In this document: one piece after another, positions 1 through 64,000 of the stretch
How the letters are laid out: every line of letters begins with the position of its first letter
Numbering within the stretch: the first letter of the stretch is position 1
Assembly (NCBI GenBank): GCA_024640085.1
Contig: JAHEFR010000017.1
Location: 1 to 64,000, forward strand
Source of the DNA: Gammaproteobacteria bacterium
Lineage (GTDB): Bacteria; Pseudomonadota; Gammaproteobacteria; Steroidobacterales; XN24
Length of the DNA: 64,000 nucleotides
Direction: 5' to 3'
The notes under the pieces: model-generated
What the model saw: the letters and a program-made list of their open reading frames with translations, nothing else
The model's database searches: none
Told to the model about the DNA's origin: nothing
Made by a program: the position numbers and the translations under genes

Positions 1-129
1 CCGTGTCGCAAAAAGCACCAGACCGATGACGATGCCACGGTATATCCGGTCCGGGACCGTCCCCCGGTCTTCGGGTCCGCTCAGGCCCATCCACCCGGAC
101 TGTGGCCGGGCCAGCGTTACCAGGATCAC
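1..129 (-). CDS. Possible N-terminus of a membrane protein, cut by the left edge
   Basis: An open frame on the minus strand runs off the left edge. Read from a GTG at 129 it begins VILVTLARPQSGWM and later shows the hydrophobic stretch GIVIGLVLFAT, which looks like the start of a membrane segment. An in-frame ATG at 90 with a weak GGGTGG in front is an alternative start. The frame is closed by a stop upstream of the AT-rich stretch at 211-255, so the gene would be divergent from the HxlR-type regulator and could be its target. Only about 43 codons are visible and there is no convincing ribosome site, so the family cannot be named and the call is tentative. Confidence 0.3.
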   Translation of the reverse strand, partial: MILVTLARPQSGWMGLSGPEDRGTVPDRIYRGIVIGLVLFATR

Positions 130-210
130 ACCTGAGAACGGGGAGAAACCGGCGTCAATGCGGAATGCCCGGAACAGGACGGGTGCGAACCATTTCTGTT
201 ATGGCATTGC

Positions 211-260
211 TAATTACTTTAATTAAGTATAGCGCTTTAAAAAAGTATAGTTTTTGCTAC
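211..260 (+). promoter_or_regulatory. AT-rich promoter with direct AAGTATAG repeats
   Basis: This short AT-rich island in GC-rich DNA carries two exact copies of AAGTATAG at 225-232 and 243-250, 18 bp apart, plus a TTAATTAA palindrome at 219-226. A -10-like TATAGT (246-251) lies 17 bp after TTAAGT (223-228), so the second repeat overlaps the -10. HxlR-family regulators are known to bind repeated sites near their own promoters, so autoregulation is the likely reading. Transcription from here would begin near 258, which rules out the TTG at 254 as the start of the regulator. Confidence 0.5.
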
Positions 261-289
261 ACTGCAGTCTGGCCGTCGCGAGTGATCGA

Positions 290-928
290 GTGCCCCGTCG
301 CAGCTATCAGCAAGCCTGTTCCCTGGCCCGCGCGTTGGACGCGGTCGGGGAGCGCTGGACCCTTCTGGTGGTACGCGAATTGCTGCTGGGGCCTCTCCGC
401 TACGGGGAGATTCACGACCGGCTGCCCGGCATGGGCACCAATCTCCTGGCGGATCGGTTGAAGACCATGGAGAAGATCGGACTGGTGGAGCGCACGCCAG
501 CGGACAATGGGCACAGGTGGTCTCTCACCGAGGCAGGGCGGGGTCTGGAACCTGCGCTGATGGAACTCATCAGGTGGGCCATGAAGACCCGGCTACCCTC
601 CCGGTCCGGCGAAATCAACCGGCCGGAATGGGACCTGGTGGCGATGAAAGCCCTCTACCGGAAGGGACCCGGCGTCGACACCGACGGCCGCTACCAGCTC
701 GTCCTTAACGGTGTGCCCGCGATACTCGAGGTCAGGGATGGACAGCTCGATGTCCATTGCGGCCGGGCAGAGGCACCGGCCGCGGTCATCGGAATGGACT
801 CCGCGACAGGCTGGCAGCTCGCGACCGGGTCGCTGACCCAGGCCCAGGCCCTGCGGGACGGCCGGCTTACCATCCATGGGGAGCGGGAGCGGGCGGCACG
901 GCTACTCGGCTGCTTCCGGGCTTGGTGA
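290..928 (+). CDS. HxlR-family transcriptional regulator with C-terminal SCP2-like domain
   Basis: Winged-helix repressor or activator of the HxlR type. Residues 1-100 match the family signature: CSLARALDAVGERWTLLVVR, then LLLGPLRYGEIHDRLPGM, the recognition helix region TNLLADRLKTMEKIGLVER and the wing. The remaining half is not part of the minimal HxlR fold (about 100-120 residues) and resembles the sterol-carrier-like tail seen in longer members (MDSATGWQLATGSL, then ALRDGRLTIHG), which may bind a small hydrophobic ligand. I chose the GTG at 290 because it gives the usual start PRRSYQQACSLARALD and lies downstream of the predicted transcription start; the frame itself is open from a TTG at 254. 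The ligand and targets are unknown. The divergent frame at the left edge is a candidate target. Confidence 0.85.
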   Translation: MPRRSYQQACSLARALDAVGERWTLLVVRELLLGPLRYGEIHDRLPGMGTNLLADRLKTMEKIGLVERTPADNGHRWSLTEAGRGLEPALMELIRWAMKTRLPSRSGEINRPEWDLVAMKALYRKGPGVDTDGRYQLVLNGVPAILEVRDGQLDVHCGRAEAPAAVIGMDSATGWQLATGSLTQAQALRDGRLTIHGERERAARLLGCFRAW

Positions 929-934
929 GATCGC

Positions 935-1744
935 CTACTGAGTGTCCAGATGCCGGAACTTGTCCTCCATGGGGCGACCGAACAGGGCGACCCCGCCGGG
1001 CATCAGGGCCTGTTCCCAGCTCCCGTACATGGGATTCGGAATCATGAACCAGTACGTACCCCAGCGCTGGGCGTTAACCGTGGCCAGATAAAGTCGCTGC
1101 TCATCGTCAGCACCTTTCGGTAGCGGGACGAAATCGGCCAGGTCATCGCCGACGACCTGCAGCACTCTGTGGTGCTGGCCGATGAACTCCCGGCGGCTGC
1201 TCTTGTCCCGCGTCCATTCCTCCGTCTCCTCGCGGGTGAGAACCACGTCTTCCTCCGACGCCACGGGGAAACCGGCGGCCAGCAGATTGCGGCGCGTGTC
1301 GTCCTCGAGAACGTGGTGACGATTGGTCACATAGAACACCGTGATGCCCCGATCGGCAGCCGCGTGCAGGTAGTCCGCCGCCCCCGGCACGGCCGGCGCC
1401 GCCGCCTCGCTGACCCACTTGCGCCAGCTATCTCTCGTGAACCCCTCCCGGGCCCGGATCATGCGCCCCTGGTGACCGGAGTTGTCCAGCACAGTCTCAT
1501 CCACGTCGACGATGATCGCCGGCCTGAGCTCTGCCCCGGTTCGTCCACCCTCCAGCGCTGTCCATCCAGGGTCAGCCAGCGCCCCATCGAGTCCCCGCGT
1601 GGCCATGCCGAACACCTGTCGGGTGGAGATCGCGTACTCGGCGCTGGTCTGGACCCAAAGGGTGCTGTGCAGCCTCTCGTCGGGCGGTGGCGAGGCACAC
1701 CCTGCGAGCAACGCAACCGCCACCATCAGGAGCCTGCGGCTCAT
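935..1744 (-). CDS. HAD-superfamily acid phosphatase lipoprotein (class B / e(P4)-like)
   Basis: Predicted outer-membrane-anchored phosphomonoesterase. The first 18 residues form a lipoprotein signal with the lipobox LLAGC. HAD motif I is DVDETVLDN (nucleophile Asp and acid/base Asp), motif II is the T of FYVTNRHH, and the metal-binding motif is GDDLADF, as in Haemophilus e(P4), where it dephosphorylates nucleotides at the cell surface. The tail FMIPNPMYGSWEQAL is also typical of the family, and 269 residues is the normal length. The frame is open 62 codons further upstream, but only the ATG at 1744 yields a signal peptide, and GGAG/GGGA lies in front of it. It ends seven bases from the end of the convergent HxlR gene. 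Substrate specificity is not readable from sequence. Confidence 0.9.
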   Translation of the reverse strand: MSRRLLMVAVALLAGCASPPPDERLHSTLWVQTSAEYAISTRQVFGMATRGLDGALADPGWTALEGGRTGAELRPAIIVDVDETVLDNSGHQGRMIRAREGFTRDSWRKWVSEAAAPAVPGAADYLHAAADRGITVFYVTNRHHVLEDDTRRNLLAAGFPVASEEDVVLTREETEEWTRDKSSRREFIGQHHRVLQVVGDDLADFVPLPKGADDEQRLYLATVNAQRWGTYWFMIPNPMYGSWEQALMPGGVALFGRPMEDKFRHLDTQ

Positions 1745-2134
1745 CACAATCCCGGCTCCCGCCGCGACTCCCTCGACGGGTCCACAGCGGTCGGCCTCAA
1801 AGGCCCCGCCCGGCGTCAGGGCATGGTCAGGACGCCGGTGGTAGTGACGGGCGCACAGGGCCATAGTCGACAAGCCGATCGCGACGAGCGTGTCCCGCAG
1901 TAGCGCGCCTGACCAATCCACTATGAGCATTCCCGTCGATCCGCCCCGTGCGTCACGTACTCCGTCAACTTTACACGAGTCGCCTGCCCGTCTGCCGGCG
2001 TCGCGCCGCCGCGACGGAGAATCGCGCGGTCTCCATCTCCTTGCGTCGGCGCGAGCATGTCTTTAACTTGTCGCCCTCCCCGCCCGCGGGCTCCCGTGGA
2101 ACCCCGGGGGGACCGTCCCGGAAGCCAGACTGCG
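1745..2134. other. Divergent intergenic region, no gene seen
   Basis: About 390 bases separate the minus-strand acid phosphatase from the plus-strand M3 peptidase. Promoters for both must lie here, but I see no clear -35/-10 pair, no hairpin and no frame with a ribosome site. Extensions of both neighbouring frames run through it but would destroy their signal peptides. Confidence 0.4.
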
Positions 2135-4183
2135 ATGCGCCTGACACCGCTATCCAGATACCCCGAGCCACTGGCGATTCTCTGCCTGTTGCTGTCCGTC
2201 GCCGCCTGTGGCCCGGCGGACCCGCCGCGGAGCCAGACCCATGACGGCCCGCCGGCGACTGCTGGTGAAGCCCTGGCGACACAATGCGCCGAGGACCTGG
2301 TCCGGGCGGCAGCGGCGCTCTCCGAGCTGGAAAGCTACGACGGGCCGATAACCGTGCAGACCGTCCTGGAGCCGCTCAACGAACTGGAGGCGATGCTTTT
2401 CGACGGCTCCAGTGGCCCCGGTCTGCTCCGGCGAGTCGCTCCCGACCCGTCGGTCCGGGAGGCCGCCGCCGATTGCGAGCGCGACTTCTCGGCGCTCCAG
2501 ACTCGCGCCCAGTTGTCGCGTCCGCTCTACGAGCGTTTGTCCGCGGTTGACGTATCCGATGCAGACGCAAAGACGCGCCGATTCGTGGAGGTGACCCTGC
2601 GTGACTACCGCCTGAGCGGCATCGACCAGGATCCGCCGTCGCGAGTCCGGATCGAGGCTTTGCAGGACGAGATCACGGTCCTCGAGCAGACGTTCATGAA
2701 GAACATCACCGAGGACGTGCGCGGCATCGATGTCCGGTCGCCCGAAGACCTGGCAGGGATGCCCGCGGACTGGATCGCTTCGCACCCTCCGGGCGAGGAC
2801 GGGATGGTGAGGGTGACCACGAACTACCCCGACTACATGCCGTTTATGCGTTACTCGGGCCGCGACGACTTGCGTCGGGAACTCTATCTGGCGTTCAACA
2901 CACGGGGCTACCCCGCCAACCGCGACGTCCTCCGGCAGCTCCTGGAGACGCGGTACGAGATAGCCCGGCTGCAGGGCTTCGAGACCTGGGCTGACAAGGC
3001 GGGCGCGGACAAGATGATCGGTGACGCCGCCAACGCGAGGCGATTCATCGACGCTGCGCTGGCCACCTCCCGACCGCGGGCGGAAGCGGATTACCTAGCG
3101 CTGCTCGAACAACTCGGCAATACCGAGGCGGAGACGGAGGCGGTGGAAGCATGGCAGATTGCATACGTCACGGAGCAGCTCATCCAAGACCGCTACCAGG
3201 TCTCCAGCGAGGAACTGCGGCAGTACTTCGAGTACGAACGGGTCCGCGACGGCATCTTCGCCCTGACCACGGACCTGTTTGGCCTCGAAATCCGCGCGCG
3301 GCCCGATGCCGAGACCTGGGACGACAGTGTCGAGGCCTACGAGTTCGTGGAGGACGGCAGGATCGTCGGGCGTTTCTACCTGGACATGCATCCGAGGGAT
3401 GGCAAGTACAAGCACGCCTCTCATGTTTACTACCGGGTCGGCCTGGAAAGCAAGCGCATCCCCGAGTCGGCCCTGGTCTGCAACTTCCCCGGTGGCGACG
3501 GCCACCCCGTCAGGATGGAGCATCGACAGGTTGAGACCTTCCTCCACGAATTCGGTCACCTGATCCACTACCACCTGCGTTATCACCAGCCCTGGGTGGG
3601 GATCAGCCAGCCGGAGCGCGACTTCATCGAGGCGCCCTCACAGATGCTGGAAGAATGGATCTACGATCCTGAAACGCTCCGCCGGTTCGCGGTCAACGAC
3701 GAAGGCGAACCCATCCCGGTCGAGACCGTCGAGCGCACCGCCGCCGCCAGGGCCTTCGGCGAAGGCCTGCGGGTGTACGGCGGGCTGGCCCTGGCCGACC
3801 TCTCCCTGAGCCTGCACGATCGGCCGCCGACGGAGTTCGACCTGGAGGAGTTGTACCAGCAGATCGCGGAGAGCCACGCTATCGTGCCCCACGTGGCGGA
3901 GATTCGGAAGTTCGCGAATTTTGGCCACCTGGGCCAATCATCCTATTCTGCCTCGTATTACACCTACATGTGGTCCCAGGCGATCGCCTACGACTTGTTC
4001 AGCCGCTTCGAGGAGGCCGGCCTCAGGGACCGCGAGACCGCCATGGAGTATCGGCGAGTGGTGCTGGAGCCCGGCGGCTCGAAACCCGCCGCGGACTCTA
4101 TCGCCGAGTTTCTCGACCGGCCTTTCAACCTGGAGGCCTTCGAGCGGCGTCTCACGATGAATGCATCTGACGACAAGCCATAA
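2135..4183 (+). CDS. M3-family zinc metallopeptidase lipoprotein (first of a tandem pair)
   Basis: Predicted periplasmic or outer-membrane-anchored oligopeptidase of the thimet oligopeptidase/Dcp clan. Residues 1-24 are a lipoprotein signal (LCLLLSVAACGP, Cys is the lipid site). The zinc site is HEFGHLIH at residue 471, and the third ligand is expected in the downstream ERDFIEAPSQMLEEW, which matches the family's E-x-PSQ-E signature. The Gly/Tyr-rich region near the C-terminus (FGHLGQSSYSASYYTYMWS) also matches M3 substrate-binding loops. At 682 residues it is normal for the family. The frame is open from 2057, but only the ATG at 2135 gives the lipobox. A paralogue follows ten bases downstream. 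Substrates are likely short peptides; exact specificity is unknown. Confidence 0.9.
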   Translation: MRLTPLSRYPEPLAILCLLLSVAACGPADPPRSQTHDGPPATAGEALATQCAEDLVRAAAALSELESYDGPITVQTVLEPLNELEAMLFDGSSGPGLLRRVAPDPSVREAAADCERDFSALQTRAQLSRPLYERLSAVDVSDADAKTRRFVEVTLRDYRLSGIDQDPPSRVRIEALQDEITVLEQTFMKNITEDVRGIDVRSPEDLAGMPADWIASHPPGEDGMVRVTTNYPDYMPFMRYSGRDDLRRELYLAFNTRGYPANRDVLRQLLETRYEIARLQGFETWADKAGADKMIGDAANARRFIDAALATSRPRAEADYLALLEQLGNTEAETEAVEAWQIAYVTEQLIQDRYQVSSEELRQYFEYERVRDGIFALTTDLFGLEIRARPDAETWDDSVEAYEFVEDGRIVGRFYLDMHPRDGKYKHASHVYYRVGLESKRIPESALVCNFPGGDGHPVRMEHRQVETFLHEFGHLIHYHLRYHQPWVGISQPERDFIEAPSQMLEEWIYDPETLRRFAVNDEGEPIPVETVERTAAARAFGEGLRVYGGLALADLSLSLHDRPPTEFDLEELYQQIAESHAIVPHVAEIRKFANFGHLGQSSYSASYYTYMWSQAIAYDLFSRFEEAGLRDRETAMEYRRVVLEPGGSKPAADSIAEFLDRPFNLEAFERRLTMNASDDKP

Positions 4184-4193
4184 CCGAACAGAC

Positions 4194-6278
4194 ATGATCA
4201 ACAAGACCCATTGGACCTGGATCGGCGCGTCTCTGCTGGCGCTGACCGTCTCCGCCTGCGGGCGTGACGAGGCTCCCGCCGAGCCGGCGCCCACAGTTGC
4301 TGCCGATACCGCGCCGGCCGAAGTGTCACCAGCAGCCGGGCAAAGCGATGCCTCCCGGGCCTACCAGGAACGTTGTGACGTCGGGCTCGCCTCGGTGGAG
4401 GCATTGCTGGCCGCCCTGGAGGAACCTCGCGACGATTACACCCTCGCGACGGTGTTCGAGCCTTTCAACGAGCTGACGCGCCAGATCGACAACAACATGT
4501 TCTATGCGCAGCTGATGTTCTATGCCCACCCGGACGCGGAGGTCCGTCGAATCGCCGGCGAGTGCGACCAGAAATTCCAGGGACTCAATACGCGCCTGTT
4601 CCTCTCCGGACCGGTGTTCGAGGCGTTCGCCGCCGTCGACGTCAGCGGCGAGGACGCCGAAACCCGCTATTTCGCCGAAAAGCAGCGACTCCAGTTCAAG
4701 CTCAACGGCGTAAGCCAGGACGAGGCCACCCGGGCGAAGATCCGGGCCGTGAGCGACGAGATCGTGGCGCTGGAGAACGAGTTCGCGGCCAACATCGCCA
4801 GCGACGTGCGCTCGGTGAAGGTGGACTCTCCCGAGAACCTGGCAGGCCTGCCGGCAGACTGGATCGAGAGCCACCCGCCAGGGGATGACGGCAGGATCAC
4901 CATCACCACCCAGTACCCCGACTACGTGCCTGTCATGCGCTATGCCGAAGACGAGGACCTGCGCCGGGAACTCTATTTCGACTACAACAACCTCGCCTAT
5001 CCGGCCAACAAGGAAGTGCTCGCCAAGCTGGTGGCCAAGCGGAACGAACTGGCCGGTCTCACCGGGTTCGAAACCTGGGCCGACGCCATGAACGTCACCA
5101 AGATGTCCGGCAGCGCCGCCGAGGTTCGCCGGTTCATCGACAAGGCCGCCGACGCGGCCCGGGATCGGGCCCACGCCGACGCCGCCGTGTACCTGGACCG
5201 GCTCCGGCAGGATTCGCCTGAAGCCGGGGCTGTGGCGCCATGGCAGACCTCGTACCTCGGCAACAAGCTCCGCAAGGAACTCTTCTCCATGGACGCGGCC
5301 GAGGTCAGACCATATTTCGAATATCAGAAGGTCCGCGACGGGATCTTCGAGCTGACCAAGGACCTGTTCGGATACACGATCGTGCCCATCGACGCCGAAG
5401 TCTGGCATCCGAGCGTCCAGGTCTACGAGATGTGGGATGGCGACCAGTTGCTGGGGACCTTCTATCTGGACATGCACCCGCGGAAGGGCAAGTTCAATCA
5501 CGCGGCCATGTTCCAGATGGACGTGGGCCAGGAAGGCCAGCACCTGCCCTCCGCGGCCCTCCTGACAAATCTCCCCGGAGAGAACGGCAAGGGATACCTG
5601 GAACTCAGAGACGTGGAGACCTTCCTCCACGAATTCGGCCACCTGGTCCACTGGCTGACCATGAACCACCAGCGCTGGGTCAGGAATACGATGCCCGAGT
5701 GGGACTTCATCGAGGCGCCTTCGCAGATGCTGGAGTACTGGCTGTATGACACGCCGACCGTGCAGCGATTCGCCACCAACGACGCCGGCGAGCCCATCCC
5801 GGCAGAGATGGTGCAGCAGACCCTGGACGCCAAGGCTTTCGGCGAGGGCATCACCGTCTTCAGCCAGATGGAACTGGCGGACCTGTCCCTCAGCCTGCAC
5901 GACCGCGACCCGGCGTCTTTCGATATCGACGGATTGTCCGAGGAACTGGATGAGGAGTACCGGCTGTTCGGGGAAGCCGGGGGTACCCATCACTACGCGG
6001 CCTTCAGCCACCTGGGCAACGCGCCCTACGCAGCCTCCTACTATCTCTACATGTGGTCACTGGTGATCGCCGACGACATGTTCAGCCGCTTCCAGACCGA
6101 GGGCCTGCGCAACCGGGACACAAGCTTCTCCTATCGTGACGAAGTGCTGGTCCCGGGGGGGTCGCGGCCGGCCGCCGAGTCGGTACGGGCCTTCCTGGGC
6201 CGCCCCTACAACTTCGACGCATTCCAGGAGCGGCTGGGTGACCGGCCCGAACCCGGCGATACGGGAGCGGGAAAATGA
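4194..6278 (+). CDS. M3-family zinc metallopeptidase lipoprotein (second of a tandem pair)
   Basis: Paralogue of the preceding gene, with the same layout along its whole length: lipobox LLALTVSACGRD near residue 20, HEFGHLVH at residue 479, EWDFIEAPSQMLEYW, and FSHLGNAPYAASYYLYMWS. It is 694 residues long. The region after the lipobox is rich in Ala, Pro and Glu, a flexible linker usual for surface lipoproteins. I chose the ATG at 4194, ten bases after the upstream stop, because an in-frame ATG at 4161 would bury the signal. No strong ribosome site is visible, so translation is probably coupled to the first peptidase. The pair looks like a local tandem duplication that has diverged, and the two may differ in peptide preference. 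Confidence 0.9.
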   Translation: MINKTHWTWIGASLLALTVSACGRDEAPAEPAPTVAADTAPAEVSPAAGQSDASRAYQERCDVGLASVEALLAALEEPRDDYTLATVFEPFNELTRQIDNNMFYAQLMFYAHPDAEVRRIAGECDQKFQGLNTRLFLSGPVFEAFAAVDVSGEDAETRYFAEKQRLQFKLNGVSQDEATRAKIRAVSDEIVALENEFAANIASDVRSVKVDSPENLAGLPADWIESHPPGDDGRITITTQYPDYVPVMRYAEDEDLRRELYFDYNNLAYPANKEVLAKLVAKRNELAGLTGFETWADAMNVTKMSGSAAEVRRFIDKAADAARDRAHADAAVYLDRLRQDSPEAGAVAPWQTSYLGNKLRKELFSMDAAEVRPYFEYQKVRDGIFELTKDLFGYTIVPIDAEVWHPSVQVYEMWDGDQLLGTFYLDMHPRKGKFNHAAMFQMDVGQEGQHLPSAALLTNLPGENGKGYLELRDVETFLHEFGHLVHWLTMNHQRWVRNTMPEWDFIEAPSQMLEYWLYDTPTVQRFATNDAGEPIPAEMVQQTLDAKAFGEGITVFSQMELADLSLSLHDRDPASFDIDGLSEELDEEYRLFGEAGGTHHYAAFSHLGNAPYAASYYLYMWSLVIADDMFSRFQTEGLRNRDTSFSYRDEVLVPGGSRPAAESVRAFLGRPYNFDAFQERLGDRPEPGDTGAGK

Positions 6279-6381
6279 ATGCGATCCCGGTCATGGATCG
6301 GACCGGCGTCAGGGACGACGTTTCTGACACGGACCGACCCGGCCCCGGATTCCGCAACCGGGTGCCGGATCGGGAGTCCCC

Positions 6382-7035
6382 ATGAAACCTGCCCTGGTCA
6401 TCGGCAACAGGAATTACTCGACGTGGTCTCTGCGCCCGTGGCTGTTTCTCCGCTACCACGGCGTGGATTTCGATGAAGTCCGCCTGCCCCTGGACACTGA
6501 AGAATTCCGCTCGCGTATCGGTGACTACACGCCCGCCGGGCGGGTGCCGGTGCTGGTCCACGGCGATCACCGGGTCTGGGAGTCCCTGGCCATCTGCGAG
6601 TATGCCGCCGAGACGTTCCCGGGAATCCCAGGCTGGCCAGAGGACCCCGAGGGACGCGCGGAAGCCAGATCGGTCGCCTGCGAAATGCATGCGGGCTTCG
6701 CGGCCCTGCGCAATGAATTGCCGATGAACTGCCGGGCCGTGGGGCGCCAAGTCACACCAAGTGCCGCCGCTCGGTGCGACATCGATCGCGTCGTCGCGAT
6801 CTGGAACGGTGCAAGGGGCCGGTTCGGATCGGACGGCCCGTGGCTTTACGGAAGCTTCTGCATTGCCGATGCCATGTTTGCGCCGGTGGCCAGCCGCTTC
6901 CTCACCTACGGGATCCCGTTGCAGGATGCCGCGGCGGACTGGGCCAGGGAAATCCTCGGCCACCCGGGCATGCAGGAGTGGATCGAGGCCGCGCGCGTCG
7001 AGCCGGAGGTCATCGAAGCAGACGAAACGGGGTAA
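6382..7035 (+). CDS. Glutathione S-transferase family protein
   Basis: Cytoplasmic GST of 217 residues. The N-terminal thioredoxin-like domain (1-80) begins with IGNRNYSTWSLRPWLFL, where the Ser of NYSTWS is the likely glutathione-contacting residue, followed by the cis-Pro motif RVPVLV (about 54-59) and the ES loop VWESLAICEYAAE. The helical C-terminal domain (95-205) contains SFCIADAMFAPVASR, the usual N-capping box region. This pattern resembles the YfcF-like subgroup. It starts about 100 bases after the peptidase pair, and the substrate cannot be inferred. An alternative role in stress or detoxification is generic to the family. Confidence 0.85.
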   Translation: MKPALVIGNRNYSTWSLRPWLFLRYHGVDFDEVRLPLDTEEFRSRIGDYTPAGRVPVLVHGDHRVWESLAICEYAAETFPGIPGWPEDPEGRAEARSVACEMHAGFAALRNELPMNCRAVGRQVTPSAAARCDIDRVVAIWNGARGRFGSDGPWLYGSFCIADAMFAPVASRFLTYGIPLQDAAADWAREILGHPGMQEWIEAARVEPEVIEADETG

Positions 7036-7044
7036 TGCGAAGGC

Positions 7045-7647
7045 TCAGCGCCTGCCGCCCTTGCCACGGCCCGTATCGCCGCCGTCACCCTTGCGGCCAC
7101 CTTCATCGCGATCGTTGCCCTTGCCCTGCCCGGTGCCGCCGGCGGGACCATCCGGGGGGCCTTTCTGCAAGACCTTCTCGCCTGGCTGCTTGTCGCCAGC
7201 ACCGTGGTAGCCGTCCGTGGGCTCCTTGTCCGGATCAAGCGGTCCGGGCATCTCTTCGCTGGCCTCGCCGGCCTGCTCCGTCACCCGGGATCGGTCCTGG
7301 GTCTCCGTCCGCTCCTGCACGGTTTCGCGGCGCCCGTCACCTGCCTCCGGGCCGCCTTGCACGCTCTGCCGTTCCTCTTCCTCCGTCCGCTGCCGCTCTC
7401 TCGCCTGTTCACCTGTCGCGGCCGGGGTCTCGTCCCGGCCCTCCGATCTCATCTTGAGTTCCTTTTCCCCCTGCCGCGTCTGCTGCTCTCTTTGGCGGTT
7501 GCCATCGCCCGTGTCATCGCCAGATGCGTCCGGCGCGACCACAACCACCGGATCGGCCTCAGCCGCCTGCGCCCCCGAGCCGGTCACGAAGACCGTCATC
7601 AAAGTCGCCGCCAGGCAGACCATCAATGTTTCGGGATGCGTCCGCAT
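7045..7647 (-). CDS. Exported, highly charged low-complexity protein of unknown function
   Basis: A strong ribosome site (GGAGGAG, seven bases before the ATG at 7647) and a clear signal peptide (hydrophobic CLAATLMTVFVTGSGAQA, cleavage likely after AQA) support this as a real gene, although the opposite strand is also open. The mature 170 residues are almost all Glu, Gln, Arg, Asp, Gly, Thr and Pro, with no hydrophobic core, for example a QRTEEEERQ stretch and a Gly/Lys/Arg-rich tail ending GRGKGGRR. It is predicted to be disordered in the periplasm or outside the cell. I recognise no family. It lies convergent to the GST and divergent from the MDR oxidoreductase. Confidence 0.65.
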   Translation of the reverse strand: MRTHPETLMVCLAATLMTVFVTGSGAQAAEADPVVVVAPDASGDDTGDGNRQREQQTRQGEKELKMRSEGRDETPAATGEQARERQRTEEEERQSVQGGPEAGDGRRETVQERTETQDRSRVTEQAGEASEEMPGPLDPDKEPTDGYHGAGDKQPGEKVLQKGPPDGPAGGTGQGKGNDRDEGGRKGDGGDTGRGKGGRR

Positions 7648-7880
7648 CGCGGTCTCCTCCGATCAGCCATCCTTCAAGTTGATTACAGCCCCGGCCAGGC
7701 GGTACCACCATGGGGAATATCACCCATCCGTCAGCCCGGCGATCCCGCTGCGCCAGGTCAGCGGGGAGTAGACTGTTATCCGACGTCGACAGGCAGCAAA
7801 GAGGTCGAGCACATGCCGGAATCACCGGCAATGAGAGTCCATGCGGTCGCACCACGGGATCCTCCGGGCGAGATCCGGGC

Positions 7881-8924
7881 ATGAGCCAGGCCCGCGGACC
7901 GTCCATGCGGCAGATGGTCGTGTCCGCCCACGGCCCCCCCTCCCGCCTGCGCCTGGAGAAGGCGCCGATACCCGAACCCGGGAAAGGTAAGCTCCGCATC
8001 CGGGTGTGCGCGGCAGGCGTCAACTTCGCCGATATCCTCGTCCGGCGCGGGGCCTACCCGGGAGGACCGAGACCGCCGTGCGTGTTGGGCCACGAAGTGG
8101 CGGGGGTGATCGACAGCGTCGGCGAGGACGTCAATCCCGTTTGGATCGGTCGCGAAGTGCTGGCCCTGACCGACTACGGCGGATACGCCGATTACCACAT
8201 CATCGATGCCCATCGGACCCTGGCCAAACCAGACGGTCTGAGCTTCGAACATGCCGCTGCCCTGCCGTTGAATTACATCACCGCCTGGGTGCTGCTCATC
8301 GTCATGGGCTCTCTGCGCCGCGACCAGACCGTGCTGATCCAGAACGCGGGGGGCGGCGTGGGCCTGGCAGCGGTAGACGTGGCACGGCATCTGGGGGCGC
8401 GGATATTCGGGACCGCCAGCGCCCACAAGCATCCGTTCCTCGTGGAGCGCGGGCTGGAGCGGGCCTTCGATTACCGGCGATCCGGCTGGCGGGCCGAGGT
8501 CATGGACGCCACGCGAGGCGCGGGAGTGGACCTGGTGATCGACCCCCTCGGCCCGCCGAGCTGGAAAGCGAGCCTGGGCCTTCTCGCACCGGCCGGTCGC
8601 CTCGGCATGTTCGGCATCTCCGATCTCGCTGCCGAAGGGCTGCGTGGGAAAATGCGCCTGGCCTCATCCATGTTGTATGCGCCACGGTTTCACGCGGCGC
8701 GGCTGCTCACCGGCAACCGGGGAGTGTTCGGCTGCAACGTGCACCGGATGTATCAGGCCAGAGAGAAACTGAACGCGTGGCTCGGGCAAATCCTGAAAGG
8801 GGTCGCCGAAGGCTGGGTGCGTCCTCACGTGGACAGGTGCTTCGATCTCGAGGGTGCCGCGGCGGCCCACGAATACATCGAGGCCCGGCGCAATACGGGC
8901 AAAGTCGTCCTCACGACCGCCTAG
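7881..8924 (+). CDS. Zinc-type MDR / quinone oxidoreductase-like dehydrogenase
   Basis: NAD(P)H-dependent medium-chain reductase of the quinone oxidoreductase/VAT-1-like branch, 347 residues. The N-terminal GroES-like domain shows GVNFADILVRRGAYPG and LGHEVAGVIDSVGEDV. The Rossmann domain has the dinucleotide motif NAGGGVGLAAVDVARHLGA (AxxGGVG type). The catalytic and structural zinc cysteines of alcohol dehydrogenases are missing, as expected for this branch, so a zinc-independent enone or quinone reductase is more likely than an alcohol dehydrogenase. The ATG at 7881 is preferred; an ATG at 7905 is possible, and neither has a strong ribosome site. It shares its stop bases with the convergent sulfurtransferase. 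Confidence 0.85.
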   Translation: MSQARGPSMRQMVVSAHGPPSRLRLEKAPIPEPGKGKLRIRVCAAGVNFADILVRRGAYPGGPRPPCVLGHEVAGVIDSVGEDVNPVWIGREVLALTDYGGYADYHIIDAHRTLAKPDGLSFEHAAALPLNYITAWVLLIVMGSLRRDQTVLIQNAGGGVGLAAVDVARHLGARIFGTASAHKHPFLVERGLERAFDYRRSGWRAEVMDATRGAGVDLVIDPLGPPSWKASLGLLAPAGRLGMFGISDLAAEGLRGKMRLASSMLYAPRFHAARLLTGNRGVFGCNVHRMYQAREKLNAWLGQILKGVAEGWVRPHVDRCFDLEGAAAAHEYIEARRNTGKVVLTTA

Positions 8925-9775
8925 GGTGCGCCGACCGCCACCGGCCGGCCAGGATCGGTGATCCACTCGCTCCACGAACCTGCGTAGAGCGTCGCGCCAC
9001 CGAATCCGGCGACCTCCATGGCCAGCAGGTCCAGGCAGGCCGTCACCCCGGAACCGCACATACAGGCCACCTCCGCCGGCTCCCAACCGGCAAGCAGCGG
9101 CGCCCAGCGGCGCCGGAGATCCGCGGCCGGCAGCAACCGTCCGCTCTCGTCCAGATTGTCCCGGAACGGGAAGCTCACGGCGCCCGGTATGCGCCCGGCC
9201 ACCCGATCGATGGGTTCCGCTTCTCCGAGGAAACGCTCCCGCTCCCGGGCATCGACCAGCAGCATCCTGCCTGCCGACACCAGATGCTGCACCTGGTCGC
9301 TCGTCACGACCAGACCTGGGTCGGCGACGGGCGCGAATTCCGCTGGCAGCGCCGACCCGGCGTCCGTGGACACATCGCGCTTGCCGGATTGCCAGGCACT
9401 ATATCCGCCGTCGAGGACGGCGACTTCGTGGTGTCCCAGCCATCGGAGCATCCACCAGAAGCGGGCGGCGATGGCGCCGCTGGCGTCGTCATAGACCACC
9501 ACCCGGTGCCGGCTGCCGATTCCCGCCCTGCCGAGACAGCTTGCGAACGCCTCGGGCGCGGGCAGGGGATGACGTCCGGTCCCTGGGGAGGCCGCCCCCG
9601 ACAGGTCTTCGTCCAGGTGCAGGTAGACCGCGCCCGGCACGTGGCCGACAGAATAAGCGCGACGGCCCGCTTCCGGATCCGCCAGGCTGAAGCGCGTATC
9701 CACGACCCGCAGGTCTGTGTCGCCGAGGCGGGCAGCCAGCGAGTCGGCGGAGATGATGGCCGGTCCCGATTCCAT
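8921..9775 (-). CDS. Two-domain rhodanese, 3-mercaptopyruvate sulfurtransferase type
   Basis: Sulfurtransferase of 284 residues with two rhodanese domains (about 5-130 and 150-280). The active-site loop is MCGSGVTAC with the persulfide-carrying Cys at residue 240; the CGSGVT loop is diagnostic of mercaptopyruvate sulfurtransferases (SseA type) rather than thiosulfate rhodaneses. The first domain lacks a Cys loop and is structural. The linker repeat AYSVGHVPGAVYLHLDEDLSG matches the CH2A-like rhodanese signature. It would transfer sulfane sulfur from 3-mercaptopyruvate to thiols or cyanide. Its stop overlaps the stop of the convergent MDR gene by four bases (CTAG). Confidence 0.9.
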   Translation of the reverse strand: MESGPAIISADSLAARLGDTDLRVVDTRFSLADPEAGRRAYSVGHVPGAVYLHLDEDLSGAASPGTGRHPLPAPEAFASCLGRAGIGSRHRVVVYDDASGAIAARFWWMLRWLGHHEVAVLDGGYSAWQSGKRDVSTDAGSALPAEFAPVADPGLVVTSDQVQHLVSAGRMLLVDARERERFLGEAEPIDRVAGRIPGAVSFPFRDNLDESGRLLPAADLRRRWAPLLAGWEPAEVACMCGSGVTACLDLLAMEVAGFGGATLYAGSWSEWITDPGRPVAVGAP

Positions 9776-9918
9776 CCGATTGAGCGCTCTTCATCGCGTC
9801 GTCGCCCCGGATGATATGCGCCGGCCCGACGCCGGGCCAGGCTGCACGCCCTGTGGCGCGGACCGCGCGGATCGTTATCCTTGTGCGGCCATCTCGCCCC
9901 GTCCGCGGAGACAATCCC

Positions 9919-11349
9919 ATGAAGTTCAGCTCCCAGATGAAGCTGGAACAACGGCTCGCTCCGATCCTGGAACTGCTGCGGCGTCAGCACCTGGTGGAGT
10001 CCCTCGTGGATCGCAGCGACGATCAGGCCGGCCTCGGGGCCGGCGTAGTCCATCGCAGACATCAGCACGAACTGGCGAGGGCCCTCGCCCGGTTGCATCC
10101 GGCGGACATCGCCCACCTGGCCGAGATGCTGCCTCCTGAGGAGCGCAGCCAGGTATGGGCGTCCGTACAGGAGAAGATGGGCGGAGCGGTGCTGGCGGAA
10201 GTCAACGACATGGTCGCGGAAGGGCTGGTCGCCGAAACGCCGCCGGACCGGCTGTTGTCCATGGGCCGCACCCTCGACCCGGAGGACCTGGCGCTGATCG
10301 AGGATCTGCTGCCGGATTCGATCCGGTCGCGGCTGCTGTCGGATCTGCAGGAGGGCGACCGGAGCTGGCTGGAGACGACGGTCACCTACCCCGAAGACAC
10401 GGTCGGCCATCTCATGACCGGCGACGCGCTCGTCATCGATTCCGGCGCGACCATCGAGGACGTGCTCCGCTTCGTGCGCACGCTCGGCGACCTTCCCGAC
10501 CACACCGACAAGATATTTGTCGTGGACGAGCGACGGCATCTCGTGGGGGCTCTTCCCCTCAAGGCCCTGATCATCCATTCGCCCAAGCGGCGGGTGTCCG
10601 ACGTGATGAAAACCGGCCTGGTGGCGTTCACCCCCGACGAGGATGCGGAGGACGCGGGTCTCGCGTTCCAGCGCTACGATCTGATCTCCGCACCGGTAGT
10701 CGACAGCCGTGACCGGCTCCTGGGCCGGCTGACGGTGGATCTGGTGATGGACTTCCTGCAGGAGCAGGCGGAAGAAGACGCCTATCTTCGCGAAGGACTG
10801 AGCGGGGATACGGATCTTTTCGGCCCGGTGTACGCCGGGGCGCGGAGCCGATGGATGTGGCTGGCGCTGAACCTGATGACCGCCTTCGTCGCGTCCCGGG
10901 TCATCGGCGTGTTCGAGGGGTCAATCCAGCAGCTGGTGGCGCTGGCGACACTGATGCCTATCGTCGCTTCGATCGGCGGGAATACCGGCAACCAGACGGT
11001 GGCATTGGTGGTCCGCGGGCTGGCTCTCGACCAGATCAATAGCGGGAACCTGAACTACCTCGCCCTCAAGGAACTGGGGATCGCTCTTATCAACGGTCTC
11101 CTGTGGGGATCCTTGATGGGGGTGATCGCCTCCCTGATCTACAGCGACAGCCAACTGGGACTGGTGATGGCGACATCCACGATGCTGAATCTGCTGGTGG
11201 CGGCAGGGGCCGGTATCGCCGTCCCCATCATCATGGAGAGGCTGGGCCGGGACCCGGCGCTGGGTTCCAGCGTAGTGCTCACCTTCGTGACCGACAGCAT
11301 GGGCTTTCTCATCTTCCTCGGCCTGGCCACGATGCTCCTGATCCATTGA
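9919..11349 (+). CDS. mgtE: Magnesium transporter MgtE
   Basis: Mg2+-gated Mg2+ channel/transporter of the inner membrane, 476 residues, a normal length. Order of domains: N-terminal superhelical domain (about 15-130, LHPADIAHLAEMLPPEER), paired CBS domains (about 170-290, with VGHLMTGDALVIDSG and VSDVMKTGLVAF), a connecting helix and five membrane segments from about residue 320. The pore signature MPIVASIGGNTGNQT is intact. In the known family the CBS and N domains sense cytosolic Mg2+ and close the pore. I chose the ATG at 9919, with GGAG nine bases upstream, over the longer open frame that begins at 9811 with a Pro/Arg-rich leader. The gene stands alone and is divergent from the sulfurtransferase. 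Confidence 0.95.
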   Translation: MKFSSQMKLEQRLAPILELLRRQHLVESLVDRSDDQAGLGAGVVHRRHQHELARALARLHPADIAHLAEMLPPEERSQVWASVQEKMGGAVLAEVNDMVAEGLVAETPPDRLLSMGRTLDPEDLALIEDLLPDSIRSRLLSDLQEGDRSWLETTVTYPEDTVGHLMTGDALVIDSGATIEDVLRFVRTLGDLPDHTDKIFVVDERRHLVGALPLKALIIHSPKRRVSDVMKTGLVAFTPDEDAEDAGLAFQRYDLISAPVVDSRDRLLGRLTVDLVMDFLQEQAEEDAYLREGLSGDTDLFGPVYAGARSRWMWLALNLMTAFVASRVIGVFEGSIQQLVALATLMPIVASIGGNTGNQTVALVVRGLALDQINSGNLNYLALKELGIALINGLLWGSLMGVIASLIYSDSQLGLVMATSTMLNLLVAAGAGIAVPIIMERLGRDPALGSSVVLTFVTDSMGFLIFLGLATMLLIH

Positions 11350-11380
11350 CCAGGCGGCTGGGGGCGGCAAAATATATGGC

Positions 11381-11977
11381 ATGACGATCCGCGACGGAAA
11401 ATCCCGCTGCACAGCGACAGAGAACCGAGGCGTCAAACGCCTCTTCCTGGCAACACTGCTGTGGGCGGTCGTTTTGGGGGCACCATCCGGAGCGGTGCTT
11501 GCATCGGCTACGTCCGGGGCCATGGGACGTCCGGCCCTGATGGCGCGGATCTTCACTTCCGAAGTGCCGTCCTCGGTCGAGGACGAGGGACAATTCGTCC
11601 GGATGGCTGTCATCATCCCTCCGCGCGCCGAGGTGGCGATCGTCGAGGCCTTCATGGACGAAGAGGACCACGGGCGTTCCAAGGACCGATGGCGGAGCTG
11701 CGATCTCCAGACCGGGGAATGCGAAATCGATGGCGGACGCATCGAGGGTCTGCGGCGGCTAGAGTTTCCGGATCACGGGGAAGTCCTGCTGGACTTCTGG
11801 AACGAGCATCCCTCGGAGCCCCGCTTCGCCAAACTCCGAGTGCTGTTCCGTCCGCGGGGCAATCTTCGCAAGACCTACGTACCCAAGGAATGCTGGCTGC
11901 AGACCGAATGCGGGTACGCGGGATGGATGGACCTGACCGTCGTCGATCCCGATCCCTCTTCGGAAGACGACCAGTGA
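11381..11977 (+). CDS. Exported cysteine-bearing protein of unknown function, coupled to a radical SAM gene
   Basis: A 198-residue protein with a hydrophobic segment (LFLATLLWAVVLGAPSGAVLA, about residues 21-41) after a charged leader, likely a signal peptide with cleavage near LASA. The mature part has four cysteines in two pairs (WRSCDLQTGEC and KECWLQTEC), suggesting disulfides in the periplasm. I recognise no family. Its TGA overlaps the GTG start of the radical SAM gene (GTGA at 11974-11977), so the two are co-translated and may be functionally linked, although one is predicted outside the cytoplasm and the other inside. Confidence 0.7.
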   Translation: MTIRDGKSRCTATENRGVKRLFLATLLWAVVLGAPSGAVLASATSGAMGRPALMARIFTSEVPSSVEDEGQFVRMAVIIPPRAEVAIVEAFMDEEDHGRSKDRWRSCDLQTGECEIDGGRIEGLRRLEFPDHGEVLLDFWNEHPSEPRFAKLRVLFRPRGNLRKTYVPKECWLQTECGYAGWMDLTVVDPDPSSEDDQ

Positions 11978-13059
11978 CCCGGCGCCGCCCCGCCGCCAGT
12001 CTCCGGGGGCGAGGCGCGGTCTCGAATCCCGAAGGTCGATTTGAGACGCTCGCCGTGGAGCCTGTGGAGGACGGGTGGCCTGGCGACCATGACGACGACG
12101 AGGATCGAATCCCCACCGAACTGATCCCGGACTCGACCCGTTCGATCATCTCGCGGAACGAATCTCCCGACGTCCCCTTCGAGCAATCCGTAAATCCCTA
12201 CCGCGGCTGCGAACACGGCTGTATCTATTGCTACGCGCGACCGTCCCATGCCTGGCTGGATATGTCGCCCGGACTGGATTTCGAGACCCGTATCCTCTTC
12301 AAGCCACGTGCCGCGGAACTGTTGAGGAGGGAACTGAGTCGGCGGGCGTACCGCTGCCGCGTCCTGGTGCTAGGGTCCAATACCGATCCCTATCAGCCCG
12401 CAGAGCGACGACTGGGCATCACCCGCGATCTGCTCGAGGTCCTGGCCGAATGCCGGCACCCGGTCAGCATCGTTACCAAGGGATCCCTAATCGAGCGGGA
12501 TCTGGATCTGTTGTCCTCGATGGCGCGGGATAACCTGGCGTCAGTGATGATCAGCGTCACCACCCTGAGCGACGCCCTCAAGCGAGTGATGGAGCCGCGT
12601 ACCGCTTCGCCGGCAAGACGGCTGGCGACCATACGGGCTCTCGCCGATGCCGGGGTACCGGTGGGCGTCCTGGTGGCTCCGGTCATCCCGGCCATCAATG
12701 ATCACGAACTCGAGGCCATCCTCGAGGCGGCGGCCGATGCCGGCGCCGATGCAGCCGCCCATATCCTCCTGCGCCTCCCCCACGAGGTCGCCGGTCTGTT
12801 CAGGGAGTGGCTGGGCGAGCACTTCCCGGACCGGTCCGGTCGCGTCATGAGTCTGCTGCGAGGAGCGCGGGGCGGCCGGGAGAACGACCCGCGATTCGGC
12901 ACCCGGATGAAAGGGGAGGGACCGTGGGCCGACCTGATCCACAGGCGGTTCACCGCCGCCTGCCGGCGGTTCGGGCTGCAGGTGGGGGAGGACAGGGAAC
13001 TGGACACGACATTGTTCCGAGGGCCAGGCCCCGCCGGCAACCAGATGCCGCTCATTTGA
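11974..13059 (+). CDS. PA0069-family radical SAM protein
   Basis: Radical S-adenosylmethionine enzyme of 361 residues. The 4Fe-4S cluster motif is CEHGCIYCYAR with Cys at 79, 83 and 86, followed by PSHAWLDMSPGLDFETRI, which with the N-terminal GRGAVSNPEGRFE is diagnostic of the PA0069-type family, a relative of spore photoproduct lyase-like proteins of unknown reaction. The C-terminal part contains RGARGGRENDPRFGTRMKG, also conserved there. The start is a GTG at 11974 overlapping the preceding stop, with GGAAG eight bases upstream; the same frame stays open much further upstream but only as a shadow of the previous gene. Substrate unknown. Confidence 0.9.
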   Translation: MTRRRPAASLRGRGAVSNPEGRFETLAVEPVEDGWPGDHDDDEDRIPTELIPDSTRSIISRNESPDVPFEQSVNPYRGCEHGCIYCYARPSHAWLDMSPGLDFETRILFKPRAAELLRRELSRRAYRCRVLVLGSNTDPYQPAERRLGITRDLLEVLAECRHPVSIVTKGSLIERDLDLLSSMARDNLASVMISVTTLSDALKRVMEPRTASPARRLATIRALADAGVPVGVLVAPVIPAINDHELEAILEAAADAGADAAAHILLRLPHEVAGLFREWLGEHFPDRSGRVMSLLRGARGGRENDPRFGTRMKGEGPWADLIHRRFTAACRRFGLQVGEDRELDTTLFRGPGPAGNQMPLI

Positions 13060-13281
13060 ATTTGCGGCTGAAGTCCCTCCTCGTCCTCCGTCGGCCTCCC
13101 CCCGTCCCGGACAGATGAACCCGCGCTCATCCGCCCGGTCCAATCCCACTGAATCCACGCCGGCGCCGGCTTCGGCGCGCTGCGAACCTCCCGGAGTTCC
13201 AAGGCGTCCATGGAGGCCCTGGCGTGGCGGCCCGACGCCGGCGGTGAACCCGCGGGCACACGAGGAATCAAGGCGAAGAAC

Positions 13282-14142
13282 ATGCTGAACTGGAAACTGT
13301 TGGGCAGCGCCGCAATTTCCGCCCTGGCAATGACCGCCACCCTGACGCTGATGCACGACGAGGATCCGGCGCCCGCCGATGCGGCGTCCAATCTACGTAC
13401 GGCCCCGGATGTCATCGGTGGGGGACCCCGGGTCAGAACGGACGCGACCCTGGACAGCCTGATGGGGCTTCTGGACCGCGAGGTCGAAGAGCGCCTGCGT
13501 CTCCAGGAGCAGGTCGACGAGTTGGCTTCGCGCCTGGCGCGGCTGGAAGAGCCGGACCGGCCCGCGAGGGAGTCCAGCGACGACCCCGGAGCCCGGCGGG
13601 CTGGCCAGGCGAGGGATCTGGATACGCCCCGGGAACTGACCGAGGCCGCACTGGTGGCCGCCGGGTTCAGCGACACGGACGCGGCCTACTTCCGGCGCCG
13701 ATACGATGAGGCGGCGATGGCGCAACTGTATCTGCGCGACCAGGCAGAAAGAGAGGGCTGGATTGGGACGCCCCGCTACTTCGACGCCCTGCGGGATGTC
13801 CGCCAGGACCTGGTCTCACTGAGGGATGAGATGGGCGAGGATGCCTACGCCCGTTACCTCTATGCCCTCGGTCAGCCGAACCGGGTCGCCGTCACCCGGG
13901 TGCTGGGCGGATCCGCCGCCCAGGCCGCGGGACTGCAACCCGGGGACGTGATCCTGCGCTACGACGGTATCCGGGTATATGGCGCCGCCGACGTGCGTCG
14001 TGGCACTCGCGGCGGCAACCCGGGCGAAACCGTACCGGTCGACATCCTTCGGGACGGCAACCGGATCCAGGCCTACCTGCCCCGGGGGCCCCTCGGCATC
14101 AGCATGAACTCAGAGAGCGTGCTGGTCACCGACGACACCTGA
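13282..14142 (+). CDS. Periplasmic PDZ-domain protein with signal anchor and coiled coil
   Basis: A 286-residue protein. Residues 6-24 are a hydrophobic signal or membrane anchor (LLGSAAISALAMTATLTLM). Residues about 58-95 form a coiled coil (DREVEERLRLQEQVDELA). The C-terminal PDZ domain (about 200-270) carries the typical VLGGSAAQAAGLQPGDVILR and a GNPGETVPVDILRDG loop. There is no protease domain, so it is an adaptor or scaffold in the periplasm rather than a DegP-type protease. The ATG at 13282 is preceded by AAGG; the frame extends 24 codons upstream without signal-like sequence. The 3' end overlaps the convergent DUF885 gene by 33 bases. Confidence 0.8.
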   Translation: MLNWKLLGSAAISALAMTATLTLMHDEDPAPADAASNLRTAPDVIGGGPRVRTDATLDSLMGLLDREVEERLRLQEQVDELASRLARLEEPDRPARESSDDPGARRAGQARDLDTPRELTEAALVAAGFSDTDAAYFRRRYDEAAMAQLYLRDQAEREGWIGTPRYFDALRDVRQDLVSLRDEMGEDAYARYLYALGQPNRVAVTRVLGGSAAQAAGLQPGDVILRYDGIRVYGAADVRRGTRGGNPGETVPVDILRDGNRIQAYLPRGPLGISMNSESVLVTDDT

Positions 14143-15900
14143 CCGGGAAGGCAAGTACTCCTCCATTACGGCCTTCTCCAGCAGGTCGGGAGGAAGCAAC
14201 CCCTGATCGAGGATGAAGTCGTGATAGGACTGGCGGTCGAACCGGTCCCCGAGGGCAAGCTCTGCCTTCGCCCGGATCTCCAGCAGCCGGCGATAACCGT
14301 AGTAATATGCGGGGGCCTGGCCAGGCAGGGTGAACGTATAGCGGTTCAGTTCCAGTTGCGCCGTCTCCGGCGTCAGCACGATGTCCTCCACCATGATCCT
14401 GCGGGCTTCGTCCGTCGTGATCCTCCCTGTGTTGAGCATCGGATCCAGGAAAGATCTGGCGGCCCGGTGCAGGCGCCACTGGAGGCCGATGAGCTGGCCG
14501 TCCAGGGGCAGATAGGGCTTGACCTCGGCCTCGGCATAAAGCGCCCATCCCTCCACGTTGACGCTGTTGAACGCGTACAGGGCCCGGGCCGTCGAGACGC
14601 CGTTGTCCAGCATGGTGGAGAACTGGAGTTCGTGGCCCGGGCGTAGCTCGTGGGCCGCCAGGGTCCAGGCCCCGGCCTCGAAGGTCTCGTCTGAGACCGC
14701 GGCCGGCCCGTCGCCGGATGGCGCTTCCACCACCGGGATGAGGAATTCCACCAGCTCACCCTGGTTGTTGGCGACGTTGGGCGTCTTCAGATGGGGCTGT
14801 GGCTGTGCGGCCGCCTCTGCATCGGTGGCGATGCGGATGATCGCGGGCCGTTCGGGGAGGCTGACGATGTCCTCGCGGACGATGATCTCTTCCAGCGCCT
14901 CGTTGACCTGTTCGTATCGCTCGACGATGGCCTCCCCGTGGAACTGCTCCTTTCTCAGCTCGGTGATGACGTCCCGGTAATCGGTAAGGTCCCAGCCCCG
15001 GGACTGCGCCACCAGCGGCGCCAGGGCTTCCATCTCCGACCTGATCGCCATGTACCCGGCGAGCCCGTCCGCGATAAGTTGTTCGGGAGTCGCGTCCACA
15101 CCCATCTGTTCCAGGGCCAGCTCATAAAGGGGTCCAGGCTGACGGAAGTCGTCCCGCGCCATCGGCATGAGGACTTCCCGGATCCATCCGTCGTATGCCT
15201 CCATCCGCTCGTCGAGCACGGCCAGATCGTCCTCGTAGCCCTCGAGCCCGCTTGCGGCGAACATCTGGCGGACGCCGGCGAGGTACCTCGGGGAATTCTG
15301 AAGATCCTGCTCCAGTCGACCCCGGAACGGCGGCATCAGGCCAACCGTGTCCATCCGCGCCTCGATGCGCTCCCGCGCCAGTTCGGTAATCGGCCGGTAG
15401 CCCTCCTCCAGGCCGGCATAACGTTTCAGCCTCACCAGGGCAGCCGGCCGCCGGCTCGCTGCGATCTGGCCGTCGAGGAGTTCGCTGATGCCGATGAATA
15501 CAATCTGGGCGACATTGATATACGGCAGGAGGAATTCGTCCTGCGCTCTGAGTTGGCGGATCAACCGGTCCCGGCTGGCGATCATGATCTCCAGGTCCTG
15601 GGTGACACGGGGATCGCCTGTCTCTGCCTGGCGCCGACGGAGTTCCGCGACCTGCTCCTCGAACGCCGCGACGGCACGGCCAGTCAGGCTCCCATCGAGG
15701 ATCACGATTTCCTCGTCGACATCCTCGATCCCGGTCCCGCCCTGGAATTCGGGGAATACGAGACCCGAACTCTCCGCCACGTAGCGTGCGCTGGCGTTGC
15801 TCTCCTCGATCCAGCCGCGATCATCCTGTGCCAAACTCGGGACCGCGGCGAACAGGCAGCCCAGCAAGACGCTGCCAACGAGGGATCTGTGTGGTGTCAT
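14110..15900 (-). CDS. DUF885-family exported metalloprotein (putative peptidase)
   Basis: A 596-residue protein of the DUF885 family, predicted to be a periplasmic zinc-dependent hydrolase. It starts with a signal peptide (LVGSVLLGCLFAAVPSLA, cleavage before QDD). The metal motif is AAHELRPGHELQ, with His417, Glu418 and His423; the third ligand is expected in the following VEGWALYAE. The region NNQGELVEFLIPV is also characteristic. In most family members the residues between the ligands are HExxPGHH; here the last position of the motif is Glu rather than His. Expression is probably separate from the small upstream minus-strand gene because a hairpin lies between them near 15949-15975. Activity is inferred from the family only. 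Confidence 0.85.
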   Translation of the reverse strand: MTPHRSLVGSVLLGCLFAAVPSLAQDDRGWIEESNASARYVAESSGLVFPEFQGGTGIEDVDEEIVILDGSLTGRAVAAFEEQVAELRRRQAETGDPRVTQDLEIMIASRDRLIRQLRAQDEFLLPYINVAQIVFIGISELLDGQIAASRRPAALVRLKRYAGLEEGYRPITELARERIEARMDTVGLMPPFRGRLEQDLQNSPRYLAGVRQMFAASGLEGYEDDLAVLDERMEAYDGWIREVLMPMARDDFRQPGPLYELALEQMGVDATPEQLIADGLAGYMAIRSEMEALAPLVAQSRGWDLTDYRDVITELRKEQFHGEAIVERYEQVNEALEEIIVREDIVSLPERPAIIRIATDAEAAAQPQPHLKTPNVANNQGELVEFLIPVVEAPSGDGPAAVSDETFEAGAWTLAAHELRPGHELQFSTMLDNGVSTARALYAFNSVNVEGWALYAEAEVKPYLPLDGQLIGLQWRLHRAARSFLDPMLNTGRITTDEARRIMVEDIVLTPETAQLELNRYTFTLPGQAPAYYYGYRRLLEIRAKAELALGDRFDRQSYHDFILDQGLLPPDLLEKAVMEEYLPSRSGVVGDQHAL

Positions 15901-15937
15901 CGAGGGCCTCCCGGGGCAAGCTGTTGGCTAACGATAC

Positions 15938-15977
15938 CTAATAAAAGAGCGCCCGGCCTCAGTGCGGTCGGGCGCAA
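15938..15977 (-). terminator. Probable intrinsic terminator for the 46-residue membrane protein gene
   Basis: On the minus strand a ten-base stem (GCGCCCGACC against GGCCGGGCGC, one G-T wobble) with a seven-base loop spans 15975 to 15949 and is followed by CTCTTTTATTAG. On the plus strand the hairpin is not followed by T residues, so it should act on minus-strand transcripts from the small gene at 16105-16245, before the DUF885 gene begins at 15900. Confidence 0.5.
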
Positions 15978-16104
15978 TCATAGGAGGAGTGACTTGAGAC
16001 AGGCGGATCGCAAGGATCCGTCGCTCTCGTAACCATAGATGCCCGGAATGTCCGGATGGTTGCAACGGCAACGGACTCGACTCTGCCGATAGCGTCAACA
16101 GGCC

Positions 16105-16245
16105 CTAGCAGATCCCGGTCACGTGAACGGCGTCGCGGGGATTTTCCGCGGCAGCGGTCCTTGAGGATGTCACCACCAGCACGAGAAAGAGGACGATTGC
16201 CAGCGGCCAGAGCCATTGAGTCAGGGTGTTGCGGTCCAGGAGCAT
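16105..16245 (-). CDS. Small single-span membrane protein, 46 residues
   Basis: Too short for most gene callers but well supported: the ATG at 16245 has an excellent ribosome site (AGGGAGGG, GGAGG nine bases before the start), the product has one strong membrane segment (LWPLAIVLFLVLVVTSS, about residues 12-28) flanked by a short polar N-terminus (MLLDRNTLTQW) and a polar tail (RTAAAENPRDAVHVTG), and a terminator-like hairpin follows about 130 bases downstream. I recognise no family. It is divergent from the oxygenase gene that starts at 16355. A role as a small regulatory or accessory membrane peptide is possible but unproven. Confidence 0.55.
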   Translation of the reverse strand: MLLDRNTLTQWLWPLAIVLFLVLVVTSSRTAAAENPRDAVHVTGIC

Positions 16246-16354
16246 GGGTGCGGCCCTCCCTGCCAGACACGGCCACGTGGACAAGGGTCGCGGGCCGGCA
16301 GGATAATTCATCATCCCTACACAAATTCTGACCCCGCACGGAGGGGATAATTCC

Positions 16355-16966
16355 TTGGAAATCGTGACCCGACCCCTGTTCCCCAGTCTCGTCTGGACCA
16401 CCCTGTTCGACGACCGGGAAACCCTCAATCCACTGCTGTTGGAACTGGCCAACCGGATGAGGAAGGCAGACCCCGCAGGCGTCGCCAAGACCAACGTCGT
16501 TGGCTGGCAAAGCCCAAACATCATCCAGACCCTGGACGAGTTCGGGGAGATCAACCGGCGGATCCTGGATGTATGCCGGCAGATCTCGGAGTCCCAGAAT
16601 TTCCTCCCCAACGTCGCCTATCACCACCAGGCCTGGGTCAATATCAGTCCACCGGGCGCATCCAACACCATCCATTTCCATCCGAACTGCCATCTCAGCG
16701 GCGTTTACTACGTGAGCCTGAAGGCGCCGGAATGCGGCAGTATTTTTTTTCGGGACCCGAGGATCGCCGCGAGGATGCTGCGCCCCCCCATCGGCGCCGA
16801 GACCCATTTCACCGCTACCGAGGTGCGGATGCGCCCCGAGGAGGGCCGCATGTACGTATTCCCATCGTGGCTGGAACACGGAGTCGAGGTCAATCGCAGC
16901 GACCAGGACCGGGTAAGTCTCAGCTTCAACGTGCTGGCCACCCTTCAGCCGTCGTCCGCCGCCTGA
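16355..16966 (+). CDS. TIGR02466-type 2-oxoglutarate/Fe(II) oxygenase
   Basis: Cytoplasmic oxygenase of 203 residues in the putative 2OG-FeII_Oxy_5 family. The metal-binding strand is IHFHPNCHLSGVYYV, with His107 and His109; the distal ligand is His175 in SWLEHGVEVNRS, and the 2-oxoglutarate-binding Arg is in QDRVSLSFN. The same HxHP...SGVYY signature occurs in the oxygenase domain of the 986-residue fusion protein and, modified, in the oxygenase at 36733, so this gene is a stand-alone relative of the sulfotransferase-linked enzymes. The start is a TTG at 16355, chosen because GGAGGGG lies eight bases upstream. The hydroxylation target is unknown. Confidence 0.85.
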   Translation: MEIVTRPLFPSLVWTTLFDDRETLNPLLLELANRMRKADPAGVAKTNVVGWQSPNIIQTLDEFGEINRRILDVCRQISESQNFLPNVAYHHQAWVNISPPGASNTIHFHPNCHLSGVYYVSLKAPECGSIFFRDPRIAARMLRPPIGAETHFTATEVRMRPEEGRMYVFPSWLEHGVEVNRSDQDRVSLSFNVLATLQPSSAA

Positions 16967-16972
16967 ATCCGG

Positions 16973-18235
16973 TCAGACCGGGGAGCCGCGCTCGAGCATC
17001 TGGCGGGTCACCAGCACCACGCCGCGGCGGGTGACGAAGAATCGCTTGCCATCCTGTTCGTGATTCTCCCCGATCACCGAGCCCGAGGGGATGGTGCAAT
17101 GGTCGTCGATCACGACCCGCCGCAATCGACAGCCAGGTTCGACCCTGCTGTTGGGTAGCACCACCGCTCCCTCGAGGTAGGCGCCCTCCTCGATCACTAC
17201 GTTCGAGAAAAGCAGGGAGTCCCGGATGATCCCGCCGTTCACCCGGCAGCCGCCGGATACCATGGAGCCGATGGCCAGGCCGCTCTTGCCCGCCGCATCG
17301 GACACGAACTTGGCCGGCGGGCATTGCTCCTGGTAAGTCCAGATCGGCCAGCTTGCGTCGTAGAGATTCAGCTCCGGACTGGGACTGGTCAGCTCCATGT
17401 TGGCCTCGTAGAAAGCATCCACGTTACCGACGTCCCGCCAGTAATTCTGCACGCCCGTCTCGGCATCCTGGAAGACGTAAGCAATGACCCTGTCGCGCAG
17501 GATGGCGTCCGGGAGGATGTTGGTGCCGAAATCGTGGGCCGATTCGGGATTGGCGGCATCGGCTTCCAGCACCTCCCTGAGGTAGTCGAAATTGAAGACG
17601 TAGATCCCCATCGAGGCCAGGACGACGCCCTCGCGACCCGGGATGGGTTCCGGATTGCTTGGCTTCTCTGCGAACCGGGTGATGCGGTTGTTCTCGTCCA
17701 CCGCCATGACCCCGAACTCCCGCGCGCGATCCACCGGGACCTCCACGGTGCCGACGGTAATATCTGCCTTCGAGTCCACGTGCCGGGCCATCATCAAGCC
17801 GTAATCCATCTTGTAGATATGGTCGCCCGCCAGCATGAGCACGTATCGAGGCTGGTGCCGGGTCAGGTAGACCAGATTCTGATAGACGGCGTCGGCGGTG
17901 CCTTTGTACCAGGAGGCGTCGATTTGCTGCTGGGCGGGCAGGATCTCCACATGCTCGCCGAACTCGCCGCGGAAGTGACCCCAGGCCCGTTGCAGATGGA
18001 TGATCAGGTCGTGAGCTTTGTACTGGGTCATGACGGCGATCCGTCGGACCCCGGAGTTCACGCAGTTGGACAAGGGAAAATCGATGATCCGGTATTTTCC
18101 TCCGAATGGAGTCGCCGGTTTCGCCCGATCGAGAGTGAGCTGTTTCAGACGCGATCCCCTTCCACCGGCAAGAATCACGCCGATGGTCTCCCTCGTCAGG
18201 CTGCTCACGTAGCGGCGAGGAGTCTTCTTCTGCAT
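16973..18235 (-). CDS. glgC: Glucose-1-phosphate adenylyltransferase (ADP-glucose pyrophosphorylase)
   Basis: Makes ADP-glucose from glucose-1-phosphate and ATP, the committed step of glycogen synthesis. The 420-residue protein has the nucleotidyltransferase signature GVILAGGRGSRLKQLT, the conserved KPATPFGGKYRIIDFPLSNC, the catalytic region WYKGTADAVYQN, LMLAGDHIYKMDY, and the glucose-1-phosphate site FAEKPS. The C-terminal third is the left-handed beta-helix with imperfect hexapeptides (INGGIIRDSLLFSNVVIEEG-like spacing). I chose the ATG at 18235 with GGAG in front; the frame is open 15 codons further. It is divergent from glgA across 150 bases, with a readable promoter. Confidence 0.96.
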   Translation of the reverse strand: MQKKTPRRYVSSLTRETIGVILAGGRGSRLKQLTLDRAKPATPFGGKYRIIDFPLSNCVNSGVRRIAVMTQYKAHDLIIHLQRAWGHFRGEFGEHVEILPAQQQIDASWYKGTADAVYQNLVYLTRHQPRYVLMLAGDHIYKMDYGLMMARHVDSKADITVGTVEVPVDRAREFGVMAVDENNRITRFAEKPSNPEPIPGREGVVLASMGIYVFNFDYLREVLEADAANPESAHDFGTNILPDAILRDRVIAYVFQDAETGVQNYWRDVGNVDAFYEANMELTSPSPELNLYDASWPIWTYQEQCPPAKFVSDAAGKSGLAIGSMVSGGCRVNGGIIRDSLLFSNVVIEEGAYLEGAVVLPNSRVEPGCRLRRVVIDDHCTIPSGSVIGENHEQDGKRFFVTRRGVVLVTRQMLERGSPV

Positions 18236-18299
18236 CCTGCACTCTCCCGTTGGACTGCCCGGGATCGCGGGCCGATCCATCTGTCCCCGGACAATCTAG

Positions 18300-18329
18300 A
18301 CTATAGGGCAAGGCGCGTACCGGAGTTAA
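18300..18329 (-). promoter_or_regulatory. Predicted sigma-70 promoter of glgC
   Basis: On the minus strand TTAACT (18329-18324) is followed after 18 bp by TATAGT (18305-18300). Transcription would start near 18293, giving a leader of about 60 bases before the glgC ATG. The -10 matches consensus in five of six positions and the -35 in four of six. Confidence 0.5.
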
Positions 18330-18385
18330 CCTTACGACACCCGGAATCGGCAATCTGAGCCGGCGCCGGCCGTGGAGCCCAAGCT

Positions 18386-19861
18386 ATGCCCGTCAATCTC
18401 AACGTCCTGCTCGCCTGCGCCGAAGTGTTCCCTCTTGCGAAGACCGGCGGCCTCGCGGACGTCTGCGCATCGCTACCCTCGGCGCTGAGGACCTTCGGCG
18501 CCGAGGCCAGAATCCTGATGCCGGCCTATCGTGGCGTGACGGCGAAGATGTCGACCCGGCCGGTGGGGCGCCCGTTTTATCCGTTGATAGGCGCCCAGAA
18601 AGTACGGCTCCTCAAAGGCGCGCTGCCGGGGACCCGCGTCCCGGTCTACCTGATCCACTGTCCCGAGTTGTACGACCGCCCCGGCGACCCCTACGCCGAC
18701 CAGTACGGAAATGAGCACCCCGACAATGCCATTCGCTTCGGCGTCTTGTCCAAGGTGGCGGCGATGTTCGGGACAGTGGGGGGACTGGACGGCTGGCGGG
18801 CCGACGTGGTCCATGGCCACGACTGGCACTGCGGTCTGGCGTCTGCGTATCTGAATTTCGACTCGGGTTCCACGGCCGCCACCGTCTTTACTATCCATAA
18901 CCTGGCCTACCAGGGAAATTTCAATCGCAAGGTCCGAAAAAGCCTGGGAATCGACTCGCTGGCATTCCATATGGATGGCCTTGAGTTTTACGGTCACCTG
19001 AGCTTCATGAAGGCCGGTATTTTTTACGCCGACGCGGTCACCACCGTCAGCCCGACCTACGCGAGGGAAATACAGGGCAGCATGCTGGGTTGCGGGATGG
19101 ACGGGGTCCTGCGTCATCGGGCAGATCGACTGACGGGAATACTCAACGGTATCGACGTCGAGCAGTGGAATCCGGAAACCGATGGTCGGATCGCCGCCTG
19201 CTTTTCCTCCCGGGACCTGAGCGGCAAGACGAAGTGCCGTGCAGGGCTTCTGCGGCAGTTGGGCCTGGATCCCGATTCGCCGGACCTGCTGGTCGGCATG
19301 CTGGGCCGGATGACTGCCCAGAAGGGCTGGCAGCTGATGCTGGATGCCGCGCCTGCCCTGCTGGAACAGGGGACGCGCCTGGTGTTGATGGGCAGCGGGC
19401 ACCCCGAGTACGAGGAAATGATCAGCCGGCTTGTCGCCCGCTACCCCGATCGGCTGGGCTTCAGGAAGGGATTCGACGAGGATTTTGCCCACCAGTTGAT
19501 CGCCGGCGCGGACGCCCTGGCCATTCCGTCCCTGTTCGAACCCTGCGGTCTGGTGCAGATGTATGCCCAGCGCTACGGCACCATCCCGATTGCCCGCAGG
19601 ACGGGCGGACTGGTGGACAGCGTGGTCGACTCGTCCGACCGGGGCGCTCACCCTCCCACCGGCTTTCTCTTCGACGGCGTGACGGCACCGGAGCTGGCGC
19701 GAGCCGTCGCCCGCGCGGCGGACGTCAGGCAGGAAGGGTCGTCGGACTGGGATCGCTTGCGCACCAACGGGATGGCAAGGGATTTCAGCTGGCACCGATC
19801 GGCAAGGCATTATGCCGACGTCTACCAGGCTGCCCTGGATATCCGCCGGAGCCGCCGCTAG
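18386..19861 (+). CDS. glgA: Glycogen synthase (ADP-glucose type)
   Basis: GT5-family glycosyltransferase that extends alpha-1,4-glucan with ADP-glucose. The 491 residues show the N-terminal donor-binding motif KTGGLADVCASLP, the conserved VVHGHDWHCGLAS, FTIHNLAYQGNF, and the C-terminal catalytic block FEPCGLVQMYAQRYGTIPI followed by RRTGGLVDSVVD. The length matches bacterial GlgA (about 480). GGAG eight bases before the ATG is the ribosome site. It is divergent from glgC, so the two are transcribed from opposite promoters in one intergenic region. Branching and debranching enzymes are not in the window. Confidence 0.96.
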   Translation: MPVNLNVLLACAEVFPLAKTGGLADVCASLPSALRTFGAEARILMPAYRGVTAKMSTRPVGRPFYPLIGAQKVRLLKGALPGTRVPVYLIHCPELYDRPGDPYADQYGNEHPDNAIRFGVLSKVAAMFGTVGGLDGWRADVVHGHDWHCGLASAYLNFDSGSTAATVFTIHNLAYQGNFNRKVRKSLGIDSLAFHMDGLEFYGHLSFMKAGIFYADAVTTVSPTYAREIQGSMLGCGMDGVLRHRADRLTGILNGIDVEQWNPETDGRIAACFSSRDLSGKTKCRAGLLRQLGLDPDSPDLLVGMLGRMTAQKGWQLMLDAAPALLEQGTRLVLMGSGHPEYEEMISRLVARYPDRLGFRKGFDEDFAHQLIAGADALAIPSLFEPCGLVQMYAQRYGTIPIARRTGGLVDSVVDSSDRGAHPPTGFLFDGVTAPELARAVARAADVRQEGSSDWDRLRTNGMARDFSWHRSARHYADVYQAALDIRRSRR

Positions 19862-19950
19862 AAACGCTAATCCCGGTCAGGGTTCGGAATTCCGCATTGC
19901 AGAATGTCGCCGCGGCGTCTAGATTGACACTCGTTCGGATCCGTTAACTC

Positions 19951-20400
19951 ATGCAACTTCTCCAGGCAATCAGATCGAATTCCAGCTCCGCCACCGCGCT
20001 GATGCGCGAACTGGCGTCCGCTTATCACGCGTATCACGCTTACGACGCTGCCTACCTGAGACAGTTCGACATGACGCCGGCCCAGGCCGACGTTGTCTGC
20101 CACTTGGGCACGGCAGGCGTGATGACTTGTGGAGAACTGGCGGAGATGGCCGCAATACCCAGGGGCTCGTTGTCCGCCACCCTCGAGCGGCTCGAGGACC
20201 GAGGGCTGGTCCTGAGGAAACCCTCCAGGACGGACCGCCGAAGAATCCATGTTCGGCTGACGAAACAGGGCTCCAGTGTGTTCGGCACTCTCTTCTCCGG
20301 ACGGGTCTCCCGGATGGCGGAACGTTTTGATCAGCTGGACGAGCGAACACAGGCGTTGATCATGCGTGCCCTGCGGGAACTGCGTGATCTGTTCATGTAG
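19951..20400 (+). CDS. MarR-family transcriptional regulator
   Basis: A 149-residue winged-helix regulator. The layout is typical: N-terminal dimerisation helices, DNA-binding domain with GELAEMAAIPRGSLSATLER as helix-turn-helix, and the wing motif RTDRRRIHVRLTKQG with the conserved DRR. A short leader with TTGCAG (19897-19902) and TAGATT (19920-19925) 17 bp apart may be its promoter. No obvious target gene lies beside it: glgA is upstream in the same direction and a 550-base gap follows. The ligand is unknown. Confidence 0.85.
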   Translation: MQLLQAIRSNSSSATALMRELASAYHAYHAYDAAYLRQFDMTPAQADVVCHLGTAGVMTCGELAEMAAIPRGSLSATLERLEDRGLVLRKPSRTDRRRIHVRLTKQGSSVFGTLFSGRVSRMAERFDQLDERTQALIMRALRELRDLFM

Positions 20401-20952
20401 GACTTCTGGCCGAAACCCGGCCCGGATTGGCCGCAACCGCTTAAGAAACGCGGGCCGGCCACGGGAGCGCCGGGAACACGGAGATGAAATCCTGCGTCCT
20501 TATCGCCGATACCATCGGCGGACGGGGAGCCCACCTCCCTAGAACCCCTTCTACCCGGCGCCGCCTGTGACCGGTCCGCGGCGATCTGCCCGCCATCCGG
20601 AGCCGGTTGCGACGCGTCCAAATCCAGCGCCAAGGCCCGTGCGGGCCGTAAAGCATAGCCCTTTTGCCAGACCAGTGGCTAGACCAGCGGCGCCGCGGAC
20701 CAAGTCTACCTTGATTATCATTGGCTTAGCGCGCCCGGACCGGGTAAAAACCCCGACCAAATGGCCTGCTGCATTGCAACATGTCGATATTGATCCCGGT
20801 TCGGCCGTTGACAAATGCTGCGCTGCAACTATGCTTCGGCCACTATCACCGTGCTGGCCGGGCCAACGGCGGAACCCGTACCCGGCGGTTCGTGGTCCTG
20901 GACTAGAATATCCAGCCCTAATCCGCTGCCCTGACGTACGTCCCAACCAAAA
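20401..20952. other. 552-base intergenic stretch with a promoter near its right end
   Basis: No convincing gene. Several short open frames exist on both strands but none has a ribosome site or recognisable product. A perfect six-base hairpin (GGCCCG and CGGGCC) lies near 20633, without a T run, so it is not a terminator. The best signal is the promoter at 20808-20835. A small RNA transcribed from that promoter cannot be excluded. Confidence 0.35.
20808..20835 (+). promoter_or_regulatory. Strong sigma-70 promoter before the DUF192 gene
   Basis: A perfect -35 hexamer TTGACA (20808-20813) is followed after 16 bp by TATGCT (20830-20835). Transcription would start near 20842 and give a leader of about 110 bases before the DUF192 ATG at 20953. 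Confidence 0.6.
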
Positions 20953-21456
20953 ATGACTGCTCGTAGCTGGTTGCTGCCCACCCTGGCGATCGTCATGTTG
21001 ATCGGGACGCTGCATGCCATGACCTTCGCAGCGGGGCTCCCGGATCATCTGGCCGTCACCCGGCTCGTCATCCGAACCAGCGATCAGCAGCCAAGGCCGT
21101 TCCGGGTGAGTGTCGCGGTCACGCCGGCGGACCGGCAGCGAGGACTGATGTTCGTGACGGAAATGCATCCGGATCAGGGCATGCTCTTCGACCTTGGCGA
21201 GCCGAAAGTGGCCAGCATGTGGATGAAGAACACTCCTCTGCCCCTGGACATGCTCTTTATCCGCGCCGACGGGCACATCAGCAGTATTGCCGGGAACACC
21301 GAGCCCTACTCCCGCCGCGCGATCTCCTCGCAAGAACCGGTCAGAGCGGTCCTGGAACTCCCGGGAGGGACCTGCGACCGGCTCGGGATCGAGGCCGGCG
21401 ACGTCGTCGTACACCCCATGTTCGTCGCGGCCGCCCACGCAACACGGGGCGATTGA
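20953..21456 (+). CDS. DUF192-family exported protein
   Basis: A 167-residue protein with an N-terminal signal (LLPTLAIVMLIGTLHAMTFA) followed by a complete DUF192 domain: VAVTPADRQRGLMFVTEM, the core MLFDLGEPKVASMWMKNT, PLPLDMLFI and the end GGTCDRLGIEAGDVVVH. DUF192 is widespread in bacteria and archaea; its function is not settled. The signal indicates a periplasmic location. It is preceded by a strong predicted promoter and is convergent with the SirB2 gene four bases away. Confidence 0.85.
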   Translation: MTARSWLLPTLAIVMLIGTLHAMTFAAGLPDHLAVTRLVIRTSDQQPRPFRVSVAVTPADRQRGLMFVTEMHPDQGMLFDLGEPKVASMWMKNTPLPLDMLFIRADGHISSIAGNTEPYSRRAISSQEPVRAVLELPGGTCDRLGIEAGDVVVHPMFVAAAHATRGD

Positions 21457-21460
21457 GTTC

Positions 21461-21841
21461 TCACACGGGGACCACCCAGGGCGTGTGGGTACGGGCGATC
21501 GCCACGATCCACAGGAACACGGCCACAGCGGCCACGAATGCCGCGCCACGCACCGCCGGGGTACGACCCCGTTTCAGGGCGATGGTGCCAAGCAGGATGT
21601 AGACGCCCAGCCAGACCAGCTTCGCGGTCAGCCAGCCTTGCTGGAATGGGAACTGTCTGATCAGAAACATGAGGCCGACAGCGCTTGCCAGCAGGAGGGT
21701 ATCGACGACATGGGGCACGATGCGGGCGAATTTCGTCTGCAGGCGGGCGGAGCCGGAGAACATCCATGCGCCCCGCAACAGGAACAGCAGCAGGCTGAGG
21801 CCCGCGCATGTCATATGGAAGTGCTTGAGCGCCAGGTACAC
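21461..21841 (-). CDS. SirB2-family integral membrane protein
   Basis: A 126-residue protein with four predicted membrane spans (LALKHFHMTCAGLSLLLFLL, the VDTLLLASAVGLMFLI segment, LTAKLVWLGVYILLG and AAFVAAVAVFLWIVAIA). The N-terminal K-H-x-H pattern with LRGAWMF and the central TAKLVWLGVYI are the family signature of SirB2/invasion-expression up-regulator proteins. The conserved histidines suggest a possible heme or metal role, but function is unknown. It is ten bases downstream of hemN on the same strand and is likely co-transcribed with it. Confidence 0.8.
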   Translation of the reverse strand: MYLALKHFHMTCAGLSLLLFLLRGAWMFSGSARLQTKFARIVPHVVDTLLLASAVGLMFLIRQFPFQQGWLTAKLVWLGVYILLGTIALKRGRTPAVRGAAFVAAVAVFLWIVAIARTHTPWVVPV

Positions 21842-21851
21842 GGCGACCCGA

Positions 21852-23255
21852 TCAGATGACCTTTGAGAACCGGCCCGGCTGTTTCTCGGATGAAAGGTAG
21901 GCGTCGAAGGTCATGGCGATGGGGCGCAGCAGGAAGCGGCCCTTTGCGGTCACCCGGATGACTCCCTTACCCAGTTCCACGAGACCGTCAGCTTCCAGTG
22001 GCTGCAGGGCCTCGAGTTCCCGGGCGAAGTGGTTTCCGAAATCGACGCCGAAGCGGTCCCCGAACGCGTCCATCTCGACTACGTCCTGGCACATCAGGCC
22101 CTGGATAACCGCCCGCCTCAGTACATCCTCCGGGGTCAGCTCGACACCGCGATAGACGGGCAACCGGCCTTCATCCAGGGCAGCATAGTAGTCCTTCCGC
22201 AGCTTCAGATTCTGGCTGTAGCAGGTATCAAGCCTGCCGATGGAACTGACGCCCAGGGCCACGAGGTCACAGTCGGCATATGTCGAGTATCCCTGGAAGT
22301 TCCGCTGGAGACTCCCTTCGTTCCTGGCCCGGACAAGTTCATCCTCCGGGAGTGCGAAGTGGTCCATGCCGATGTACTCGTACCCGTGTTCGGTCAGGTA
22401 ATCCACGATCAGCCGCAACAGGTCGAGCTTGGTCTGCGCCGTCGGTAGATCCTCCTCTCGGATCAGCCGTTGCGACTTGAACATCCTCGGCAGATGGGCG
22501 TAGTTGTAGGTCGCAATCCGATCCGGCCGGGCGGCCACGACGATATCCAGGGTCTTCTGGAAACTCTCCATCGTCTGGTGGGGGAGACCATAGATCAGGT
22601 CCACGGACACCGACACGAATCCGACCTCCCGCGCCTGGGTGACCAGGCCTAGGGTGTGGTCCACTTCCTGGACGCGGTTGACGGCTCGCTGGACCCGGGG
22701 ATCGAAATCCTGGATGCCCATGCTCAGCCGGTTGAAGCCGAGACCGGTCAGCAGGGGCAGCGTGTCCGGACCGGTCGTCCGGGGGTCGATCTCCAGAGAG
22801 TATTCCCGCTTGCCGCTGGCTAGGAGACTGAAGTGCCTTTCCAGCCCCCTGATCAACGCCGTCATCTCTTCGTCGGTGAGATAGGTCGGCGTCCCGCCAC
22901 CGAGATGGAGCTGGGTCACGGGGCGTTCCCGATCGTAGAGCCCGGAGTGGAGCTCGGCTTCCCTGAACAGATATTCCAGGTACTGGGCGGCGACGCCGGG
23001 CGTGCGGGTCACGATCTTGTGACAGCCACAGTAGTAACAGAGGGAATGGCAGAACGGGATGTGCACATACAGCGACAGGTCGCGGGGGCCGACCTTGCCG
23101 TTACTCAGGCGCGCAAGGCGCGCGTATTCCGCGGCGCCAAATCCCTCGTGAAACTGTACCGCCGTGGGGTACGACGTATAGCGCGGCCCTGGACCGTCGT
23201 AGCGCTTCACGAGATCGGTGTCGAATACCACACGTTCCATCTTTCTGTCCGTCAT
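21852..23255 (-). CDS. hemN: Oxygen-independent coproporphyrinogen III oxidase
   Basis: Radical SAM enzyme that decarboxylates coproporphyrinogen III to protoporphyrinogen IX without oxygen. The 467 residues match HemN: the substrate-channel motif GPRYTSYPTA near the N-terminus, the cluster motif YVHIPFCHSLCYYCGCHK with three radical-SAM Cys and the extra fourth Cys, LHLGGGTPTYL, and GMDHFALPEDEL. HemN-like heme chaperones (HemW) lack the PRYTSYPTA start and the CGC pattern, so this is the true enzyme. The first ATG (23255) directly abuts GGAGG, which is too close; the ATG six codons in (MERVVF) is 15 bases away, so the start is uncertain between the two. I see no clear FNR box upstream. Confidence 0.93.
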   Translation of the reverse strand: MTDRKMERVVFDTDLVKRYDGPGPRYTSYPTAVQFHEGFGAAEYARLARLSNGKVGPRDLSLYVHIPFCHSLCYYCGCHKIVTRTPGVAAQYLEYLFREAELHSGLYDRERPVTQLHLGGGTPTYLTDEEMTALIRGLERHFSLLASGKREYSLEIDPRTTGPDTLPLLTGLGFNRLSMGIQDFDPRVQRAVNRVQEVDHTLGLVTQAREVGFVSVSVDLIYGLPHQTMESFQKTLDIVVAARPDRIATYNYAHLPRMFKSQRLIREEDLPTAQTKLDLLRLIVDYLTEHGYEYIGMDHFALPEDELVRARNEGSLQRNFQGYSTYADCDLVALGVSSIGRLDTCYSQNLKLRKDYYAALDEGRLPVYRGVELTPEDVLRRAVIQGLMCQDVVEMDAFGDRFGVDFGNHFARELEALQPLEADGLVELGKGVIRVTAKGRFLLRPIAMTFDAYLSSEKQPGRFSKVI

Positions 23256-23597
23256 CCTCCAGGCGGCACAAGTTACCGTTTCTGATCTACCGGGACCTTG
23301 CCGCGGCTCAGCGGTCGCCGCCGATACGCCCGGCCCCGGCCGGCGCGAGGTCCTATTGTACTTGCAGGCAGGGCCATCGTGGCCGCCCGCGTTGCTGCTG
23401 GGCCTGGCGCGGGGGCATCCTGCCCGCTGCGGCCCCCCGCACTGAAAGTGACTGTCCCAGGTGAGTCAGACATCCCTGGACCCGCCGGACGGGCATCAGT
23501 CCCGGCCGTCATGGTCGCATCGGGGACGCGCCGCACGTCCGCTGGCAACGCGGAGGTGGAAATGGATGAGACCAGGGGTCGGCAACCCGCCCGCCAG
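23256..23597. other. Intergenic stretch without a supported gene
   Basis: About 340 bases between hemN and the end of the small lipoprotein gene, both on the minus strand. A minus-strand open frame (23273-23548) exists but has no ribosome site, an Ala/Pro/Arg-rich composition and no recognisable motif. The promoter of hemN should lie here but no clear -35/-10 pair is visible. Confidence 0.35.
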
Positions 23598-23963
23598 CTA
23601 CCGCCCGGGATCCTCGCCAGCTGCCTCGGCCCGACACTTCACAAGATACCGCAGATCCATGTGATGGAAATTTGGCTGCCCGGCGCCGATCGGCTCCCGG
23701 CTGACGATCTCGTAGCCGTCGCGACACAGCCCCTGGCGGTCGAGCCAGGACTGCAGCCACTCCATCCGCACTGCCTCCGCACTCTCGCTGTCCGAGGGGT
23801 AAGCCGAACCGGCGCGGGCCTCGAACACGAGCACGGACTCGTCCTGGTACGAAGTCCTCAGGATACTGTTGTCGTGTCTCTCGAAGTCCGCGCGTGACTT
23901 TTCCTCCAGCGCGCAGCCCGAGAGCAGGATTGCCAACATCATGATCGCGTATGTCAGTCTCAC
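23598..23963 (-). CDS. Small lipoprotein of unknown function
   Basis: A 121-residue predicted lipoprotein. From a GTG at 23963 the product starts VRLTYAIMMLAILLSGCALEEK, so the lipobox LLSGC lies 13-17 residues in, as expected; GGGGATC upstream may be the ribosome site. The frame is open to an ATG at 24026, but the extra 21 residues are charged and would displace the signal. The mature part is acidic, with two Cys (RQGLCRDGYEI and YLVKCRAE) that could form a disulfide. I recognise no family. Asp after the lipid Cys is absent (Ala at +2), so outer-membrane sorting is expected. Confidence 0.65.
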   Translation of the reverse strand: MRLTYAIMMLAILLSGCALEEKSRADFERHDNSILRTSYQDESVLVFEARAGSAYPSDSESAEAVRMEWLQSWLDRQGLCRDGYEIVSREPIGAGQPNFHHMDLRYLVKCRAEAAGEDPGR

Positions 23964-24202
23964 GGCGGATCCCCGGCGACACTTGAAAAGCGCCGCCATC
24001 ATAAACCAGCCGCGCCGTGGTCTCACAAGGGATTACCGGGGGCCCGGCCGTCGCGGCATCCGGTGCCCCGCGGACCGCGACCGCGCCTACAGGGCCTCGC
24101 AGAGTCCCGCCTGTCCGAAGGCATGCCGCCAGTGCCGCTGGCTCCGGGCCGGCGCCTGCCCTAAAGTTGGGAATCTAAGGGAGCACCCCCGGGAGGTTGG
24201 AA

Positions 24203-26104
24203 ATGAAGAACGTCGTCACCGTCGGTCGCGCCTGGGCGGCGCTCCTCGGTCTCCTATTCGCGATCTCGCTGCCGGCCGGGTCTTCTGCCGCGGCCGACAA
24301 TCAGTGGCGGTGGACCGGCGTCGAGAGGATTGTGGCCGTCGGGGACGTCCATGGCGCTTACGACGAACTGGTCGGCATCCTTCTCCAGGCGGGCATCATC
24401 GACGACCAGGGTCACTGGTCCGGGGGCGCCACCCATCTTGTCAGCATGGGCGATCTGGTCGATCGCGGAGCAAAATCGCGGGAGGTCATCGATCTGTTGA
24501 TGCGACTGCAAACGGAAGCGACAGCGGCCGGGGGTACCGTGCACGTGCTCCTCGGCAACCACGAGGCCATGCGCATGTCCGGAGAATGGCAGTACGTCTC
24601 CGACGAAGAATTCGCGGCCTTCGCCGGCGAGGAAGATCCTGCCCTCAGGTCGGCAGCATACCTGCGTTTCCTGCACCGGACGGGTCTGGCCGACGACGCC
24701 GGAGGCAGGGCGGCGTTCGAGGAGGAATATCCTCCCGGGTACTTCGGGCTGCTGGCGGCTTTCTCGCCGGACGGGCGCTACGGCGGGTGGTTGCTCGAAC
24801 GACCGGTGGTAATCGTCCTGAACGACACTGTCTTCGTCCACGGCGGGCTGGTCGATGGACTCACCGGGCAGGATCCCGGCGCTTATAACGCCGCCTTGCA
24901 GGCGGACCTGCGAGCTTATGCCACGTCCTGGAAGGCGGTGCGAGACTCCGGACTGGTGGCCGAGAACGCCCCGTTCGGTGAGCGGGCGGGCGCGGCGGCC
25001 GTAGCAGCGGTCGGCGAGCCGGGGCTCGCCGGCGCCGCGGCCGATATCGCCGCAAGGGAGCAGTCGCCCGTCTTCACCGCAGAGGGCCCGCTCTGGTACC
25101 GCGGGACAGCGTGGTGCAACCCGAACTCGGAATCGTTGAAGGTGGACCGGGTGCTCGATCACTTCGACGCCGACACAGCGGTGTTAGGCCACACGCCCAC
25201 GCCGGATAGTCTCGTGGTCGAACGGATGGGGGGGCAGGTCTTCCTGATCGACACCGGCATGCTGGTCGAGGTCTACCACGGCAAGCCGTCCGCGCTTGTC
25301 GAGACCTCCGGGGAGATGACGGCGGCCTATTCGGGCACGCCGGGCACAAGGGCCATCGGACCCGAACCCCGTCGCGTCGGCCCGCGCCCGGACAAGCTGA
25401 CGGACGACCAGGTCGAGGACATTCTCTTGCAAGGAGAAATCGTCTCCATCGAGGATGTGGGCGAGGGCGTCACCAAGCCCCAGAAGATCGTGGTGAAGAA
25501 GGACGGCCACGAACTCACTACCATCTTCAAGACAGAATCCACGCCTTCCCTGGAGACGAGCAATCGGCGCCAGCTCAGGAAACTGATCAACCTCTCCGAC
25601 CGCTGGGAGCACGAGGTGGCGGCCTACCGGCTGGACCGCCTGATTCAGCTCGACCTGGTCCCGGTCACGGTGGAGCGTACCGTCAACGGCAAGACCGGCT
25701 CCATGTCGCTGTGGATCGACGATCTGATCAGCGAACTGGAGAGGGACAGCGAGAGCATACCTGCCGAGGGCTGGTGCTTGCTCGGGGAACAGTGGCAGCT
25801 GATGTTCCTCTTCGACACACTGGTCTATAACGAGGATCGGACCAAGCAGAACATGGTCTACGGCCGCGAAGACTGGATGATGTACCTGATCGATCACTCC
25901 CGCTCGTTCCGCACCCACGGCGGTCGGCCCAAGGACATCCGCAGGGTCCAGTTGCAAATTTCCCCCCTGTTGGCAAACCGCCTGCAGGTGCTGGATTTCG
26001 AAACCCTCAGCTCCGCCATGAGCGGATTGCTGGACAAGTCCCAGATCCAGGCCATCCTGAAGCGCCGCGACGAGATCCTGGATGACTGGAAGAAGGGCGA
26101 TTAG
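24203..26104 (+). CDS. Exported PPP-type metallophosphatase fused to a Fam20/HipA-like kinase domain
   Basis: A 633-residue protein with an N-terminal signal (ALLGLLFAISLPAGSSAAA). Residues about 40-350 are a calcineurin-like PPP phosphatase: GDVHGAYDEL (Asp48, His50), GDLVDRG (Asp84), GNHEA (Asn119, His120), then VFVHGGL and VLGHTP with further metal ligands. Residues about 410-630 resemble the Fam20C/HipA/PI3-4-kinase fold: ILLQGEIVSIEDVGEG as N-lobe start, IFKTES with a candidate nucleotide Lys443, AYRLDRLIQLDLVP, the catalytic-loop pattern LFDTLVYNEDRTKQN (Asp538, Asn543, Asp545, Asn550) and the metal-binding LIDHSRSF (Asp564). If both halves work, one periplasmic protein could phosphorylate and dephosphorylate. 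GGGAGG six bases before the ATG at 24203 fixes the start. Kinase assignment is by motif only. Confidence 0.8.
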   Translation: MKNVVTVGRAWAALLGLLFAISLPAGSSAAADNQWRWTGVERIVAVGDVHGAYDELVGILLQAGIIDDQGHWSGGATHLVSMGDLVDRGAKSREVIDLLMRLQTEATAAGGTVHVLLGNHEAMRMSGEWQYVSDEEFAAFAGEEDPALRSAAYLRFLHRTGLADDAGGRAAFEEEYPPGYFGLLAAFSPDGRYGGWLLERPVVIVLNDTVFVHGGLVDGLTGQDPGAYNAALQADLRAYATSWKAVRDSGLVAENAPFGERAGAAAVAAVGEPGLAGAAADIAAREQSPVFTAEGPLWYRGTAWCNPNSESLKVDRVLDHFDADTAVLGHTPTPDSLVVERMGGQVFLIDTGMLVEVYHGKPSALVETSGEMTAAYSGTPGTRAIGPEPRRVGPRPDKLTDDQVEDILLQGEIVSIEDVGEGVTKPQKIVVKKDGHELTTIFKTESTPSLETSNRRQLRKLINLSDRWEHEVAAYRLDRLIQLDLVPVTVERTVNGKTGSMSLWIDDLISELERDSESIPAEGWCLLGEQWQLMFLFDTLVYNEDRTKQNMVYGREDWMMYLIDHSRSFRTHGGRPKDIRRVQLQISPLLANRLQVLDFETLSSAMSGLLDKSQIQAILKRRDEILDDWKKGD

Positions 26105-26139
26105 CAGCCCGATCGGGAGGGCAGATTTCGAGTTTTCCC

Positions 26140-26148
26140 TGCTATGAT
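26140..26148 (+). promoter_or_regulatory. Extended -10 promoter before the OmpA-family gene
   Basis: TGC directly before TATGAT (26143-26148) makes an extended -10 element; no good -35 is present, which such promoters can lack. The leader before the ATG at 26275 would be about 120 bases. Confidence 0.4.
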
Positions 26149-26274
26149 GAGTACTGTAGTATCGAAGCGAGAACGGACCCGCCCCGCCGGCGGTCCGGCG
26201 ATTCCCCCAGCGGCGTCCGATACAAGCAACCACGAGACGGGCCCGCAAACAGAACCGGGAGGAGGGAATAACCA

Positions 26275-27438
26275 ATGAGAAACCCCCTGCTTGCGATTGC
26301 CGCCAGCGCGGTATTCGCGTTTTCCGTTGTCCAGGCCGAGGAGGCGCCGGGGCAGTGGTACGTGTCGCCCATGATTTCGGCTATCTGGGCCGATTCCAGC
26401 CGATTCGTCGATGACGGTTTCGGGGCACAGGCCGCTCTCGGGCACGCTTTCGAAAATTGGAACCTTGAGCTCAGCGGTTTCTATTACGACCTGGGTGGCG
26501 CCAACGACAGCACGATCTGGGGTGTCGGCCTGGACGCCGTGCACGTTTGGTACCGGGAACGGCGCGTATCGCCTTTCGGGCTGGTCGGGTACGGATACAC
26601 GGAAGACAACCAGTCCCTCTACAGCGACACCAAGAACGATTACGCCAACGCCGGACTCGGGCTCCTGATCGATCTGAGCCAGAAGAGGAACGTGGCATTG
26701 CGCGCCGAGATGCGATATCGCCTGGACTTCCAGGGCCCCACCCAGAACGACTGGGTTGGCAACATCGGACTCCAGATCCCATTCGGCGGCAGCAAGGAAG
26801 TCGTCGCCATGGAGAATCCGGACAGCGACGGCGACGGCGTGACCAACGAGTTCGACAAGTGCCCGGGCACGCCGGCCGGAGTCAAGGTCGATAGCAGGGG
26901 TTGCCCGCTGGACACCGACGGGGACAGCGTGCCGGATTACAGGGACAAGTGCCCCGGGACGCCGGCAGGCACTATGGTCGACGACTCCGGCTGCCCGGTG
27001 GAACGGGATACTGACGGAGACGGCGTGTTGAATTGGGACGATGAATGCCCCGACACACCGCCCGGCGTGCGCGTGGACAGCAAGGGCTGCGAGATCAAGA
27101 AGGTGACTTCTCTCGAAGGGGTCGCGTTCGCCACGAATTCCGACGAACTGACCCCGGCTTCGAAGGGGGTCCTGGACAAGACGGCCGCCGAGCTGGCCCG
27201 CTATCCGGACATGAAGGTCGAAGTCGCGGGCCACACGTCCAGCACCGGCCCTGCCGAGTACAACCAGGTGCTGTCGGAGCGGCGCGCCCAATCAGTGGCT
27301 GATTATCTGATTGCCCGGGGACTGAATGCGGACCGGTTCAGCGTCCGAGGCTACGGGGAGTCCGAGCCGGTGGCGGACAACGGGACAGCCCAGGGCAGAG
27401 CCCTTAACCGGCGAGTTGAACTCAGGATACTCAACTAG
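26275..27438 (+). CDS. OmpA-family outer membrane protein with TSP type-3 repeats
   Basis: A 387-residue porin-like protein that links outer membrane and peptidoglycan. Signal peptide residues 1-21 (ending VVQA), then a beta-barrel domain of about 165 residues with alternating aromatic strands. Three thrombospondin type-3 repeats follow (DSDGDGVTNEFDKCPGTP, DTDGDSVPDYRDKCPGTP, DTDGDGVLNWDDECPDTP), which bind calcium and carry paired Cys. The C-terminal OmpA domain (about 275-387) has the peptidoglycan-binding pattern VAGHTSSTGPAEYNQVLSER and the end GRALNRRVELRI. GGAGGAGGG is the ribosome site. The gene ends at a strong intrinsic terminator. Confidence 0.93.
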   Translation: MRNPLLAIAASAVFAFSVVQAEEAPGQWYVSPMISAIWADSSRFVDDGFGAQAALGHAFENWNLELSGFYYDLGGANDSTIWGVGLDAVHVWYRERRVSPFGLVGYGYTEDNQSLYSDTKNDYANAGLGLLIDLSQKRNVALRAEMRYRLDFQGPTQNDWVGNIGLQIPFGGSKEVVAMENPDSDGDGVTNEFDKCPGTPAGVKVDSRGCPLDTDGDSVPDYRDKCPGTPAGTMVDDSGCPVERDTDGDGVLNWDDECPDTPPGVRVDSKGCEIKKVTSLEGVAFATNSDELTPASKGVLDKTAAELARYPDMKVEVAGHTSSTGPAEYNQVLSERRAQSVADYLIARGLNADRFSVRGYGESEPVADNGTAQGRALNRRVELRILN

Positions 27439-27458
27439 GGCCTGTTAACCTGGATGGA

Positions 27459-27495
27459 ACAATGCCCGGCAGCGTGCTGCCGGGCATTGTTTTTC
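27459..27495 (+). terminator. Strong intrinsic terminator after the OmpA-family gene
   Basis: A perfect inverted repeat (ACAATGCCCGGCAGC and its complement, arms meeting at a GT centre) spans 27459-27490 and is followed by TTTT. With a realistic four-base loop the stem is 14 bp. It also lies between the OmpA gene and the end of the convergent sulfotransferase. Confidence 0.9.
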
Positions 27496-27541
27496 GCCCA
27501 CGTCGGGCCTTTCGAAGACAGTCCCGCCGGAGCGGGACTGG

Positions 27542-29233
27542 TCACTCCAGGTCCCGGTCAGCCCTCCGCGCGACTCCCCGGCACCGGAGATCCTCCCCCA
27601 GAGCGTGGGCCAGCGGATCGAGCCACTCCAGGTATCGGCGGTGACGGCCGACGGACGTCCGGTAGACCGGGCGCCGCACCTGCTCGTGACTGGCCGTCCC
27701 GATCACCCTCTCCGTTTCGAAGAACCTCAGGCAGGCAGGATCCCAGGGTAACCCGACGAAATCCACGATCTTCCTGGTCTCGGTTTCCGTGTTGGCGACA
27801 AGACGCTCATAGGAGAGCTCCAGGACAGGCAGCGGCAAGACCTCTCGCCAGTGATTCATGATGCGGAGGTATTGTCGGTAGTAGGCCCCGATGTGGGCCA
27901 GGTCGTAGGCAAAAGCCACACCGGCCCCATAGAAATGATGGAAAAAGCACGAAAGGCCGGTATCCATCGGGTCTCGTGTGCAGTGGATCACGCGCGCCTT
28001 GGGGAACAGCAGGGAGGCGAAACCCAGGAATTCGAAGTTCTGCCACATCTTGTCGGTGACCCGGCTGGCCCCTGGGGCGATTTCGTCGAGGCGGGACCCG
28101 TAGGCAGCCGACAGGCGATCCATGTCCATGCTGCTCAGGGCGGCGGCCGATTCGGGGTATTCCAGGGTCCCGGTGGCCGTGGACAGAGCCAGCAGACCCA
28201 GGTCGGACAGCTCACCGGCCCCGTGGATATCCCGGTGGCTGGCGAGGATCTGCTCCACGAGCGACGTACCCGACCTGGGCATGCCCACGATGAAGACGGG
28301 CCGGTCGTCTTCCCGGCGGGTCCGCGGGAGCCCGGCCATGGCCTCGCGACTGAACGCGGCCAGTAGCCGATCCACCAGTCCGGCATAGTGCGCCGGGTCG
28401 AACCGGGCCTGCTTCTGCCGGTTGGCGGTGAGGAAATGTCCCATGGCCGCTGCGGGCTCGCCCCTGGCGTCGTATAGCTCGCCGAGCCGGAAATGGACCT
28501 CCATCCGCCCCTCCCCGTCGTCGAGGGAGGCAAGCCGCGATTCCAGCAGGGCAATTGCGTCGCCGGGCCGGCCGGCCGCGGACATCAAACCCCCGAGTTC
28601 GGCCAGCAACCCTCCGCTGGAGGTCCCGGCCACCGGTTCCAGTAAGGCCAGCCCTTCCTCTGGCCGCCGCCGGAGGCGCGCAAGACGGGCCAGTCCCCGG
28701 AGCGAGCGCTCGTGTCCCGGCGCTCGGGACAGGGCCCGGCGATAACAGGCATCGGCTCCGTCCAGGTCACCGCTGCTCTGCAGCGCCAGGCCCAGGTCCG
28801 CATGCAGATCAGGGGAATCGCCGCCGGCCGAGCGCGCCCGCGTCAGCCACTCCACGGCGGTGCCTGTCAGGCCCTGGTCCAGATGCATCAGACCCATGAG
28901 GTGGGCCGCTCGGGGATCCCTCGGCGCCAGCCGGCAGGCCTCTTCCAGGTGGTCCAGGGCTTCGGCGGGACGCCCCGAGTCACGCAGCAGGGACGCCAGG
29001 GCCAGCCTGGGGTCAGGATCGTCCGGCGACAAGGCGACTGCCCGGGACAATGCCGACTCCGCGCCCGTGGCGTCGCCCGCGCGCCATAATAGCTCGCCGA
29101 GCGTGACCGAGAGCGGGCCTGACTCGCGAGTCAGGGGGACCAGCCGCCTCAGAAGCTCTGTCGCGGCCTGCCGGTCGCCCTCAGCCAGGGCGGCCTTGGC
29201 CGAGGCGAGTAACGCTGCTGTTTCCTGATTCAA
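27542..29233 (-). CDS. TPR-sulfotransferase (leftmost of the island)
   Basis: A 563-residue cytoplasmic protein. Residues about 5-280 are tandem TPR repeats (for example SALSRAVALSPDDPDPRLAL, GADACYRRALSRAPGHERSL); residues about 310-545 are a sulfotransferase domain that uses PAPS. The 5'-phosphosulfate loop is MPRSGTSLVEQIL (Pro319), the catalytic-Glu region is IHGAGELSDLG, and the 3'-phosphate motif is TRDPMDTGLSCF with the conserved Arg and Ser. The family-typical C-terminal motif SHEQVRRPVYRTSVGR is present. It is separated from the rest of the island by the methyltransferase and TonB receptor, and is divergent from the methyltransferase. TPRs probably recruit the acceptor protein. PAPS-synthesis genes are not in the window. 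Confidence 0.9.
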   Translation of the reverse strand: MNQETAALLASAKAALAEGDRQAATELLRRLVPLTRESGPLSVTLGELLWRAGDATGAESALSRAVALSPDDPDPRLALASLLRDSGRPAEALDHLEEACRLAPRDPRAAHLMGLMHLDQGLTGTAVEWLTRARSAGGDSPDLHADLGLALQSSGDLDGADACYRRALSRAPGHERSLRGLARLARLRRRPEEGLALLEPVAGTSSGGLLAELGGLMSAAGRPGDAIALLESRLASLDDGEGRMEVHFRLGELYDARGEPAAAMGHFLTANRQKQARFDPAHYAGLVDRLLAAFSREAMAGLPRTRREDDRPVFIVGMPRSGTSLVEQILASHRDIHGAGELSDLGLLALSTATGTLEYPESAAALSSMDMDRLSAAYGSRLDEIAPGASRVTDKMWQNFEFLGFASLLFPKARVIHCTRDPMDTGLSCFFHHFYGAGVAFAYDLAHIGAYYRQYLRIMNHWREVLPLPVLELSYERLVANTETETRKIVDFVGLPWDPACLRFFETERVIGTASHEQVRRPVYRTSVGRHRRYLEWLDPLAHALGEDLRCRGVARRADRDLE

Positions 29234-29292
29234 GTCGGATGCCGGTCCCGGGGGTGTGTCCGGCGGTCAGCCACGCTGAGGTCGGACGTGCT

Positions 29293-29321
29293 TTGGAACT
29301 TTTGGAGCCTACATATATTAT
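29293..29321 (+). promoter_or_regulatory. Predicted sigma-70 promoter of the methyltransferase gene
   Basis: TTGGAA (29293-29298) and TATTAT (29316-29321) are exactly 17 bp apart in an AT-rich patch. The start of transcription near 29328 gives a leader of about 23 bases before the ATG at 29351, which also argues against the upstream in-frame start at 29288. Confidence 0.55.
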
Positions 29322-29350
29322 CCCGGGTCCTCCAAGCCCGGCGTTCCGCA

Positions 29351-30340
29351 ATGAAGAGCCATCGAGACCAGGACGACAGCTGGAACAAGTACTGGGAGCA
29401 CGGTTTCCTGACCTCGTGCCGGAACGCCTTTGTGGGGAACTACGAAGGCGCGATCAAGGCCCGTTGGGTCTCCTTCTTTGGCGCGCTCGCTTCAGGGGAC
29501 CGGGTCCTGGATATCTGCACCGGAAACGGAGCCATCGCCATGATCGCCAACGAGGTCTCGCGCGACAAGGGCCTGGACCTGGAGATCCACGGCATCGATT
29601 CGGCGGCGATCAGGCCCCACGACACGGTCACCCGGAACAGGGACCTGCTCGAGGGCATCTCGTTCCACCCCTGCACCGCCGCCGAAGATACGGGCTTCGA
29701 AGGCGCCTGCTTCCAGGCCGTGGCCGGCCAATATGCGCTGGAGTACACGGACCTGGAGGGCTGCGCCGCGGAACTGGCACGGATCTCGGCGCCCGCCGCC
29801 CGACTGCAGTTCATCGTCCATCACGACAAGTCTGTCGTCATGGAGACTTCCCGTGAGGAGATCCGCAACGCCGCCCTGTTGTTCAAGGAGACGGGTTTCT
29901 TCGACAGAGCGGCTGCCATCATCGCCATCGTCGGATCGGCCTCCACGCCGGAGGCCCGGCGGTCCCTGGGCTCGGACCCGGAAGCCGAGCGCGCCCGGGA
30001 GCATCTCAACCGGGCCGCGGAAGCCGTCAGCCGGGCAGCAGAGGCCTCCCCTCATCCCCAGCTCCTACAGATGGCGCTTCAGAATGTGGCCGAGGCATAC
30101 CGGCGGTGCGGCTCGCAGGGCATGGACGCAGGCATGACCCTGCTGGCCGAATGCAGGCAGCGGATTTCCGCCAACGTCGAGCGCCTCGAGGACCTCATGG
30201 CCGCGGGCCGCGGCGAGCCCGATGTCGCCCACATGGTCGCCGTCTTTGCCGACCATGGATTCCGGGCCGACCCGCCGGCATTGATCCATCACGAGCGCGG
30301 CCCTTTGATGGGCTGGATGCTGACCGCCCGGCGCCGCTGA
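29351..30340 (+). CDS. Class I SAM-dependent methyltransferase
   Basis: A 329-residue protein with a Rossmann methyltransferase domain (about 40-170). Motif I is DRVLDICTGNGAIAMIAN, followed by an acidic residue at the end of strand 2 (IHGIDSAAI), and a motif II/III region with FQAVAGQYALEYTDLEG. The C-terminal 150 residues are helical and Ala/Glu-rich, with no clear second domain (VAEAYRRCG, MTLLAECRQRISANVERLEDLM). The substrate is unknown. Its place between two sulfotransferase genes and before the TonB receptor could mean it modifies the same targets, but it has its own promoter and this link is only positional. The start is the ATG at 29351 after the predicted promoter. Confidence 0.8.
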   Translation: MKSHRDQDDSWNKYWEHGFLTSCRNAFVGNYEGAIKARWVSFFGALASGDRVLDICTGNGAIAMIANEVSRDKGLDLEIHGIDSAAIRPHDTVTRNRDLLEGISFHPCTAAEDTGFEGACFQAVAGQYALEYTDLEGCAAELARISAPAARLQFIVHHDKSVVMETSREEIRNAALLFKETGFFDRAAAIIAIVGSASTPEARRSLGSDPEAERAREHLNRAAEAVSRAAEASPHPQLLQMALQNVAEAYRRCGSQGMDAGMTLLAECRQRISANVERLEDLMAAGRGEPDVAHMVAVFADHGFRADPPALIHHERGPLMGWMLTARRR

Positions 30341-30776
30341 ACCGCCATCGGGACGATTGCCGGACCGCGTGTAGCATATTTGCAACAAATTTCGTTGCCT
30401 TTTCGCAACAAGCAGCGTTCCCCGATCGATACCTCCTTCCGACAGTCGAGTGGCCGCACACAACCGAGTCGGCCGATGGGCCACGGAACCCACCCTGCAT
30501 CTTCTTATTGTGCGTTGCAGGCATTGGAAATTCTGGCACGGCTCAGGCCTCTTTTCACCCGTTGGACCTCCGTTGACGGGACGCAACATGCGCGATCGAC
30601 GCCTGTAATTTTTTTACAACAAAAGGCTTCCAATCGACGAAAGGTGTTGCTAGTATCCAACCAACTCTGCGTCAGCGGACGGTTGTATCTTTCCGTGCAG
30701 CGCGAGTTTTCATCGACGAGTCCTACGGGACAGATCGATTTCCACAATGCCAACCTCTCTTAGGAGGAGTGACTAC
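30341..30776 (+). promoter_or_regulatory. Long AT-leaning regulatory region before the TonB-dependent receptor
   Basis: Unlike its GC-rich surroundings this 436-base region has T and A runs. It holds a 17-base near-palindrome GCAACAAATTTCGTTGC (30382-30398), followed by another GCAAC at 30405, and further GTTGC/GCAAC copies at 30514, 30583 and 30646. A promoter candidate is TTCCAA (30628-30633), 17 bp, then TAGTAT (30651-30656) preceded by TGC (extended -10). The last GTTGC copy touches this -10. The ribosome site AGGAGGAG (30762-30769) fixes the receptor start at 30777. A repressor or activator acting at the repeated motif is inferred. Confidence 0.5.
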
Positions 30777-33605
30777 ATGACAGAGCGAAATCCCGTACGG
30801 GACGCTGTTCGTTACGCACTGACGGCTGGTGTGGCGGCATCTTTTGTGGGCGCGCCTGCGGCGACGCTTGCACAGGATGACGTAGCAGTCCAGGACAAGG
30901 TCACGGTGACCGGCTCGCGCATCAAGCGTGTCGACATCGAGGGCCCGTCACCGGTTTCGGTTATTTCCCGCGAGGACATCGATGCCTCCGGCGAAATCTC
31001 CGTGGCCGAAGTGCTGCGCGGCAGTTCCTTCAACACATTCGGTTCTTTCCGGCAGCGGTCCGGTAGTTCCGCCCAGTCCCAGAACGTCGTCAGCCTTCGC
31101 GGCCTCGGCGGGCAGCGGACTCTGGTCCTGATCGACGGGCGTCGTATCACCGGCGCACCGACCTTCGGCGCCGGTTCCGCGACCAACCTGAGCACGATCC
31201 CACTGGCTGCGGTCGAGCGTATCGAGGTCCTGCGCGACGGCGCGTCGGCCATCTACGGGTCCGATGCGGTGGGTGGTGTGATCAACATCATCCTGCGCAA
31301 GGACTACGAGGGCATGCACCTGAGCTACGGCGTCGGCCGGCCCACCCAGACCGGCGGCGACGAGAACAGCGCCAGCATCGTGGGCGGCGTCAGCGGCGCC
31401 AAGGGCAACATCACCTTCGCCTTCGACTGGCAGCAGAAGGACATGATCTACAACGGTGACCGCAGCTTCTCGGCCGTCGGCCTGTCCTCCTACGGCTTCC
31501 CGGGCAGCTATTTCGGGTACCTGACCACCAACGACCCGAGAAACCCGTCGATGGCCTTCTCGACAGATAATGACGGCGACGGAACGGCTGACGCCGACCT
31601 GGTCCCGGCCTATCTGTCCGTCGGCACGTTCCCGGATCCGCGTTGCCCCGCCAATCTCGGTGAAAGCGAGACCTATCCCGAGTCCCAGTACCGGGCGCCC
31701 CGTTGCCGGTTCAACTACGCCGGCACCTCGGCCAATGAAGCGGACAACAACACCAAGAGCTTCTTCATTAACGGCAACTACGACATCAACGAGTCGACGA
31801 CGTTCGTGACCCGCGGGACCTTCTCGTTCAACGAGAACTTCGGCCGGTACGCGCCGAGCCCGTTCACGGCGCCGTTCCCGACCATTTCCGCCGCCAACCC
31901 CAACAACCCGACGATCCCCGGCAGCACCAGCGCCGAGAACGGCCAGCCGTTCCAGGGCACTTCGGTGATGGCGGACACGGATGGCGACGGGACGGGTGAT
32001 ACCCAGGTCGATGGGCCGTTTGACGTCTCCGCGTTCTACCGGAACGTCCCGGGCGGCTTCCGCGACACCCACATCGACGACACCCTTGTCGACTACATGG
32101 CCGGTCTCCAGGGAACCGTGGACTGGCTCGGCGGCATGGATTGGGAACTGGGCGCCCAGTGGAGCAAGCAGTGGAGCAATTCCGCGTCTCCGGGTCTCGG
32201 TCTCGCTCCGAACATCCAGGCGGCCATCGACAGCGGCACGTTCGACATGTTTGCCCAGAACACCGCATGGGACACCAACCCGTCTCAGGCGGCGGCCCAG
32301 CAGGCGGCGGCTCTCACCGGCACCTTCGACGCCTCGACACGTATCGTGAGCTTCGACGGCCAGGTGACGTTCGACGCCTTCCAGATGAAGAACGGCGCCG
32401 TGCCCGTGGCCCTCGGCTTCGAGTACCGCGACGACAAGTTCGAGCAGGAATATGACGAGCAGTCGAATGCCGGCAACATCCAGGGATCGGCAGGTGGCCA
32501 GGACGTGACGGGTGCCCGCGTGGTCCAGTCGCTGTTCGCCGAGACCACTATCCCGGTACTGAGCATGCTGGACTTCAACATCGCCGGACGCTACGACCGC
32601 TACAACGACTTCGGCACCACCGTGAACCCGAAGCTCAGCGTGGCCTTCCGGCCGCTGGACAGCCTGCTGCTGCGCGGCTCCTACGGCACCGGCTTCCGGG
32701 CCCCCAGCATGTCGGAGCTCTACAGCGGCGCGTCACAGTCCTTCGACAACGCCATCGACGCCCGGGCCTGCGGCAACAACGCCTTCGGCGACCCCGCCAC
32801 GGGGCGGCTGGATTCGCAGTACGCGACGGACGATGTGCCTCCGGGCAACCCCTGCCTCTCCACCCAGTACCAGAACTTCCAGGGCGGAAATCGGGACCTC
32901 TCCGCCGAGAAGTCCAACTCCTGGAATGTGGGCCTGGTGTGGAACCCGCTGGACGACCTGTCGGTCGCGCTGGACTGGTTCAATATCGAACTCGAGGACG
33001 AGATCGGCATTGCGTCCATGCAGGCGCTGATGGACCAGGAGTACGCGCTGGATCCGTCGCCCCCGTCGGGCGGAACGGTCGGCGAGGTCACCCGTTTCCA
33101 GAACGGCAACGTGTGGTTCCTGAACCGGGTTAACTCCAACATCGCCAAGCGCAAGACCGACGGTCTGGACATCGAGGGCAGCTACGCGTTCTCGATTGGC
33201 TCCATCGGCGACTTCCGCGCCGGAATCCAGTGGACCTACGTCAACGAGTACGAGCGTGACGAGGGCAACGGCGACGGCCTGCAGCCGCCCGCCTTCTTCG
33301 CCCCCGACAACCGTGGCACCGGTTCGCTGAACTGGTCTCTCGGAGACTTCAGCGCCAACGCGATCTGGAACTACATTTCCTCGGCGGACAACAAGATCCA
33401 GGACTACCACCTGGACAACTGGTCCACCCTGGATCTCTCGGTCGGGTACGCCACGCCATGGAACGGCCTGGTCACGATCGGCGCGCGGAACGTCTTCGAC
33501 GAAGATCCGCCGACGAGCCAGGGCCTGTCGAACCCGTACTACTCGAACCAGCTGCACGACGTGTATGGCCGCGTGCCGTACCTCCGTTACGAGCAGGATC
33601 TCTGA
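30777..33605 (+). CDS. TonB-dependent outer membrane receptor
   Basis: A 942-residue active transporter of the outer membrane. Signal peptide residues 1-33 (ending PAATLAQ), TonB-box-like region after it (DKVTVTGSRIKR), plug domain about 45-160 (SVISREDIDASGEISVAEVL, VSLRGLGGQRTLVLIDGRR, IEVLRDGASAIYGSDAVGGV), then a 22-strand-type barrel with the receptor signature LRGSYGTGFRAPSMSEL and a C-terminal strand ending YLRYEQDL. Two DxDGDGxxD calcium-type loops lie in the barrel part near residues 263 and 400. It uses TonB-ExbBD energy to import an unknown large ligand. It begins the sulfotransferase island but is cut off from the downstream operon by a strong terminator. The ATG at 30777 has an ideal ribosome site. 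Confidence 0.95.
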   Translation: MTERNPVRDAVRYALTAGVAASFVGAPAATLAQDDVAVQDKVTVTGSRIKRVDIEGPSPVSVISREDIDASGEISVAEVLRGSSFNTFGSFRQRSGSSAQSQNVVSLRGLGGQRTLVLIDGRRITGAPTFGAGSATNLSTIPLAAVERIEVLRDGASAIYGSDAVGGVINIILRKDYEGMHLSYGVGRPTQTGGDENSASIVGGVSGAKGNITFAFDWQQKDMIYNGDRSFSAVGLSSYGFPGSYFGYLTTNDPRNPSMAFSTDNDGDGTADADLVPAYLSVGTFPDPRCPANLGESETYPESQYRAPRCRFNYAGTSANEADNNTKSFFINGNYDINESTTFVTRGTFSFNENFGRYAPSPFTAPFPTISAANPNNPTIPGSTSAENGQPFQGTSVMADTDGDGTGDTQVDGPFDVSAFYRNVPGGFRDTHIDDTLVDYMAGLQGTVDWLGGMDWELGAQWSKQWSNSASPGLGLAPNIQAAIDSGTFDMFAQNTAWDTNPSQAAAQQAAALTGTFDASTRIVSFDGQVTFDAFQMKNGAVPVALGFEYRDDKFEQEYDEQSNAGNIQGSAGGQDVTGARVVQSLFAETTIPVLSMLDFNIAGRYDRYNDFGTTVNPKLSVAFRPLDSLLLRGSYGTGFRAPSMSELYSGASQSFDNAIDARACGNNAFGDPATGRLDSQYATDDVPPGNPCLSTQYQNFQGGNRDLSAEKSNSWNVGLVWNPLDDLSVALDWFNIELEDEIGIASMQALMDQEYALDPSPPSGGTVGEVTRFQNGNVWFLNRVNSNIAKRKTDGLDIEGSYAFSIGSIGDFRAGIQWTYVNEYERDEGNGDGLQPPAFFAPDNRGTGSLNWSLGDFSANAIWNYISSADNKIQDYHLDNWSTLDLSVGYATPWNGLVTIGARNVFDEDPPTSQGLSNPYYSNQLHDVYGRVPYLRYEQDL

Positions 33606-33636
33606 TCGGGTAGATCGGAATAAGGTCTCTGACCTG

Positions 33637-33668
33637 AGATGGCCCGCCTCGGCGGGCCATCTTTTTTT
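33637..33668 (+). terminator. Strong intrinsic terminator after the TonB receptor
   Basis: A ten-base GC-rich stem (GATGGCCCGC, 33638-33647, and its complement 33652-33661) with a CTCG loop is followed by seven T residues (33662-33668). It separates transcription of the receptor from the oxygenase-sulfotransferase operon that begins at 33771. Confidence 0.93.
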
Positions 33669-33770
33669 GCGCCGACTCAAACGCCCATGGCGCCTCGCCG
33701 CCCCGGATTCCGCCTGCGCGACTTGATATCATTGGCGGCTTGATCATCAGCCAGCGGACGATACCCGTAA

Positions 33771-36731
33771 GTGAACCATCCCGGCAGCCCTGACACCGGC
33801 TGGCAGCCGCTGCCGCCGAGACGCCGCATGATGGCGCAGGCCGTCGACCTGCACCAGCGAGGCCGCTTCGTGGAGGCGGAGCGCATCTATCGGCGCATCC
33901 TCCAGGCCGAACCCGGCCACCCGGACGCCCTGCACCTGCTGGGACTGATCGCGAGGGAGGCGGGCAATATCGATGACGCCATCCGGCTGGTACAGAAGGC
34001 CATCGCAGCGAGCCCTGAAACGGTCTCGTTCCGGTCCAACCTCGCCATGCTGCTGGAAGAGGCCGGCCGCTATCCGGACTGCGAGACCGCGGCCCGGGAA
34101 GCCCTGCGCCTGGAACCCCGGAACGGCAATGCCCTGCACTGCCTCGCCAACGCCCTGAGAGCCACCGACCGTTACGGGGAGGCCGCCGACGCCTACGAGC
34201 GGGCGGTGCGGGCAATCCCTGACGATGCGCTGTTGTGGTCGAACTACGGCGCGACCCTGCAGACCCTGGGCCGGCACGAGGACGCCATCCTCGCCCTCCG
34301 GCGCGCCCTGGCCCTGAGCCCCGGCCAGCCGGAGCTGTACTCGAACCTGGGAAATGCGCAGCTTGCCGCCGGGCACCCGGATGCGGCGCTGAACTCGTAT
34401 CGGGAAGCGATCAGGGTGGACCCGGGATTCGCGGCGAGCTATACCAACCTCGCCAGCGCACTGCTCCAGGCGGGCAAGGCTGAGGAGGCCGAACCGGTCC
34501 TCCGGCAGTGCCTGGAGATCAGTCCTGGGAACCGGAGGGCACTGGCCTACCTGGCGGCCGCGGCAAATGAGACGGGCGACCGTGACACCGTCGAGATATT
34601 GCTGGACTTCGACGAACTGATGGTTTCACGACTCGTCGACGTTCCGGAAGGCCACAGGGATCTCGAGGACTTCAATCGTTCCCTCGTCGAGCACGTCACC
34701 GCACACGGATCCCTGATGTGGGAACCGGTCACCAAGACGACGAGACGGGGCAGCCAGACCGGCGAGTTGCTGGACGACGCGCCGGGCCCTATCGCGGCCC
34801 TCGAAGAGATCGTGCGCGTGGCGATGGCTGAATACCTCGCTGCGATCCCGACCGGGTCGGATCACCCGTATCTGTCCACCGCCCCGGACGATTGGCGGCT
34901 GACGTTCTGGGCGACGGTACTGGAACGTGACGGCCACCAGGCGGCGCACGTCCATCCCACCGGCTGGCTCAGCGGCGTCTATTACGCCGCGGTCCCGCCA
35001 TCCGCGGATTCGGACGCTGATCACGCGGGCTGGATAGAGTTCGGCAGGCCACCGGAGGATTTCAGCCTGGACAGGGCCAGCCCGACGCGCCTGATCGAGC
35101 CCGAGCCCGGACGCATGTTGCTGTTCCCATCGTATTTCTACCACCGCACCCTGCCCTTCCGCGGAGTGGGGCGCCGGGTCAGTATCGCCTTCGACCTCGT
35201 CCCGGTCAGCGAACGTCAGGGCGCCGGGCGTAGTGTCGGAAGCCTGTCCGAGGCCGAAGTGCAGGCCGAAGCAGGGCGAATCGACCAGCTTCTGCGGGAC
35301 GGGCAATTTCGCCAGGCATGGGACAGGTCGGAACGGCTCGAGAATGCAGCGCCCGAGAATCCGGCGGCCAGACACCTTGCTGGACGGGTCGCCTTCCAGG
35401 TGGGGAGGCTGGAGGCGGCGGTCGGGCATTTTGCCGAGGCCTGCCGGCTGGCGCCGGATATGGCGAGATACCACGCCGACCTCGGGGCGTCCCTGCAGCA
35501 GCTGGGTCGACCGGCCGAGGCCGTACCGGCGCTGGAGAGGGCAGTGGAGCTGGCCCCGGATGTCACGGAGCCGCTCATGCGGCTGGGAACGATCCACAGC
35601 GACCGGGGCGATTTCGGCGCCGCTGAGGAGGCCTACGCGCGGGTCATCCGCAGAGATCCCAAGGCTGGAGGCGCCCACTACGGCCTCGCCTCCCTGAAGA
35701 CCTTCACCGGGGAAGACCCTCATATCGCGCAGATGGAGTCGCTGCTCGCCGATCCGTCCCTGGAACCGAACAACGAGGCGACCATCTGCTTCGGTCTGGC
35801 GAAAGCGATGGATCAGCTGGACCGTCTGGACGAGGCCATGGCCCTGTACGCGCGCGCCAATCGCCTTAAACGGGAGATGACCGACTTCGACATGGCGGCA
35901 GAACGGGTCAACGTGCAGCGGATCGCGGCCACATTCGAACCGGCGCTCTTCGAGAAATTCAGCGGCTCGGGCGATCCCTCCCAACTACCTGTGTTCGTCA
36001 TCGGGATGCCGCGATCCGGCACAACTCTGGCTGAGCAGATCCTGGCCTCCCACCCGCGAGTGCACGGCGCAGGGGAGATCAACGATCTGTGGCGCGTCCT
36101 TGGCGGCCTGGGACGGGTGCTGCCACCCGGCTCGAAGCAGCCTGAGGGAATCAGGGACGCGCCCCTGGAAATCTGGCGGGATCTCGGGAAGAGATATATC
36201 GACCGCATTACGATGTATTCACGCGACGCGGACCGGATTATCGACAAGCTGCCCTTCAACTACACCCTGGCCGGCATTATCCGTCTGATGCTGCCGCAGT
36301 CCCGGATCATCCATTGCGTCCGCGATCCCAGGGATACCTGCGTCTCCTGTTACATGACCTCGTTCCAGAACGACAGGGGTTTCACCTTCGACCTGGCCGA
36401 GCTTGGCGAGACCTACAGCCTGTACTGGGATCTCATGTGCCACTGGAGCACCGTGCTGCCCGGCGGCATGCACGAGGTCCGTTACGAGTCTCTGGTCGAG
36501 GATCCCGAGGGCCAGTCCCGGGCGATGGTGGAGTATCTCGGCCTCGATTGGTCGGAGGACTGCCTGAGCTTCTTCGACAATCCGCGTTCGGTGACGACGG
36601 CGAGCATGACCCAGGTCAGACAGCCGATATACAAGAGTTCCATCGGTCGCTGGCGCCGGTACAGTGACCATCTCGCCCCTCTCCTGCAGGGATTGGGCGA
36701 TATCAGCCGCTATGGAACCGACGAGGACTGA
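33771..36731 (+). CDS. Four-part fusion: TPR, 2OG/Fe(II) oxygenase, TPR, sulfotransferase
   Basis: A 986-residue cytoplasmic protein. Residues about 20-285: seven or so TPRs (for example LYSNLGNAQLAAGHPDAAL). Residues about 300-485: TIGR02466-like oxygenase with metal ligands His393 and His395 (HVHPTGWLSGVYYA), distal His458 (SYFYHRTLPF) and the Arg of RRVSIAFD. Residues about 500-660: a second TPR block. Residues about 735-975: PAPS-dependent sulfotransferase with PRSGTT (747-752), VHGAGE (Glu769), RDPRDTCVSCY (Arg851, Ser859) and RQPIYKSSIGRW. The frame is continuous with no frameshift, so this is a true fusion of a hydroxylase and a sulfotransferase. The GTG at 33771 is the likely start, with a weak ribosome site. 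One base separates its stop from the next ATG, so an operon with the two following genes is certain. Confidence 0.92.
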   Translation: MNHPGSPDTGWQPLPPRRRMMAQAVDLHQRGRFVEAERIYRRILQAEPGHPDALHLLGLIAREAGNIDDAIRLVQKAIAASPETVSFRSNLAMLLEEAGRYPDCETAAREALRLEPRNGNALHCLANALRATDRYGEAADAYERAVRAIPDDALLWSNYGATLQTLGRHEDAILALRRALALSPGQPELYSNLGNAQLAAGHPDAALNSYREAIRVDPGFAASYTNLASALLQAGKAEEAEPVLRQCLEISPGNRRALAYLAAAANETGDRDTVEILLDFDELMVSRLVDVPEGHRDLEDFNRSLVEHVTAHGSLMWEPVTKTTRRGSQTGELLDDAPGPIAALEEIVRVAMAEYLAAIPTGSDHPYLSTAPDDWRLTFWATVLERDGHQAAHVHPTGWLSGVYYAAVPPSADSDADHAGWIEFGRPPEDFSLDRASPTRLIEPEPGRMLLFPSYFYHRTLPFRGVGRRVSIAFDLVPVSERQGAGRSVGSLSEAEVQAEAGRIDQLLRDGQFRQAWDRSERLENAAPENPAARHLAGRVAFQVGRLEAAVGHFAEACRLAPDMARYHADLGASLQQLGRPAEAVPALERAVELAPDVTEPLMRLGTIHSDRGDFGAAEEAYARVIRRDPKAGGAHYGLASLKTFTGEDPHIAQMESLLADPSLEPNNEATICFGLAKAMDQLDRLDEAMALYARANRLKREMTDFDMAAERVNVQRIAATFEPALFEKFSGSGDPSQLPVFVIGMPRSGTTLAEQILASHPRVHGAGEINDLWRVLGGLGRVLPPGSKQPEGIRDAPLEIWRDLGKRYIDRITMYSRDADRIIDKLPFNYTLAGIIRLMLPQSRIIHCVRDPRDTCVSCYMTSFQNDRGFTFDLAELGETYSLYWDLMCHWSTVLPGGMHEVRYESLVEDPEGQSRAMVEYLGLDWSEDCLSFFDNPRSVTTASMTQVRQPIYKSSIGRWRRYSDHLAPLLQGLGDISRYGTDED

Positions 36732-36732
36732 C

Positions 36733-37377
36733 ATGATCAGGATCACGGATCTGTTCACCACGCCCATGATCGAGGCCCAGATGGCGGATCACGAGGACGT
36801 GTGCGGGCAACTCACGCAACTGTTCCTGGAAAAGGAGCAGCAAGGAGACGAATTCCGGTATCACAAGCAACGCGAGACCCAGTTCGGGCCTCTGTTCGAG
36901 AGCAAGTTCGACCTGTTCCGCTGGCAGGACCCACCGGTGGTGAGCGTCGCCCGGTTCTGCCACGCCAGCCTGGGCGAAGTCCTGAAGCAGCTGACGAAAT
37001 TCTCCGATGAGGAGCTCGGCAAGCTGCGGTTCAATTACCACGCCTGGTTCCACGTCACACGCAACGGCGGCTTCCAGGGGCTGCACAACCACCAGAATGC
37101 CTCCTGGTCCGGCATCTTCTGCGTCGACCCGGGAGACGAGTTGCCGGACCAGCCGGAGAGTGGCCTGGTGCGGTTCCACGATCCGCGCTGGTGTTCCTGG
37201 TTCCACTCGGAACCGGGCAACCTCGGCCTGAAGATGCCGTATCACCACGGTGGCTTCGACGTGACTCACCGGGCGGGCCGCCTGGTGATCTTCCCATCGT
37301 TCCTCATGCACGAGATCTTCGTCTACCGGGGCGAGCGCCCGCGCGTCGTCATCGCATTCAACTGCAGTATTACCTGA
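36733..37377 (+). CDS. 2OG/Fe(II) oxygenase sandwiched between sulfotransferases
   Basis: A 214-residue oxygenase of the TIGR02466-like group. Metal ligands: His118 and His120 in LHNHQNASWSGIF, distal His193 in SFLMHEIFVY, and the 2-oxoglutarate Arg in RPRVVIAFN. The long insertion between them contains a Trp/His-rich stretch (DPRWCSWFHSEPGN). The gene starts one base after the stop of the fusion gene and ends two bases before the next sulfotransferase, so the three are translated as a unit. The start MIRITDLFTTPMIEA at 36733 is typical of the family and is preceded by GAGGAC. It probably hydroxylates the same substrate that the flanking sulfotransferases act on. Confidence 0.88.
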   Translation: MIRITDLFTTPMIEAQMADHEDVCGQLTQLFLEKEQQGDEFRYHKQRETQFGPLFESKFDLFRWQDPPVVSVARFCHASLGEVLKQLTKFSDEELGKLRFNYHAWFHVTRNGGFQGLHNHQNASWSGIFCVDPGDELPDQPESGLVRFHDPRWCSWFHSEPGNLGLKMPYHHGGFDVTHRAGRLVIFPSFLMHEIFVYRGERPRVVIAFNCSIT

Positions 37378-37379
37378 CC

Positions 37380-38981
37380 ATGACCGGTGCAGCCGACCTG
37401 CGGCAGATCGTGGCAGGGCTGGGCGAGCTGGCCCGTGTCCGTCCGGGGGATGCCCTCCGCCAGGCAGAGCTGATCCTCCAGCAGTTCCCGCGGCTGGTGC
37501 CTGTCCGCTGCCTGGCGGCCAGGCTGGCGCGCAAGTCAGGGGACCTTGATCGCGCCGACGCCCACCTGGAGGCGGCCCTGGCGGAAGACCCCACAGCGAC
37601 GCCGGCCATTGCGGAAAAGGGCTCGCTGGCGGCCACCCGCGGCGAATACGCGGTGGCCGCCGGCTGCTTCCGCAGCCTGATCGACGCCGGCCAGCGGAAG
37701 CCCGATTTCTGGTTCAACCTTGCGTTGGCCGAGGAACGCCGAGGGCGTTTCGAGGAGGCTGCCCGGGCCTACCGTGATTCCCTGGCGGCCGGTGCCCCCA
37801 ACGTCGCCGAGGTCCACGGAAGGCTTGGCGGCGTCATGGCAGCCATGGGCGACGAAGGCGCCCGGGCCGAGTTCGAGACGGCGCTTGGGGAAGATGCGGA
37901 GTGCATCGAGGCTCTCCTCGGCCTCGGCATGGCAGAGCTGGCCGCCGGGCGCTTCGGCGATGCTCTGGATCGATTCCGGGCTTGCGTGGCTTCAAGGCCG
38001 GACTGTGCCGAGGCATGGCAACAGATTCTCGAGTCTAAGAGGCTGGCGAACCCCGAAGATCCGGACCTGGCCGCGGTTCGCTCGCTGATGGCGTCCCCTG
38101 GCCTTCCGGCGGAAACCAGGGAGCCCCTCGGTTTCGCCCTCGGTAAAGCCTGTGACGACCTCGCGCTCTACGACGAGGCCTTCGCATACTTCCGGCAGGC
38201 CAACGAACTCAAGCGCCGACGTCTGCCTGCGTTCGATCGCGGGAAACTGGACCGGGAGACCGAGGCTTTGCTGGCGTCTGGTGATGGCCCCGCCGCCGGC
38301 CCGAAGCGCCGGCGGGTGTCCCTGGTGCCGGTGTTCATCGTCGGCATGCCCCGCTCCGGTACCACCCTCGTGGACCAGATCATCACCGGCCATCCCGAGG
38401 CAAGGGGCGTCGGCGAGCTGGCTTTCTTCGACGCCGCGCCGCCCGGTAACGACGACGAGATCCGCGCCGCCTACCTGGAGCGCCTGGGCGCCTCCGGCAC
38501 CCGGGTCGTTACCAACAAGTACCCGGCCAACTTTCGCCATATCCCAGTCATCCGGCGCATTTTCCCGGAAGCGCGCATCGTCCACGTGGTCCGGGATCCG
38601 CTGGACACCTGCCTGTCGATCTTCTTCCAGGATTTCCCCGTCGGGAACCCGTACGCCAACGACCTGGAGGACATCACCGCCTATTACCGGAGTTACCGCC
38701 GGGTGTGTGAGCGTTGGGCCGGCCGGGGATCCGGTGTGCTGGAGATCAGCTACGAGTCGGTGCTGTCGGACCTGGAAGTCACCACGCGCCGCATGCTCGG
38801 ATATTGCGGGCTCCGCTGGTACCCCGGATGCATGGACTTCGTCAACAACCCGCAGCCCGTGACCACCCTGAGCCGCTGGCAGGTCCGCCAACCCCTCTAC
38901 ACCGGGTCCGTGGGGCGCTGGCGGCACTACCAGGATCACCTTGAGCCGCTGATCCGCGGACTGGGGCCCTCCACCGACTAG
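37380..38981 (+). CDS. TPR-sulfotransferase, third gene of the plus-strand operon
   Basis: A 533-residue protein: TPRs in about 5-260 (for example DRADAHLEAALAEDPTATPA, ARAYRDSLAAGAPNVAEVHG), sulfotransferase in about 300-525. PAPS motifs: MPRSGTTLVDQIITGHPE, GVGELAFFD, and VVRDPLDTCLSIFF. The C-terminal motif reads RQPLYTGSVGRW. It is shorter between the P-loop and the next motif than its paralogues. The ATG at 37380 lies two bases after the oxygenase stop; no separate ribosome site is visible, which fits coupling. Its stop shares CTAG with the stop of the convergent sulfotransferase. Confidence 0.92.
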   Translation: MTGAADLRQIVAGLGELARVRPGDALRQAELILQQFPRLVPVRCLAARLARKSGDLDRADAHLEAALAEDPTATPAIAEKGSLAATRGEYAVAAGCFRSLIDAGQRKPDFWFNLALAEERRGRFEEAARAYRDSLAAGAPNVAEVHGRLGGVMAAMGDEGARAEFETALGEDAECIEALLGLGMAELAAGRFGDALDRFRACVASRPDCAEAWQQILESKRLANPEDPDLAAVRSLMASPGLPAETREPLGFALGKACDDLALYDEAFAYFRQANELKRRRLPAFDRGKLDRETEALLASGDGPAAGPKRRRVSLVPVFIVGMPRSGTTLVDQIITGHPEARGVGELAFFDAAPPGNDDEIRAAYLERLGASGTRVVTNKYPANFRHIPVIRRIFPEARIVHVVRDPLDTCLSIFFQDFPVGNPYANDLEDITAYYRSYRRVCERWAGRGSGVLEISYESVLSDLEVTTRRMLGYCGLRWYPGCMDFVNNPQPVTTLSRWQVRQPLYTGSVGRWRHYQDHLEPLIRGLGPSTD

Positions 38982-40912
38982 GGCATGCCGGGCCCGGCCC
39001 CCTCCTCCAGCCTGTTCAGCAGCGGCGCGAGCTTCTCTTCATACGCCTTCCAGCGCCCGATGGAAGTCCGGTAGATCGGCCGTCTCACCTGGGCGTGGCT
39101 GGCGGTGGCGGCGATCCGGCCCAGGGAGCCGTGTTCCATGCAGGCCGCGTCCCACGGCAGGCCGATAAAATCCAGCAGCCCCCGAATTGTCTGTGACGGG
39201 GCCTCGACGAGGGACTCGTAATCCAGGTCGAACATCCGGCCCGCCAGGCCGTCCCGCCTACGATCCATAAATTCTCCATAGGCGAGGATGTAGTCGGCCA
39301 GCCAGTCCAGCCGGGTGGCAAATGCCAGGGCCGGATCGATAAAGTCAGTGAAATAACACGACAGGGCAGTGTCACGCGGGTCCCGCCGGCAGTGCACGAT
39401 CCTGGCCCCCGGCAGCAGCGCACCGATCATGTCCAGGTACTGGAAGTTCAGGGGCATCTTGTCCGTCATGACGGCGCCGCCTCCCCTGATCTCCGATATC
39501 GCAGCCAGGTACCGGTCGGCAACCAGTCTCCCGGGATCTCCTCCCCCCGCGCCGGCCCCGGAATCGAAGGCCTGTACCAGGCGCCCCAGGATCGGAAGCT
39601 CCCCTGCCGCGATCACCTCGGGATGAGCGGCCAGAACCTGCTCCACAAGCGTGGTCCCGGACCGGGGTAGGCCGACGATGAACACGATACCCGCCCCGGC
39701 TTCTCCCGCCCGCGGCGTCGGCGCCAGCGATGCCAGGCGGGCCAGTGAGCGACGATGGGCCGACGGGTCAAAACGAGCCGGCGTCAGCTGGTTACCCTCC
39801 TGGTACCACTCCCAGGCGGCGACCACGTCGCCGAGTTCGTCGCAGACATCGCCGAGAGAAAAAGCGAATTGTCGCCTCAGCACGGCGTCCCCGCCCGGTG
39901 CCGGCACCGCGGCTTCGAGGCGCCGGCGGGCCTCGTCGCAGCGACCCAGCCGGCGGAGCAGGCGTCCGGCCACAAGATCGACGCCGGGGGTGACCGGCGC
40001 CCCGTCGGCATCCTGCAGGACCTCCAGCCCTGCCTGGTAATGGCCCTGCCATTCATGCCACTCGGCCATGCCCGCCAGGGCGTCTTCATTCCCGGGAGCA
40101 AGTTCGAGACTCCGCCGATAGGCCGCCCCGGCACCGGGCAGGTCACCCGCCGCCTGCCGCGCCGACCCCAGGCCCGACCAGGCGTCCGGCGATCCGGGGT
40201 CCAGCCTCACGCACCGCTCCCAGGCGGCGAGCGCCTCGACCAGCCGCCCCCGGTTCCGCTCGAGCCGGGCGAGTGCACCCAGGGCCCGAGGTGATTGCGG
40301 GTCGATCTCCAGCGCATGCACCACCGCCCTCTCGGCGGCCTCGGCGTCACCGAGCCGGAGACTGGCGCTGGCCAGGTTGGACAGGACACCGGGATCGCCG
40401 GGCCTGGCCTCCAGGCTCTTGCGGAAGGCGTCCGCGCCTGCGCCGACCTGTCCCATGCGGATCCTGACCACGCCCAGTTCGTTCCAGGCCGGGCCGTGGC
40501 CGGGTGCGGCGGTCACCGAGGCCTCCAGCGCCGCGGCGGCCTCCGCGTGCCGTCCGAGTAATCTGAAGGCCTGGCCGATAAGGAAATTGACGTCCGCCGC
40601 CATGGTCGCGTCGGTGGCGGCGCGTTTCAGACAGGCGACGGCCTCTTCCGCATGGCCCGCCTGCAGAAGCACCCGGCCCAGGGTCATTCGGGACGCCGTG
40701 TCGTCGCGCACTGACAGCGCATGCCGGGCGTGCGCGACGGCCTCGTCCAGCCTGCCGCACTGGGCCGCCGCCATGGCGGCGAGCACGCGAATTTCGGGCA
40801 CGTCCGGGGCGCCGTCCAGGCAACGCCGATATCCGCGCAGCGCCCCCTCGGCGTCCCCCGATCGGTGGCGCCGCCTGGCCTCGGCGAGCCAGTTGGCGGG
40901 GCCGTCAGTCAT
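38978..40912 (-). CDS. TPR-sulfotransferase, last gene of the five-gene minus-strand run
   Basis: A 644-residue protein with about ten TPRs (residues 5-390; for example AYRRSLELAPGNEDALAGMA) and a sulfotransferase domain from about 410. Motifs: LPRSGTTLVEQVLAAHPE, VIAAGELPILG, RRDPRDTALSCYF and VRRPIYRTSIGRW, all intact. I chose the ATG at 40912, which gives MTDGPANWLAEARRRH; the open frame extends 96 codons upstream into low-complexity Arg-rich sequence without support. The gap of 110 bases to the upstream gene is the largest in this run. Its gene end overlaps that of the plus-strand operon by four bases. Confidence 0.9.
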   Translation of the reverse strand: MTDGPANWLAEARRRHRSGDAEGALRGYRRCLDGAPDVPEIRVLAAMAAAQCGRLDEAVAHARHALSVRDDTASRMTLGRVLLQAGHAEEAVACLKRAATDATMAADVNFLIGQAFRLLGRHAEAAAALEASVTAAPGHGPAWNELGVVRIRMGQVGAGADAFRKSLEARPGDPGVLSNLASASLRLGDAEAAERAVVHALEIDPQSPRALGALARLERNRGRLVEALAAWERCVRLDPGSPDAWSGLGSARQAAGDLPGAGAAYRRSLELAPGNEDALAGMAEWHEWQGHYQAGLEVLQDADGAPVTPGVDLVAGRLLRRLGRCDEARRRLEAAVPAPGGDAVLRRQFAFSLGDVCDELGDVVAAWEWYQEGNQLTPARFDPSAHRRSLARLASLAPTPRAGEAGAGIVFIVGLPRSGTTLVEQVLAAHPEVIAAGELPILGRLVQAFDSGAGAGGGDPGRLVADRYLAAISEIRGGGAVMTDKMPLNFQYLDMIGALLPGARIVHCRRDPRDTALSCYFTDFIDPALAFATRLDWLADYILAYGEFMDRRRDGLAGRMFDLDYESLVEAPSQTIRGLLDFIGLPWDAACMEHGSLGRIAATASHAQVRRPIYRTSIGRWKAYEEKLAPLLNRLEEGAGPGMP

Positions 40913-41022
40913 GTTTGCGGACGCGGGCGCCGAACCTCGCCAGAGACCCCGAATATTGCGGGCAGCCCCGTCCCAGCGGGTGTCGAGCTTGCAGCAATGA
41001 AGCCGGCGCGACGCTGATTCCG

Positions 41023-43008
41023 TCAGAACCCGCCATGTTCGTACTCCGCGACCGGCAGTCGTCCCGAGACGTCGGACAGACCCGCCGCGTAGTGCGTCCA
41101 GGCGCCGACCTCTCTCTGGTCGAGGGGTCGCCTGATCGGGGTCGGGCCCGCGCTTGTGGCGACGCCGGTTTCGTAGAATCGGAGGCAGGCAGGGTCCCAC
41201 GGCAGTCCAAGAAACTTCAGCACCCCCGCCGTCTCCTGCTCCGGATCGGTCACCAGTGATTCGTACCGTAACAGGTAGACCGGGAGCCCACTCACCGCCT
41301 CCCAGTGCAGCATCAGTGACCGGTAACTGAGGTAGTAGCGGGCAATGTGGTCCAGGGAAAATGCGAAACTCAGGCTACGGCCGGCAAAGTTCTTGAAATA
41401 GCACCTTAGGACGAGATCCAGGGGATGGCGGACACAGTGGACTACCCTGGCTCCCGGGAACAGCATCTCGATGAGGCCGAGGTGGACGAAGTTGAAAGGC
41501 ATGGTGTCCGTGACCCTCGCCGCGTCTGTGCCGACGGCCTCCTCGAGGACGGCGAGATATCTCCCCGCCTGCGCGCCCAGCAAGTCCGTCGTCGCCCTGG
41601 CGGCGCTCCCCGGCCAGCCACCCAGGCTCTTCGCGAGATCCGAACTCACTTCGCCAAGTGCCCTGAGTTCGCCGGCGCCGCTCACTGACGCGTGGCTGCA
41701 CAGGATCTGCTCAGCCAGGGACTTGCCGCTCCTCGGCATGCCGACGATGAAGACTGGCCGCTCGGATGGGCAGCGAGACCGGGCTAACCCGCTCATTTCT
41801 TCCTTGCTGAACGCCAGCCTCAGGTCCGCCACGGCCTGTTCCATTGCGCCGATGTCGCTGTCTGCCATGCCGGCTGGCATCACCTCCCGACGGAGGCGAT
41901 TGGCCGTCTCCGCCGCTTCCCATGCCGCGGCATAGTCGCCGGATTCATCGGCGGCGGCCGCCCGGGAAAAGGCGAGCTGCACCCGCGCATCCAGCGGCAA
42001 CCCCGGTTCTGCCTCCGCTCTATCGAGCACCCGGATGGCTTGGTCCGGGCGGTGCAGGTGACGGAGGATCCTGGCGTGGATGGGGCCCAGAACGCCAGGC
42101 GCCTCGTGCGCGTGGTCCTCGACCAGGTCGAGGGCATCCTGGTAGCACCCCTGGTCGTCGAGCCAGGCCGCCAGGCCCGACAGAGCCTGGACATGATCAG
42201 GCCGGGCATCCAGTGCGCAGCGGAAATGGAACTCCGCCTGGCAGGGGTCCTCCTGGGCCAGCAACAGCTTGCCCAGGTTGGCGTGGGCGTCGGCGCATCC
42301 TGGGTCGATGGTCACCGCCTCGCGATACCTTTCCTCGGCTCCCTCGAAATCGCCGAGGAACTGGAGCGAGGCGCCCAGCCACGTATGCCCTTCGGGGCTC
42401 TCCGGTTTGAGTTCCAGGTGCCTCCTCAGAGCCCGGATCGCCTCTGCGTACTTGCCCAGGGCGTTCAGGGCGCCGCCGAGATACAGCCATGCCGCCGCCA
42501 GTCCCGGGCGCGCCGACACGACCTGCTCCAGGAGCTGACACGCCTCCCCGGTGGAACCTGCCGCCATTCTCGCAAGCGCCAGGTTGAATCGAGCTGCAAC
42601 ACTGGCGGGGTCGCTTTGCATGGCCCGGCGGAAACAGACTTCCGCGTCGTCCACCATGCCGAGATTCCCCAGGATTTCCCCGATCCGGGTCAGCAGTATC
42701 GGACCGGGGCTGGCTCGCGCGGCTTCTTCCAGCCGAACCACGGCGGCATCGCGACGGCCCTGGGCCAGATCGATCCTGGCCAGTTCGAGCAGCGACTCTG
42801 CGTGGGATGGGTCCAGCCGGAGCGATGTCTCCAGCGCCGTCCGGGCAGCGCCGAGGTCGCCGGCGGCGGCGTCGATGGCGCCGAGTACTCGCCATGGCAA
42901 GGGATCGTCTTCGCGAGTCTTCAGTATGTCCCTGCAGAGACGGCGCGCCTCGACCACCTCCCCCCGTCTCAGGGCGTCCACTGCGCGATCGACGCTCGCG
43001 TCCCGCAC
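41023..43008 (-). CDS. TPR-sulfotransferase homologue with altered PAPS motifs (first variant)
   Basis: A 661-residue protein with many TPRs (about 5-385) and a C-terminal sulfotransferase fold. The 5' loop is MPRSGKSLAEQIL with Lys429 in place of the usual Thr; the GAGELRALG motif is kept; but the 3'-phosphate motif reads VRHPLDLVLRCYF, where the conserved Ser is Arg535. The C-terminal RRPxYxxSxGRW motif is also degraded (IRRPLDQREVGAW). It may be inactive, bind a different nucleotide, or act as a targeting partner. The start is a GTG at 43008, five bases after the upstream stop with AGGGA in front; a much longer open frame to 43263 overlaps the upstream gene and is not supported. Confidence 0.87.
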   Translation of the reverse strand: MRDASVDRAVDALRRGEVVEARRLCRDILKTREDDPLPWRVLGAIDAAAGDLGAARTALETSLRLDPSHAESLLELARIDLAQGRRDAAVVRLEEAARASPGPILLTRIGEILGNLGMVDDAEVCFRRAMQSDPASVAARFNLALARMAAGSTGEACQLLEQVVSARPGLAAAWLYLGGALNALGKYAEAIRALRRHLELKPESPEGHTWLGASLQFLGDFEGAEERYREAVTIDPGCADAHANLGKLLLAQEDPCQAEFHFRCALDARPDHVQALSGLAAWLDDQGCYQDALDLVEDHAHEAPGVLGPIHARILRHLHRPDQAIRVLDRAEAEPGLPLDARVQLAFSRAAAADESGDYAAAWEAAETANRLRREVMPAGMADSDIGAMEQAVADLRLAFSKEEMSGLARSRCPSERPVFIVGMPRSGKSLAEQILCSHASVSGAGELRALGEVSSDLAKSLGGWPGSAARATTDLLGAQAGRYLAVLEEAVGTDAARVTDTMPFNFVHLGLIEMLFPGARVVHCVRHPLDLVLRCYFKNFAGRSLSFAFSLDHIARYYLSYRSLMLHWEAVSGLPVYLLRYESLVTDPEQETAGVLKFLGLPWDPACLRFYETGVATSAGPTPIRRPLDQREVGAWTHYAAGLSDVSGRLPVAEYEHGGF

Positions 43009-43013
43009 CGTCC

Positions 43014-44984
43014 CTAACCGCTGTCCCGGAGACAGGCGTCCACACGGGACTCGAAGCCGCTGCGCCGCCAGGCCTCCCAGTCGATGGCCTCTTCCAGCGA
43101 ACCTATCCAGGGCCGATAGCGGCGGAACCGCCCCATGGAGCTTTGATACATGGGGCGCCGGACCTGGGCGTGGCTGGCGGTCGCGACGACCCTGCCGGAC
43201 TCGTGGAAATGCAGGCAGGCCGGATCCCACTCCAGGTCCAGGAACGAGACCAGATCCCGGCATACGCGCTCCTGGTCGGTGACCAGTTCCTCGTAGACCA
43301 GCTCGTGCATGCGGATGGACGCATGCGCCCGCCAGTGCTCCATGACCTTCAGATAGTCGTTGTAGTACACGGCCAGGTCGCCCATGTCATAGGAGAACGG
43401 AATTCCCAGCCCGGCGAAGTTCTGGAAGTAGTTTGACAGGCAGGTGTCCAGCGGGTGCCGCACACAGTGGATCACCCGCGCGTTCGGGAAGAGGTTCTGG
43501 ATGAAGCCTATGAACAGGTGGTTCGCGGGGGTCTTGTCGGTGACCCGGAGCGCGTCCGGAGAAGCCGCGTCGAGCCGATCAAGGTAGATCCGTGCGGAGA
43601 TCCGCAAACGATCCTCGGTGGTGCTCAGCATGCTGTCCGGGAACCTGGCCCCGCTGTCCCGCCCGAGATCGACCGCAGCCTGGCCCATCTCCGTTAGCTC
43701 TCCAGCCCCGGCCACGAGGGGGTGACAGGCCAGGATCTGCTCGACCAGCGACGTGCCCGACCTCGGCATGCCGACGACGAAGACGGGCCGCTCGGTCGGT
43801 TCCTGGATTCTCGGCAGCCGGGGCCACTCGTCGACAGAGAAGACCTCCAGCAGTCGCTTCACGTCGGCCCGATATTCTTCCTGATCGAAGCGCAGAGGCT
43901 TGGCGGAGTTCCCCGCGCGGTAGGCGGCGAAGGCCTCCTCACAGCGGCCGAGGTCATCCAGCACACTGCCGAGGATGAAGTCCAGCCGCTGTTTTTCGCC
44001 CGCGCCGATCCCCTTCCTGCCGAGGAGGGTCCGCAGCAGGCTGGCAGCGTCTTTGCTGCGGTCGAGATGACGAAGGATCTGGGCGCCGGTGATGCCCAGC
44101 TCTACCGTGTCATCCGCCATCCGGGCCTCGATCAGCTCTAGTGCCTCCGCATGGAGGCCCCTGCGATCCATGTTTGTCGCCAGGCCACCCAGGGCGTCCG
44201 AGTTGCCGGGATCGATCTCGAGGGCCCGTTGGAAGCACGCCTCGGCCCGATCCATGTCTCTCAACACCTGGTACACGGTGCCGAGATTGCAGTGTGCCTC
44301 CGGGTAGTCCGGCGCAAGCTCGACCGCCCGCTCGTAGCATCTGCGGGCGGTCTTCATGTCGCCCAACATCTGCGACGAGGCGCCAAGACTGGTGTGAGCC
44401 TTGGGGCTCTCGGGATGTAACCTGGCCAGCACGCGGAAACAATCGATAGCGCCCTCGTACCGTCCGGTTGCATGGAGCAGCCCGCCGAGCGCCTCCAGGG
44501 CTTCGGCAAACTCAGGTTTGAGCCGTACCGCCATGCGGAGCGCCTGGATGGCTTCTTCCCGCTTGCCGAGGGCCCGCATCGCCAGCCCGGCATTGTAGTG
44601 GGCCTGGGCGAAGCCAGGATCGATCCGGATCGCCCGGGCGAAGGCGTCCAGCGCCTCGCCTACACGCCCGAGGTTGCCCAGGGCCTCGCCCGAACTGTTC
44701 CATGAAAGCGCCCTGCCGGGTTCGATCTCGATCACTCTGCCGAACTCGTTCAGGGCTTCACGGAACCGTCCGCGCCGGTTGAGCACGAGCCCCAGCAATT
44801 CTTTCGCCTCCACGGAATCCCCGCGGGCAGTCACTCGCCGAAACAGGTCCTCGGCCCGATCGAGGTTGCCCTCGGCCAGTTCCAGGCGACCGAGGCCGAG
44901 CACCACCGAGGGCTCGTCGGGTGACGCCTTGAGCGCCTGCTCCAGGGCCACGCGATCGTCCGGCCGGACAGGTTCAGCTGCCAT
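43014..44984 (-). CDS. TPR-sulfotransferase
   Basis: A 656-residue protein with about eleven TPRs (residues 10-400; well-conserved units such as ALDAFARAIRIDPGFAQAHY and ACFQRALEIDPGNSDALGGL) and a complete sulfotransferase domain: MPRSGTSLVEQILACHPL, VAGAGELTEMG, VRHPLDTCLSNYF, and VRRPMYQSSMGRFRRY. The ATG at 44984 has GAGGGG just upstream and overlaps the preceding gene by 11 bases; the longer frame to 45032 is rejected. It sits between the two variant paralogues. Confidence 0.9.
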   Translation of the reverse strand: MAAEPVRPDDRVALEQALKASPDEPSVVLGLGRLELAEGNLDRAEDLFRRVTARGDSVEAKELLGLVLNRRGRFREALNEFGRVIEIEPGRALSWNSSGEALGNLGRVGEALDAFARAIRIDPGFAQAHYNAGLAMRALGKREEAIQALRMAVRLKPEFAEALEALGGLLHATGRYEGAIDCFRVLARLHPESPKAHTSLGASSQMLGDMKTARRCYERAVELAPDYPEAHCNLGTVYQVLRDMDRAEACFQRALEIDPGNSDALGGLATNMDRRGLHAEALELIEARMADDTVELGITGAQILRHLDRSKDAASLLRTLLGRKGIGAGEKQRLDFILGSVLDDLGRCEEAFAAYRAGNSAKPLRFDQEEYRADVKRLLEVFSVDEWPRLPRIQEPTERPVFVVGMPRSGTSLVEQILACHPLVAGAGELTEMGQAAVDLGRDSGARFPDSMLSTTEDRLRISARIYLDRLDAASPDALRVTDKTPANHLFIGFIQNLFPNARVIHCVRHPLDTCLSNYFQNFAGLGIPFSYDMGDLAVYYNDYLKVMEHWRAHASIRMHELVYEELVTDQERVCRDLVSFLDLEWDPACLHFHESGRVVATASHAQVRRPMYQSSMGRFRRYRPWIGSLEEAIDWEAWRRSGFESRVDACLRDSG

Positions 44985-46845
44985 GTTTCCCCTCGGCCAA
45001 ACTCCGGCGGACGGCGGCGAGCCTGTCCTCATACGGTCTGCCCCGCCCGATCTCGATGTCGGTCAGGGGTCCGGACAGGACCGGCTCGGAATCGATGTCC
45101 GGCCGGCCGGGTTCGGCGTATGCCAGCAGCGACTCGTCCCACCCGAGTCCCAGGAAATCGATGATCCGCATCAGCGTGTCACGGGTCGACCTCACCAGGT
45201 CCTCGTATCGAACCTCCAGGATCTCCATCGGGATCACTCTTTCCCAGTGACTGATCACCCTCCCCATACCGGTGAGATAGGTGCCGGTTCCCTCCGGTGT
45301 CGCCACGAAATCCAGCCCGGGATCGGCAAAGCGCCGGCCGAGGCACGCCCAGGCGGTATCCAATGGGTCCCGGCGGCAGTAGATGACCCTCAGACGCGGC
45401 TCGATCAGTGCCGCCATACCGATGTGGAGGAAATTTGTCGGCTGGGTGTCCGCCACCCAGGCGGCGCCCCCGGCGTGTTTCCCGACGACCTCCCGATAGG
45501 TTCTCCGCAGGTCCCCGATATCCTCGTCCGTCAGGGCGGAAATACACTCCGGATACGGCCGGGTCCGGGTCCCGTGACGCCTGGCGATCTCGTCGCTCAA
45601 CGCGCCTAGCACGCGAAGTTCTCCCGCACCCCTGATGGCCGGATGGCAGGACAGCATCTGCTCGAGGATGCTCTTGCCGGAACGGGGCGCGCCGACGATC
45701 AGCAGGGGGCGGCGTGCCGCAGCAGTGTCCTCCGGCGCCACCCGACCGTCGAAGACGTCTGCAGCGAACGCATCGACGAGCCGCTCCACGGCCCGGGCAA
45801 AGTGCTGCTCTCCGGTCTGCGGCGGCGCCAGCCTGAGGGACTCCGCCCATGCCTCCCACGCGGCACCGTAATCTCCGAGGTCGTCGAGCAGGCGGCCCTT
45901 CAGACTCAGCAACCCTGCCGACATGCCTGGCGGCACGCCGCCGGCAGATATCCAGCCGTCTATCCGCCCGACCGCCTCCTCTGGCCTGCCCACGGCGGCC
46001 ATCACCCTGACCAGGGCGATCATGGCCTGGGGTGGACAGCCGGGACCATCGCAAAGCGGGACCAGGCGATCCAGCCCACGTTCCGGGTGTCCGGCAGCAA
46101 GGTCCAGTTCCGCGAGCGCGACGATAGCCGCTTCATGGTCCGGTGCGACCTGGAGGGCGCCCTCCAGCGTCGCTCTCGCCTCGGAGCGCCTGCCCCGCCC
46201 CTGCAGCAGTGCCCCCAGCAGGACCCTGGGATCGGGATCGTCCGGGGCAAGTCGGATCGCTTCCGTCAGGGCCGCCTCCGCGCCTGGCGGGTCGTTGGCC
46301 GCCATCAGGGCACGACCGAGGGCCAGCCAGGTCGCGGAACGGGAGGGCTCCCGGTCCAGCACGAACCTGAACTGCTCGGCCGCAGCATCGGGCGAGTCGG
46401 TCCGTAGCAGCAGCAGGCCCAGATTGTGTCTGCTCTGAAGATGCCCGGGCCACCGCTGGACAAAGTCGGACAGCGACTGGCGGGCATCGATCAGCCGTCC
46501 GCAGCGTTGCAGGGCCACGGTGTAATGAAGCCTGGGCTCCGGCTGTCCTGGCGCCAGCGCGACCGCCGTGGCGAGGGCCTCGCAGGCCTCGGCCGGGCGA
46601 TCCTGCATCAACAGACTGGTTCCCAGGCCCCCGTGGGCGGGGCCGTGTCCCGGTGCCGAACGGATCGCGCGCCGGTAGATCTCCTCCGCGGCCTCGTGAT
46701 TGCCGCCCTGGCCCTCCAGGGCACCGAGCAGACACAGGGCCTCGGCGTCCTCCGGACAACGATCCAGGTGTTCCTGGTAATAGCGCTTCGCCCCGACCAG
46801 GTCCCCGCGACGGTGCCTGTCCATCGCTTCGCTGATGGCGTTCAT
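44974..46845 (-). CDS. TPR-sulfotransferase homologue with altered PAPS motifs (second variant)
   Basis: A 623-residue protein with TPRs in about 5-345 and a sulfotransferase-like C-terminal domain. The 5' loop is APRSGKSILEQML with Lys391 where paralogues have Thr; IRGAGELRVLG is intact; the 3' motif is RRDPLDTAWACLG with Ala500 replacing the conserved Ser; and the C-terminus (SGPLTDIEIGRGRPY) lacks the RRPxY core. The same set of changes occurs in the gene at 41023. Start ATG at 46845 (GCGGGA upstream), 13 bases after the preceding stop. Confidence 0.87.
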   Translation of the reverse strand: MNAISEAMDRHRRGDLVGAKRYYQEHLDRCPEDAEALCLLGALEGQGGNHEAAEEIYRRAIRSAPGHGPAHGGLGTSLLMQDRPAEACEALATAVALAPGQPEPRLHYTVALQRCGRLIDARQSLSDFVQRWPGHLQSRHNLGLLLLRTDSPDAAAEQFRFVLDREPSRSATWLALGRALMAANDPPGAEAALTEAIRLAPDDPDPRVLLGALLQGRGRRSEARATLEGALQVAPDHEAAIVALAELDLAAGHPERGLDRLVPLCDGPGCPPQAMIALVRVMAAVGRPEEAVGRIDGWISAGGVPPGMSAGLLSLKGRLLDDLGDYGAAWEAWAESLRLAPPQTGEQHFARAVERLVDAFAADVFDGRVAPEDTAAARRPLLIVGAPRSGKSILEQMLSCHPAIRGAGELRVLGALSDEIARRHGTRTRPYPECISALTDEDIGDLRRTYREVVGKHAGGAAWVADTQPTNFLHIGMAALIEPRLRVIYCRRDPLDTAWACLGRRFADPGLDFVATPEGTGTYLTGMGRVISHWERVIPMEILEVRYEDLVRSTRDTLMRIIDFLGLGWDESLLAYAEPGRPDIDSEPVLSGPLTDIEIGRGRPYEDRLAAVRRSLAEGKHGS

Positions 46846-46858
46846 CTCGACATCCCGC

Positions 46859-48730
46859 TCAACCCTCAATGAATCCCCCGGCCCGGAGGGAATCCACCAG
46901 TGGTCCGAGGTGCTCCCGATAGCGGTCCGAGCGGCCGATGGATGAGGTATACAGCGGCCGCCTGACCTGGGCGTGGCTGGCGGTCCGTACAATCCGCGGG
47001 TTCTCGTAAAACCGCAAACAGTCCTCCTCCCAATCGAGCCCGATGAATTCGACCAGGCGTCTGCTCTCTCCTTCCAGGTCCTCGACGATGTCCTCGTATG
47101 CCACGGACGTCATCCTGAGCCCGCTCACCGCCTGCCAGTGGTCCATCAGCCGCCGGTACTGGCCGTAGTAATGACCGATATCAGCCAGATCGTAGGAGAA
47201 CGGCGGGCCGGCGGTGCCAAAACTCTGCTGGTAGCAGGACATCCCTGTGTCTACCGGATCACGGAGGCAATGGATAACGCGGGCCTTCGGGAACATCAGC
47301 TCGATCAACCCCAGGTGCTCGAAGTTCTGCCACATCTTGTCTGTGACCCGGGCCACCTTGAGCCTGCTGCCGCCGAGTCGCGAAAGGTACGGGCCTGAGC
47401 TTTCCCGCAGCTTGCGGATATCCAGGTCGAGGACGCATTCCGGATACGGGACGTTGTCGTCGTTGGACCCCAGCCGGATGGCGAGCAACCCGATGTCCCG
47501 CAGTTCCCCCGCCCCATGGATCCTGGAATGGGTCGCCAGGATCTGCTCCACCAGGGAGGTACCGGATCGTGGCATGCCGACGATGAAGACCGGTGTCTCC
47601 GTCTCGCGCCCCGAGCGCGGCAGGGAGACCAGGCGCTCCGCGCTGAAGGTGTCCATCAGCCGGCCCACATCACGCTCGCGGCCCTCCCTCGAGTATCGGG
47701 CGCCCCTGAGCCGGTTGGCCTTGCTGTATGCAACAAAGGCCCGCTCGTACTCGCCCATGTCGTCCAGCAGATCGCCCAGGGTGAACATGACTGCCGTGCG
47801 CTCGATGTCGTTCAGCCCGTCCGCCGTCGCCAGAGGCGCGAGATGGCGCAGCGCTTCCCGTCCCCTCTCCATCCGGCGCAGGAGATTGGCGTAGGCCACA
47901 TGCATATTGGGCGTCGCCGTGCCCCGCTTCAGGTGAGACGCGAGCACGCTGACTCCCTGATCATAGCGCTCCGTGATCTCCAGCACCCCCGCCAGTCCGG
48001 CCAGCGACGGGCTGTGATCCGCCTTGATCTGGAGAGCGGTTTCGAAGCCCGAAATCGCCCCTTCTAGATCGCCCATGGCCTGCAGGGCTGACGCCAGATT
48101 GCTGTAGGCGTCGGGATCCGTGACCCCCGCGGCGATCACCTGCCGGTAGGTGTAGACTGCCTCGTCGAAACGTCCCACCTGGTGATACGCCAGACCCAGG
48201 TTGTACCGCCCGGCGACGTTGACCATGTCCTCCTTGAGTCCCCTTTCCAGCAACCTGATGGCCGCTTCCGGCTTGTCCTGCTCGAACACGGCTGCGCCGA
48301 GGTTCAGGTTGGCGGCGCTGTGTTCCGGATCACGGGCCAGGGCCTTGCGGAAGCACTGCTCCGCCGCGTCCTCGTAGCCGGTACGGCGCAGCACGTGCCC
48401 GAGATTGTTGTAGGCGTCGGCGAACGTGGGGTCGAGTTCGAGGGCGCGCCGGAAATCCGCCTCGGCCTCGGTCAGCTGGCCGCGATTATTCCTGAGGCGC
48501 CCGCGCTGGTTGAGGATCTTCGGGTCCTCCGGGTCCAGCGCGATGGCAGCATTGATGTACTCCTCCGCCTCCTCCAGCCGGCGCTCCCGGAGCCTGATCT
48601 CCGCCATCAGGCGCAGGGCACGGACGTGATCCGGCCGCTGTGCCAGCACTGTATGACAGATCGACTCGGCTTCCTGAACCCGGCGATCGTCGATGAAGCG
48701 CTCGGCCTTCTGAAGATCCATCTGGAACAT
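46859..48730 (-). CDS. TPR-sulfotransferase, first gene of the five-gene minus-strand run
   Basis: A 623-residue protein. TPRs span about 5-330 (AEEYINAAIALDPEDPKIL, AEADFRRALELDPTFADAYN). The sulfotransferase domain has MPRSGTSLVEQILATHSR, IHGAGELRDIG, VTDKMWQNFEHLGL, LRDPVDTGMSCYQ and VRRPLYTSSIGRS. It is the closest match here to the protein at 27542, which shares the TDKMWQNFEFLGF-like stretch and GTSLVEQ loop, suggesting a recent relationship. GGGAGG eight bases before the ATG at 48730 is the best ribosome site in the run, fitting its place as the promoter-proximal gene. Confidence 0.92.
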   Translation of the reverse strand: MFQMDLQKAERFIDDRRVQEAESICHTVLAQRPDHVRALRLMAEIRLRERRLEEAEEYINAAIALDPEDPKILNQRGRLRNNRGQLTEAEADFRRALELDPTFADAYNNLGHVLRRTGYEDAAEQCFRKALARDPEHSAANLNLGAAVFEQDKPEAAIRLLERGLKEDMVNVAGRYNLGLAYHQVGRFDEAVYTYRQVIAAGVTDPDAYSNLASALQAMGDLEGAISGFETALQIKADHSPSLAGLAGVLEITERYDQGVSVLASHLKRGTATPNMHVAYANLLRRMERGREALRHLAPLATADGLNDIERTAVMFTLGDLLDDMGEYERAFVAYSKANRLRGARYSREGRERDVGRLMDTFSAERLVSLPRSGRETETPVFIVGMPRSGTSLVEQILATHSRIHGAGELRDIGLLAIRLGSNDDNVPYPECVLDLDIRKLRESSGPYLSRLGGSRLKVARVTDKMWQNFEHLGLIELMFPKARVIHCLRDPVDTGMSCYQQSFGTAGPPFSYDLADIGHYYGQYRRLMDHWQAVSGLRMTSVAYEDIVEDLEGESRRLVEFIGLDWEEDCLRFYENPRIVRTASHAQVRRPLYTSSIGRSDRYREHLGPLVDSLRAGGFIEG

Positions 48731-49133
48731 CTGAATTCCTCCCGCAGATGATTATCGGCCGGCGACCGCCCCGGGGCCAATGCCCGGAACCGGCCCACCG
48801 GCGATTGCCGGGTCCACGGGCCCACGACGATCGTATGAGTGCTGCATCGGACCTGCGCCATCAGCAGGACCGATCGGCGAACTGGCTACCTGAGGGCGAC
48901 AGGGAACCAGGCGCCATGCGGCTGGCGAAACAGACTTCTCTCTCCCGTTCGCCGGCGTTGCCGAGGGCGGCGGGATGGCCCCGGTGGCACGGCCGGTCGG
49001 GCGACGGCGCGAGGATTTGACGACCTGACCGCGAGCGGTAGGCATGCTGGCCATGAGGGATCAGTGCGGATAAAAAGGACCGGACGAGGATACCACGGCG
49101 CACAGCGGCCCCTGTGCTAATCTCCGCCCCGTC
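48731..49133. other. Divergent intergenic region, no gene seen
   Basis: About 400 bases between the first gene of the minus-strand sulfotransferase run and the plus-strand sulfotransferase-like gene. Short open frames on both strands lack ribosome sites. A TGC-TAATCT extended -10 (49115-49123) is so close to the ATG at 49134 that the plus-strand transcript could be leaderless. I see no clear minus-strand promoter. Confidence 0.35.
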
Positions 49134-50243
49134 ATGACCCGGCCGTCGCTCTCTGACAAAACCGACTCGCAGCGCCTTCAGGAGGCGATGCTGACCAGCC
49201 CGGCGCTGTTCCTGAGGGACGTGGAGCCCCTGCGAGGCGTGGCGGTGTTCACGCCCATGACGGAGGAGTCCTACCGGGCATCGTCCTTCCTGGACAATCG
49301 TATCGTCCGTGCCGGCGATAAGGACGTGATCGCCGACCTCGACGACCTCATGGACCTGGCGTCGAGACACCCGGGCGGACGACGCATCATCCACTACCTG
49401 TTCCATGTGGGTCACTGCGGCTCCACCCTGCTCTCCAGGATCCTCGGTGAGCGGACTTGCTACCTGGCCTTGCGGGAGCCCCCTCTGCTGATGGGCCTGT
49501 CACGCAGCGCCCGCGCCCTCGGACGTCCAGGTTTCCCCATATCGGAGCAGAGATGGGAGTCCCTCAAGGCACTGAGTCTGATGACGCTGGGAAAGACCTG
49601 GCGCTCGGGCCAGACGCCCCTGGTCAAGCCCACCAGCCACGCTGGCAATCTGATTCCAACACTGATGCGCCACAGCGGGCAGGAACGGGCCGTACTCCTC
49701 TACGTGGACCTGGAGACCTACCTCGCCACCATGCTTCGCCCTCACGCCCGTCGAGAGACCCGGCTGTACGCCAGGGACTTCCGGGTGCGGGAATTTTCAT
49801 CGCTTGTGCCTGGCGCGCCGCAGACCACGGACGAATACACCGAAGGACAGCTGGCCGCCATGAGCTGGCTCATGCACGCCCGGGAGATGGCCGCCGCGCT
49901 CGACGATCCTGACATCGCGCCCCGGTGCCTGCCCGTGCATTTCGAGTCCTTCGTGGCGGACCCACGAAGCGTCACCGCCCAGATCTTCGAATTTCTCGGG
50001 CCGCCTCTGACCGCGGGTGAAATGCCTCCGGGCGAGCCGCGGTGGCTTTCGGTGGCGGCCAAGGCACCCGGGGAGGCTTACTCCGCCGGTGACCGCGAGC
50101 GGGAGCTCGCTCTCAGCCGATCTGAAAACGCCGACGGGATCGCAGACGGACTGGCGTGGGCATCCGGGGCCTGCGAGGCCGACCCGTTCACTGGCCTGGC
50201 GGAGCGGTTCCCTCCTGCCAGGGTACATCCAGCGCGGCCTTGA
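49134..50243 (+). CDS. Sulfotransferase-like protein without TPRs
   Basis: A 369-residue protein. The 5'-loop candidate is FHVGHCGSTLLSRILGE (near residue 90), typical of stand-alone bacterial sulfotransferase-family proteins, followed by ALREPPLLMGL. The expected 3'-phosphate motif (R-D-P...S) is replaced by LYVDLETYLATML, so PAPS binding is uncertain. It has no TPR, and lies alone on the plus strand between two minus-strand sulfotransferase operons. No Shine-Dalgarno sequence precedes the ATG at 49134. The 3' end overlaps the convergent gene at 50188 by 56 bases. Its role in the island may be structural or catalytic; the sequence does not decide. Confidence 0.75.
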   Translation: MTRPSLSDKTDSQRLQEAMLTSPALFLRDVEPLRGVAVFTPMTEESYRASSFLDNRIVRAGDKDVIADLDDLMDLASRHPGGRRIIHYLFHVGHCGSTLLSRILGERTCYLALREPPLLMGLSRSARALGRPGFPISEQRWESLKALSLMTLGKTWRSGQTPLVKPTSHAGNLIPTLMRHSGQERAVLLYVDLETYLATMLRPHARRETRLYARDFRVREFSSLVPGAPQTTDEYTEGQLAAMSWLMHAREMAAALDDPDIAPRCLPVHFESFVADPRSVTAQIFEFLGPPLTAGEMPPGEPRWLSVAAKAPGEAYSAGDRERELALSRSENADGIADGLAWASGACEADPFTGLAERFPPARVHPARP

Positions 50244-52011
50244 GGGGCCCGAGCCACCGGCTGTAGCGCCGCCATCGCCCGACGCTCGACTCATAGACGG
50301 GCTGCCGGACCTGCAGATGGCTCGCCGTACGCACTACGCGCCGGCTTTCATGGAACCGGAGGCAGGCATCCTCCCATTCCAGATCGAGGAACTCCAACAT
50401 GGCGCGGGCGCCGGCCTCCGGTTCGGATACCAGATCCTCGTAGGCCACCTTGTGGATCGGGAGATCCAGCACGCGCTGCCAATGCTCCATCAGCCGCCGA
50501 TAGCCCTGGTAGTACAGTCCGATGCAGCTCAGGTCTCTCGTGAATCCCATGCCGGGACTCTGGAAGTCCTGCTGGAAGCACGACAGCCCCGTATCCATCG
50601 GATCGCGAATGCAGTGGATGACGTGGGCCCCCGGGAACAGAAGCTGTACCAGGCCCAGGTTCAGGAAGTTGGCCGGCAACTTGTCGATCGATCTAAGCGC
50701 GGAGGTCCCGTCGGTGCCGTCCCCGTCCAGATATTCAAAGGCAACACGGGAAAGCTCCGCCACATCCGTGCTCTCCAGGCATTCCGGCCAGCGAGTCGCC
50801 GCCGGCCCACCGGACAGGCGGCGCGGTAGCTGATAGAAATCGGTGCGCTCCCCACAGGCGTGGACCCGGGAATGAGAGCCGAGTATCTGCTCCACCAGGG
50901 ACGTGCCGGACCGGGGCATGCCGACGATGAACACCGGCCGGTCCGATTCGCATCCGGATCCCGGCAGCGCCCGCAGCCGCTCGGGGGTGAAGAAACCGAT
51001 CAGGCGATGGACGGTGTCGCGATATCCCTCGGGATCGAAATCGACCGGCTGTGCATGGTTCGCAGCCTGGAAAGCCCCGAACGCCGCCTCGTAGTCGCCA
51101 CCAGCTTCCGAAATCCGCCCGTGCAGGTTCAGCGCCGCGGCCCTAATAGCCGGGTCCATCCCGGAGGGATCGACATTGTCGAGCCGGGCCTCGGCCTCTT
51201 CGCGCCTGTCGAGGGCGAAGAGTTGACGCGCCTCGGACACCACCGCCCAGTCGGGAACCCGGGACCAGCCGAACCCACGGAGCAATGTCAGGACTTCTTC
51301 GCTGCGCCCCTGCAGTTCGAGCACGTGGGTCAGGGACGCGGCCGCCACCGGGTCGCCGGGTTTCCTTTCGAGGGCCCGGCGCAACAGCCGCTCGGCGCGT
51401 TCGTACCTGCCCATGGCATCCATAACGGCGCCCAACCCGGTCAGGGCGTCTGCATGATCCGGATCGATGCTCAGGGCTTCGCCATAGGCCGCCTCTGCTT
51501 CGTCTTGACGGCCGGTGCCCTGGAGGGCGTCGCCGAGGAGACAGCGCACCCCGGGGTTTGCCGGGTCCACCGCCGCCGCGTCGCGCAACATCGCGAGCCC
51601 GGATTCGACCTCGCCCCGTGAGATCTCCACGGAAGCCAGGTTACCGAGGGCCCGGGCGGAGGCCGGATCAATTGATACCGCCTTTCGGAACGCGCCGGCG
51701 GCTCCTTCCAGGTCGCCCAGACCGCGGCGGACATGACCGAGGCCGTTCCACGCGTCGGCGGATCCCGGTTCGAGGCGTACCGCCTCCTCGAAAGCGCTGT
51801 GTGCCGCCGGGAGGCGGCGCAAGTTGTTTAGCGCCCTGCCCAACTGCACATGGACCGATGCCATCTCCGGCGCCAGTGCCGCTGCCTGTTCCAGGAGAGG
51901 AAGAGCCAAGTCTGGTCGACCCTGGTCGACGGACCGGCGAGCATTTTCGGTGAGCTGTCCGGCGCGTTCGCCCGGTGAGGCGGTGGATCCGGATCCGCCG
52001 CCGGGACTCAT
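50188..52011 (-). CDS. TPR-sulfotransferase with TPST-like CGERT motif
   Basis: A 607-residue protein, third gene of the second sulfotransferase-oxygenase operon. TPRs about 15-325; sulfotransferase domain about 360-600 with MPRSGTSLVEQILGSHSR, VHACGERTDFYQLP (Glu388), IRDPMDTGLSCFQQ and VRQPVYESSVGRWRRY. The CGERT sequence is closer to the catalytic Glu region of animal tyrosylprotein sulfotransferases (CGEET) than the GAGEL of the paralogues. The ATG overlaps the oxygenase stop as ATGA (52008-52011), so translation is coupled. A longer open frame to 52125 overlaps the oxygenase and is not the start. Confidence 0.92.
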   Translation of the reverse strand: MSPGGGSGSTASPGERAGQLTENARRSVDQGRPDLALPLLEQAAALAPEMASVHVQLGRALNNLRRLPAAHSAFEEAVRLEPGSADAWNGLGHVRRGLGDLEGAAGAFRKAVSIDPASARALGNLASVEISRGEVESGLAMLRDAAAVDPANPGVRCLLGDALQGTGRQDEAEAAYGEALSIDPDHADALTGLGAVMDAMGRYERAERLLRRALERKPGDPVAAASLTHVLELQGRSEEVLTLLRGFGWSRVPDWAVVSEARQLFALDRREEAEARLDNVDPSGMDPAIRAAALNLHGRISEAGGDYEAAFGAFQAANHAQPVDFDPEGYRDTVHRLIGFFTPERLRALPGSGCESDRPVFIVGMPRSGTSLVEQILGSHSRVHACGERTDFYQLPRRLSGGPAATRWPECLESTDVAELSRVAFEYLDGDGTDGTSALRSIDKLPANFLNLGLVQLLFPGAHVIHCIRDPMDTGLSCFQQDFQSPGMGFTRDLSCIGLYYQGYRRLMEHWQRVLDLPIHKVAYEDLVSEPEAGARAMLEFLDLEWEDACLRFHESRRVVRTASHLQVRQPVYESSVGRWRRYSRWLGPLKAALDVPWQEGTAPPGQ

Positions 52012-52625
52012 CGGAGCGGATAGGAGAACCGGAACGCGTCTTCCGGGTCCTGGAGATTCAGGTAACTCGTGACGATGTACTTGTCCCCGGACACCGGCGG
52101 CTCCCCGCAATGTTCGTACATCCACATGGGCGGAAACATCACCAGTCGGCCTTCGCGGGGCGCGATCCGGGGACCGAGGACCGGGAATACGGTCTCACCG
52201 CCCTCATCCACAGTATTGAGGTACCAGAGGAAGGCCACGATCCGGACGGAGGTCTTGTGGTCGAAGGCGTCGAAATGCAGCGGGAATCGATCCTGGCTCG
52301 ATGCCCCGGCCCTGTATTTCTTTATCTTCAGGTGCTCGAAGGCGCCGGAGATCTTTCTTGACAGCATCTTCGCCTGGGGCACCGACGCAAAATCACGCAG
52401 GTGCCTGACCATGTTCTCGACGAAGGCCGTCTCGATCTCCCTCCACTCGGGACGGGGATTACGGGTAACGATGTTCTCTACCCAGGTGTCCTGTCTCGGA
52501 CGTCGGAACTGGCCGTCCGTATCCGCTTCGAACAACTCGATCACTTGTCGGCACACGGTGGGATCGATGGCGGCGTCGTAGACACGAATCAATCCGGTCA
52601 GAGGGATGTCACCGTCAGCAGTCAT
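52008..52625 (-). CDS. Prolyl-4-hydroxylase-like 2OG/Fe(II) oxygenase between two sulfotransferases
   Basis: A 205-residue oxygenase of the P4H/2OG-FeII_Oxy_3 type, different from the TIGR02466-like enzymes elsewhere in the window. The triad is HFDAF (His117, Asp119) and His172 in WMYEHCGEPP, with the 2-oxoglutarate-binding Lys in SGDKYIVTSYL. The stretch FLWYLNTVDEGGETVFP is the classical P4H core. The gene overlaps the upstream sulfotransferase by 11 bases and the downstream one by four, so it is physically locked between them. The start is the ATG at 52625. Hydroxylation of Pro, Lys or Asn on a protein partner is plausible. Confidence 0.9.
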   Translation of the reverse strand: MTADGDIPLTGLIRVYDAAIDPTVCRQVIELFEADTDGQFRRPRQDTWVENIVTRNPRPEWREIETAFVENMVRHLRDFASVPQAKMLSRKISGAFEHLKIKKYRAGASSQDRFPLHFDAFDHKTSVRIVAFLWYLNTVDEGGETVFPVLGPRIAPREGRLVMFPPMWMYEHCGEPPVSGDKYIVTSYLNLQDPEDAFRFSYPLR

Positions 52626-54744
52626 AGCCGAATCTCTCGATGTGCGGCGCCAGTAGCCCCATGTGAGGCTCCAGCTGCGCCCGGTAGGCGCGCCAGCGTC
52701 CGCTCGCCCTGGCATAGACCGGCTCCGCCACCTGATGGTAGCTGTTGGTGTTGATCCGGCCCCGTTCGGCTACCCGCCCGGTATAGTCCAGAACGGCCGG
52801 CTCCCAGGGCACGCCGAGGAATTCCAGGACACGCCGGACCTCGGACTCCATGTCATCCACCAGCGACTCGTATCGGACGGCGTGCCATTGCAACGGGAAT
52901 TTCGAGGCGTAGATATGCCATAGACTCATCACCTTGTCGTAGAGCCTGACCGACTCCTCGAGCGTGTAGAAATTGGCGAACGCAGCGCTGACGGTGAAAT
53001 GCTGCATGAAATTGGACAAGACCACGTCGCAGGGATGCCTGAGGCAGAACACGAATCTGGCGTCCGGGAACAATCGCCAGAGCATACCGGCGTGAACCGT
53101 CCGGATGGGCATCTTGTCGATCACCACGCCGTCGAAGCCGTCGGGGACGAACTGGGCCAACGCGTCCAGGTAGTCATGCCGGAGGCCGGCGATGTCATCT
53201 TCAGTCAGCACTGCCAGCTGATCGGGGAACCCCCGCGGACTCTGCCGTAGCTTGTCGATCACAGGCATGATGGTGAACTGTTCCTCCACCGTCGCGATCC
53301 CGGGATGGCTGTCCAGAACGACGTCCAGCAGCGTCGTGCCCGAGCGCGGAAAGCCGAACATAAACACCGGACGCTCGCCCTCCAGCGCGGGAACAGGAGT
53401 CCAGGCACCGGTATCCATGGTCGAGAAGAATCCATTGAGCCGATCCAGCATATCGAGGAATCGTTTCGGATCGGCCTCCCGGGCCCGGACCGTCTGGCTC
53501 GCCAGCCGGTTCGCCTCGCAGAAATTCCCGAAGGCCTCTCCGGCCTCGCCCGCCCGGTCGAGGAGATAGCCCAGCTCGTAATGCACCTGCTCCGCTAGAC
53601 GCGGATCCAGTGCCGCCGGATCCAGAAGTCGGAGGCGGGCGAGGCCCTCCTCAACCCTGCCCTGGCGGCGGTCTGCCTTGGCGGCCTCGAGATTCAGCCG
53701 GGCGTGACCAGGATCCAGCTCCAGACCTTTCTCCAGCATCGCCTGCATATCGGCAAGCCGGTTGGTCTCCTCGTACAGCGCGGCCAGTTCCGCATAGACC
53801 TGAACCAGCCCCTCGTCCAGCTCCAGCGCGCGCAAGAGGCTGCGCTCCGCTTCCTCGCTGCGGCGCTGTTCGACGTGAACCAGCCCGAGATTCAAATGTA
53901 GCACCGGATTCTCCGGGTCGACTTCGATGGCATCCCGATAGGTGTCTGCGGCAACCTTCAGCTGCCCCTTGGTGTGGTAGGCGATAGCCAGGTTGAGCAG
54001 CGTGGGGACGTGCCTGGGCCGAGCCTCCCGGGCCTTCTCCAGACACTCCATGCCCCCGTCCAGATCTCCCAGAACCGTCATCACTGTGCCCAGGTTGTAC
54101 CTGGCCGAAGCATTGTCCGGATCGATCATCAGCGCGTGATCGAACGCGTCCCGGGCTTCCTCCATCTTCCCCTGGGCGCGGTACACGTGTCCGAGGTGAT
54201 CGTAGGCCACGGCAAAGTCCGGACGGATGATCACGGCCCGCCGGAACGCGTCGGCTGCCTCTTCGAAACGGCCCATGTTGTTCAGCGCGCGACCCATGGT
54301 GTCATAGGCCCCGGCGTAATTGGGGTCCGCCTTCAGCGCCTGGAAACAGCTGTCGATGGCCGCTTCGAACTCGCTCTTGCGAAGCAGCAGTTCCGCCAGG
54401 TTGTTGTGCCCCGCGGCCAGATCCGGGCGGAGGGCAACCGCCTGACCGTAAGCCGTCGCGGCCTCATCGAACTTGCCGCGGACCCTGAGGAGGTTGCCCA
54501 GGCTATTCAGGAAGGCGCCTTTCATGGGATCGATGGCGATCGCCTTTCGGACCAGGCGCTCCGCGTCGTCGAGGCGGCCCTCCTTGGCGTCGATGTTCCC
54601 CAGGCTGTGTAGCGCGTCGGCATGATCGGGCTGCAGTTGCAGCACTTCCATCAGTCGGGATCTCGCCGTGGCCAGGTCGCCCCGTACCTGCAGCCTCTGG
54701 GCCAGGCGGTAGATCTTTGTGATGGAGTTGCTTGGATCTTTCAT
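52615..54744 (-). CDS. TPR-sulfotransferase, first gene of the second sulfotransferase-oxygenase operon
   Basis: A 709-residue protein with about twelve TPRs (residues 5-430, regular 34-residue units such as AADAFRRAVIIRPDFAVAYD) and a sulfotransferase domain from about 455: FPRSGTTLLDVVLDSHPG, ATVEEQFTIMP (Glu487, Glu488), LRHPCDVVLSNFM and VAEPVYARASGRWRAY. This subtype differs from the GAGEL paralogues in having an acidic pair followed by an IMP tail, which resembles the EETRIIP of eukaryotic tyrosylprotein sulfotransferases. I chose the ATG at 54744; a frame open to 54924 would add a leader that contains one arm of an inverted repeat. Confidence 0.9.
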   Translation of the reverse strand: MKDPSNSITKIYRLAQRLQVRGDLATARSRLMEVLQLQPDHADALHSLGNIDAKEGRLDDAERLVRKAIAIDPMKGAFLNSLGNLLRVRGKFDEAATAYGQAVALRPDLAAGHNNLAELLLRKSEFEAAIDSCFQALKADPNYAGAYDTMGRALNNMGRFEEAADAFRRAVIIRPDFAVAYDHLGHVYRAQGKMEEARDAFDHALMIDPDNASARYNLGTVMTVLGDLDGGMECLEKAREARPRHVPTLLNLAIAYHTKGQLKVAADTYRDAIEVDPENPVLHLNLGLVHVEQRRSEEAERSLLRALELDEGLVQVYAELAALYEETNRLADMQAMLEKGLELDPGHARLNLEAAKADRRQGRVEEGLARLRLLDPAALDPRLAEQVHYELGYLLDRAGEAGEAFGNFCEANRLASQTVRAREADPKRFLDMLDRLNGFFSTMDTGAWTPVPALEGERPVFMFGFPRSGTTLLDVVLDSHPGIATVEEQFTIMPVIDKLRQSPRGFPDQLAVLTEDDIAGLRHDYLDALAQFVPDGFDGVVIDKMPIRTVHAGMLWRLFPDARFVFCLRHPCDVVLSNFMQHFTVSAAFANFYTLEESVRLYDKVMSLWHIYASKFPLQWHAVRYESLVDDMESEVRRVLEFLGVPWEPAVLDYTGRVAERGRINTNSYHQVAEPVYARASGRWRAYRAQLEPHMGLLAPHIERFGYDC

Positions 54745-55178
54745 CGAGGACCTGTCAACACTTACCCGATCATCGCGGCAAGGGTCGCTATTCGCCACGC
54801 CAGGTGCGGCGAGCGTCATGTAGCGCCGCGACATGAACGAGCGGCAATGCTCCGCGCCGAAAAGATGACGCGTCCCGAGGGGTTTGGCCCAAAAACCCCC
54901 GTGGCGGCATTGCTCGTCGTTCATTCAGTGTCACCAAACCTCCTCCCCTCGCGCCCGGCCACAGCCGTTTTCGCGCAGCAAGGCGACGACCAGGTAGGGG
55001 TCAACGAGCCCTGGACGGAATCCCGGCGTACCGGCGCGGTCAGAATAGGAATTATCGCTGTTTGCCGCGGGCAGGCAAAGGACGCGCCCGGGGCGCGGTC
55101 AGCGGCGGGCAACGCTCTCATGGCGGCACCCTCCGAATTTCTGCTAAGTTTCAGTCCGTACTCCCACAGGTGCCTCGT
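54745..55178. other. Divergent intergenic region with a nested inverted repeat
   Basis: 434 bases separate the minus-strand sulfotransferase from the plus-strand exported protein. Apart from the inverted repeat at 54833-54924, described separately, I see only short frames without ribosome sites. Promoters for both genes must lie here but are not clear by eye. Confidence 0.4.
54833..54924. repeat. Nested inverted repeat in the sulfotransferase leader
   Basis: Outer arms 54833-54850 (ATGAACGAGCGGCAATGC) and 54907-54924 are inverted copies that match at 15 of 18 positions, with the three mismatches together in the centre. Inside, GGGGTTT (54879-54885) pairs with AAACCCC (54893-54899) around a seven-base loop. 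On the minus strand this lies about 90-180 bases before the sulfotransferase ATG at 54744, within its likely leader, so it could fold into a two-level hairpin. No T run follows either stem, so it is not a standard terminator. Confidence 0.6.
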
Positions 55179-55793
55179 ATGCGAAAGACCCGCCCCTTGA
55201 TGTTGGCTGCGACCATCCTCGTAAGTTCCGTCGTCAATGGTGCGGACGACAGCGACAGCAGCGCCTCCGCATTCATGAAATGCGCTCGTATCGCCAGTGA
55301 CGCCCAGCGGTTGTCCTGTTATGACCGCCTTGCGACGGAACTGATCGAACTTGGTGTCTCGAGCCCTGCTGACACTGCCGCCGCTCCGGCGCCGGCCCAG
55401 AGTCAGCCGCAAACCCAGGCTCGGGCAGCCCAGACAGACGACGAGACCGAGGCGACGACCCAGGCCCAGACCGCACCGTCCGGCCTGATAGGCGGGTCTG
55501 GCGCCGGCGCGATCTCAACCACCGAAGAAGGCTTCGGGCTGGAGAGCGTCAAAGGCGCCCAGGACAAGGACATCAAGTCCATTCAGAGCCGTTTCGACGG
55601 CGAGTTCACAGGCTGGGACGGCGACACCGTCTTCCCGCTCAAGAACGGCCAGGTCTGGCAGCAGATCGAATCGGGCCGGATGGGCTGGAAAGCCACCGAT
55701 CCCATGATCACCATCAAGCGCGGGTTTATGGGCAGCTACCAGTTGTCCGTGGAGGGGGTCAACAAGAAGGTCCGCGTGAAACGGATCAAGTAG
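55179..55793 (+). CDS. Exported protein with C-x6-R-x3-Cys and C-terminal beta domain, function unknown
   Basis: A 204-residue protein. Signal peptide residues 1-20 (MLAATILVSSVVNGA). The mature N-terminus has the pattern MKCARIASDAQRLSCYDRLA, a cysteine-pair motif that recurs in exported gammaproteobacterial proteins. A disordered Gln/Ala/Thr-rich linker follows (about 60-110), then a compact C-terminal domain with FDGEFTGWDGDTVFPLKNGQ and VWQQIESGRMGWKA, ending KKVRVKRIK. I know this C-terminal pattern from hypothetical proteins only. The ATG at 55179 is chosen because it gives the signal peptide; the frame is open further upstream. Confidence 0.75.
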   Translation: MRKTRPLMLAATILVSSVVNGADDSDSSASAFMKCARIASDAQRLSCYDRLATELIELGVSSPADTAAAPAPAQSQPQTQARAAQTDDETEATTQAQTAPSGLIGGSGAGAISTTEEGFGLESVKGAQDKDIKSIQSRFDGEFTGWDGDTVFPLKNGQVWQQIESGRMGWKATDPMITIKRGFMGSYQLSVEGVNKKVRVKRIK

Positions 55794-55805
55794 ACCGTGC
55801 CGCGG

Positions 55806-56279
55806 TCAGACCTCCGGCTCTACCAGAGGGCCCTCGGTCTGACGCCAAATTTCCTCGTTCTCAATCAGGGAGTAGAGGCCCTCGGCCTGGGCCTGCAGCC
55901 GCTGCGCCACTTTCTGCCAATCCACGTCATCCACGGTCTCCGTCGAGTCCTCTTTGCTTTCGAGTTGCTCCAGTCGGGCGCCCTGCAACTGCCACTTCAT
56001 TGTGAAATGGCGCGCGGCGTCCCGCGCCGTCTCCGCCAGCGACCCCTCGATGTGATCAGTGGGAATATCGCTGCCGGAGATCACCCAGTAAGCGCGATTC
56101 TTATCTGATTTGGGCCATATCTTGCCGATGAACAGTCTGTGGGGGAGTGTCCAGACTGCGTGTCCCACGGCCTCCTCCTGAAACAGATCGCTGCTCCGGG
56201 CGTGATCGCCCATGCCGCGAAGCTCTGTCTTGACCCACTCCGTATAGGCCTCGAGTTCCTGTTGATTACTGAACGCCAT
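55806..56279 (-). CDS. DUF4826-type protein
   Basis: A 157-residue soluble protein without signal peptide. The core WTLPHRLFIGKIWPKSDKN followed by RAYWVISGSDIPTDHI is characteristic of the DUF4826 family. The C-terminal half is helical and rich in Glu and Gln. Function is unknown. GGAGGTGA nine bases before the ATG at 56279 fixes the start (a GTG two codons upstream is also open). It is convergent with the exported protein gene and lies 48 bases downstream of the minus-strand TPR gene's end, so it could be read from either a separate promoter or the cluster transcript only if on the same strand, which it is. Confidence 0.7.
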   Translation of the reverse strand: MAFSNQQELEAYTEWVKTELRGMGDHARSSDLFQEEAVGHAVWTLPHRLFIGKIWPKSDKNRAYWVISGSDIPTDHIEGSLAETARDAARHFTMKWQLQGARLEQLESKEDSTETVDDVDWQKVAQRLQAQAEGLYSLIENEEIWRQTEGPLVEPEV

Positions 56280-56326
56280 CGTCACTCACCTCCTGGAAAT
56301 CTGCCCGCTCGCCTGCCGACGCGAAT

Positions 56327-57952
56327 TCATCTCCCCGGTCCCGGGACCAGCGCCTCGGGCCGATAAACCTCGGCGCCGGCGCTCCAGGGCGCCGTTGCCG
56401 GCTGCTGGGCCTGGTAACGCTGCATGTTCTCCTGGAGCCACGTCAGACGGTCCTCGGCCCCGTTCTTGAGGGCCTCGAATATGGCCTGGGCCTGGGCGTC
56501 GACGGCCTCTTCGAACTCGCCATTTGCGGCGCTTGCCATGGCCAGGGTCTCAGAGGTATCCATGTCGGGCTGGACGTCGTATAGCGCCCGAGCCGCGGCC
56601 AGCGCCTTGCCCCTCTCCTCGGGCGTGGCTTCAGGGCATGTCGAATAGGCCCGTGTCAGGGCGGTCATGATCTGGCGGTCCGCGGGCGCCATGCCCGCCG
56701 CGCGCAGGAGGACCGGATTCGCCCACTGGCATTCGCCCGCGGCCAGCCATGCCATACCTAGTAGATACATTACATCTACGCTGCCGGGAAGCTGGTGAGC
56801 CACTTGGGCGTAATGCTCGCCGGCCAGCTCGTATTCGCCCGACCGCATCAGGCCGTTCGCGAGCAACATGCGGGGCTCGACCAGTTGCGGCTCGGTCTCC
56901 AATGCCTTCTCGTAGTAAGCGCGGGCCTCGGTCTCCTGTCCCCGCCGCTCCAGTTCGGTGCCGACGAAGTAGTTTGCCCTCGCGTTGGCGGGTTCGATCG
57001 CGAGAACACGCCCGAAATTCATGAATGCCTCATCCATCTCGCCGGCCGCCCCCTGGAGTTCCGCCAGCCTCAGGAGGGCATCCACATTGGAAGGCTCGAT
57101 GGAAGTGGCGATCTCGTAGAGCTTGATGGCCACCGGCGAATTACCCGCGGCCTCGGCTTCGGCGGCCGCGTCGAGGTAATGGGCTGCACCGCGGGTATGG
57201 CCGCGGACGAATGCCAGCAGGGGATCATCCGTCGCCGGTATCCGCTCTCCCGCCTGATCCAGTTCGGCACGGGCCTTGTCCGCCTGCCCGAGGGCGCGAT
57301 AGGTCAGACCGAGACGATAGTGCAGCGAGGAAGCCTCGGGATCTTCCTGCAGCGCGCGCTCAAACAGCCCGGCGGCCTTGTCGAACTCATCCCGCCCGAA
57401 GGCCACCTGGCCCAGGCCGGCAAGAGCCGCTGCATCGTCCGGATCCACGTTTAGCACCACTTGGAACGCGGCCTCCGCTTCCGGAAGCCGGTTCAACTCC
57501 AGCAGCACCCGTCCGAGCCGGATGTAGCCCGGCAGATAGGTCTTCCCCAGGATCAGGGACGCGCGGTAGCTGTCCACGGCCTTGTCCAGGAACCCTGTCT
57601 CTTCGTAGTGGACAGCCACGAGATAGGGCCAGCGAGGATTTTCCGGATCGAGGATAGCCGCGTTGCGGAAGCAGGCGCCGGCGGCCTCCTGCTGTTCGTG
57701 AGCGAGGTAGTTGATACCCATCCGACCGTAGGCGAGGCCCAGCGCGCGGCCCTCCAGCGTGGCCCGCTGTTGAGTGAAATATTCCACTGCAGGCTGGAGG
57801 AGTTCCCGCACTTCGGGTTTGAGCTGGCCCAGGTCCGGGTGCGGGACCAGCTCGAGTTCCGCGGTGCCCTGGGCGGCCTGGCCACTGGCCGCGCCGGCGG
57901 CCAGGAGCATGGCGAGGAGCGAGCAGGCCCTGGTGATGCGATTGAAGATCAC
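56327..57952 (-). CDS. Exported TPR-repeat protein of the cytochrome-CRTAC1 cluster
   Basis: A 541-residue periplasmic protein composed almost entirely of TPRs (residues 60-470; for example AEAAFQVVLNVDPDDAAALA, AAGLFERALQEDPEASSLHY). The N-terminus is a signal peptide (ITRACSLLAMLLAAGAASGQA) when read from the GTG at 57952, which has AGGAG ten bases upstream. The frame is open to 58285, into the neighbouring gene, but without support. It lies 62 bases after the second CRTAC1-like gene and is probably the last main gene of that operon. It likely acts as an assembly or docking factor. Confidence 0.82.
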   Translation of the reverse strand: MIFNRITRACSLLAMLLAAGAASGQAAQGTAELELVPHPDLGQLKPEVRELLQPAVEYFTQQRATLEGRALGLAYGRMGINYLAHEQQEAAGACFRNAAILDPENPRWPYLVAVHYEETGFLDKAVDSYRASLILGKTYLPGYIRLGRVLLELNRLPEAEAAFQVVLNVDPDDAAALAGLGQVAFGRDEFDKAAGLFERALQEDPEASSLHYRLGLTYRALGQADKARAELDQAGERIPATDDPLLAFVRGHTRGAAHYLDAAAEAEAAGNSPVAIKLYEIATSIEPSNVDALLRLAELQGAAGEMDEAFMNFGRVLAIEPANARANYFVGTELERRGQETEARAYYEKALETEPQLVEPRMLLANGLMRSGEYELAGEHYAQVAHQLPGSVDVMYLLGMAWLAAGECQWANPVLLRAAGMAPADRQIMTALTRAYSTCPEATPEERGKALAAARALYDVQPDMDTSETLAMASAANGEFEEAVDAQAQAIFEALKNGAEDRLTWLQENMQRYQAQQPATAPWSAGAEVYRPEALVPGPGR

Positions 57953-58014
57953 GTATGCAATTCTCCTGCTTCCACGGTCGGACTCCAACACGTCCCCAAA
58001 GCTTCTCTTGCCGA

Positions 58015-59745
58015 TCACCTGGCGCCACCTTGCCGAAGTTCGTGATAACGGCCGGCAGACAGGCCTTTGAACCGTTCCTCGGACCCGTCCGGCCAGATCA
58101 CGCGGACCGTCACCGGCCTGCCGGATTCCGTCCCCAGACCTACCAGCACCCGGGGATCGTTCGACGAAGCATAGCTCCCGTCTGCCCGCACCCGCCGCCA
58201 CAGTGGCCGCTCCAGCTCGACCTCGACACGGGCCCCGTAGGCGTCCCGGCGGCCATCGGCGGTCAGCAGCCTTAACCCGATCCACCCCGCTCGACTGCCG
58301 ACCTCGTTCAAGAGCACCCTCGCCGGGCCTGCGTTGTTCGACACGACCACGTCGGGGTCCCCGTCCTGGTCCAGATCGCCGAAGGCCGCGCCGCGACTCA
58401 CCAGCGACACCCCGAACGCCGACCCCGCCGATCCGGTCACCTCCCGGTAACTGCCGTCACCGAGGTTCCGGAACAGCTGGTCCGTCTGGTGCAGGGGGTA
58501 AGGATCGTCCAGTTCGACCAGGGCCGGAAGTTTCCTCACCGCCCCGTTGACGGCCAGCAGGTCGAGCCAACCGTCATTATCGTAGTCGATCCAGGCGGTA
58601 CCGAAGCCGGTATAGGAAAAGCTCGGATTGGCCAGTCCCATGACCACGGACTCGTCCTCGAACCATCCCTGTCCGTCGTTGACGTAAAGCGTGTTGGTCT
58701 CCTGGCGCAGGTGAGTCATGAACAGGTCCTCGTCCCCGTCGCCGTCAAAATCCCCCGCGTCCAGCCCCATGCTCGCCTCGGCCATCCCGTCCTTGTTGAC
58801 CGCGGCCCCCGCGAGCAGGGCCTCGTTCAGGAATTGGCCGTTCTTCTGGTTCATCCAGAGCTGATTGGCGACACCGTCGTTGGCCACATAGATATCAGGC
58901 CAGCGATCGCCATTGAAATCCGCCGCCACCACTCCAAGCGCCCCGCCATAGGCCTTGTGGATACCGGAAGATTCGCTCACGTCCTCGAACGTCCCGTCGC
59001 CGCGGTTGCGGAACAGGCTATCGGGATCGCCGGCGCCCTTCAGGGGGCCGCAATAGTCCCGGGCCTGCTTGGCCATGCGACAGACGCGTCGATCCGTCTC
59101 GATACTGTGCCGGAAGTAGTTGCCTACATAGAGATCCAGCCAGCCGTCGCGATCGTAGTCCACCCAGGAGGCGCTCACACTCCAACGCGGATCGTCCACC
59201 CCGGCACGGGCCGTCACGTCCTCGAACGTCCCGTCGCCACGGTTACGCCAAAGCTGGTTCGACTGGTAGTTCGTCACGTACAGGTCGACGTGACCGTCGT
59301 TGTCATAGTCCCCGGCCGCCACCCCCATGCCGTATCCCGGCGCCCGGATCCCCGACCTCTCGGTCACGTCGGTGAACCTGAGTTCACCGTCCGCAAGGTC
59401 GTTGCGATACAAACGGTCGGTCAGCGGCGTCGGGTAGCGTGGCGCGATCGTCGCCGCCGAAACCGGCTTGCCGCCCAGCATCTGTCCCTGCACCAGATAT
59501 ACGTCCAGGTCGCCGTCATTGTCGAAATCGAACAGCGCCACTCCGGAGCCCATCATCTCTGGGAAATACAATTCCCCGCTCATGCCGTTGAAATGCTCGA
59601 ATGACAGACCCGTCGACGACGCCTCGTCCACGAAGATGTCCCCCCCACATGCTGACCTGAAACCCAGGCCCAGCAGGACAAACGCTGCGCACCGTCCGGC
59701 CGCGGCAGTCGGCCGCCGGCTGGCGGAGCAAATCACGTCAGGCAT
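58015..59745 (-). CDS. CRTAC1-like FG-GAP/ASPIC-UnbV exported protein (second copy)
   Basis: A 576-residue protein with repeated FG-GAP/VCBS calcium-binding units (for example FDFDNDGDLDVYLV, GDYDNDGHVDLYVTNY, GDFDGDGDEDLFMT), forming a beta-propeller, and a C-terminal ASPIC/UnbV domain (VIWPDGSEERFKGL). A hydrophobic stretch near the N-terminus (AAFVLLGLGF) followed by RSACGG could be a signal or lipoprotein signal, but the Cys context is poor. The ATG at 59745 is preferred; the ribosome site is weak. It is a paralogue of the next gene upstream, and both are widespread in bacteria beside multiheme cytochromes. Function unknown. Confidence 0.87.
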   Translation of the reverse strand: MPDVICSASRRPTAAAGRCAAFVLLGLGFRSACGGDIFVDEASSTGLSFEHFNGMSGELYFPEMMGSGVALFDFDNDGDLDVYLVQGQMLGGKPVSAATIAPRYPTPLTDRLYRNDLADGELRFTDVTERSGIRAPGYGMGVAAGDYDNDGHVDLYVTNYQSNQLWRNRGDGTFEDVTARAGVDDPRWSVSASWVDYDRDGWLDLYVGNYFRHSIETDRRVCRMAKQARDYCGPLKGAGDPDSLFRNRGDGTFEDVSESSGIHKAYGGALGVVAADFNGDRWPDIYVANDGVANQLWMNQKNGQFLNEALLAGAAVNKDGMAEASMGLDAGDFDGDGDEDLFMTHLRQETNTLYVNDGQGWFEDESVVMGLANPSFSYTGFGTAWIDYDNDGWLDLLAVNGAVRKLPALVELDDPYPLHQTDQLFRNLGDGSYREVTGSAGSAFGVSLVSRGAAFGDLDQDGDPDVVVSNNAGPARVLLNEVGSRAGWIGLRLLTADGRRDAYGARVEVELERPLWRRVRADGSYASSNDPRVLVGLGTESGRPVTVRVIWPDGSEERFKGLSAGRYHELRQGGAR

Positions 59746-59822
59746 GGAAGGCTGCGAGCAAGTGGTCACGGGATCAGGTACCGTCCCTGCGGGGCGCGCA
59801 AGGATACCATGCCGGTTCCGGG

Positions 59823-61706
59823 TCAGTCGGCTCCGGGCCTCCGGATGACCGTTTCCCGGTCCACCGGCACACCGTCCAGGGTCTGCCGCGAGCCGTCTGG
59901 CCAGAGGACATCGAGCCGGACGGGATCCCCGATCTCGCCGAGACCGAAGGTGACCGGGAGTTCGGTCTGGGACAGGTAACTGCGGGTGGCGCCCACAGCG
60001 CGCTCCTGGATGCCACCGGCACCATGCAGCCGGACCCGGGCGCCGATGGCCCCGGTGTTTGGCGGCGGGCTTTCCAGCCTGACCCGCAGCCAGTGATGCC
60101 CCGTGTTCTGATCGTTCCGCAAAAGCTTCGGCGGACCGGCGATCTGGGTCATGATCACATCGAGGTCCCCGTCCCCGTCCATATCCGCGTAGGCGGCACC
60201 GCGCCCGACCATGGGCGCCGCGAGATCTCCGAGGGAATCCGCCGGCAGGGCCACGAATCGACGGGCACAGGCCGTTCCGCAATTCCAGAACAACTGGGCC
60301 GACTGGGCGTGTTGCTGGCTGGACTGGACGCGGTTGATGTCGTCTTCGACGTGGCCGTTGGCCTGGAGCAGATCCAGCCGTCCGTCCAGGTCGGCGTCGA
60401 AAAAGAACAGGCCGAAGCTCAGCACCTGGCGACTGGCGGGCCCGATGCCTGTGCCCACGGCCTCGTCGGTAAACATGCCCCGGCCGTCCGGATCCACATA
60501 ATAGGAACTCATCTCGTTGGCGAAATTGCCGATCGCCACCGCCAGTTCGCCTGTCTCGCCATGCCGCGCCACGTCGATGCCCATGGCGCCGGTGGCGTGG
60601 CCCATGTTGTCGTAAGCGATACCCTGCTCCACCCCCATCTCCTCGAAATGACCGCCGAGGTTGTGGAAATAAAAGTTCTGGACGGTGTCATTGGCCACCA
60701 GGACATCCGGGAGGCCATCGGCGTCCACGTCCTCGACAGCCACGGCGAGACCCTTGCCTACGGCGACGCCGGTGTCCGGCCGGGTCACCCAGAGTCCGGC
60801 CTCTTCTGCCACTTCCTCGAATCGGCCGTCGCCCTCGTTGCGATAGAAGTAGGGCTGGGTGCCGGGAAAATTGGTCGGCGGGCCATAGGCCCGGCCGATA
60901 CCGTCGAGCCGGTAGTCCACCTCGAAATCGATCTCCGGACTCCATTGCACGTAATTGGCGACGAACAGGTCCAGGTCACCGTCGCCATCGGCGTCAAAGA
61001 AGGTCGCCCCGGTACTCCACCGGTCGGGGTAGCCGGCGACCCCCGCACGGGCGGTGACGTCCTCAAATCGCCCGCCACCGAGGTTCCGGAACAGGTAGTT
61101 GGGACCGACCGCTGTCAAAAAGACATCCAGCAGGCCGTCGCCATCCACGTCCCCCACGGCGGCCCCCATCCCGTAGATGGTGGTTTCCAGCCCGGACGAC
61201 CGGGTGGCGTCCCGGAACGTCCCGTCGCCGTTATTCACGTACAGGGCCGGCGTCTCCCCGCCCACCGCGCCCTCGGACCCGGGCCAGGACGAGGAGTTGA
61301 CGAAAAGCAGATCGGGGCGACCATCGCCGTCGAGGTCCGCGAACACCACGCCGCCGCCCATGGTCTCAGGCAGCAGCCGCTGTCCCATGGCCCCGTTGGT
61401 GTGGACGAACTCTATCCCCGCGGCCGCGGTGACGTCGGAAAACGGCAGGCCCGGAAGCACAGAGGCTTCAGTGCCGGCCAGTTCCGCCGGGGCCGCCAGT
61501 GGTGTCTCTTCGACGGCTACCTCGATCCGGTCTTCACGGAGGCTCCACCAGGCGATGCCGGCCAGCAGCGCCGCCACGACACCGATGACGGCGGATCGCC
61601 GGAGGGCGACGCCGATGATGGCGTCGTCGGATTCTCCTTCGGCTGCGTCCCCGTCCAGGCGTGACGGATCTTCGCCGATCGTCTGTTCTTCGTGACGATC
61701 CATCAT
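59823..61706 (-). CDS. CRTAC1-like FG-GAP/ASPIC-UnbV protein with N-terminal membrane anchor (first copy)
   Basis: A 627-residue protein. A charged cytoplasmic N-terminus of about 36 residues precedes one membrane segment (AVIGVVAALLAGIAWWSL), so the bulk is anchored in the inner membrane and faces the periplasm. The propeller has many calcium-binding units (FADLDGDGRPDLLFVN, GDVDGDGLLDVFLT, FFDADGDGDLDLFVANY, FDADLDGRLDLLQAN) and the ASPIC/UnbV tail shows YLSQTELPVTFGLG and VLWPDGSRQTLDG. Its ATG overlaps the stop of the upstream cytochrome gene (ATGATG at the junction, four-base overlap), so the two are translationally coupled. Confidence 0.9.
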   Translation of the reverse strand: MMDRHEEQTIGEDPSRLDGDAAEGESDDAIIGVALRRSAVIGVVAALLAGIAWWSLREDRIEVAVEETPLAAPAELAGTEASVLPGLPFSDVTAAAGIEFVHTNGAMGQRLLPETMGGGVVFADLDGDGRPDLLFVNSSSWPGSEGAVGGETPALYVNNGDGTFRDATRSSGLETTIYGMGAAVGDVDGDGLLDVFLTAVGPNYLFRNLGGGRFEDVTARAGVAGYPDRWSTGATFFDADGDGDLDLFVANYVQWSPEIDFEVDYRLDGIGRAYGPPTNFPGTQPYFYRNEGDGRFEEVAEEAGLWVTRPDTGVAVGKGLAVAVEDVDADGLPDVLVANDTVQNFYFHNLGGHFEEMGVEQGIAYDNMGHATGAMGIDVARHGETGELAVAIGNFANEMSSYYVDPDGRGMFTDEAVGTGIGPASRQVLSFGLFFFDADLDGRLDLLQANGHVEDDINRVQSSQQHAQSAQLFWNCGTACARRFVALPADSLGDLAAPMVGRGAAYADMDGDGDLDVIMTQIAGPPKLLRNDQNTGHHWLRVRLESPPPNTGAIGARVRLHGAGGIQERAVGATRSYLSQTELPVTFGLGEIGDPVRLDVLWPDGSRQTLDGVPVDRETVIRRPGAD

Positions 61707-64000
61707 CTGTCCGCGGTCCTCAATCCCGTGTCAGGCAAGCCGTAGGCGCCCGGTCTCTGCAGATCGTAGATGACGACTGCCTCGGCCGCATGGTTCGCCG
61801 CCGGGTCCGCCCGACGGGCCGCCGCGATCGCCATGTCCCGGGCGTTGTCGTCGGTCTTGTACCGGGCGTGCAGGCGGCGATGGGCCTGGGCATCGTCGTC
61901 CCGCCCGAGGATCCCGTAGACCTGGACAAGACCCCAGTGGGCCTCGGCGTTCTCCGGATCCAGGGCCAGGGCGGCCAGGAAGGTCTGTTCGGATTCGGCC
62001 AGCAACGCGTCGCGCTGCGCGCGGCGATCGTCGCCACGCTCCAGCTTGGATCGTTCCAGCAACGTGGCGGCCAGTGCGTTGAGCAGCCGGTAATCCTTGC
62101 TGAAATCGAAACCCCGTGCCCTGGCGTCCTTGAAGCGGGTCTCCGCGAGGGCCCGGTAACCCTCGATCGCCTCGTCGAGGAACCCGTTCTGCCGGTTGAG
62201 GACTGCGGTGTAGTAGGTTACCGACCAGGGATAGGCCGGCGGGTCCGAGGCCCCCGCGCGCCGCAGCGCGTCCGCCGCCTCGTCCAGCCGACCTTCCCGG
62301 AGGTAGACCCGCGCCAGGTTCATCGGCCCATGGGCGCTGCCCTCGCTTTCCACCTCCCGGAACGCGGCTTCCGCCTGCCGCAGTTCGCCAGTGCCCTTCT
62401 TGCGCAGCAGCCCGATTCCGTAATCGTTCCAGCGCTGCCAGGCGGGGATGTCCGCGGCTGACTGAGTGGCTGGCGTGCCGCCACCCGTCACCGGGAAGGA
62501 CAGCCCGTCAGTGGCGATCACGGTGACCGGCAGATCGTTCCCCGCAAAGTCCTCCCCCTGGATCAGTCGCAGATAGCGGGTGTCGAATTTCCGGTAGTTC
62601 AGGCTCACTTCCACGTCGATCGGCTCGCTCACCCAGTGCGGTACGGTGAAACGGTAGTGGACGGCATCCGCTGCCCCCGGGGGGATCTGGTTGTTGTATA
62701 GAGCAGTAAAGATGTCCTCGGCGTTGCGCCTGTCGATGCGGTTGCCGTACCGGTCCAGAACCCAGGCATTGACGAAATGAGACCAGGGATCCACGCTGCC
62801 GTCGCTGTCCTCCGTCGCCCCGCTGCGCCCGATGATCCTGCCGCCACTGTTGATCCGGACGTCGACCCAGACCTCGTTGGAGTCGGCGGTCCCCTGGGTG
62901 AACAGATGCCCCAGTTTCATGGTGCGCAATATGACCTCCAGCAGGTAGGTCCGGCCGGGCTCGAGCATCGGCAAGTCTGGTCTCAGGGGCGCATGCAGGC
63001 GGCCCGCCACCGTGCCCTCCTCCTTGATGCCGAAGATGTCCACCCGGAGCGAGTCCTCGAGGAAGGCCCGGTGAGCCTCGTTGACCTCCGGCGGCATACC
63101 CAGCATGTAGGGGATAGCGGTGTTGGCTGAAGGGAACTGGTGGTCGTGGACCTTGAGTTCTCCCGAGTCATCCAGCCGCCGCGCGCCGAAGTCGTCGGAA
63201 ACCATGGTCGGCATGTGACAGCCGTTGCAATTGGCCTGAGCGGCGTCCGGGTAGTAGAAGCTCGTGACGCCGTGGCCGGATACGCCGGAGAGCAGGAAGG
63301 CGTCGTAGTGATTCTGCCCTCGCAGCCAACGGTAATGGTTCAGTTCCTCGGGCAGGTGCACCTTGTGACACGTCCCGCAAAATTCGGTAGTCCGGTGCAG
63401 CGGTTTCAGGAAGGTCTTCTTGTGAAAGGCGGGCTTGGCCTTGACCAGCGTCTCGTTGATCCACTGCAGAGCGGGGCTGCCGGAGTACGTGAACGGGTAA
63501 TGCAGGGGCTCCTCGATGGTGTAGTCCGCATTGCCTTTGGGGCTGTTGACATGGGTGATGGCGTGGCAGGCCGTGCAGGTGATACCGGCCTGGGAGGTCG
63601 GATGAGCCACGTCGTCGAACTCGGGGTCGTCGAAGGCGCCGGAGAAGAAGGGCACCGGGTCGTGGCAGCCGGCGCAGAAGCGGGCCGCCTGCACGTCCCC
63701 GTCCCGTTCGAAGGCCTTGCGGCGCGTATTTCGGACCGAGAACAGGTAGGCAGGATTGTTGAACGACGCGAACCGGTGGACGCCATGGGACCAGCTCTCG
63801 TGGACGTCGGCGTGGCACCGCTCACAGTAGCCGTCCATCATCATCGCCCTGGCGGGAATGAAATCGCCGCTGGCAGTACGCGCCAGCGAGGGGAAGAAGT
63901 ACTCTACGCCGGAATCGGGGCCCACCGCGTTCCAGCGCCGCGGGTCCTGATACTGCACCACGACCATCACCGCCGACAAGACCAGCGCCCCCACCGCCAC
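61703..64000 (-). CDS. Membrane-anchored five-heme c-type cytochrome with TPR tail, cut by the right edge
   Basis: At least 765 residues are visible; the true start lies beyond the window. A hydrophobic segment (VAVGALVLSAVMVVVQ) at the visible N-terminus is a membrane anchor. Five heme-binding CxxCH sites follow in order: CERCH, CAGCH, CTACH, CGTCH and CNGCH, in a cytochrome c554-like arrangement with many His that could be distal ligands. A beta-rich middle part precedes about five TPRs in the last 220 residues (FREVESEGSAHGPMNLARVY, FLAALALDPENAEAHWGLVQ). It is co-translated with the CRTAC1-like gene. It is a periplasmic electron carrier or reductase of unknown partner. Confidence 0.9.
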   Translation of the reverse strand: MAVGALVLSAVMVVVQYQDPRRWNAVGPDSGVEYFFPSLARTASGDFIPARAMMMDGYCERCHADVHESWSHGVHRFASFNNPAYLFSVRNTRRKAFERDGDVQAARFCAGCHDPVPFFSGAFDDPEFDDVAHPTSQAGITCTACHAITHVNSPKGNADYTIEEPLHYPFTYSGSPALQWINETLVKAKPAFHKKTFLKPLHRTTEFCGTCHKVHLPEELNHYRWLRGQNHYDAFLLSGVSGHGVTSFYYPDAAQANCNGCHMPTMVSDDFGARRLDDSGELKVHDHQFPSANTAIPYMLGMPPEVNEAHRAFLEDSLRVDIFGIKEEGTVAGRLHAPLRPDLPMLEPGRTYLLEVILRTMKLGHLFTQGTADSNEVWVDVRINSGGRIIGRSGATEDSDGSVDPWSHFVNAWVLDRYGNRIDRRNAEDIFTALYNNQIPPGAADAVHYRFTVPHWVSEPIDVEVSLNYRKFDTRYLRLIQGEDFAGNDLPVTVIATDGLSFPVTGGGTPATQSAADIPAWQRWNDYGIGLLRKKGTGELRQAEAAFREVESEGSAHGPMNLARVYLREGRLDEAADALRRAGASDPPAYPWSVTYYTAVLNRQNGFLDEAIEGYRALAETRFKDARARGFDFSKDYRLLNALAATLLERSKLERGDDRRAQRDALLAESEQTFLAALALDPENAEAHWGLVQVYGILGRDDDAQAHRRLHARYKTDDNARDMAIAAARRADPAANHAAEAVVIYDLQRPGAYGLPDTGLRTADR

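Follow-up and report, generated by a model that had tools for sequence, protein, structure and literature searches.

A gene island of TPR-linked, TPST-like sulfotransferases and 2-oxoglutarate oxygenases beside a TonB-dependent receptor: a candidate system for modification of exported proteins

Introduction

Sulfated proteins are a familiar feature of animals and plants, and to our knowledge very few cases have been described in bacteria. Two other kinds of protein-modifying enzymes are relevant here: O-GlcNAc transferase (OGT) holds polypeptides with its TPR superhelix, while glycosyltransferases of the HMW1C and TibC type are dedicated cytosolic enzymes encoded beside the large outer-membrane protein that they modify. 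In the RaxST–RaxX system of Xanthomonas, a bacterial sulfotransferase (ST) acts on a ribosomal product to give a tyrosine-sulfated peptide (PMC6637879). Methanobactin operons, as described in PMC3621798, harbor the TonB-dependent transporter MbnT and, in some of them, the sulfotransferase MbnS beside peptide-modifying enzymes.

The gene block analyzed here lies in a 64,000-nt stretch of DNA (the window) and is composed of about 15 genes: ten TPR-STs, one ST-like gene (STL), two stand-alone 2-oxoglutarate (2OG) oxygenases, an oxygenase–ST fusion (ST2ox, counted among the ten TPR-STs), a TonB-dependent receptor (TBDR), and a methyltransferase. Searches of an open-access library listed no described system of such composition, in agreement with the original prediction.

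Results

Composition and extent of the island

All the parts named in the original prediction were borne out by Pfam (Table 1), except that the methyltransferase stayed under the cut-off there (20.3 bits versus 27) and was backed by a four-orthologue profile matching class I methyltransferases (1xxl, E 6e-8). The ten TPR-STs each combined TPRs with Sulfotransfer_3 (PF13469; 109 to 146 bits, cut-off 27), and STL was the eleventh PF13469 gene. The whole genome (3.19 Mb) gave 18 PF13469 matches, 13 of which came from these 11 genes (ST3 and ST4 gave two matches each), and thus the clustering is not due to chance. The genome also encoded an APS kinase, and the island TBDR was one of its six PF00593 matches. 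The island had been placed at 27542–54744: ST10 indeed ended at 54744, but the conserved block continued past this point, with exported TPR, FG-GAP/UnbV_ASPIC, and cytochrome genes up to the end of window and contig (CYT had 936 aa at its full length on the contig). Several ORFs were too long at the 5' end, and the likely starts are listed.

Table 1. Features of the island and of its continuation, with coordinates on the 64,000-nt window
Feature	Coordinates	Strand	Basis
ST1, TPR + Sulfotransfer_3, full catalytic set	27542..29233	-	Pfam 140.7 bits
MT, class I SAM methyltransferase	29351..30340 (ORF from 29288)	+	Pfam Methyltransf_25 20.3 bits; orthologue profile
TBDR	30777..33605 (ORF from 30747)	+	TonB_dep_Rec_b-barrel 134 bits, Plug 87 bits
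ST2ox, TPR–2OG-FeII_Oxy_5–TPR–Sulfotransfer_3, 986 aa	33771..36731	+	Pfam; 8-sequence alignment
OX1, stand-alone 2OG-FeII_Oxy_5 oxygenase	36733..37377 (ORF from 36664)	+	Pfam 57.1 bits
ST3, TPR-ST	37380..38981 (ORF from 37191)	+	Pfam 126 bits
ST4, TPR-ST	38978..40912 (ORF to 41200)	-	Pfam 129 bits
ST5, TPR-ST, GMPRSGKS	41023..43263, start uncertain	-	Pfam 119.7 bits
ST6, TPR-ST	43014..44984 (ORF to 45032)	-	Pfam 145 bits
ST7, TPR-ST, GAPRSGKS	44974..46845 (ORF to 46992)	-	Pfam 109 bits
ST8, TPR-ST	46859..48730	-	Pfam 146 bits; ST domain model
STL, ST-like, without TPR match	49134..50243	+	PF13469 32.9 bits (cut-off 27)
ST9, TPR-ST	50188..52011 (ORF to 52125)	-	Pfam 143 bits
OX2, 2OG-FeII_Oxy_3, prolyl-4-hydroxylase-like	52008..52625 (ORF to 52715)	-	Pfam 44 bits
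ST10, TPR-ST	52615..54744 (ORF to 54924)	-	Pfam 130 bits
Small, probably exported protein, weak VasI similarity	55182..55793	+	25.0 bits, under cut-off
DUF4826 protein	55806..56285	-	Pfam 74.6 bits
TPRx, exported TPR protein (true start downstream of ORF start)	56327..58285	-	Pfam TPRs; hydrophobic signal-like segment
FG1, FG-GAP + UnbV_ASPIC (ORF over-extended)	58015..60282	-	Pfam
FG2, FG-GAP + UnbV_ASPIC, N-terminal membrane anchor	59823..61706	-	Pfam
CYT, membrane-anchored five-CXXCH cytochrome + TPR	61703..64000, cut by window end	-	Pfam Cytochrome_C554 24.7 bits; L137

Sulfotransferases

As judged from profiles and a predicted structure, the closest counterparts of the island STs among solved structures are the eukaryotic protein-tyrosine sulfotransferases (TPSTs), and all ten TPR-STs are assigned to the branch nearest to these enzymes: (i) the ST profile matched TPSTs best in the PDB (E 6e-26 to 4e-25), followed by a polyketide-synthase ST (1e-15), and (ii) the predicted ST domain of ST8 (pLDDT 84.3) matched TPST1 with a Z of 23.4 over 240 residues at 2.9 A, followed among the matches listed by 4gox (Z 19.1) and heparan 3-OST (14.8). 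The TPR part had designed TPR and OGT as its best PDB matches, OGT being the best natural one.

The residue table of the STs displayed the catalytic Glu, which we take to correspond to E99 in TPST2, in 72/72 rows, together with the catalytic Lys in 63/72 and the 3'-PB Arg in 72/72. The PAPS motifs originally reported for the STs held for eight of the ten island TPR-STs, in which the PAPS set (5'-PSB loop Thr/Ser, catalytic Lys, and 3'-PB Arg/Ser) was complete, but ST5 and ST7 had lost PAPS and catalytic residues and gained a Walker-A-like pattern: (i) GMPRSGKS, catalytic Lys to Thr, and 3'-PB Ser to Arg in ST5 and (ii) GAPRSGKS, catalytic Lys to Thr, and 3'-PB Ser to Ala in ST7. The same substitutions (loop Thr to Lys, Lys to Thr, and Ser to Arg/Ala) were present in 7/7 orthologue rows, and ST5 and ST7 would be either pseudo-enzymes or users of another nucleotide. 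The substrate-side Arg used by TPSTs for acidic tyrosine sites, presumably R101, was not conserved across the ten island STs (R, T, T, S, N, R, F, A, P, and R), and the island STs are therefore named TPST-like rather than filed as TPSTs.

Oxygenases

2OG-FeII_Oxy_5 was matched inside ST2ox (85 bits) and in OX1 (57 bits), and 2OG-FeII_Oxy_3 in OX2 (44 bits), all over the Pfam cut-off. The metal triads attributed to these oxygenases took two forms: the canonical HxD...H was found in OX2 alone (H147, D149, and H202 in ORF numbering from the orthologue alignment; K212 was also present), while OX1 (H141, H143, and H216) and ST2ox (H393, H395, and H458 in the 8-sequence alignment) displayed an invariant HxH...H. 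By profile and model comparison, the stand-alone oxygenases resemble protein prolyl hydroxylases: OX2 was nearest to bacterial prolyl 4-hydroxylase (3itq/5hv0, E 1.6e-7), and the OX1 model (pLDDT 80.9) had as best Foldseek matches 3bvc and 2rg4 (two uncharacterised proteins), then Pseudomonas P4H and PHD2. This Pseudomonas P4H has also been solved with EF-Tu. The matches of the OX1 model agree with the double-stranded beta-helix that characterizes 2OG oxygenases.

ST2ox placed hydroxylase and ST domains on one polypeptide, and was matched over both domains in 10/396 genomes of the order. Most TPR-Oxy_5 proteins in the wider scan stood without an ST, and Oxy_5–ST linkage outside the island was 0/43 in the seven genomes counted.

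Conservation in relatives

The original prediction had named absence of conserved linkage in relatives as one of its refutations; conserved linkage was seen, and the prediction thus stood on this point. The gene order of the island recurred in relatives. Every island ST grouped with same-family counterparts (for example, ST1 with those of G004 and G001 at 100/96, and the ST6 orthologues at 100/99), and STL had orthologues in G004, G003, and G001. In two further families, several ST counterparts were not firmly grouped with island STs, and in G001, a genome of the same genus, the ST island was distributed over four locations and the FG-GAP module occupied a fifth.

A TBDR was located upstream of ST2ox in 9/9 loci showing ST2ox. 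Among 20 stretches from 19 relatives, seven had the gene for a TBDR or plug-domain protein immediately upstream of a strong TPR-ST. Such proximity also fits uptake of a sulfated compound, which counts against a protein-modification reading.

The small, probably exported protein and the DUF4826 protein beyond ST10 occupied the same place in relatives. A copy of FG1, whose only PDB match at E <= 0.1 was cartilage acidic protein 1 (E 3.6e-16), was found inside the ST array in G001, G003, G004, G028, and G051 and adjoining STs in G015 and G046. The FG-GAP/cytochrome module was present without the ST island in G005, and thus it need not be a substrate.

Homologous sulfotransferases on plasmids and in other classes

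Plasmid records contained 48 homologous STs, 20 of which were inspected: 14 had a TBDR, autotransporter, or giant adhesin at a distance of no more than 2.5 kb, and six had no such surface-protein neighbor. The control windows, 300 kb in total, contained one TBDR, no annotated autotransporters, and one FHA-type fragment with its transporter. These data suggest that, in Alpha-, Beta-, and Gammaproteobacteria, genes for TPR-linked TPST-like STs frequently neighbor those for outer-membrane receptors, autotransporters, and, in a single instance, a giant adhesin. A family 8 (Enterobacter, Lelliottia, and Kluyvera) or family 9 (Azospirillum) glycosyltransferase was found between ST and autotransporter, and a Comamonas locus carried a cadherin-domain protein, TPR-ST, TolC, ABC, HlyD, and APS kinase as consecutive genes.

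A second hydroxylase–ST fusion, with PF05118 (Asp/Asn beta-hydroxylase, unrelated to Oxy_5), was identified in two other classes: in Asticcacaulis, with a TBDR nearby, and in Diaphorobacter, where its neighbor is an IPTL-CTERM protein. The two fusions suggest that hydroxylation and sulfation have been coupled more than once by gene fusion.

Discussion

We favor, with modest confidence, the reading that the island is a post-translational modification system predicted to hydroxylate and sulfate candidate exported or outer-membrane proteins in the cytoplasm, the compartment that supplies PAPS and 2-oxoglutarate. There, the TPR arms would hold newly made, unfolded export precursors, whose side chains would be hydroxylated by the oxygenases, and the STs would sulfate tyrosines or other hydroxyls, perhaps also newly installed ones, before the modified precursor is exported. 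The neighboring TBDR would be the first candidate substrate, followed by the FG-GAP/UnbV and TPR exported proteins of the locus; separate STs may serve separate sites or substrates, a division of labor that would account for the maintenance of every paralogue as a distinct lineage.

That both enzyme kinds act on one protein set, perhaps surface or exported proteins including the receptor, had been proposed originally. The conserved linkage, the two fusions, and the surface-protein neighbors of the STs are consistent with this, but the lack of Oxy_5–ST linkage outside the island in the seven genomes counted, the six plasmid STs lacking such neighbors, and the tyrosine data speak against a simple form of it: no acidic-tyrosine signature was found, ST-paired TBDRs being no richer than unpaired ones (p = 0.89), and the island exported proteins had few acidic tyrosines (0 to 4 each).

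A methanobactin-like role, in which a small compound or peptide bearing hydroxyl and sulfate groups (e.g., a metal binder) would be produced by the island, exported, and re-imported via the TBDR, would fit the constant place of the TBDR upstream of ST2ox and the methyltransferase within the block; methanobactin operons likewise pair a TonB-dependent transporter with, in some of them, a sulfotransferase (PMC3621798). We regard it as unlikely: the Pfam-scanned block proteins included no NRPS, PKS, or exporter; the island genes abut or overlap and thus leave little room for a precursor gene (small ORFs were listed for 54.8–56.7 kb); MbnS is a PF00685 protein according to that source, versus the TPR-PF13469 of the TPST branch here; ten STs are many for one compound; and the neighbors of related STs include autotransporters and an adhesin, proteins not known to act in import. 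The STs might instead sulfate a surface polysaccharide, LPS, or protein-borne glycan, as the heparan STs among the further relatives of the fold and the glycosyltransferases beside some homologous STs could indicate; this is distinctly improbable, given that no glycosyltransferases were present among the scanned island proteins, that fold and sequence were closer to TPST than to heparan STs, and that a glycan ST would not normally be expected to come with TPR arms and hydroxylases.

We also give little credence to a mere side-by-side multiplication of TPR enzymes with unrelated roles, under which the neighborhood would say little about function. The tandem paralogues, the dispersal in G001, and the loosely grouped counterparts in two families fit such an origin, but the genes, scattered or not, were kept as orthologues within the family, hydroxylase–ST fusion occurred twice independently, and proximity to TBDRs or autotransporters recurred in other classes.

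A more specific form of the protein-modification reading, which we put forward only as a long shot, is hydroxylation-gated sulfation: a 2OG oxygenase would first hydroxylate Asp, Asn, or Pro in a protein awaiting export. The hydroxyl thus created would then be sulfated by a TPST-like domain, which in the island is in part carried by the TPR-armed chain of the oxygenase itself, and outer-membrane receptors and adhesins would end up with sulfo-hydroxy residues. Such pairing would have evolved on two or more occasions, with oxygenases of unrelated families (Oxy_5 in the island, and Asp/Asn beta-hydroxylase in Asticcacaulis and Diaphorobacter), and ST5 and ST7, their PAPS loop turned back to Walker-A, may add phosphate or be nucleotide-controlled subunits.

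If TPR-linked TPST-like STs are indeed often placed near surface proteins, and hydroxylation and sulfation were repeatedly coupled, then Gram-negative bacteria would modify their surface proteins in a way that has been overlooked so far, which might matter for phage receptors, nutrient receptors, and adhesion; the small units in named strains of Pseudoalteromonas, Asticcacaulis, and Diaphorobacter make the protein-sulfation idea directly testable.

Comparison with known systems

TPST1/TPST2 were the closest solved relatives in profile and fold, with the PAPS loop and catalytic Glu/Lys kept in 8/10 island TPR-STs, but the island STs are bacterial, presumably cytosolic, fused to long TPR arms, and variable at the substrate-side Arg. 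The likeness to RaxST–RaxX is by description: in Comamonas, too, genes for type I secretion accompany an ST, while none of these genes occurred among the scanned island proteins (small ORFs were read at 54.8–56.7 kb). Compared to methanobactin operons, the island harbored ten TPR-STs plus 2OG oxygenases, with no exporters among the scanned proteins and no MbnA precursor or MbnB/MbnC among the Pfam-scanned block genes. The HMW1C/TibC type differs in adding sugar, instead of the sulfate and hydroxyl predicted here. OGT has an unrelated catalytic domain, and it shares with the island enzymes the arrangement of a TPR superhelix and a C-terminal transferase on one chain.

Composition and layout of the island

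The island was confirmed by Pfam scans to have the composition originally predicted: (i) ten proteins with Sulfotransfer_3 plus TPR (the sulfotransferases ST1 to ST10), and a sulfotransferase-like protein (STL) with a weaker match; (ii) two stand-alone 2OG oxygenases (OX1 and OX2), one of Oxy_5 type and one of Oxy_3 type, plus an Oxy_5 domain internal to the 986-aa fusion protein ST2ox; and (iii) a TonB-dependent receptor (TBDR) and a weakly scoring methyltransferase (MT) that was backed by a profile. The genome (3.19 Mb, 73 contigs) contained 18 PF13469 matches, 13 of them (from 11 genes) inside the island, six TBDR barrel matches, and an APS kinase domain within a 594-aa frame, so that PAPS can be made.

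Coordinates of the island and related features (window positions unless a locus is named)
Feature	Position	Strand	Remark
Island	~27542-54744		
Row TBDR-ST2ox-OX1-ST3		+	Short gaps/overlaps
Row ST10-OX2-ST9-(STL on plus)-ST8-ST7-ST6-ST5-ST4		-	Short gaps/overlaps
ST2ox	33771-36731	+	TPR/2OG-FeII_Oxy_5/Sulfotransfer_3 fusion
ST5	41023-43263	-	Reciprocal Thr/Lys swap
ST7	44974-46845	-	Reciprocal Thr/Lys swap
STL	49134-50243	+	Sulfotransferase-like
Conserved FG-GAP/cytochrome module	56327-64000; L137, L131, L133, L141		Comparison of relatives
2OG-FeII_Oxy_5 gene	16355-16966		Stand-alone
Calcineurin-like phosphoesterase	24197-26104		Weak kinase-like C-terminus
TBDR/plug directly upstream of TPR-ST	L144, L145, L148, L154, L155, L157, L158		Stretches from relatives
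Asticcacaulis fusion frame	L193:6772-8562		Public gene table starts at 7687

A small precursor peptide was also sought within the island; none was named, because gene junctions were tight and the sole larger gap (54.9-56.3 kb, the one for which small ORFs were listed) was already occupied by two genes with counterparts in relatives, one for a DUF4826 protein and one for a protein with weak similarity to VasI. The scanned genes of the left flank (13-27 kb) were ordinary, e.g., glycogen synthesis, and syntenic with those of G004, a genome of the same family. This flank also held another Oxy_5 gene ~10 kb left of the island (12 such domain matches in the genome) and a phosphoesterase, with a counterpart in G004, whose C-terminus gave Fam20C/HipA-like kinase matches of 18.3 and 16.7 bits, both below cut-off.

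Conservation among relatives

The island order was repeated almost entirely in G004, with one additional ST, and mostly in G003, whose contig began within the TBDR and in which no ST7 was found; partial islands occurred in G028, G051, G015, G056, and G046, which belong to two further families. The predicted linkage was thus conserved. G001 (same genus) had ST genes at four places and the FG-GAP module at a fifth (L037-L040, L142; single contig); some of its frames were shortened or over-long, and the split may be either a true rearrangement or an assembly error.

In the tree of 72 ST domains, each island ST shared its group with two or more counterparts (G001, G003, or G004), with within-family support of 100/99 for ST6 (four rows), 100/100 for ST7 (three rows), and 100/98 for ST9 (four rows). 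Cross-family grouping was firm for ST2ox (seven rows, 99/88) and ST10 (five rows, 100/100) and less firm for ST8; several other further-family counterparts, plus ST3 of G003, fell outside firm groups.

ST2ox was rare: of the order's 396 genomes, 11 had a match at E <= 1e-110, which covered both domains in 10. A wider scan for TPR-Oxy_5 proteins gave 161 loci, of which 80 were kept. The fusion was seen in nine loci (L051-L058 and L060; L056 only as far as the contig end), all with a TBDR upstream (<=0.35 kb in eight, 1.55 kb in L053), and in L061, a frame-broken relative, the upstream TBDR was 2.4 kb away. Among the remaining 70 loci, an ST was present in seven stretches, so TPR-Oxy_5 proteins elsewhere mostly lacked an ST; a TBDR was present in one (L102), a count of TBDRs similar to that of the window that dissimilar ones could escape. 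L056 (LJNP01000063.1, titled Parcubacteria SG8_24) displayed MT, TBDR, and the first part of ST2ox, 64-76% identical to those of the window, and this contig is therefore probably misbinned and gammaproteobacterial.

Linkage of sulfotransferases with receptors and oxygenases

Among the ST matches listed from seven genomes, the partners located within 5 kb of an ST were TBDR in 12/82 (expected 1.9), Oxy_5 domain in 14/59 (expected 1.2), and UnbV_ASPIC in 8/40 (expected 1.0); these rows were not independent, since orthologous islands were counted once per genome. Outside the island, for which island contigs were hand-named, the corresponding counts were 5/74, 0/43, and 1/21. In these seven genomes, the oxygenase-ST co-occurrence originally predicted was thus present overall but, for Oxy_5 domains, not outside the island. 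One of 83 TBDR rows was left out for falling below cut-off, and fragments of split ST matches were not counted. Loci L001-L030 (~3.2-3.7 kb) did not have the length needed for neighbourhood counts. Around strong TPR-ST matches, 20 stretches were hand-picked from 19 relatives (G021 twice), and in seven the gene immediately preceding the ST, co-oriented and <100 bp away, encoded a TBDR/plug-domain protein (plug domain only in L157); the upstream side of L143 lay beyond the contig end, and the G056 stretch, with a nearby TBDR known beforehand, was not among the seven.

Plasmid neighbourhoods and a second fusion

An ST8-domain homologue was found by tblastn in 48 plasmid records, and 20 of these (H1-H8, H10, H11, H13-H15, H23, H30, H33, H35-H38), hand-chosen in favour of the best matches, were inspected through gene tables that, controls included, were incomplete by their own description. 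Within 2.5 kb of the ST there was (i) a TBDR in seven records, namely two from Novosphingobium, three of the 20 from Pseudoalteromonas, and one each from Asticcacaulis and Komagataeibacter (2.0 kb away, other genes intervening), and (ii) an autotransporter in six, from Kluyvera, Lelliottia, Enterobacter (the last two loci near-identical), Thalassospira, Pacificitalea, and Azospirillum. Comamonas had a cadherin-domain protein (~13 kb) followed by TPR-ST, TolC, ABC, HlyD, and APS kinase, and six of the 20 records had no TBDR, autotransporter, or adhesin within 2.5 kb. The TPR part was Pfam-checked in the Asticcacaulis and Comamonas loci and taken from annotation or length in the others. Six 50-kb control windows from six of the same records contained one TBDR and one FHA-type fragment plus its transporter, and no annotated autotransporter. 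No importer role is known for autotransporters or adhesins; what these neighbours have in common would thus be that they are large proteins, exposed at the surface or secreted, an argument for the protein itself as substrate. In the enterobacterial plasmids L202, L203, and L211, an autotransporter stood in a compact unit with a family 8 glycosyltransferase and a TPR-annotated ST, and it may be both glycosylated and sulfated.

Asticcacaulis sp. DW145 displayed the row TBDR-Sulfotransfer_2-Asp_Arg_Hydrox-TPR-ST followed by a 596-aa fusion frame in which Asp_Arg_Hydrox scored 54.5 bits and Sulfotransfer_3 scored 100 bits; in the public gene table this gene starts later, so that only the ST is shown and the beta-hydroxylase domain is missed. 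Both domains were also present in a homologue over the full length (38.5%) from Diaphorobacter sp. HDW4B, whose gene diverges from that of an IPTL-CTERM protein, and in Eleftheria terrae an ST was directly preceded by a 2OG-FeII_Oxy_3 protein, with a PEP-CTERM protein nearby. From these cases, hydroxylase-ST coupling appears to have more than one origin.

FG-GAP/cytochrome module

From 56.3 kb, the genes to the right of the island encoded a TPR protein that is exported, FG1 and FG2 (both FG-GAP/UnbV_ASPIC proteins), a five-CXXCH membrane cytochrome with TPRs, and then, further along the contig, a large protein with TPR, FG-GAP, and UnbV, a lipoprotein as judged from its G004 and G003 counterparts; relatives added a nitrilase-like carbon-nitrogen hydrolase. 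The pair of FG1 and the TPR protein was located within the ST array in five relatives and adjoined its STs in two more. FG-GAP/UnbV genes were nevertheless rejected as an obligate island partner, because G005 had the module without the fused ST2ox and its listed STs were located elsewhere. The module may be a source of substrates, yet it is separable from the ST island.

Altered PAPS site of ST5 and ST7

The PAPS motifs predicted for the TPR-STs were complete in eight of ten and incomplete in ST5 and ST7. The seven ST5/ST7 orthologue rows, alone among the 72, had the PAPS-loop Thr replaced by Lys and the catalytic Lys by Thr, together with 3'-PB Ser replaced by Arg or Ala; two other rows had one odd residue each at the catalytic-Lys/3'-PB-Ser positions. 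The resulting loop GxPRxGKS fits Walker-A GxxxxGK[ST] in all seven. ST5 and ST7 formed a single clade (98/92), and the swap was thus probably a single event, retained since. Judged from sequence, these proteins could be pseudo-enzymes or could use a changed nucleotide.

Substrate signature and relation to known enzymes

Acidic tyrosines did not differ between ST-paired (n=16) and unpaired (n=20) TBDRs (p = 0.89), a weak test because the two sets were unlike in source genomes and in TBDR types, the pairing of a few members was only a matter of a shared stretch, and part of the frames were cut or over-extended. Total Tyr showed a weak trend (p = 0.08), and paired TBDRs were longer (892 vs 750 aa) and Asn-richer. 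The exported island proteins had few acidic tyrosines (0-4 each), counted without a background set.

No account of such a system was found in searches of an open-access collection (PMC3621798 and PMC3174227 included), from which subscription papers are mostly, and bioRxiv preprints wholly, absent. A hydroxylation-sulfation mechanism is proposed on the basis of enzyme kinship, fusions, and neighbourhoods. As for the predicted oxygenase metal triads, OX2, similar to bacterial prolyl 4-hydroxylases (E 1.6e-7), kept HxD...H, but the invariant residues of OX1 were HxH...H; the best solved folds for the OX1 model (pLDDT 80.9) were two uncharacterised proteins, followed by Pseudomonas P4H and PHD2. 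The VIA-align rows were informative for the listed families only. The TPR portion of the STs matched best a designed TPR and OGT. The profile of the ten ST domains matched best the protein-tyrosine sulfotransferases 8w5z, TPST1, and TPST2 (E 6e-26 to 4e-25); a polyketide-synthase ST came next at 1e-15, and SULTs began at 4e-10. The ST8 domain model (pLDDT 84.3) aligned with TPST1 at Z 23.4 (2.9 A, 240 residues), ahead of 4gox (Z 19.1) and heparan 3-O-STs (Z 14.8).
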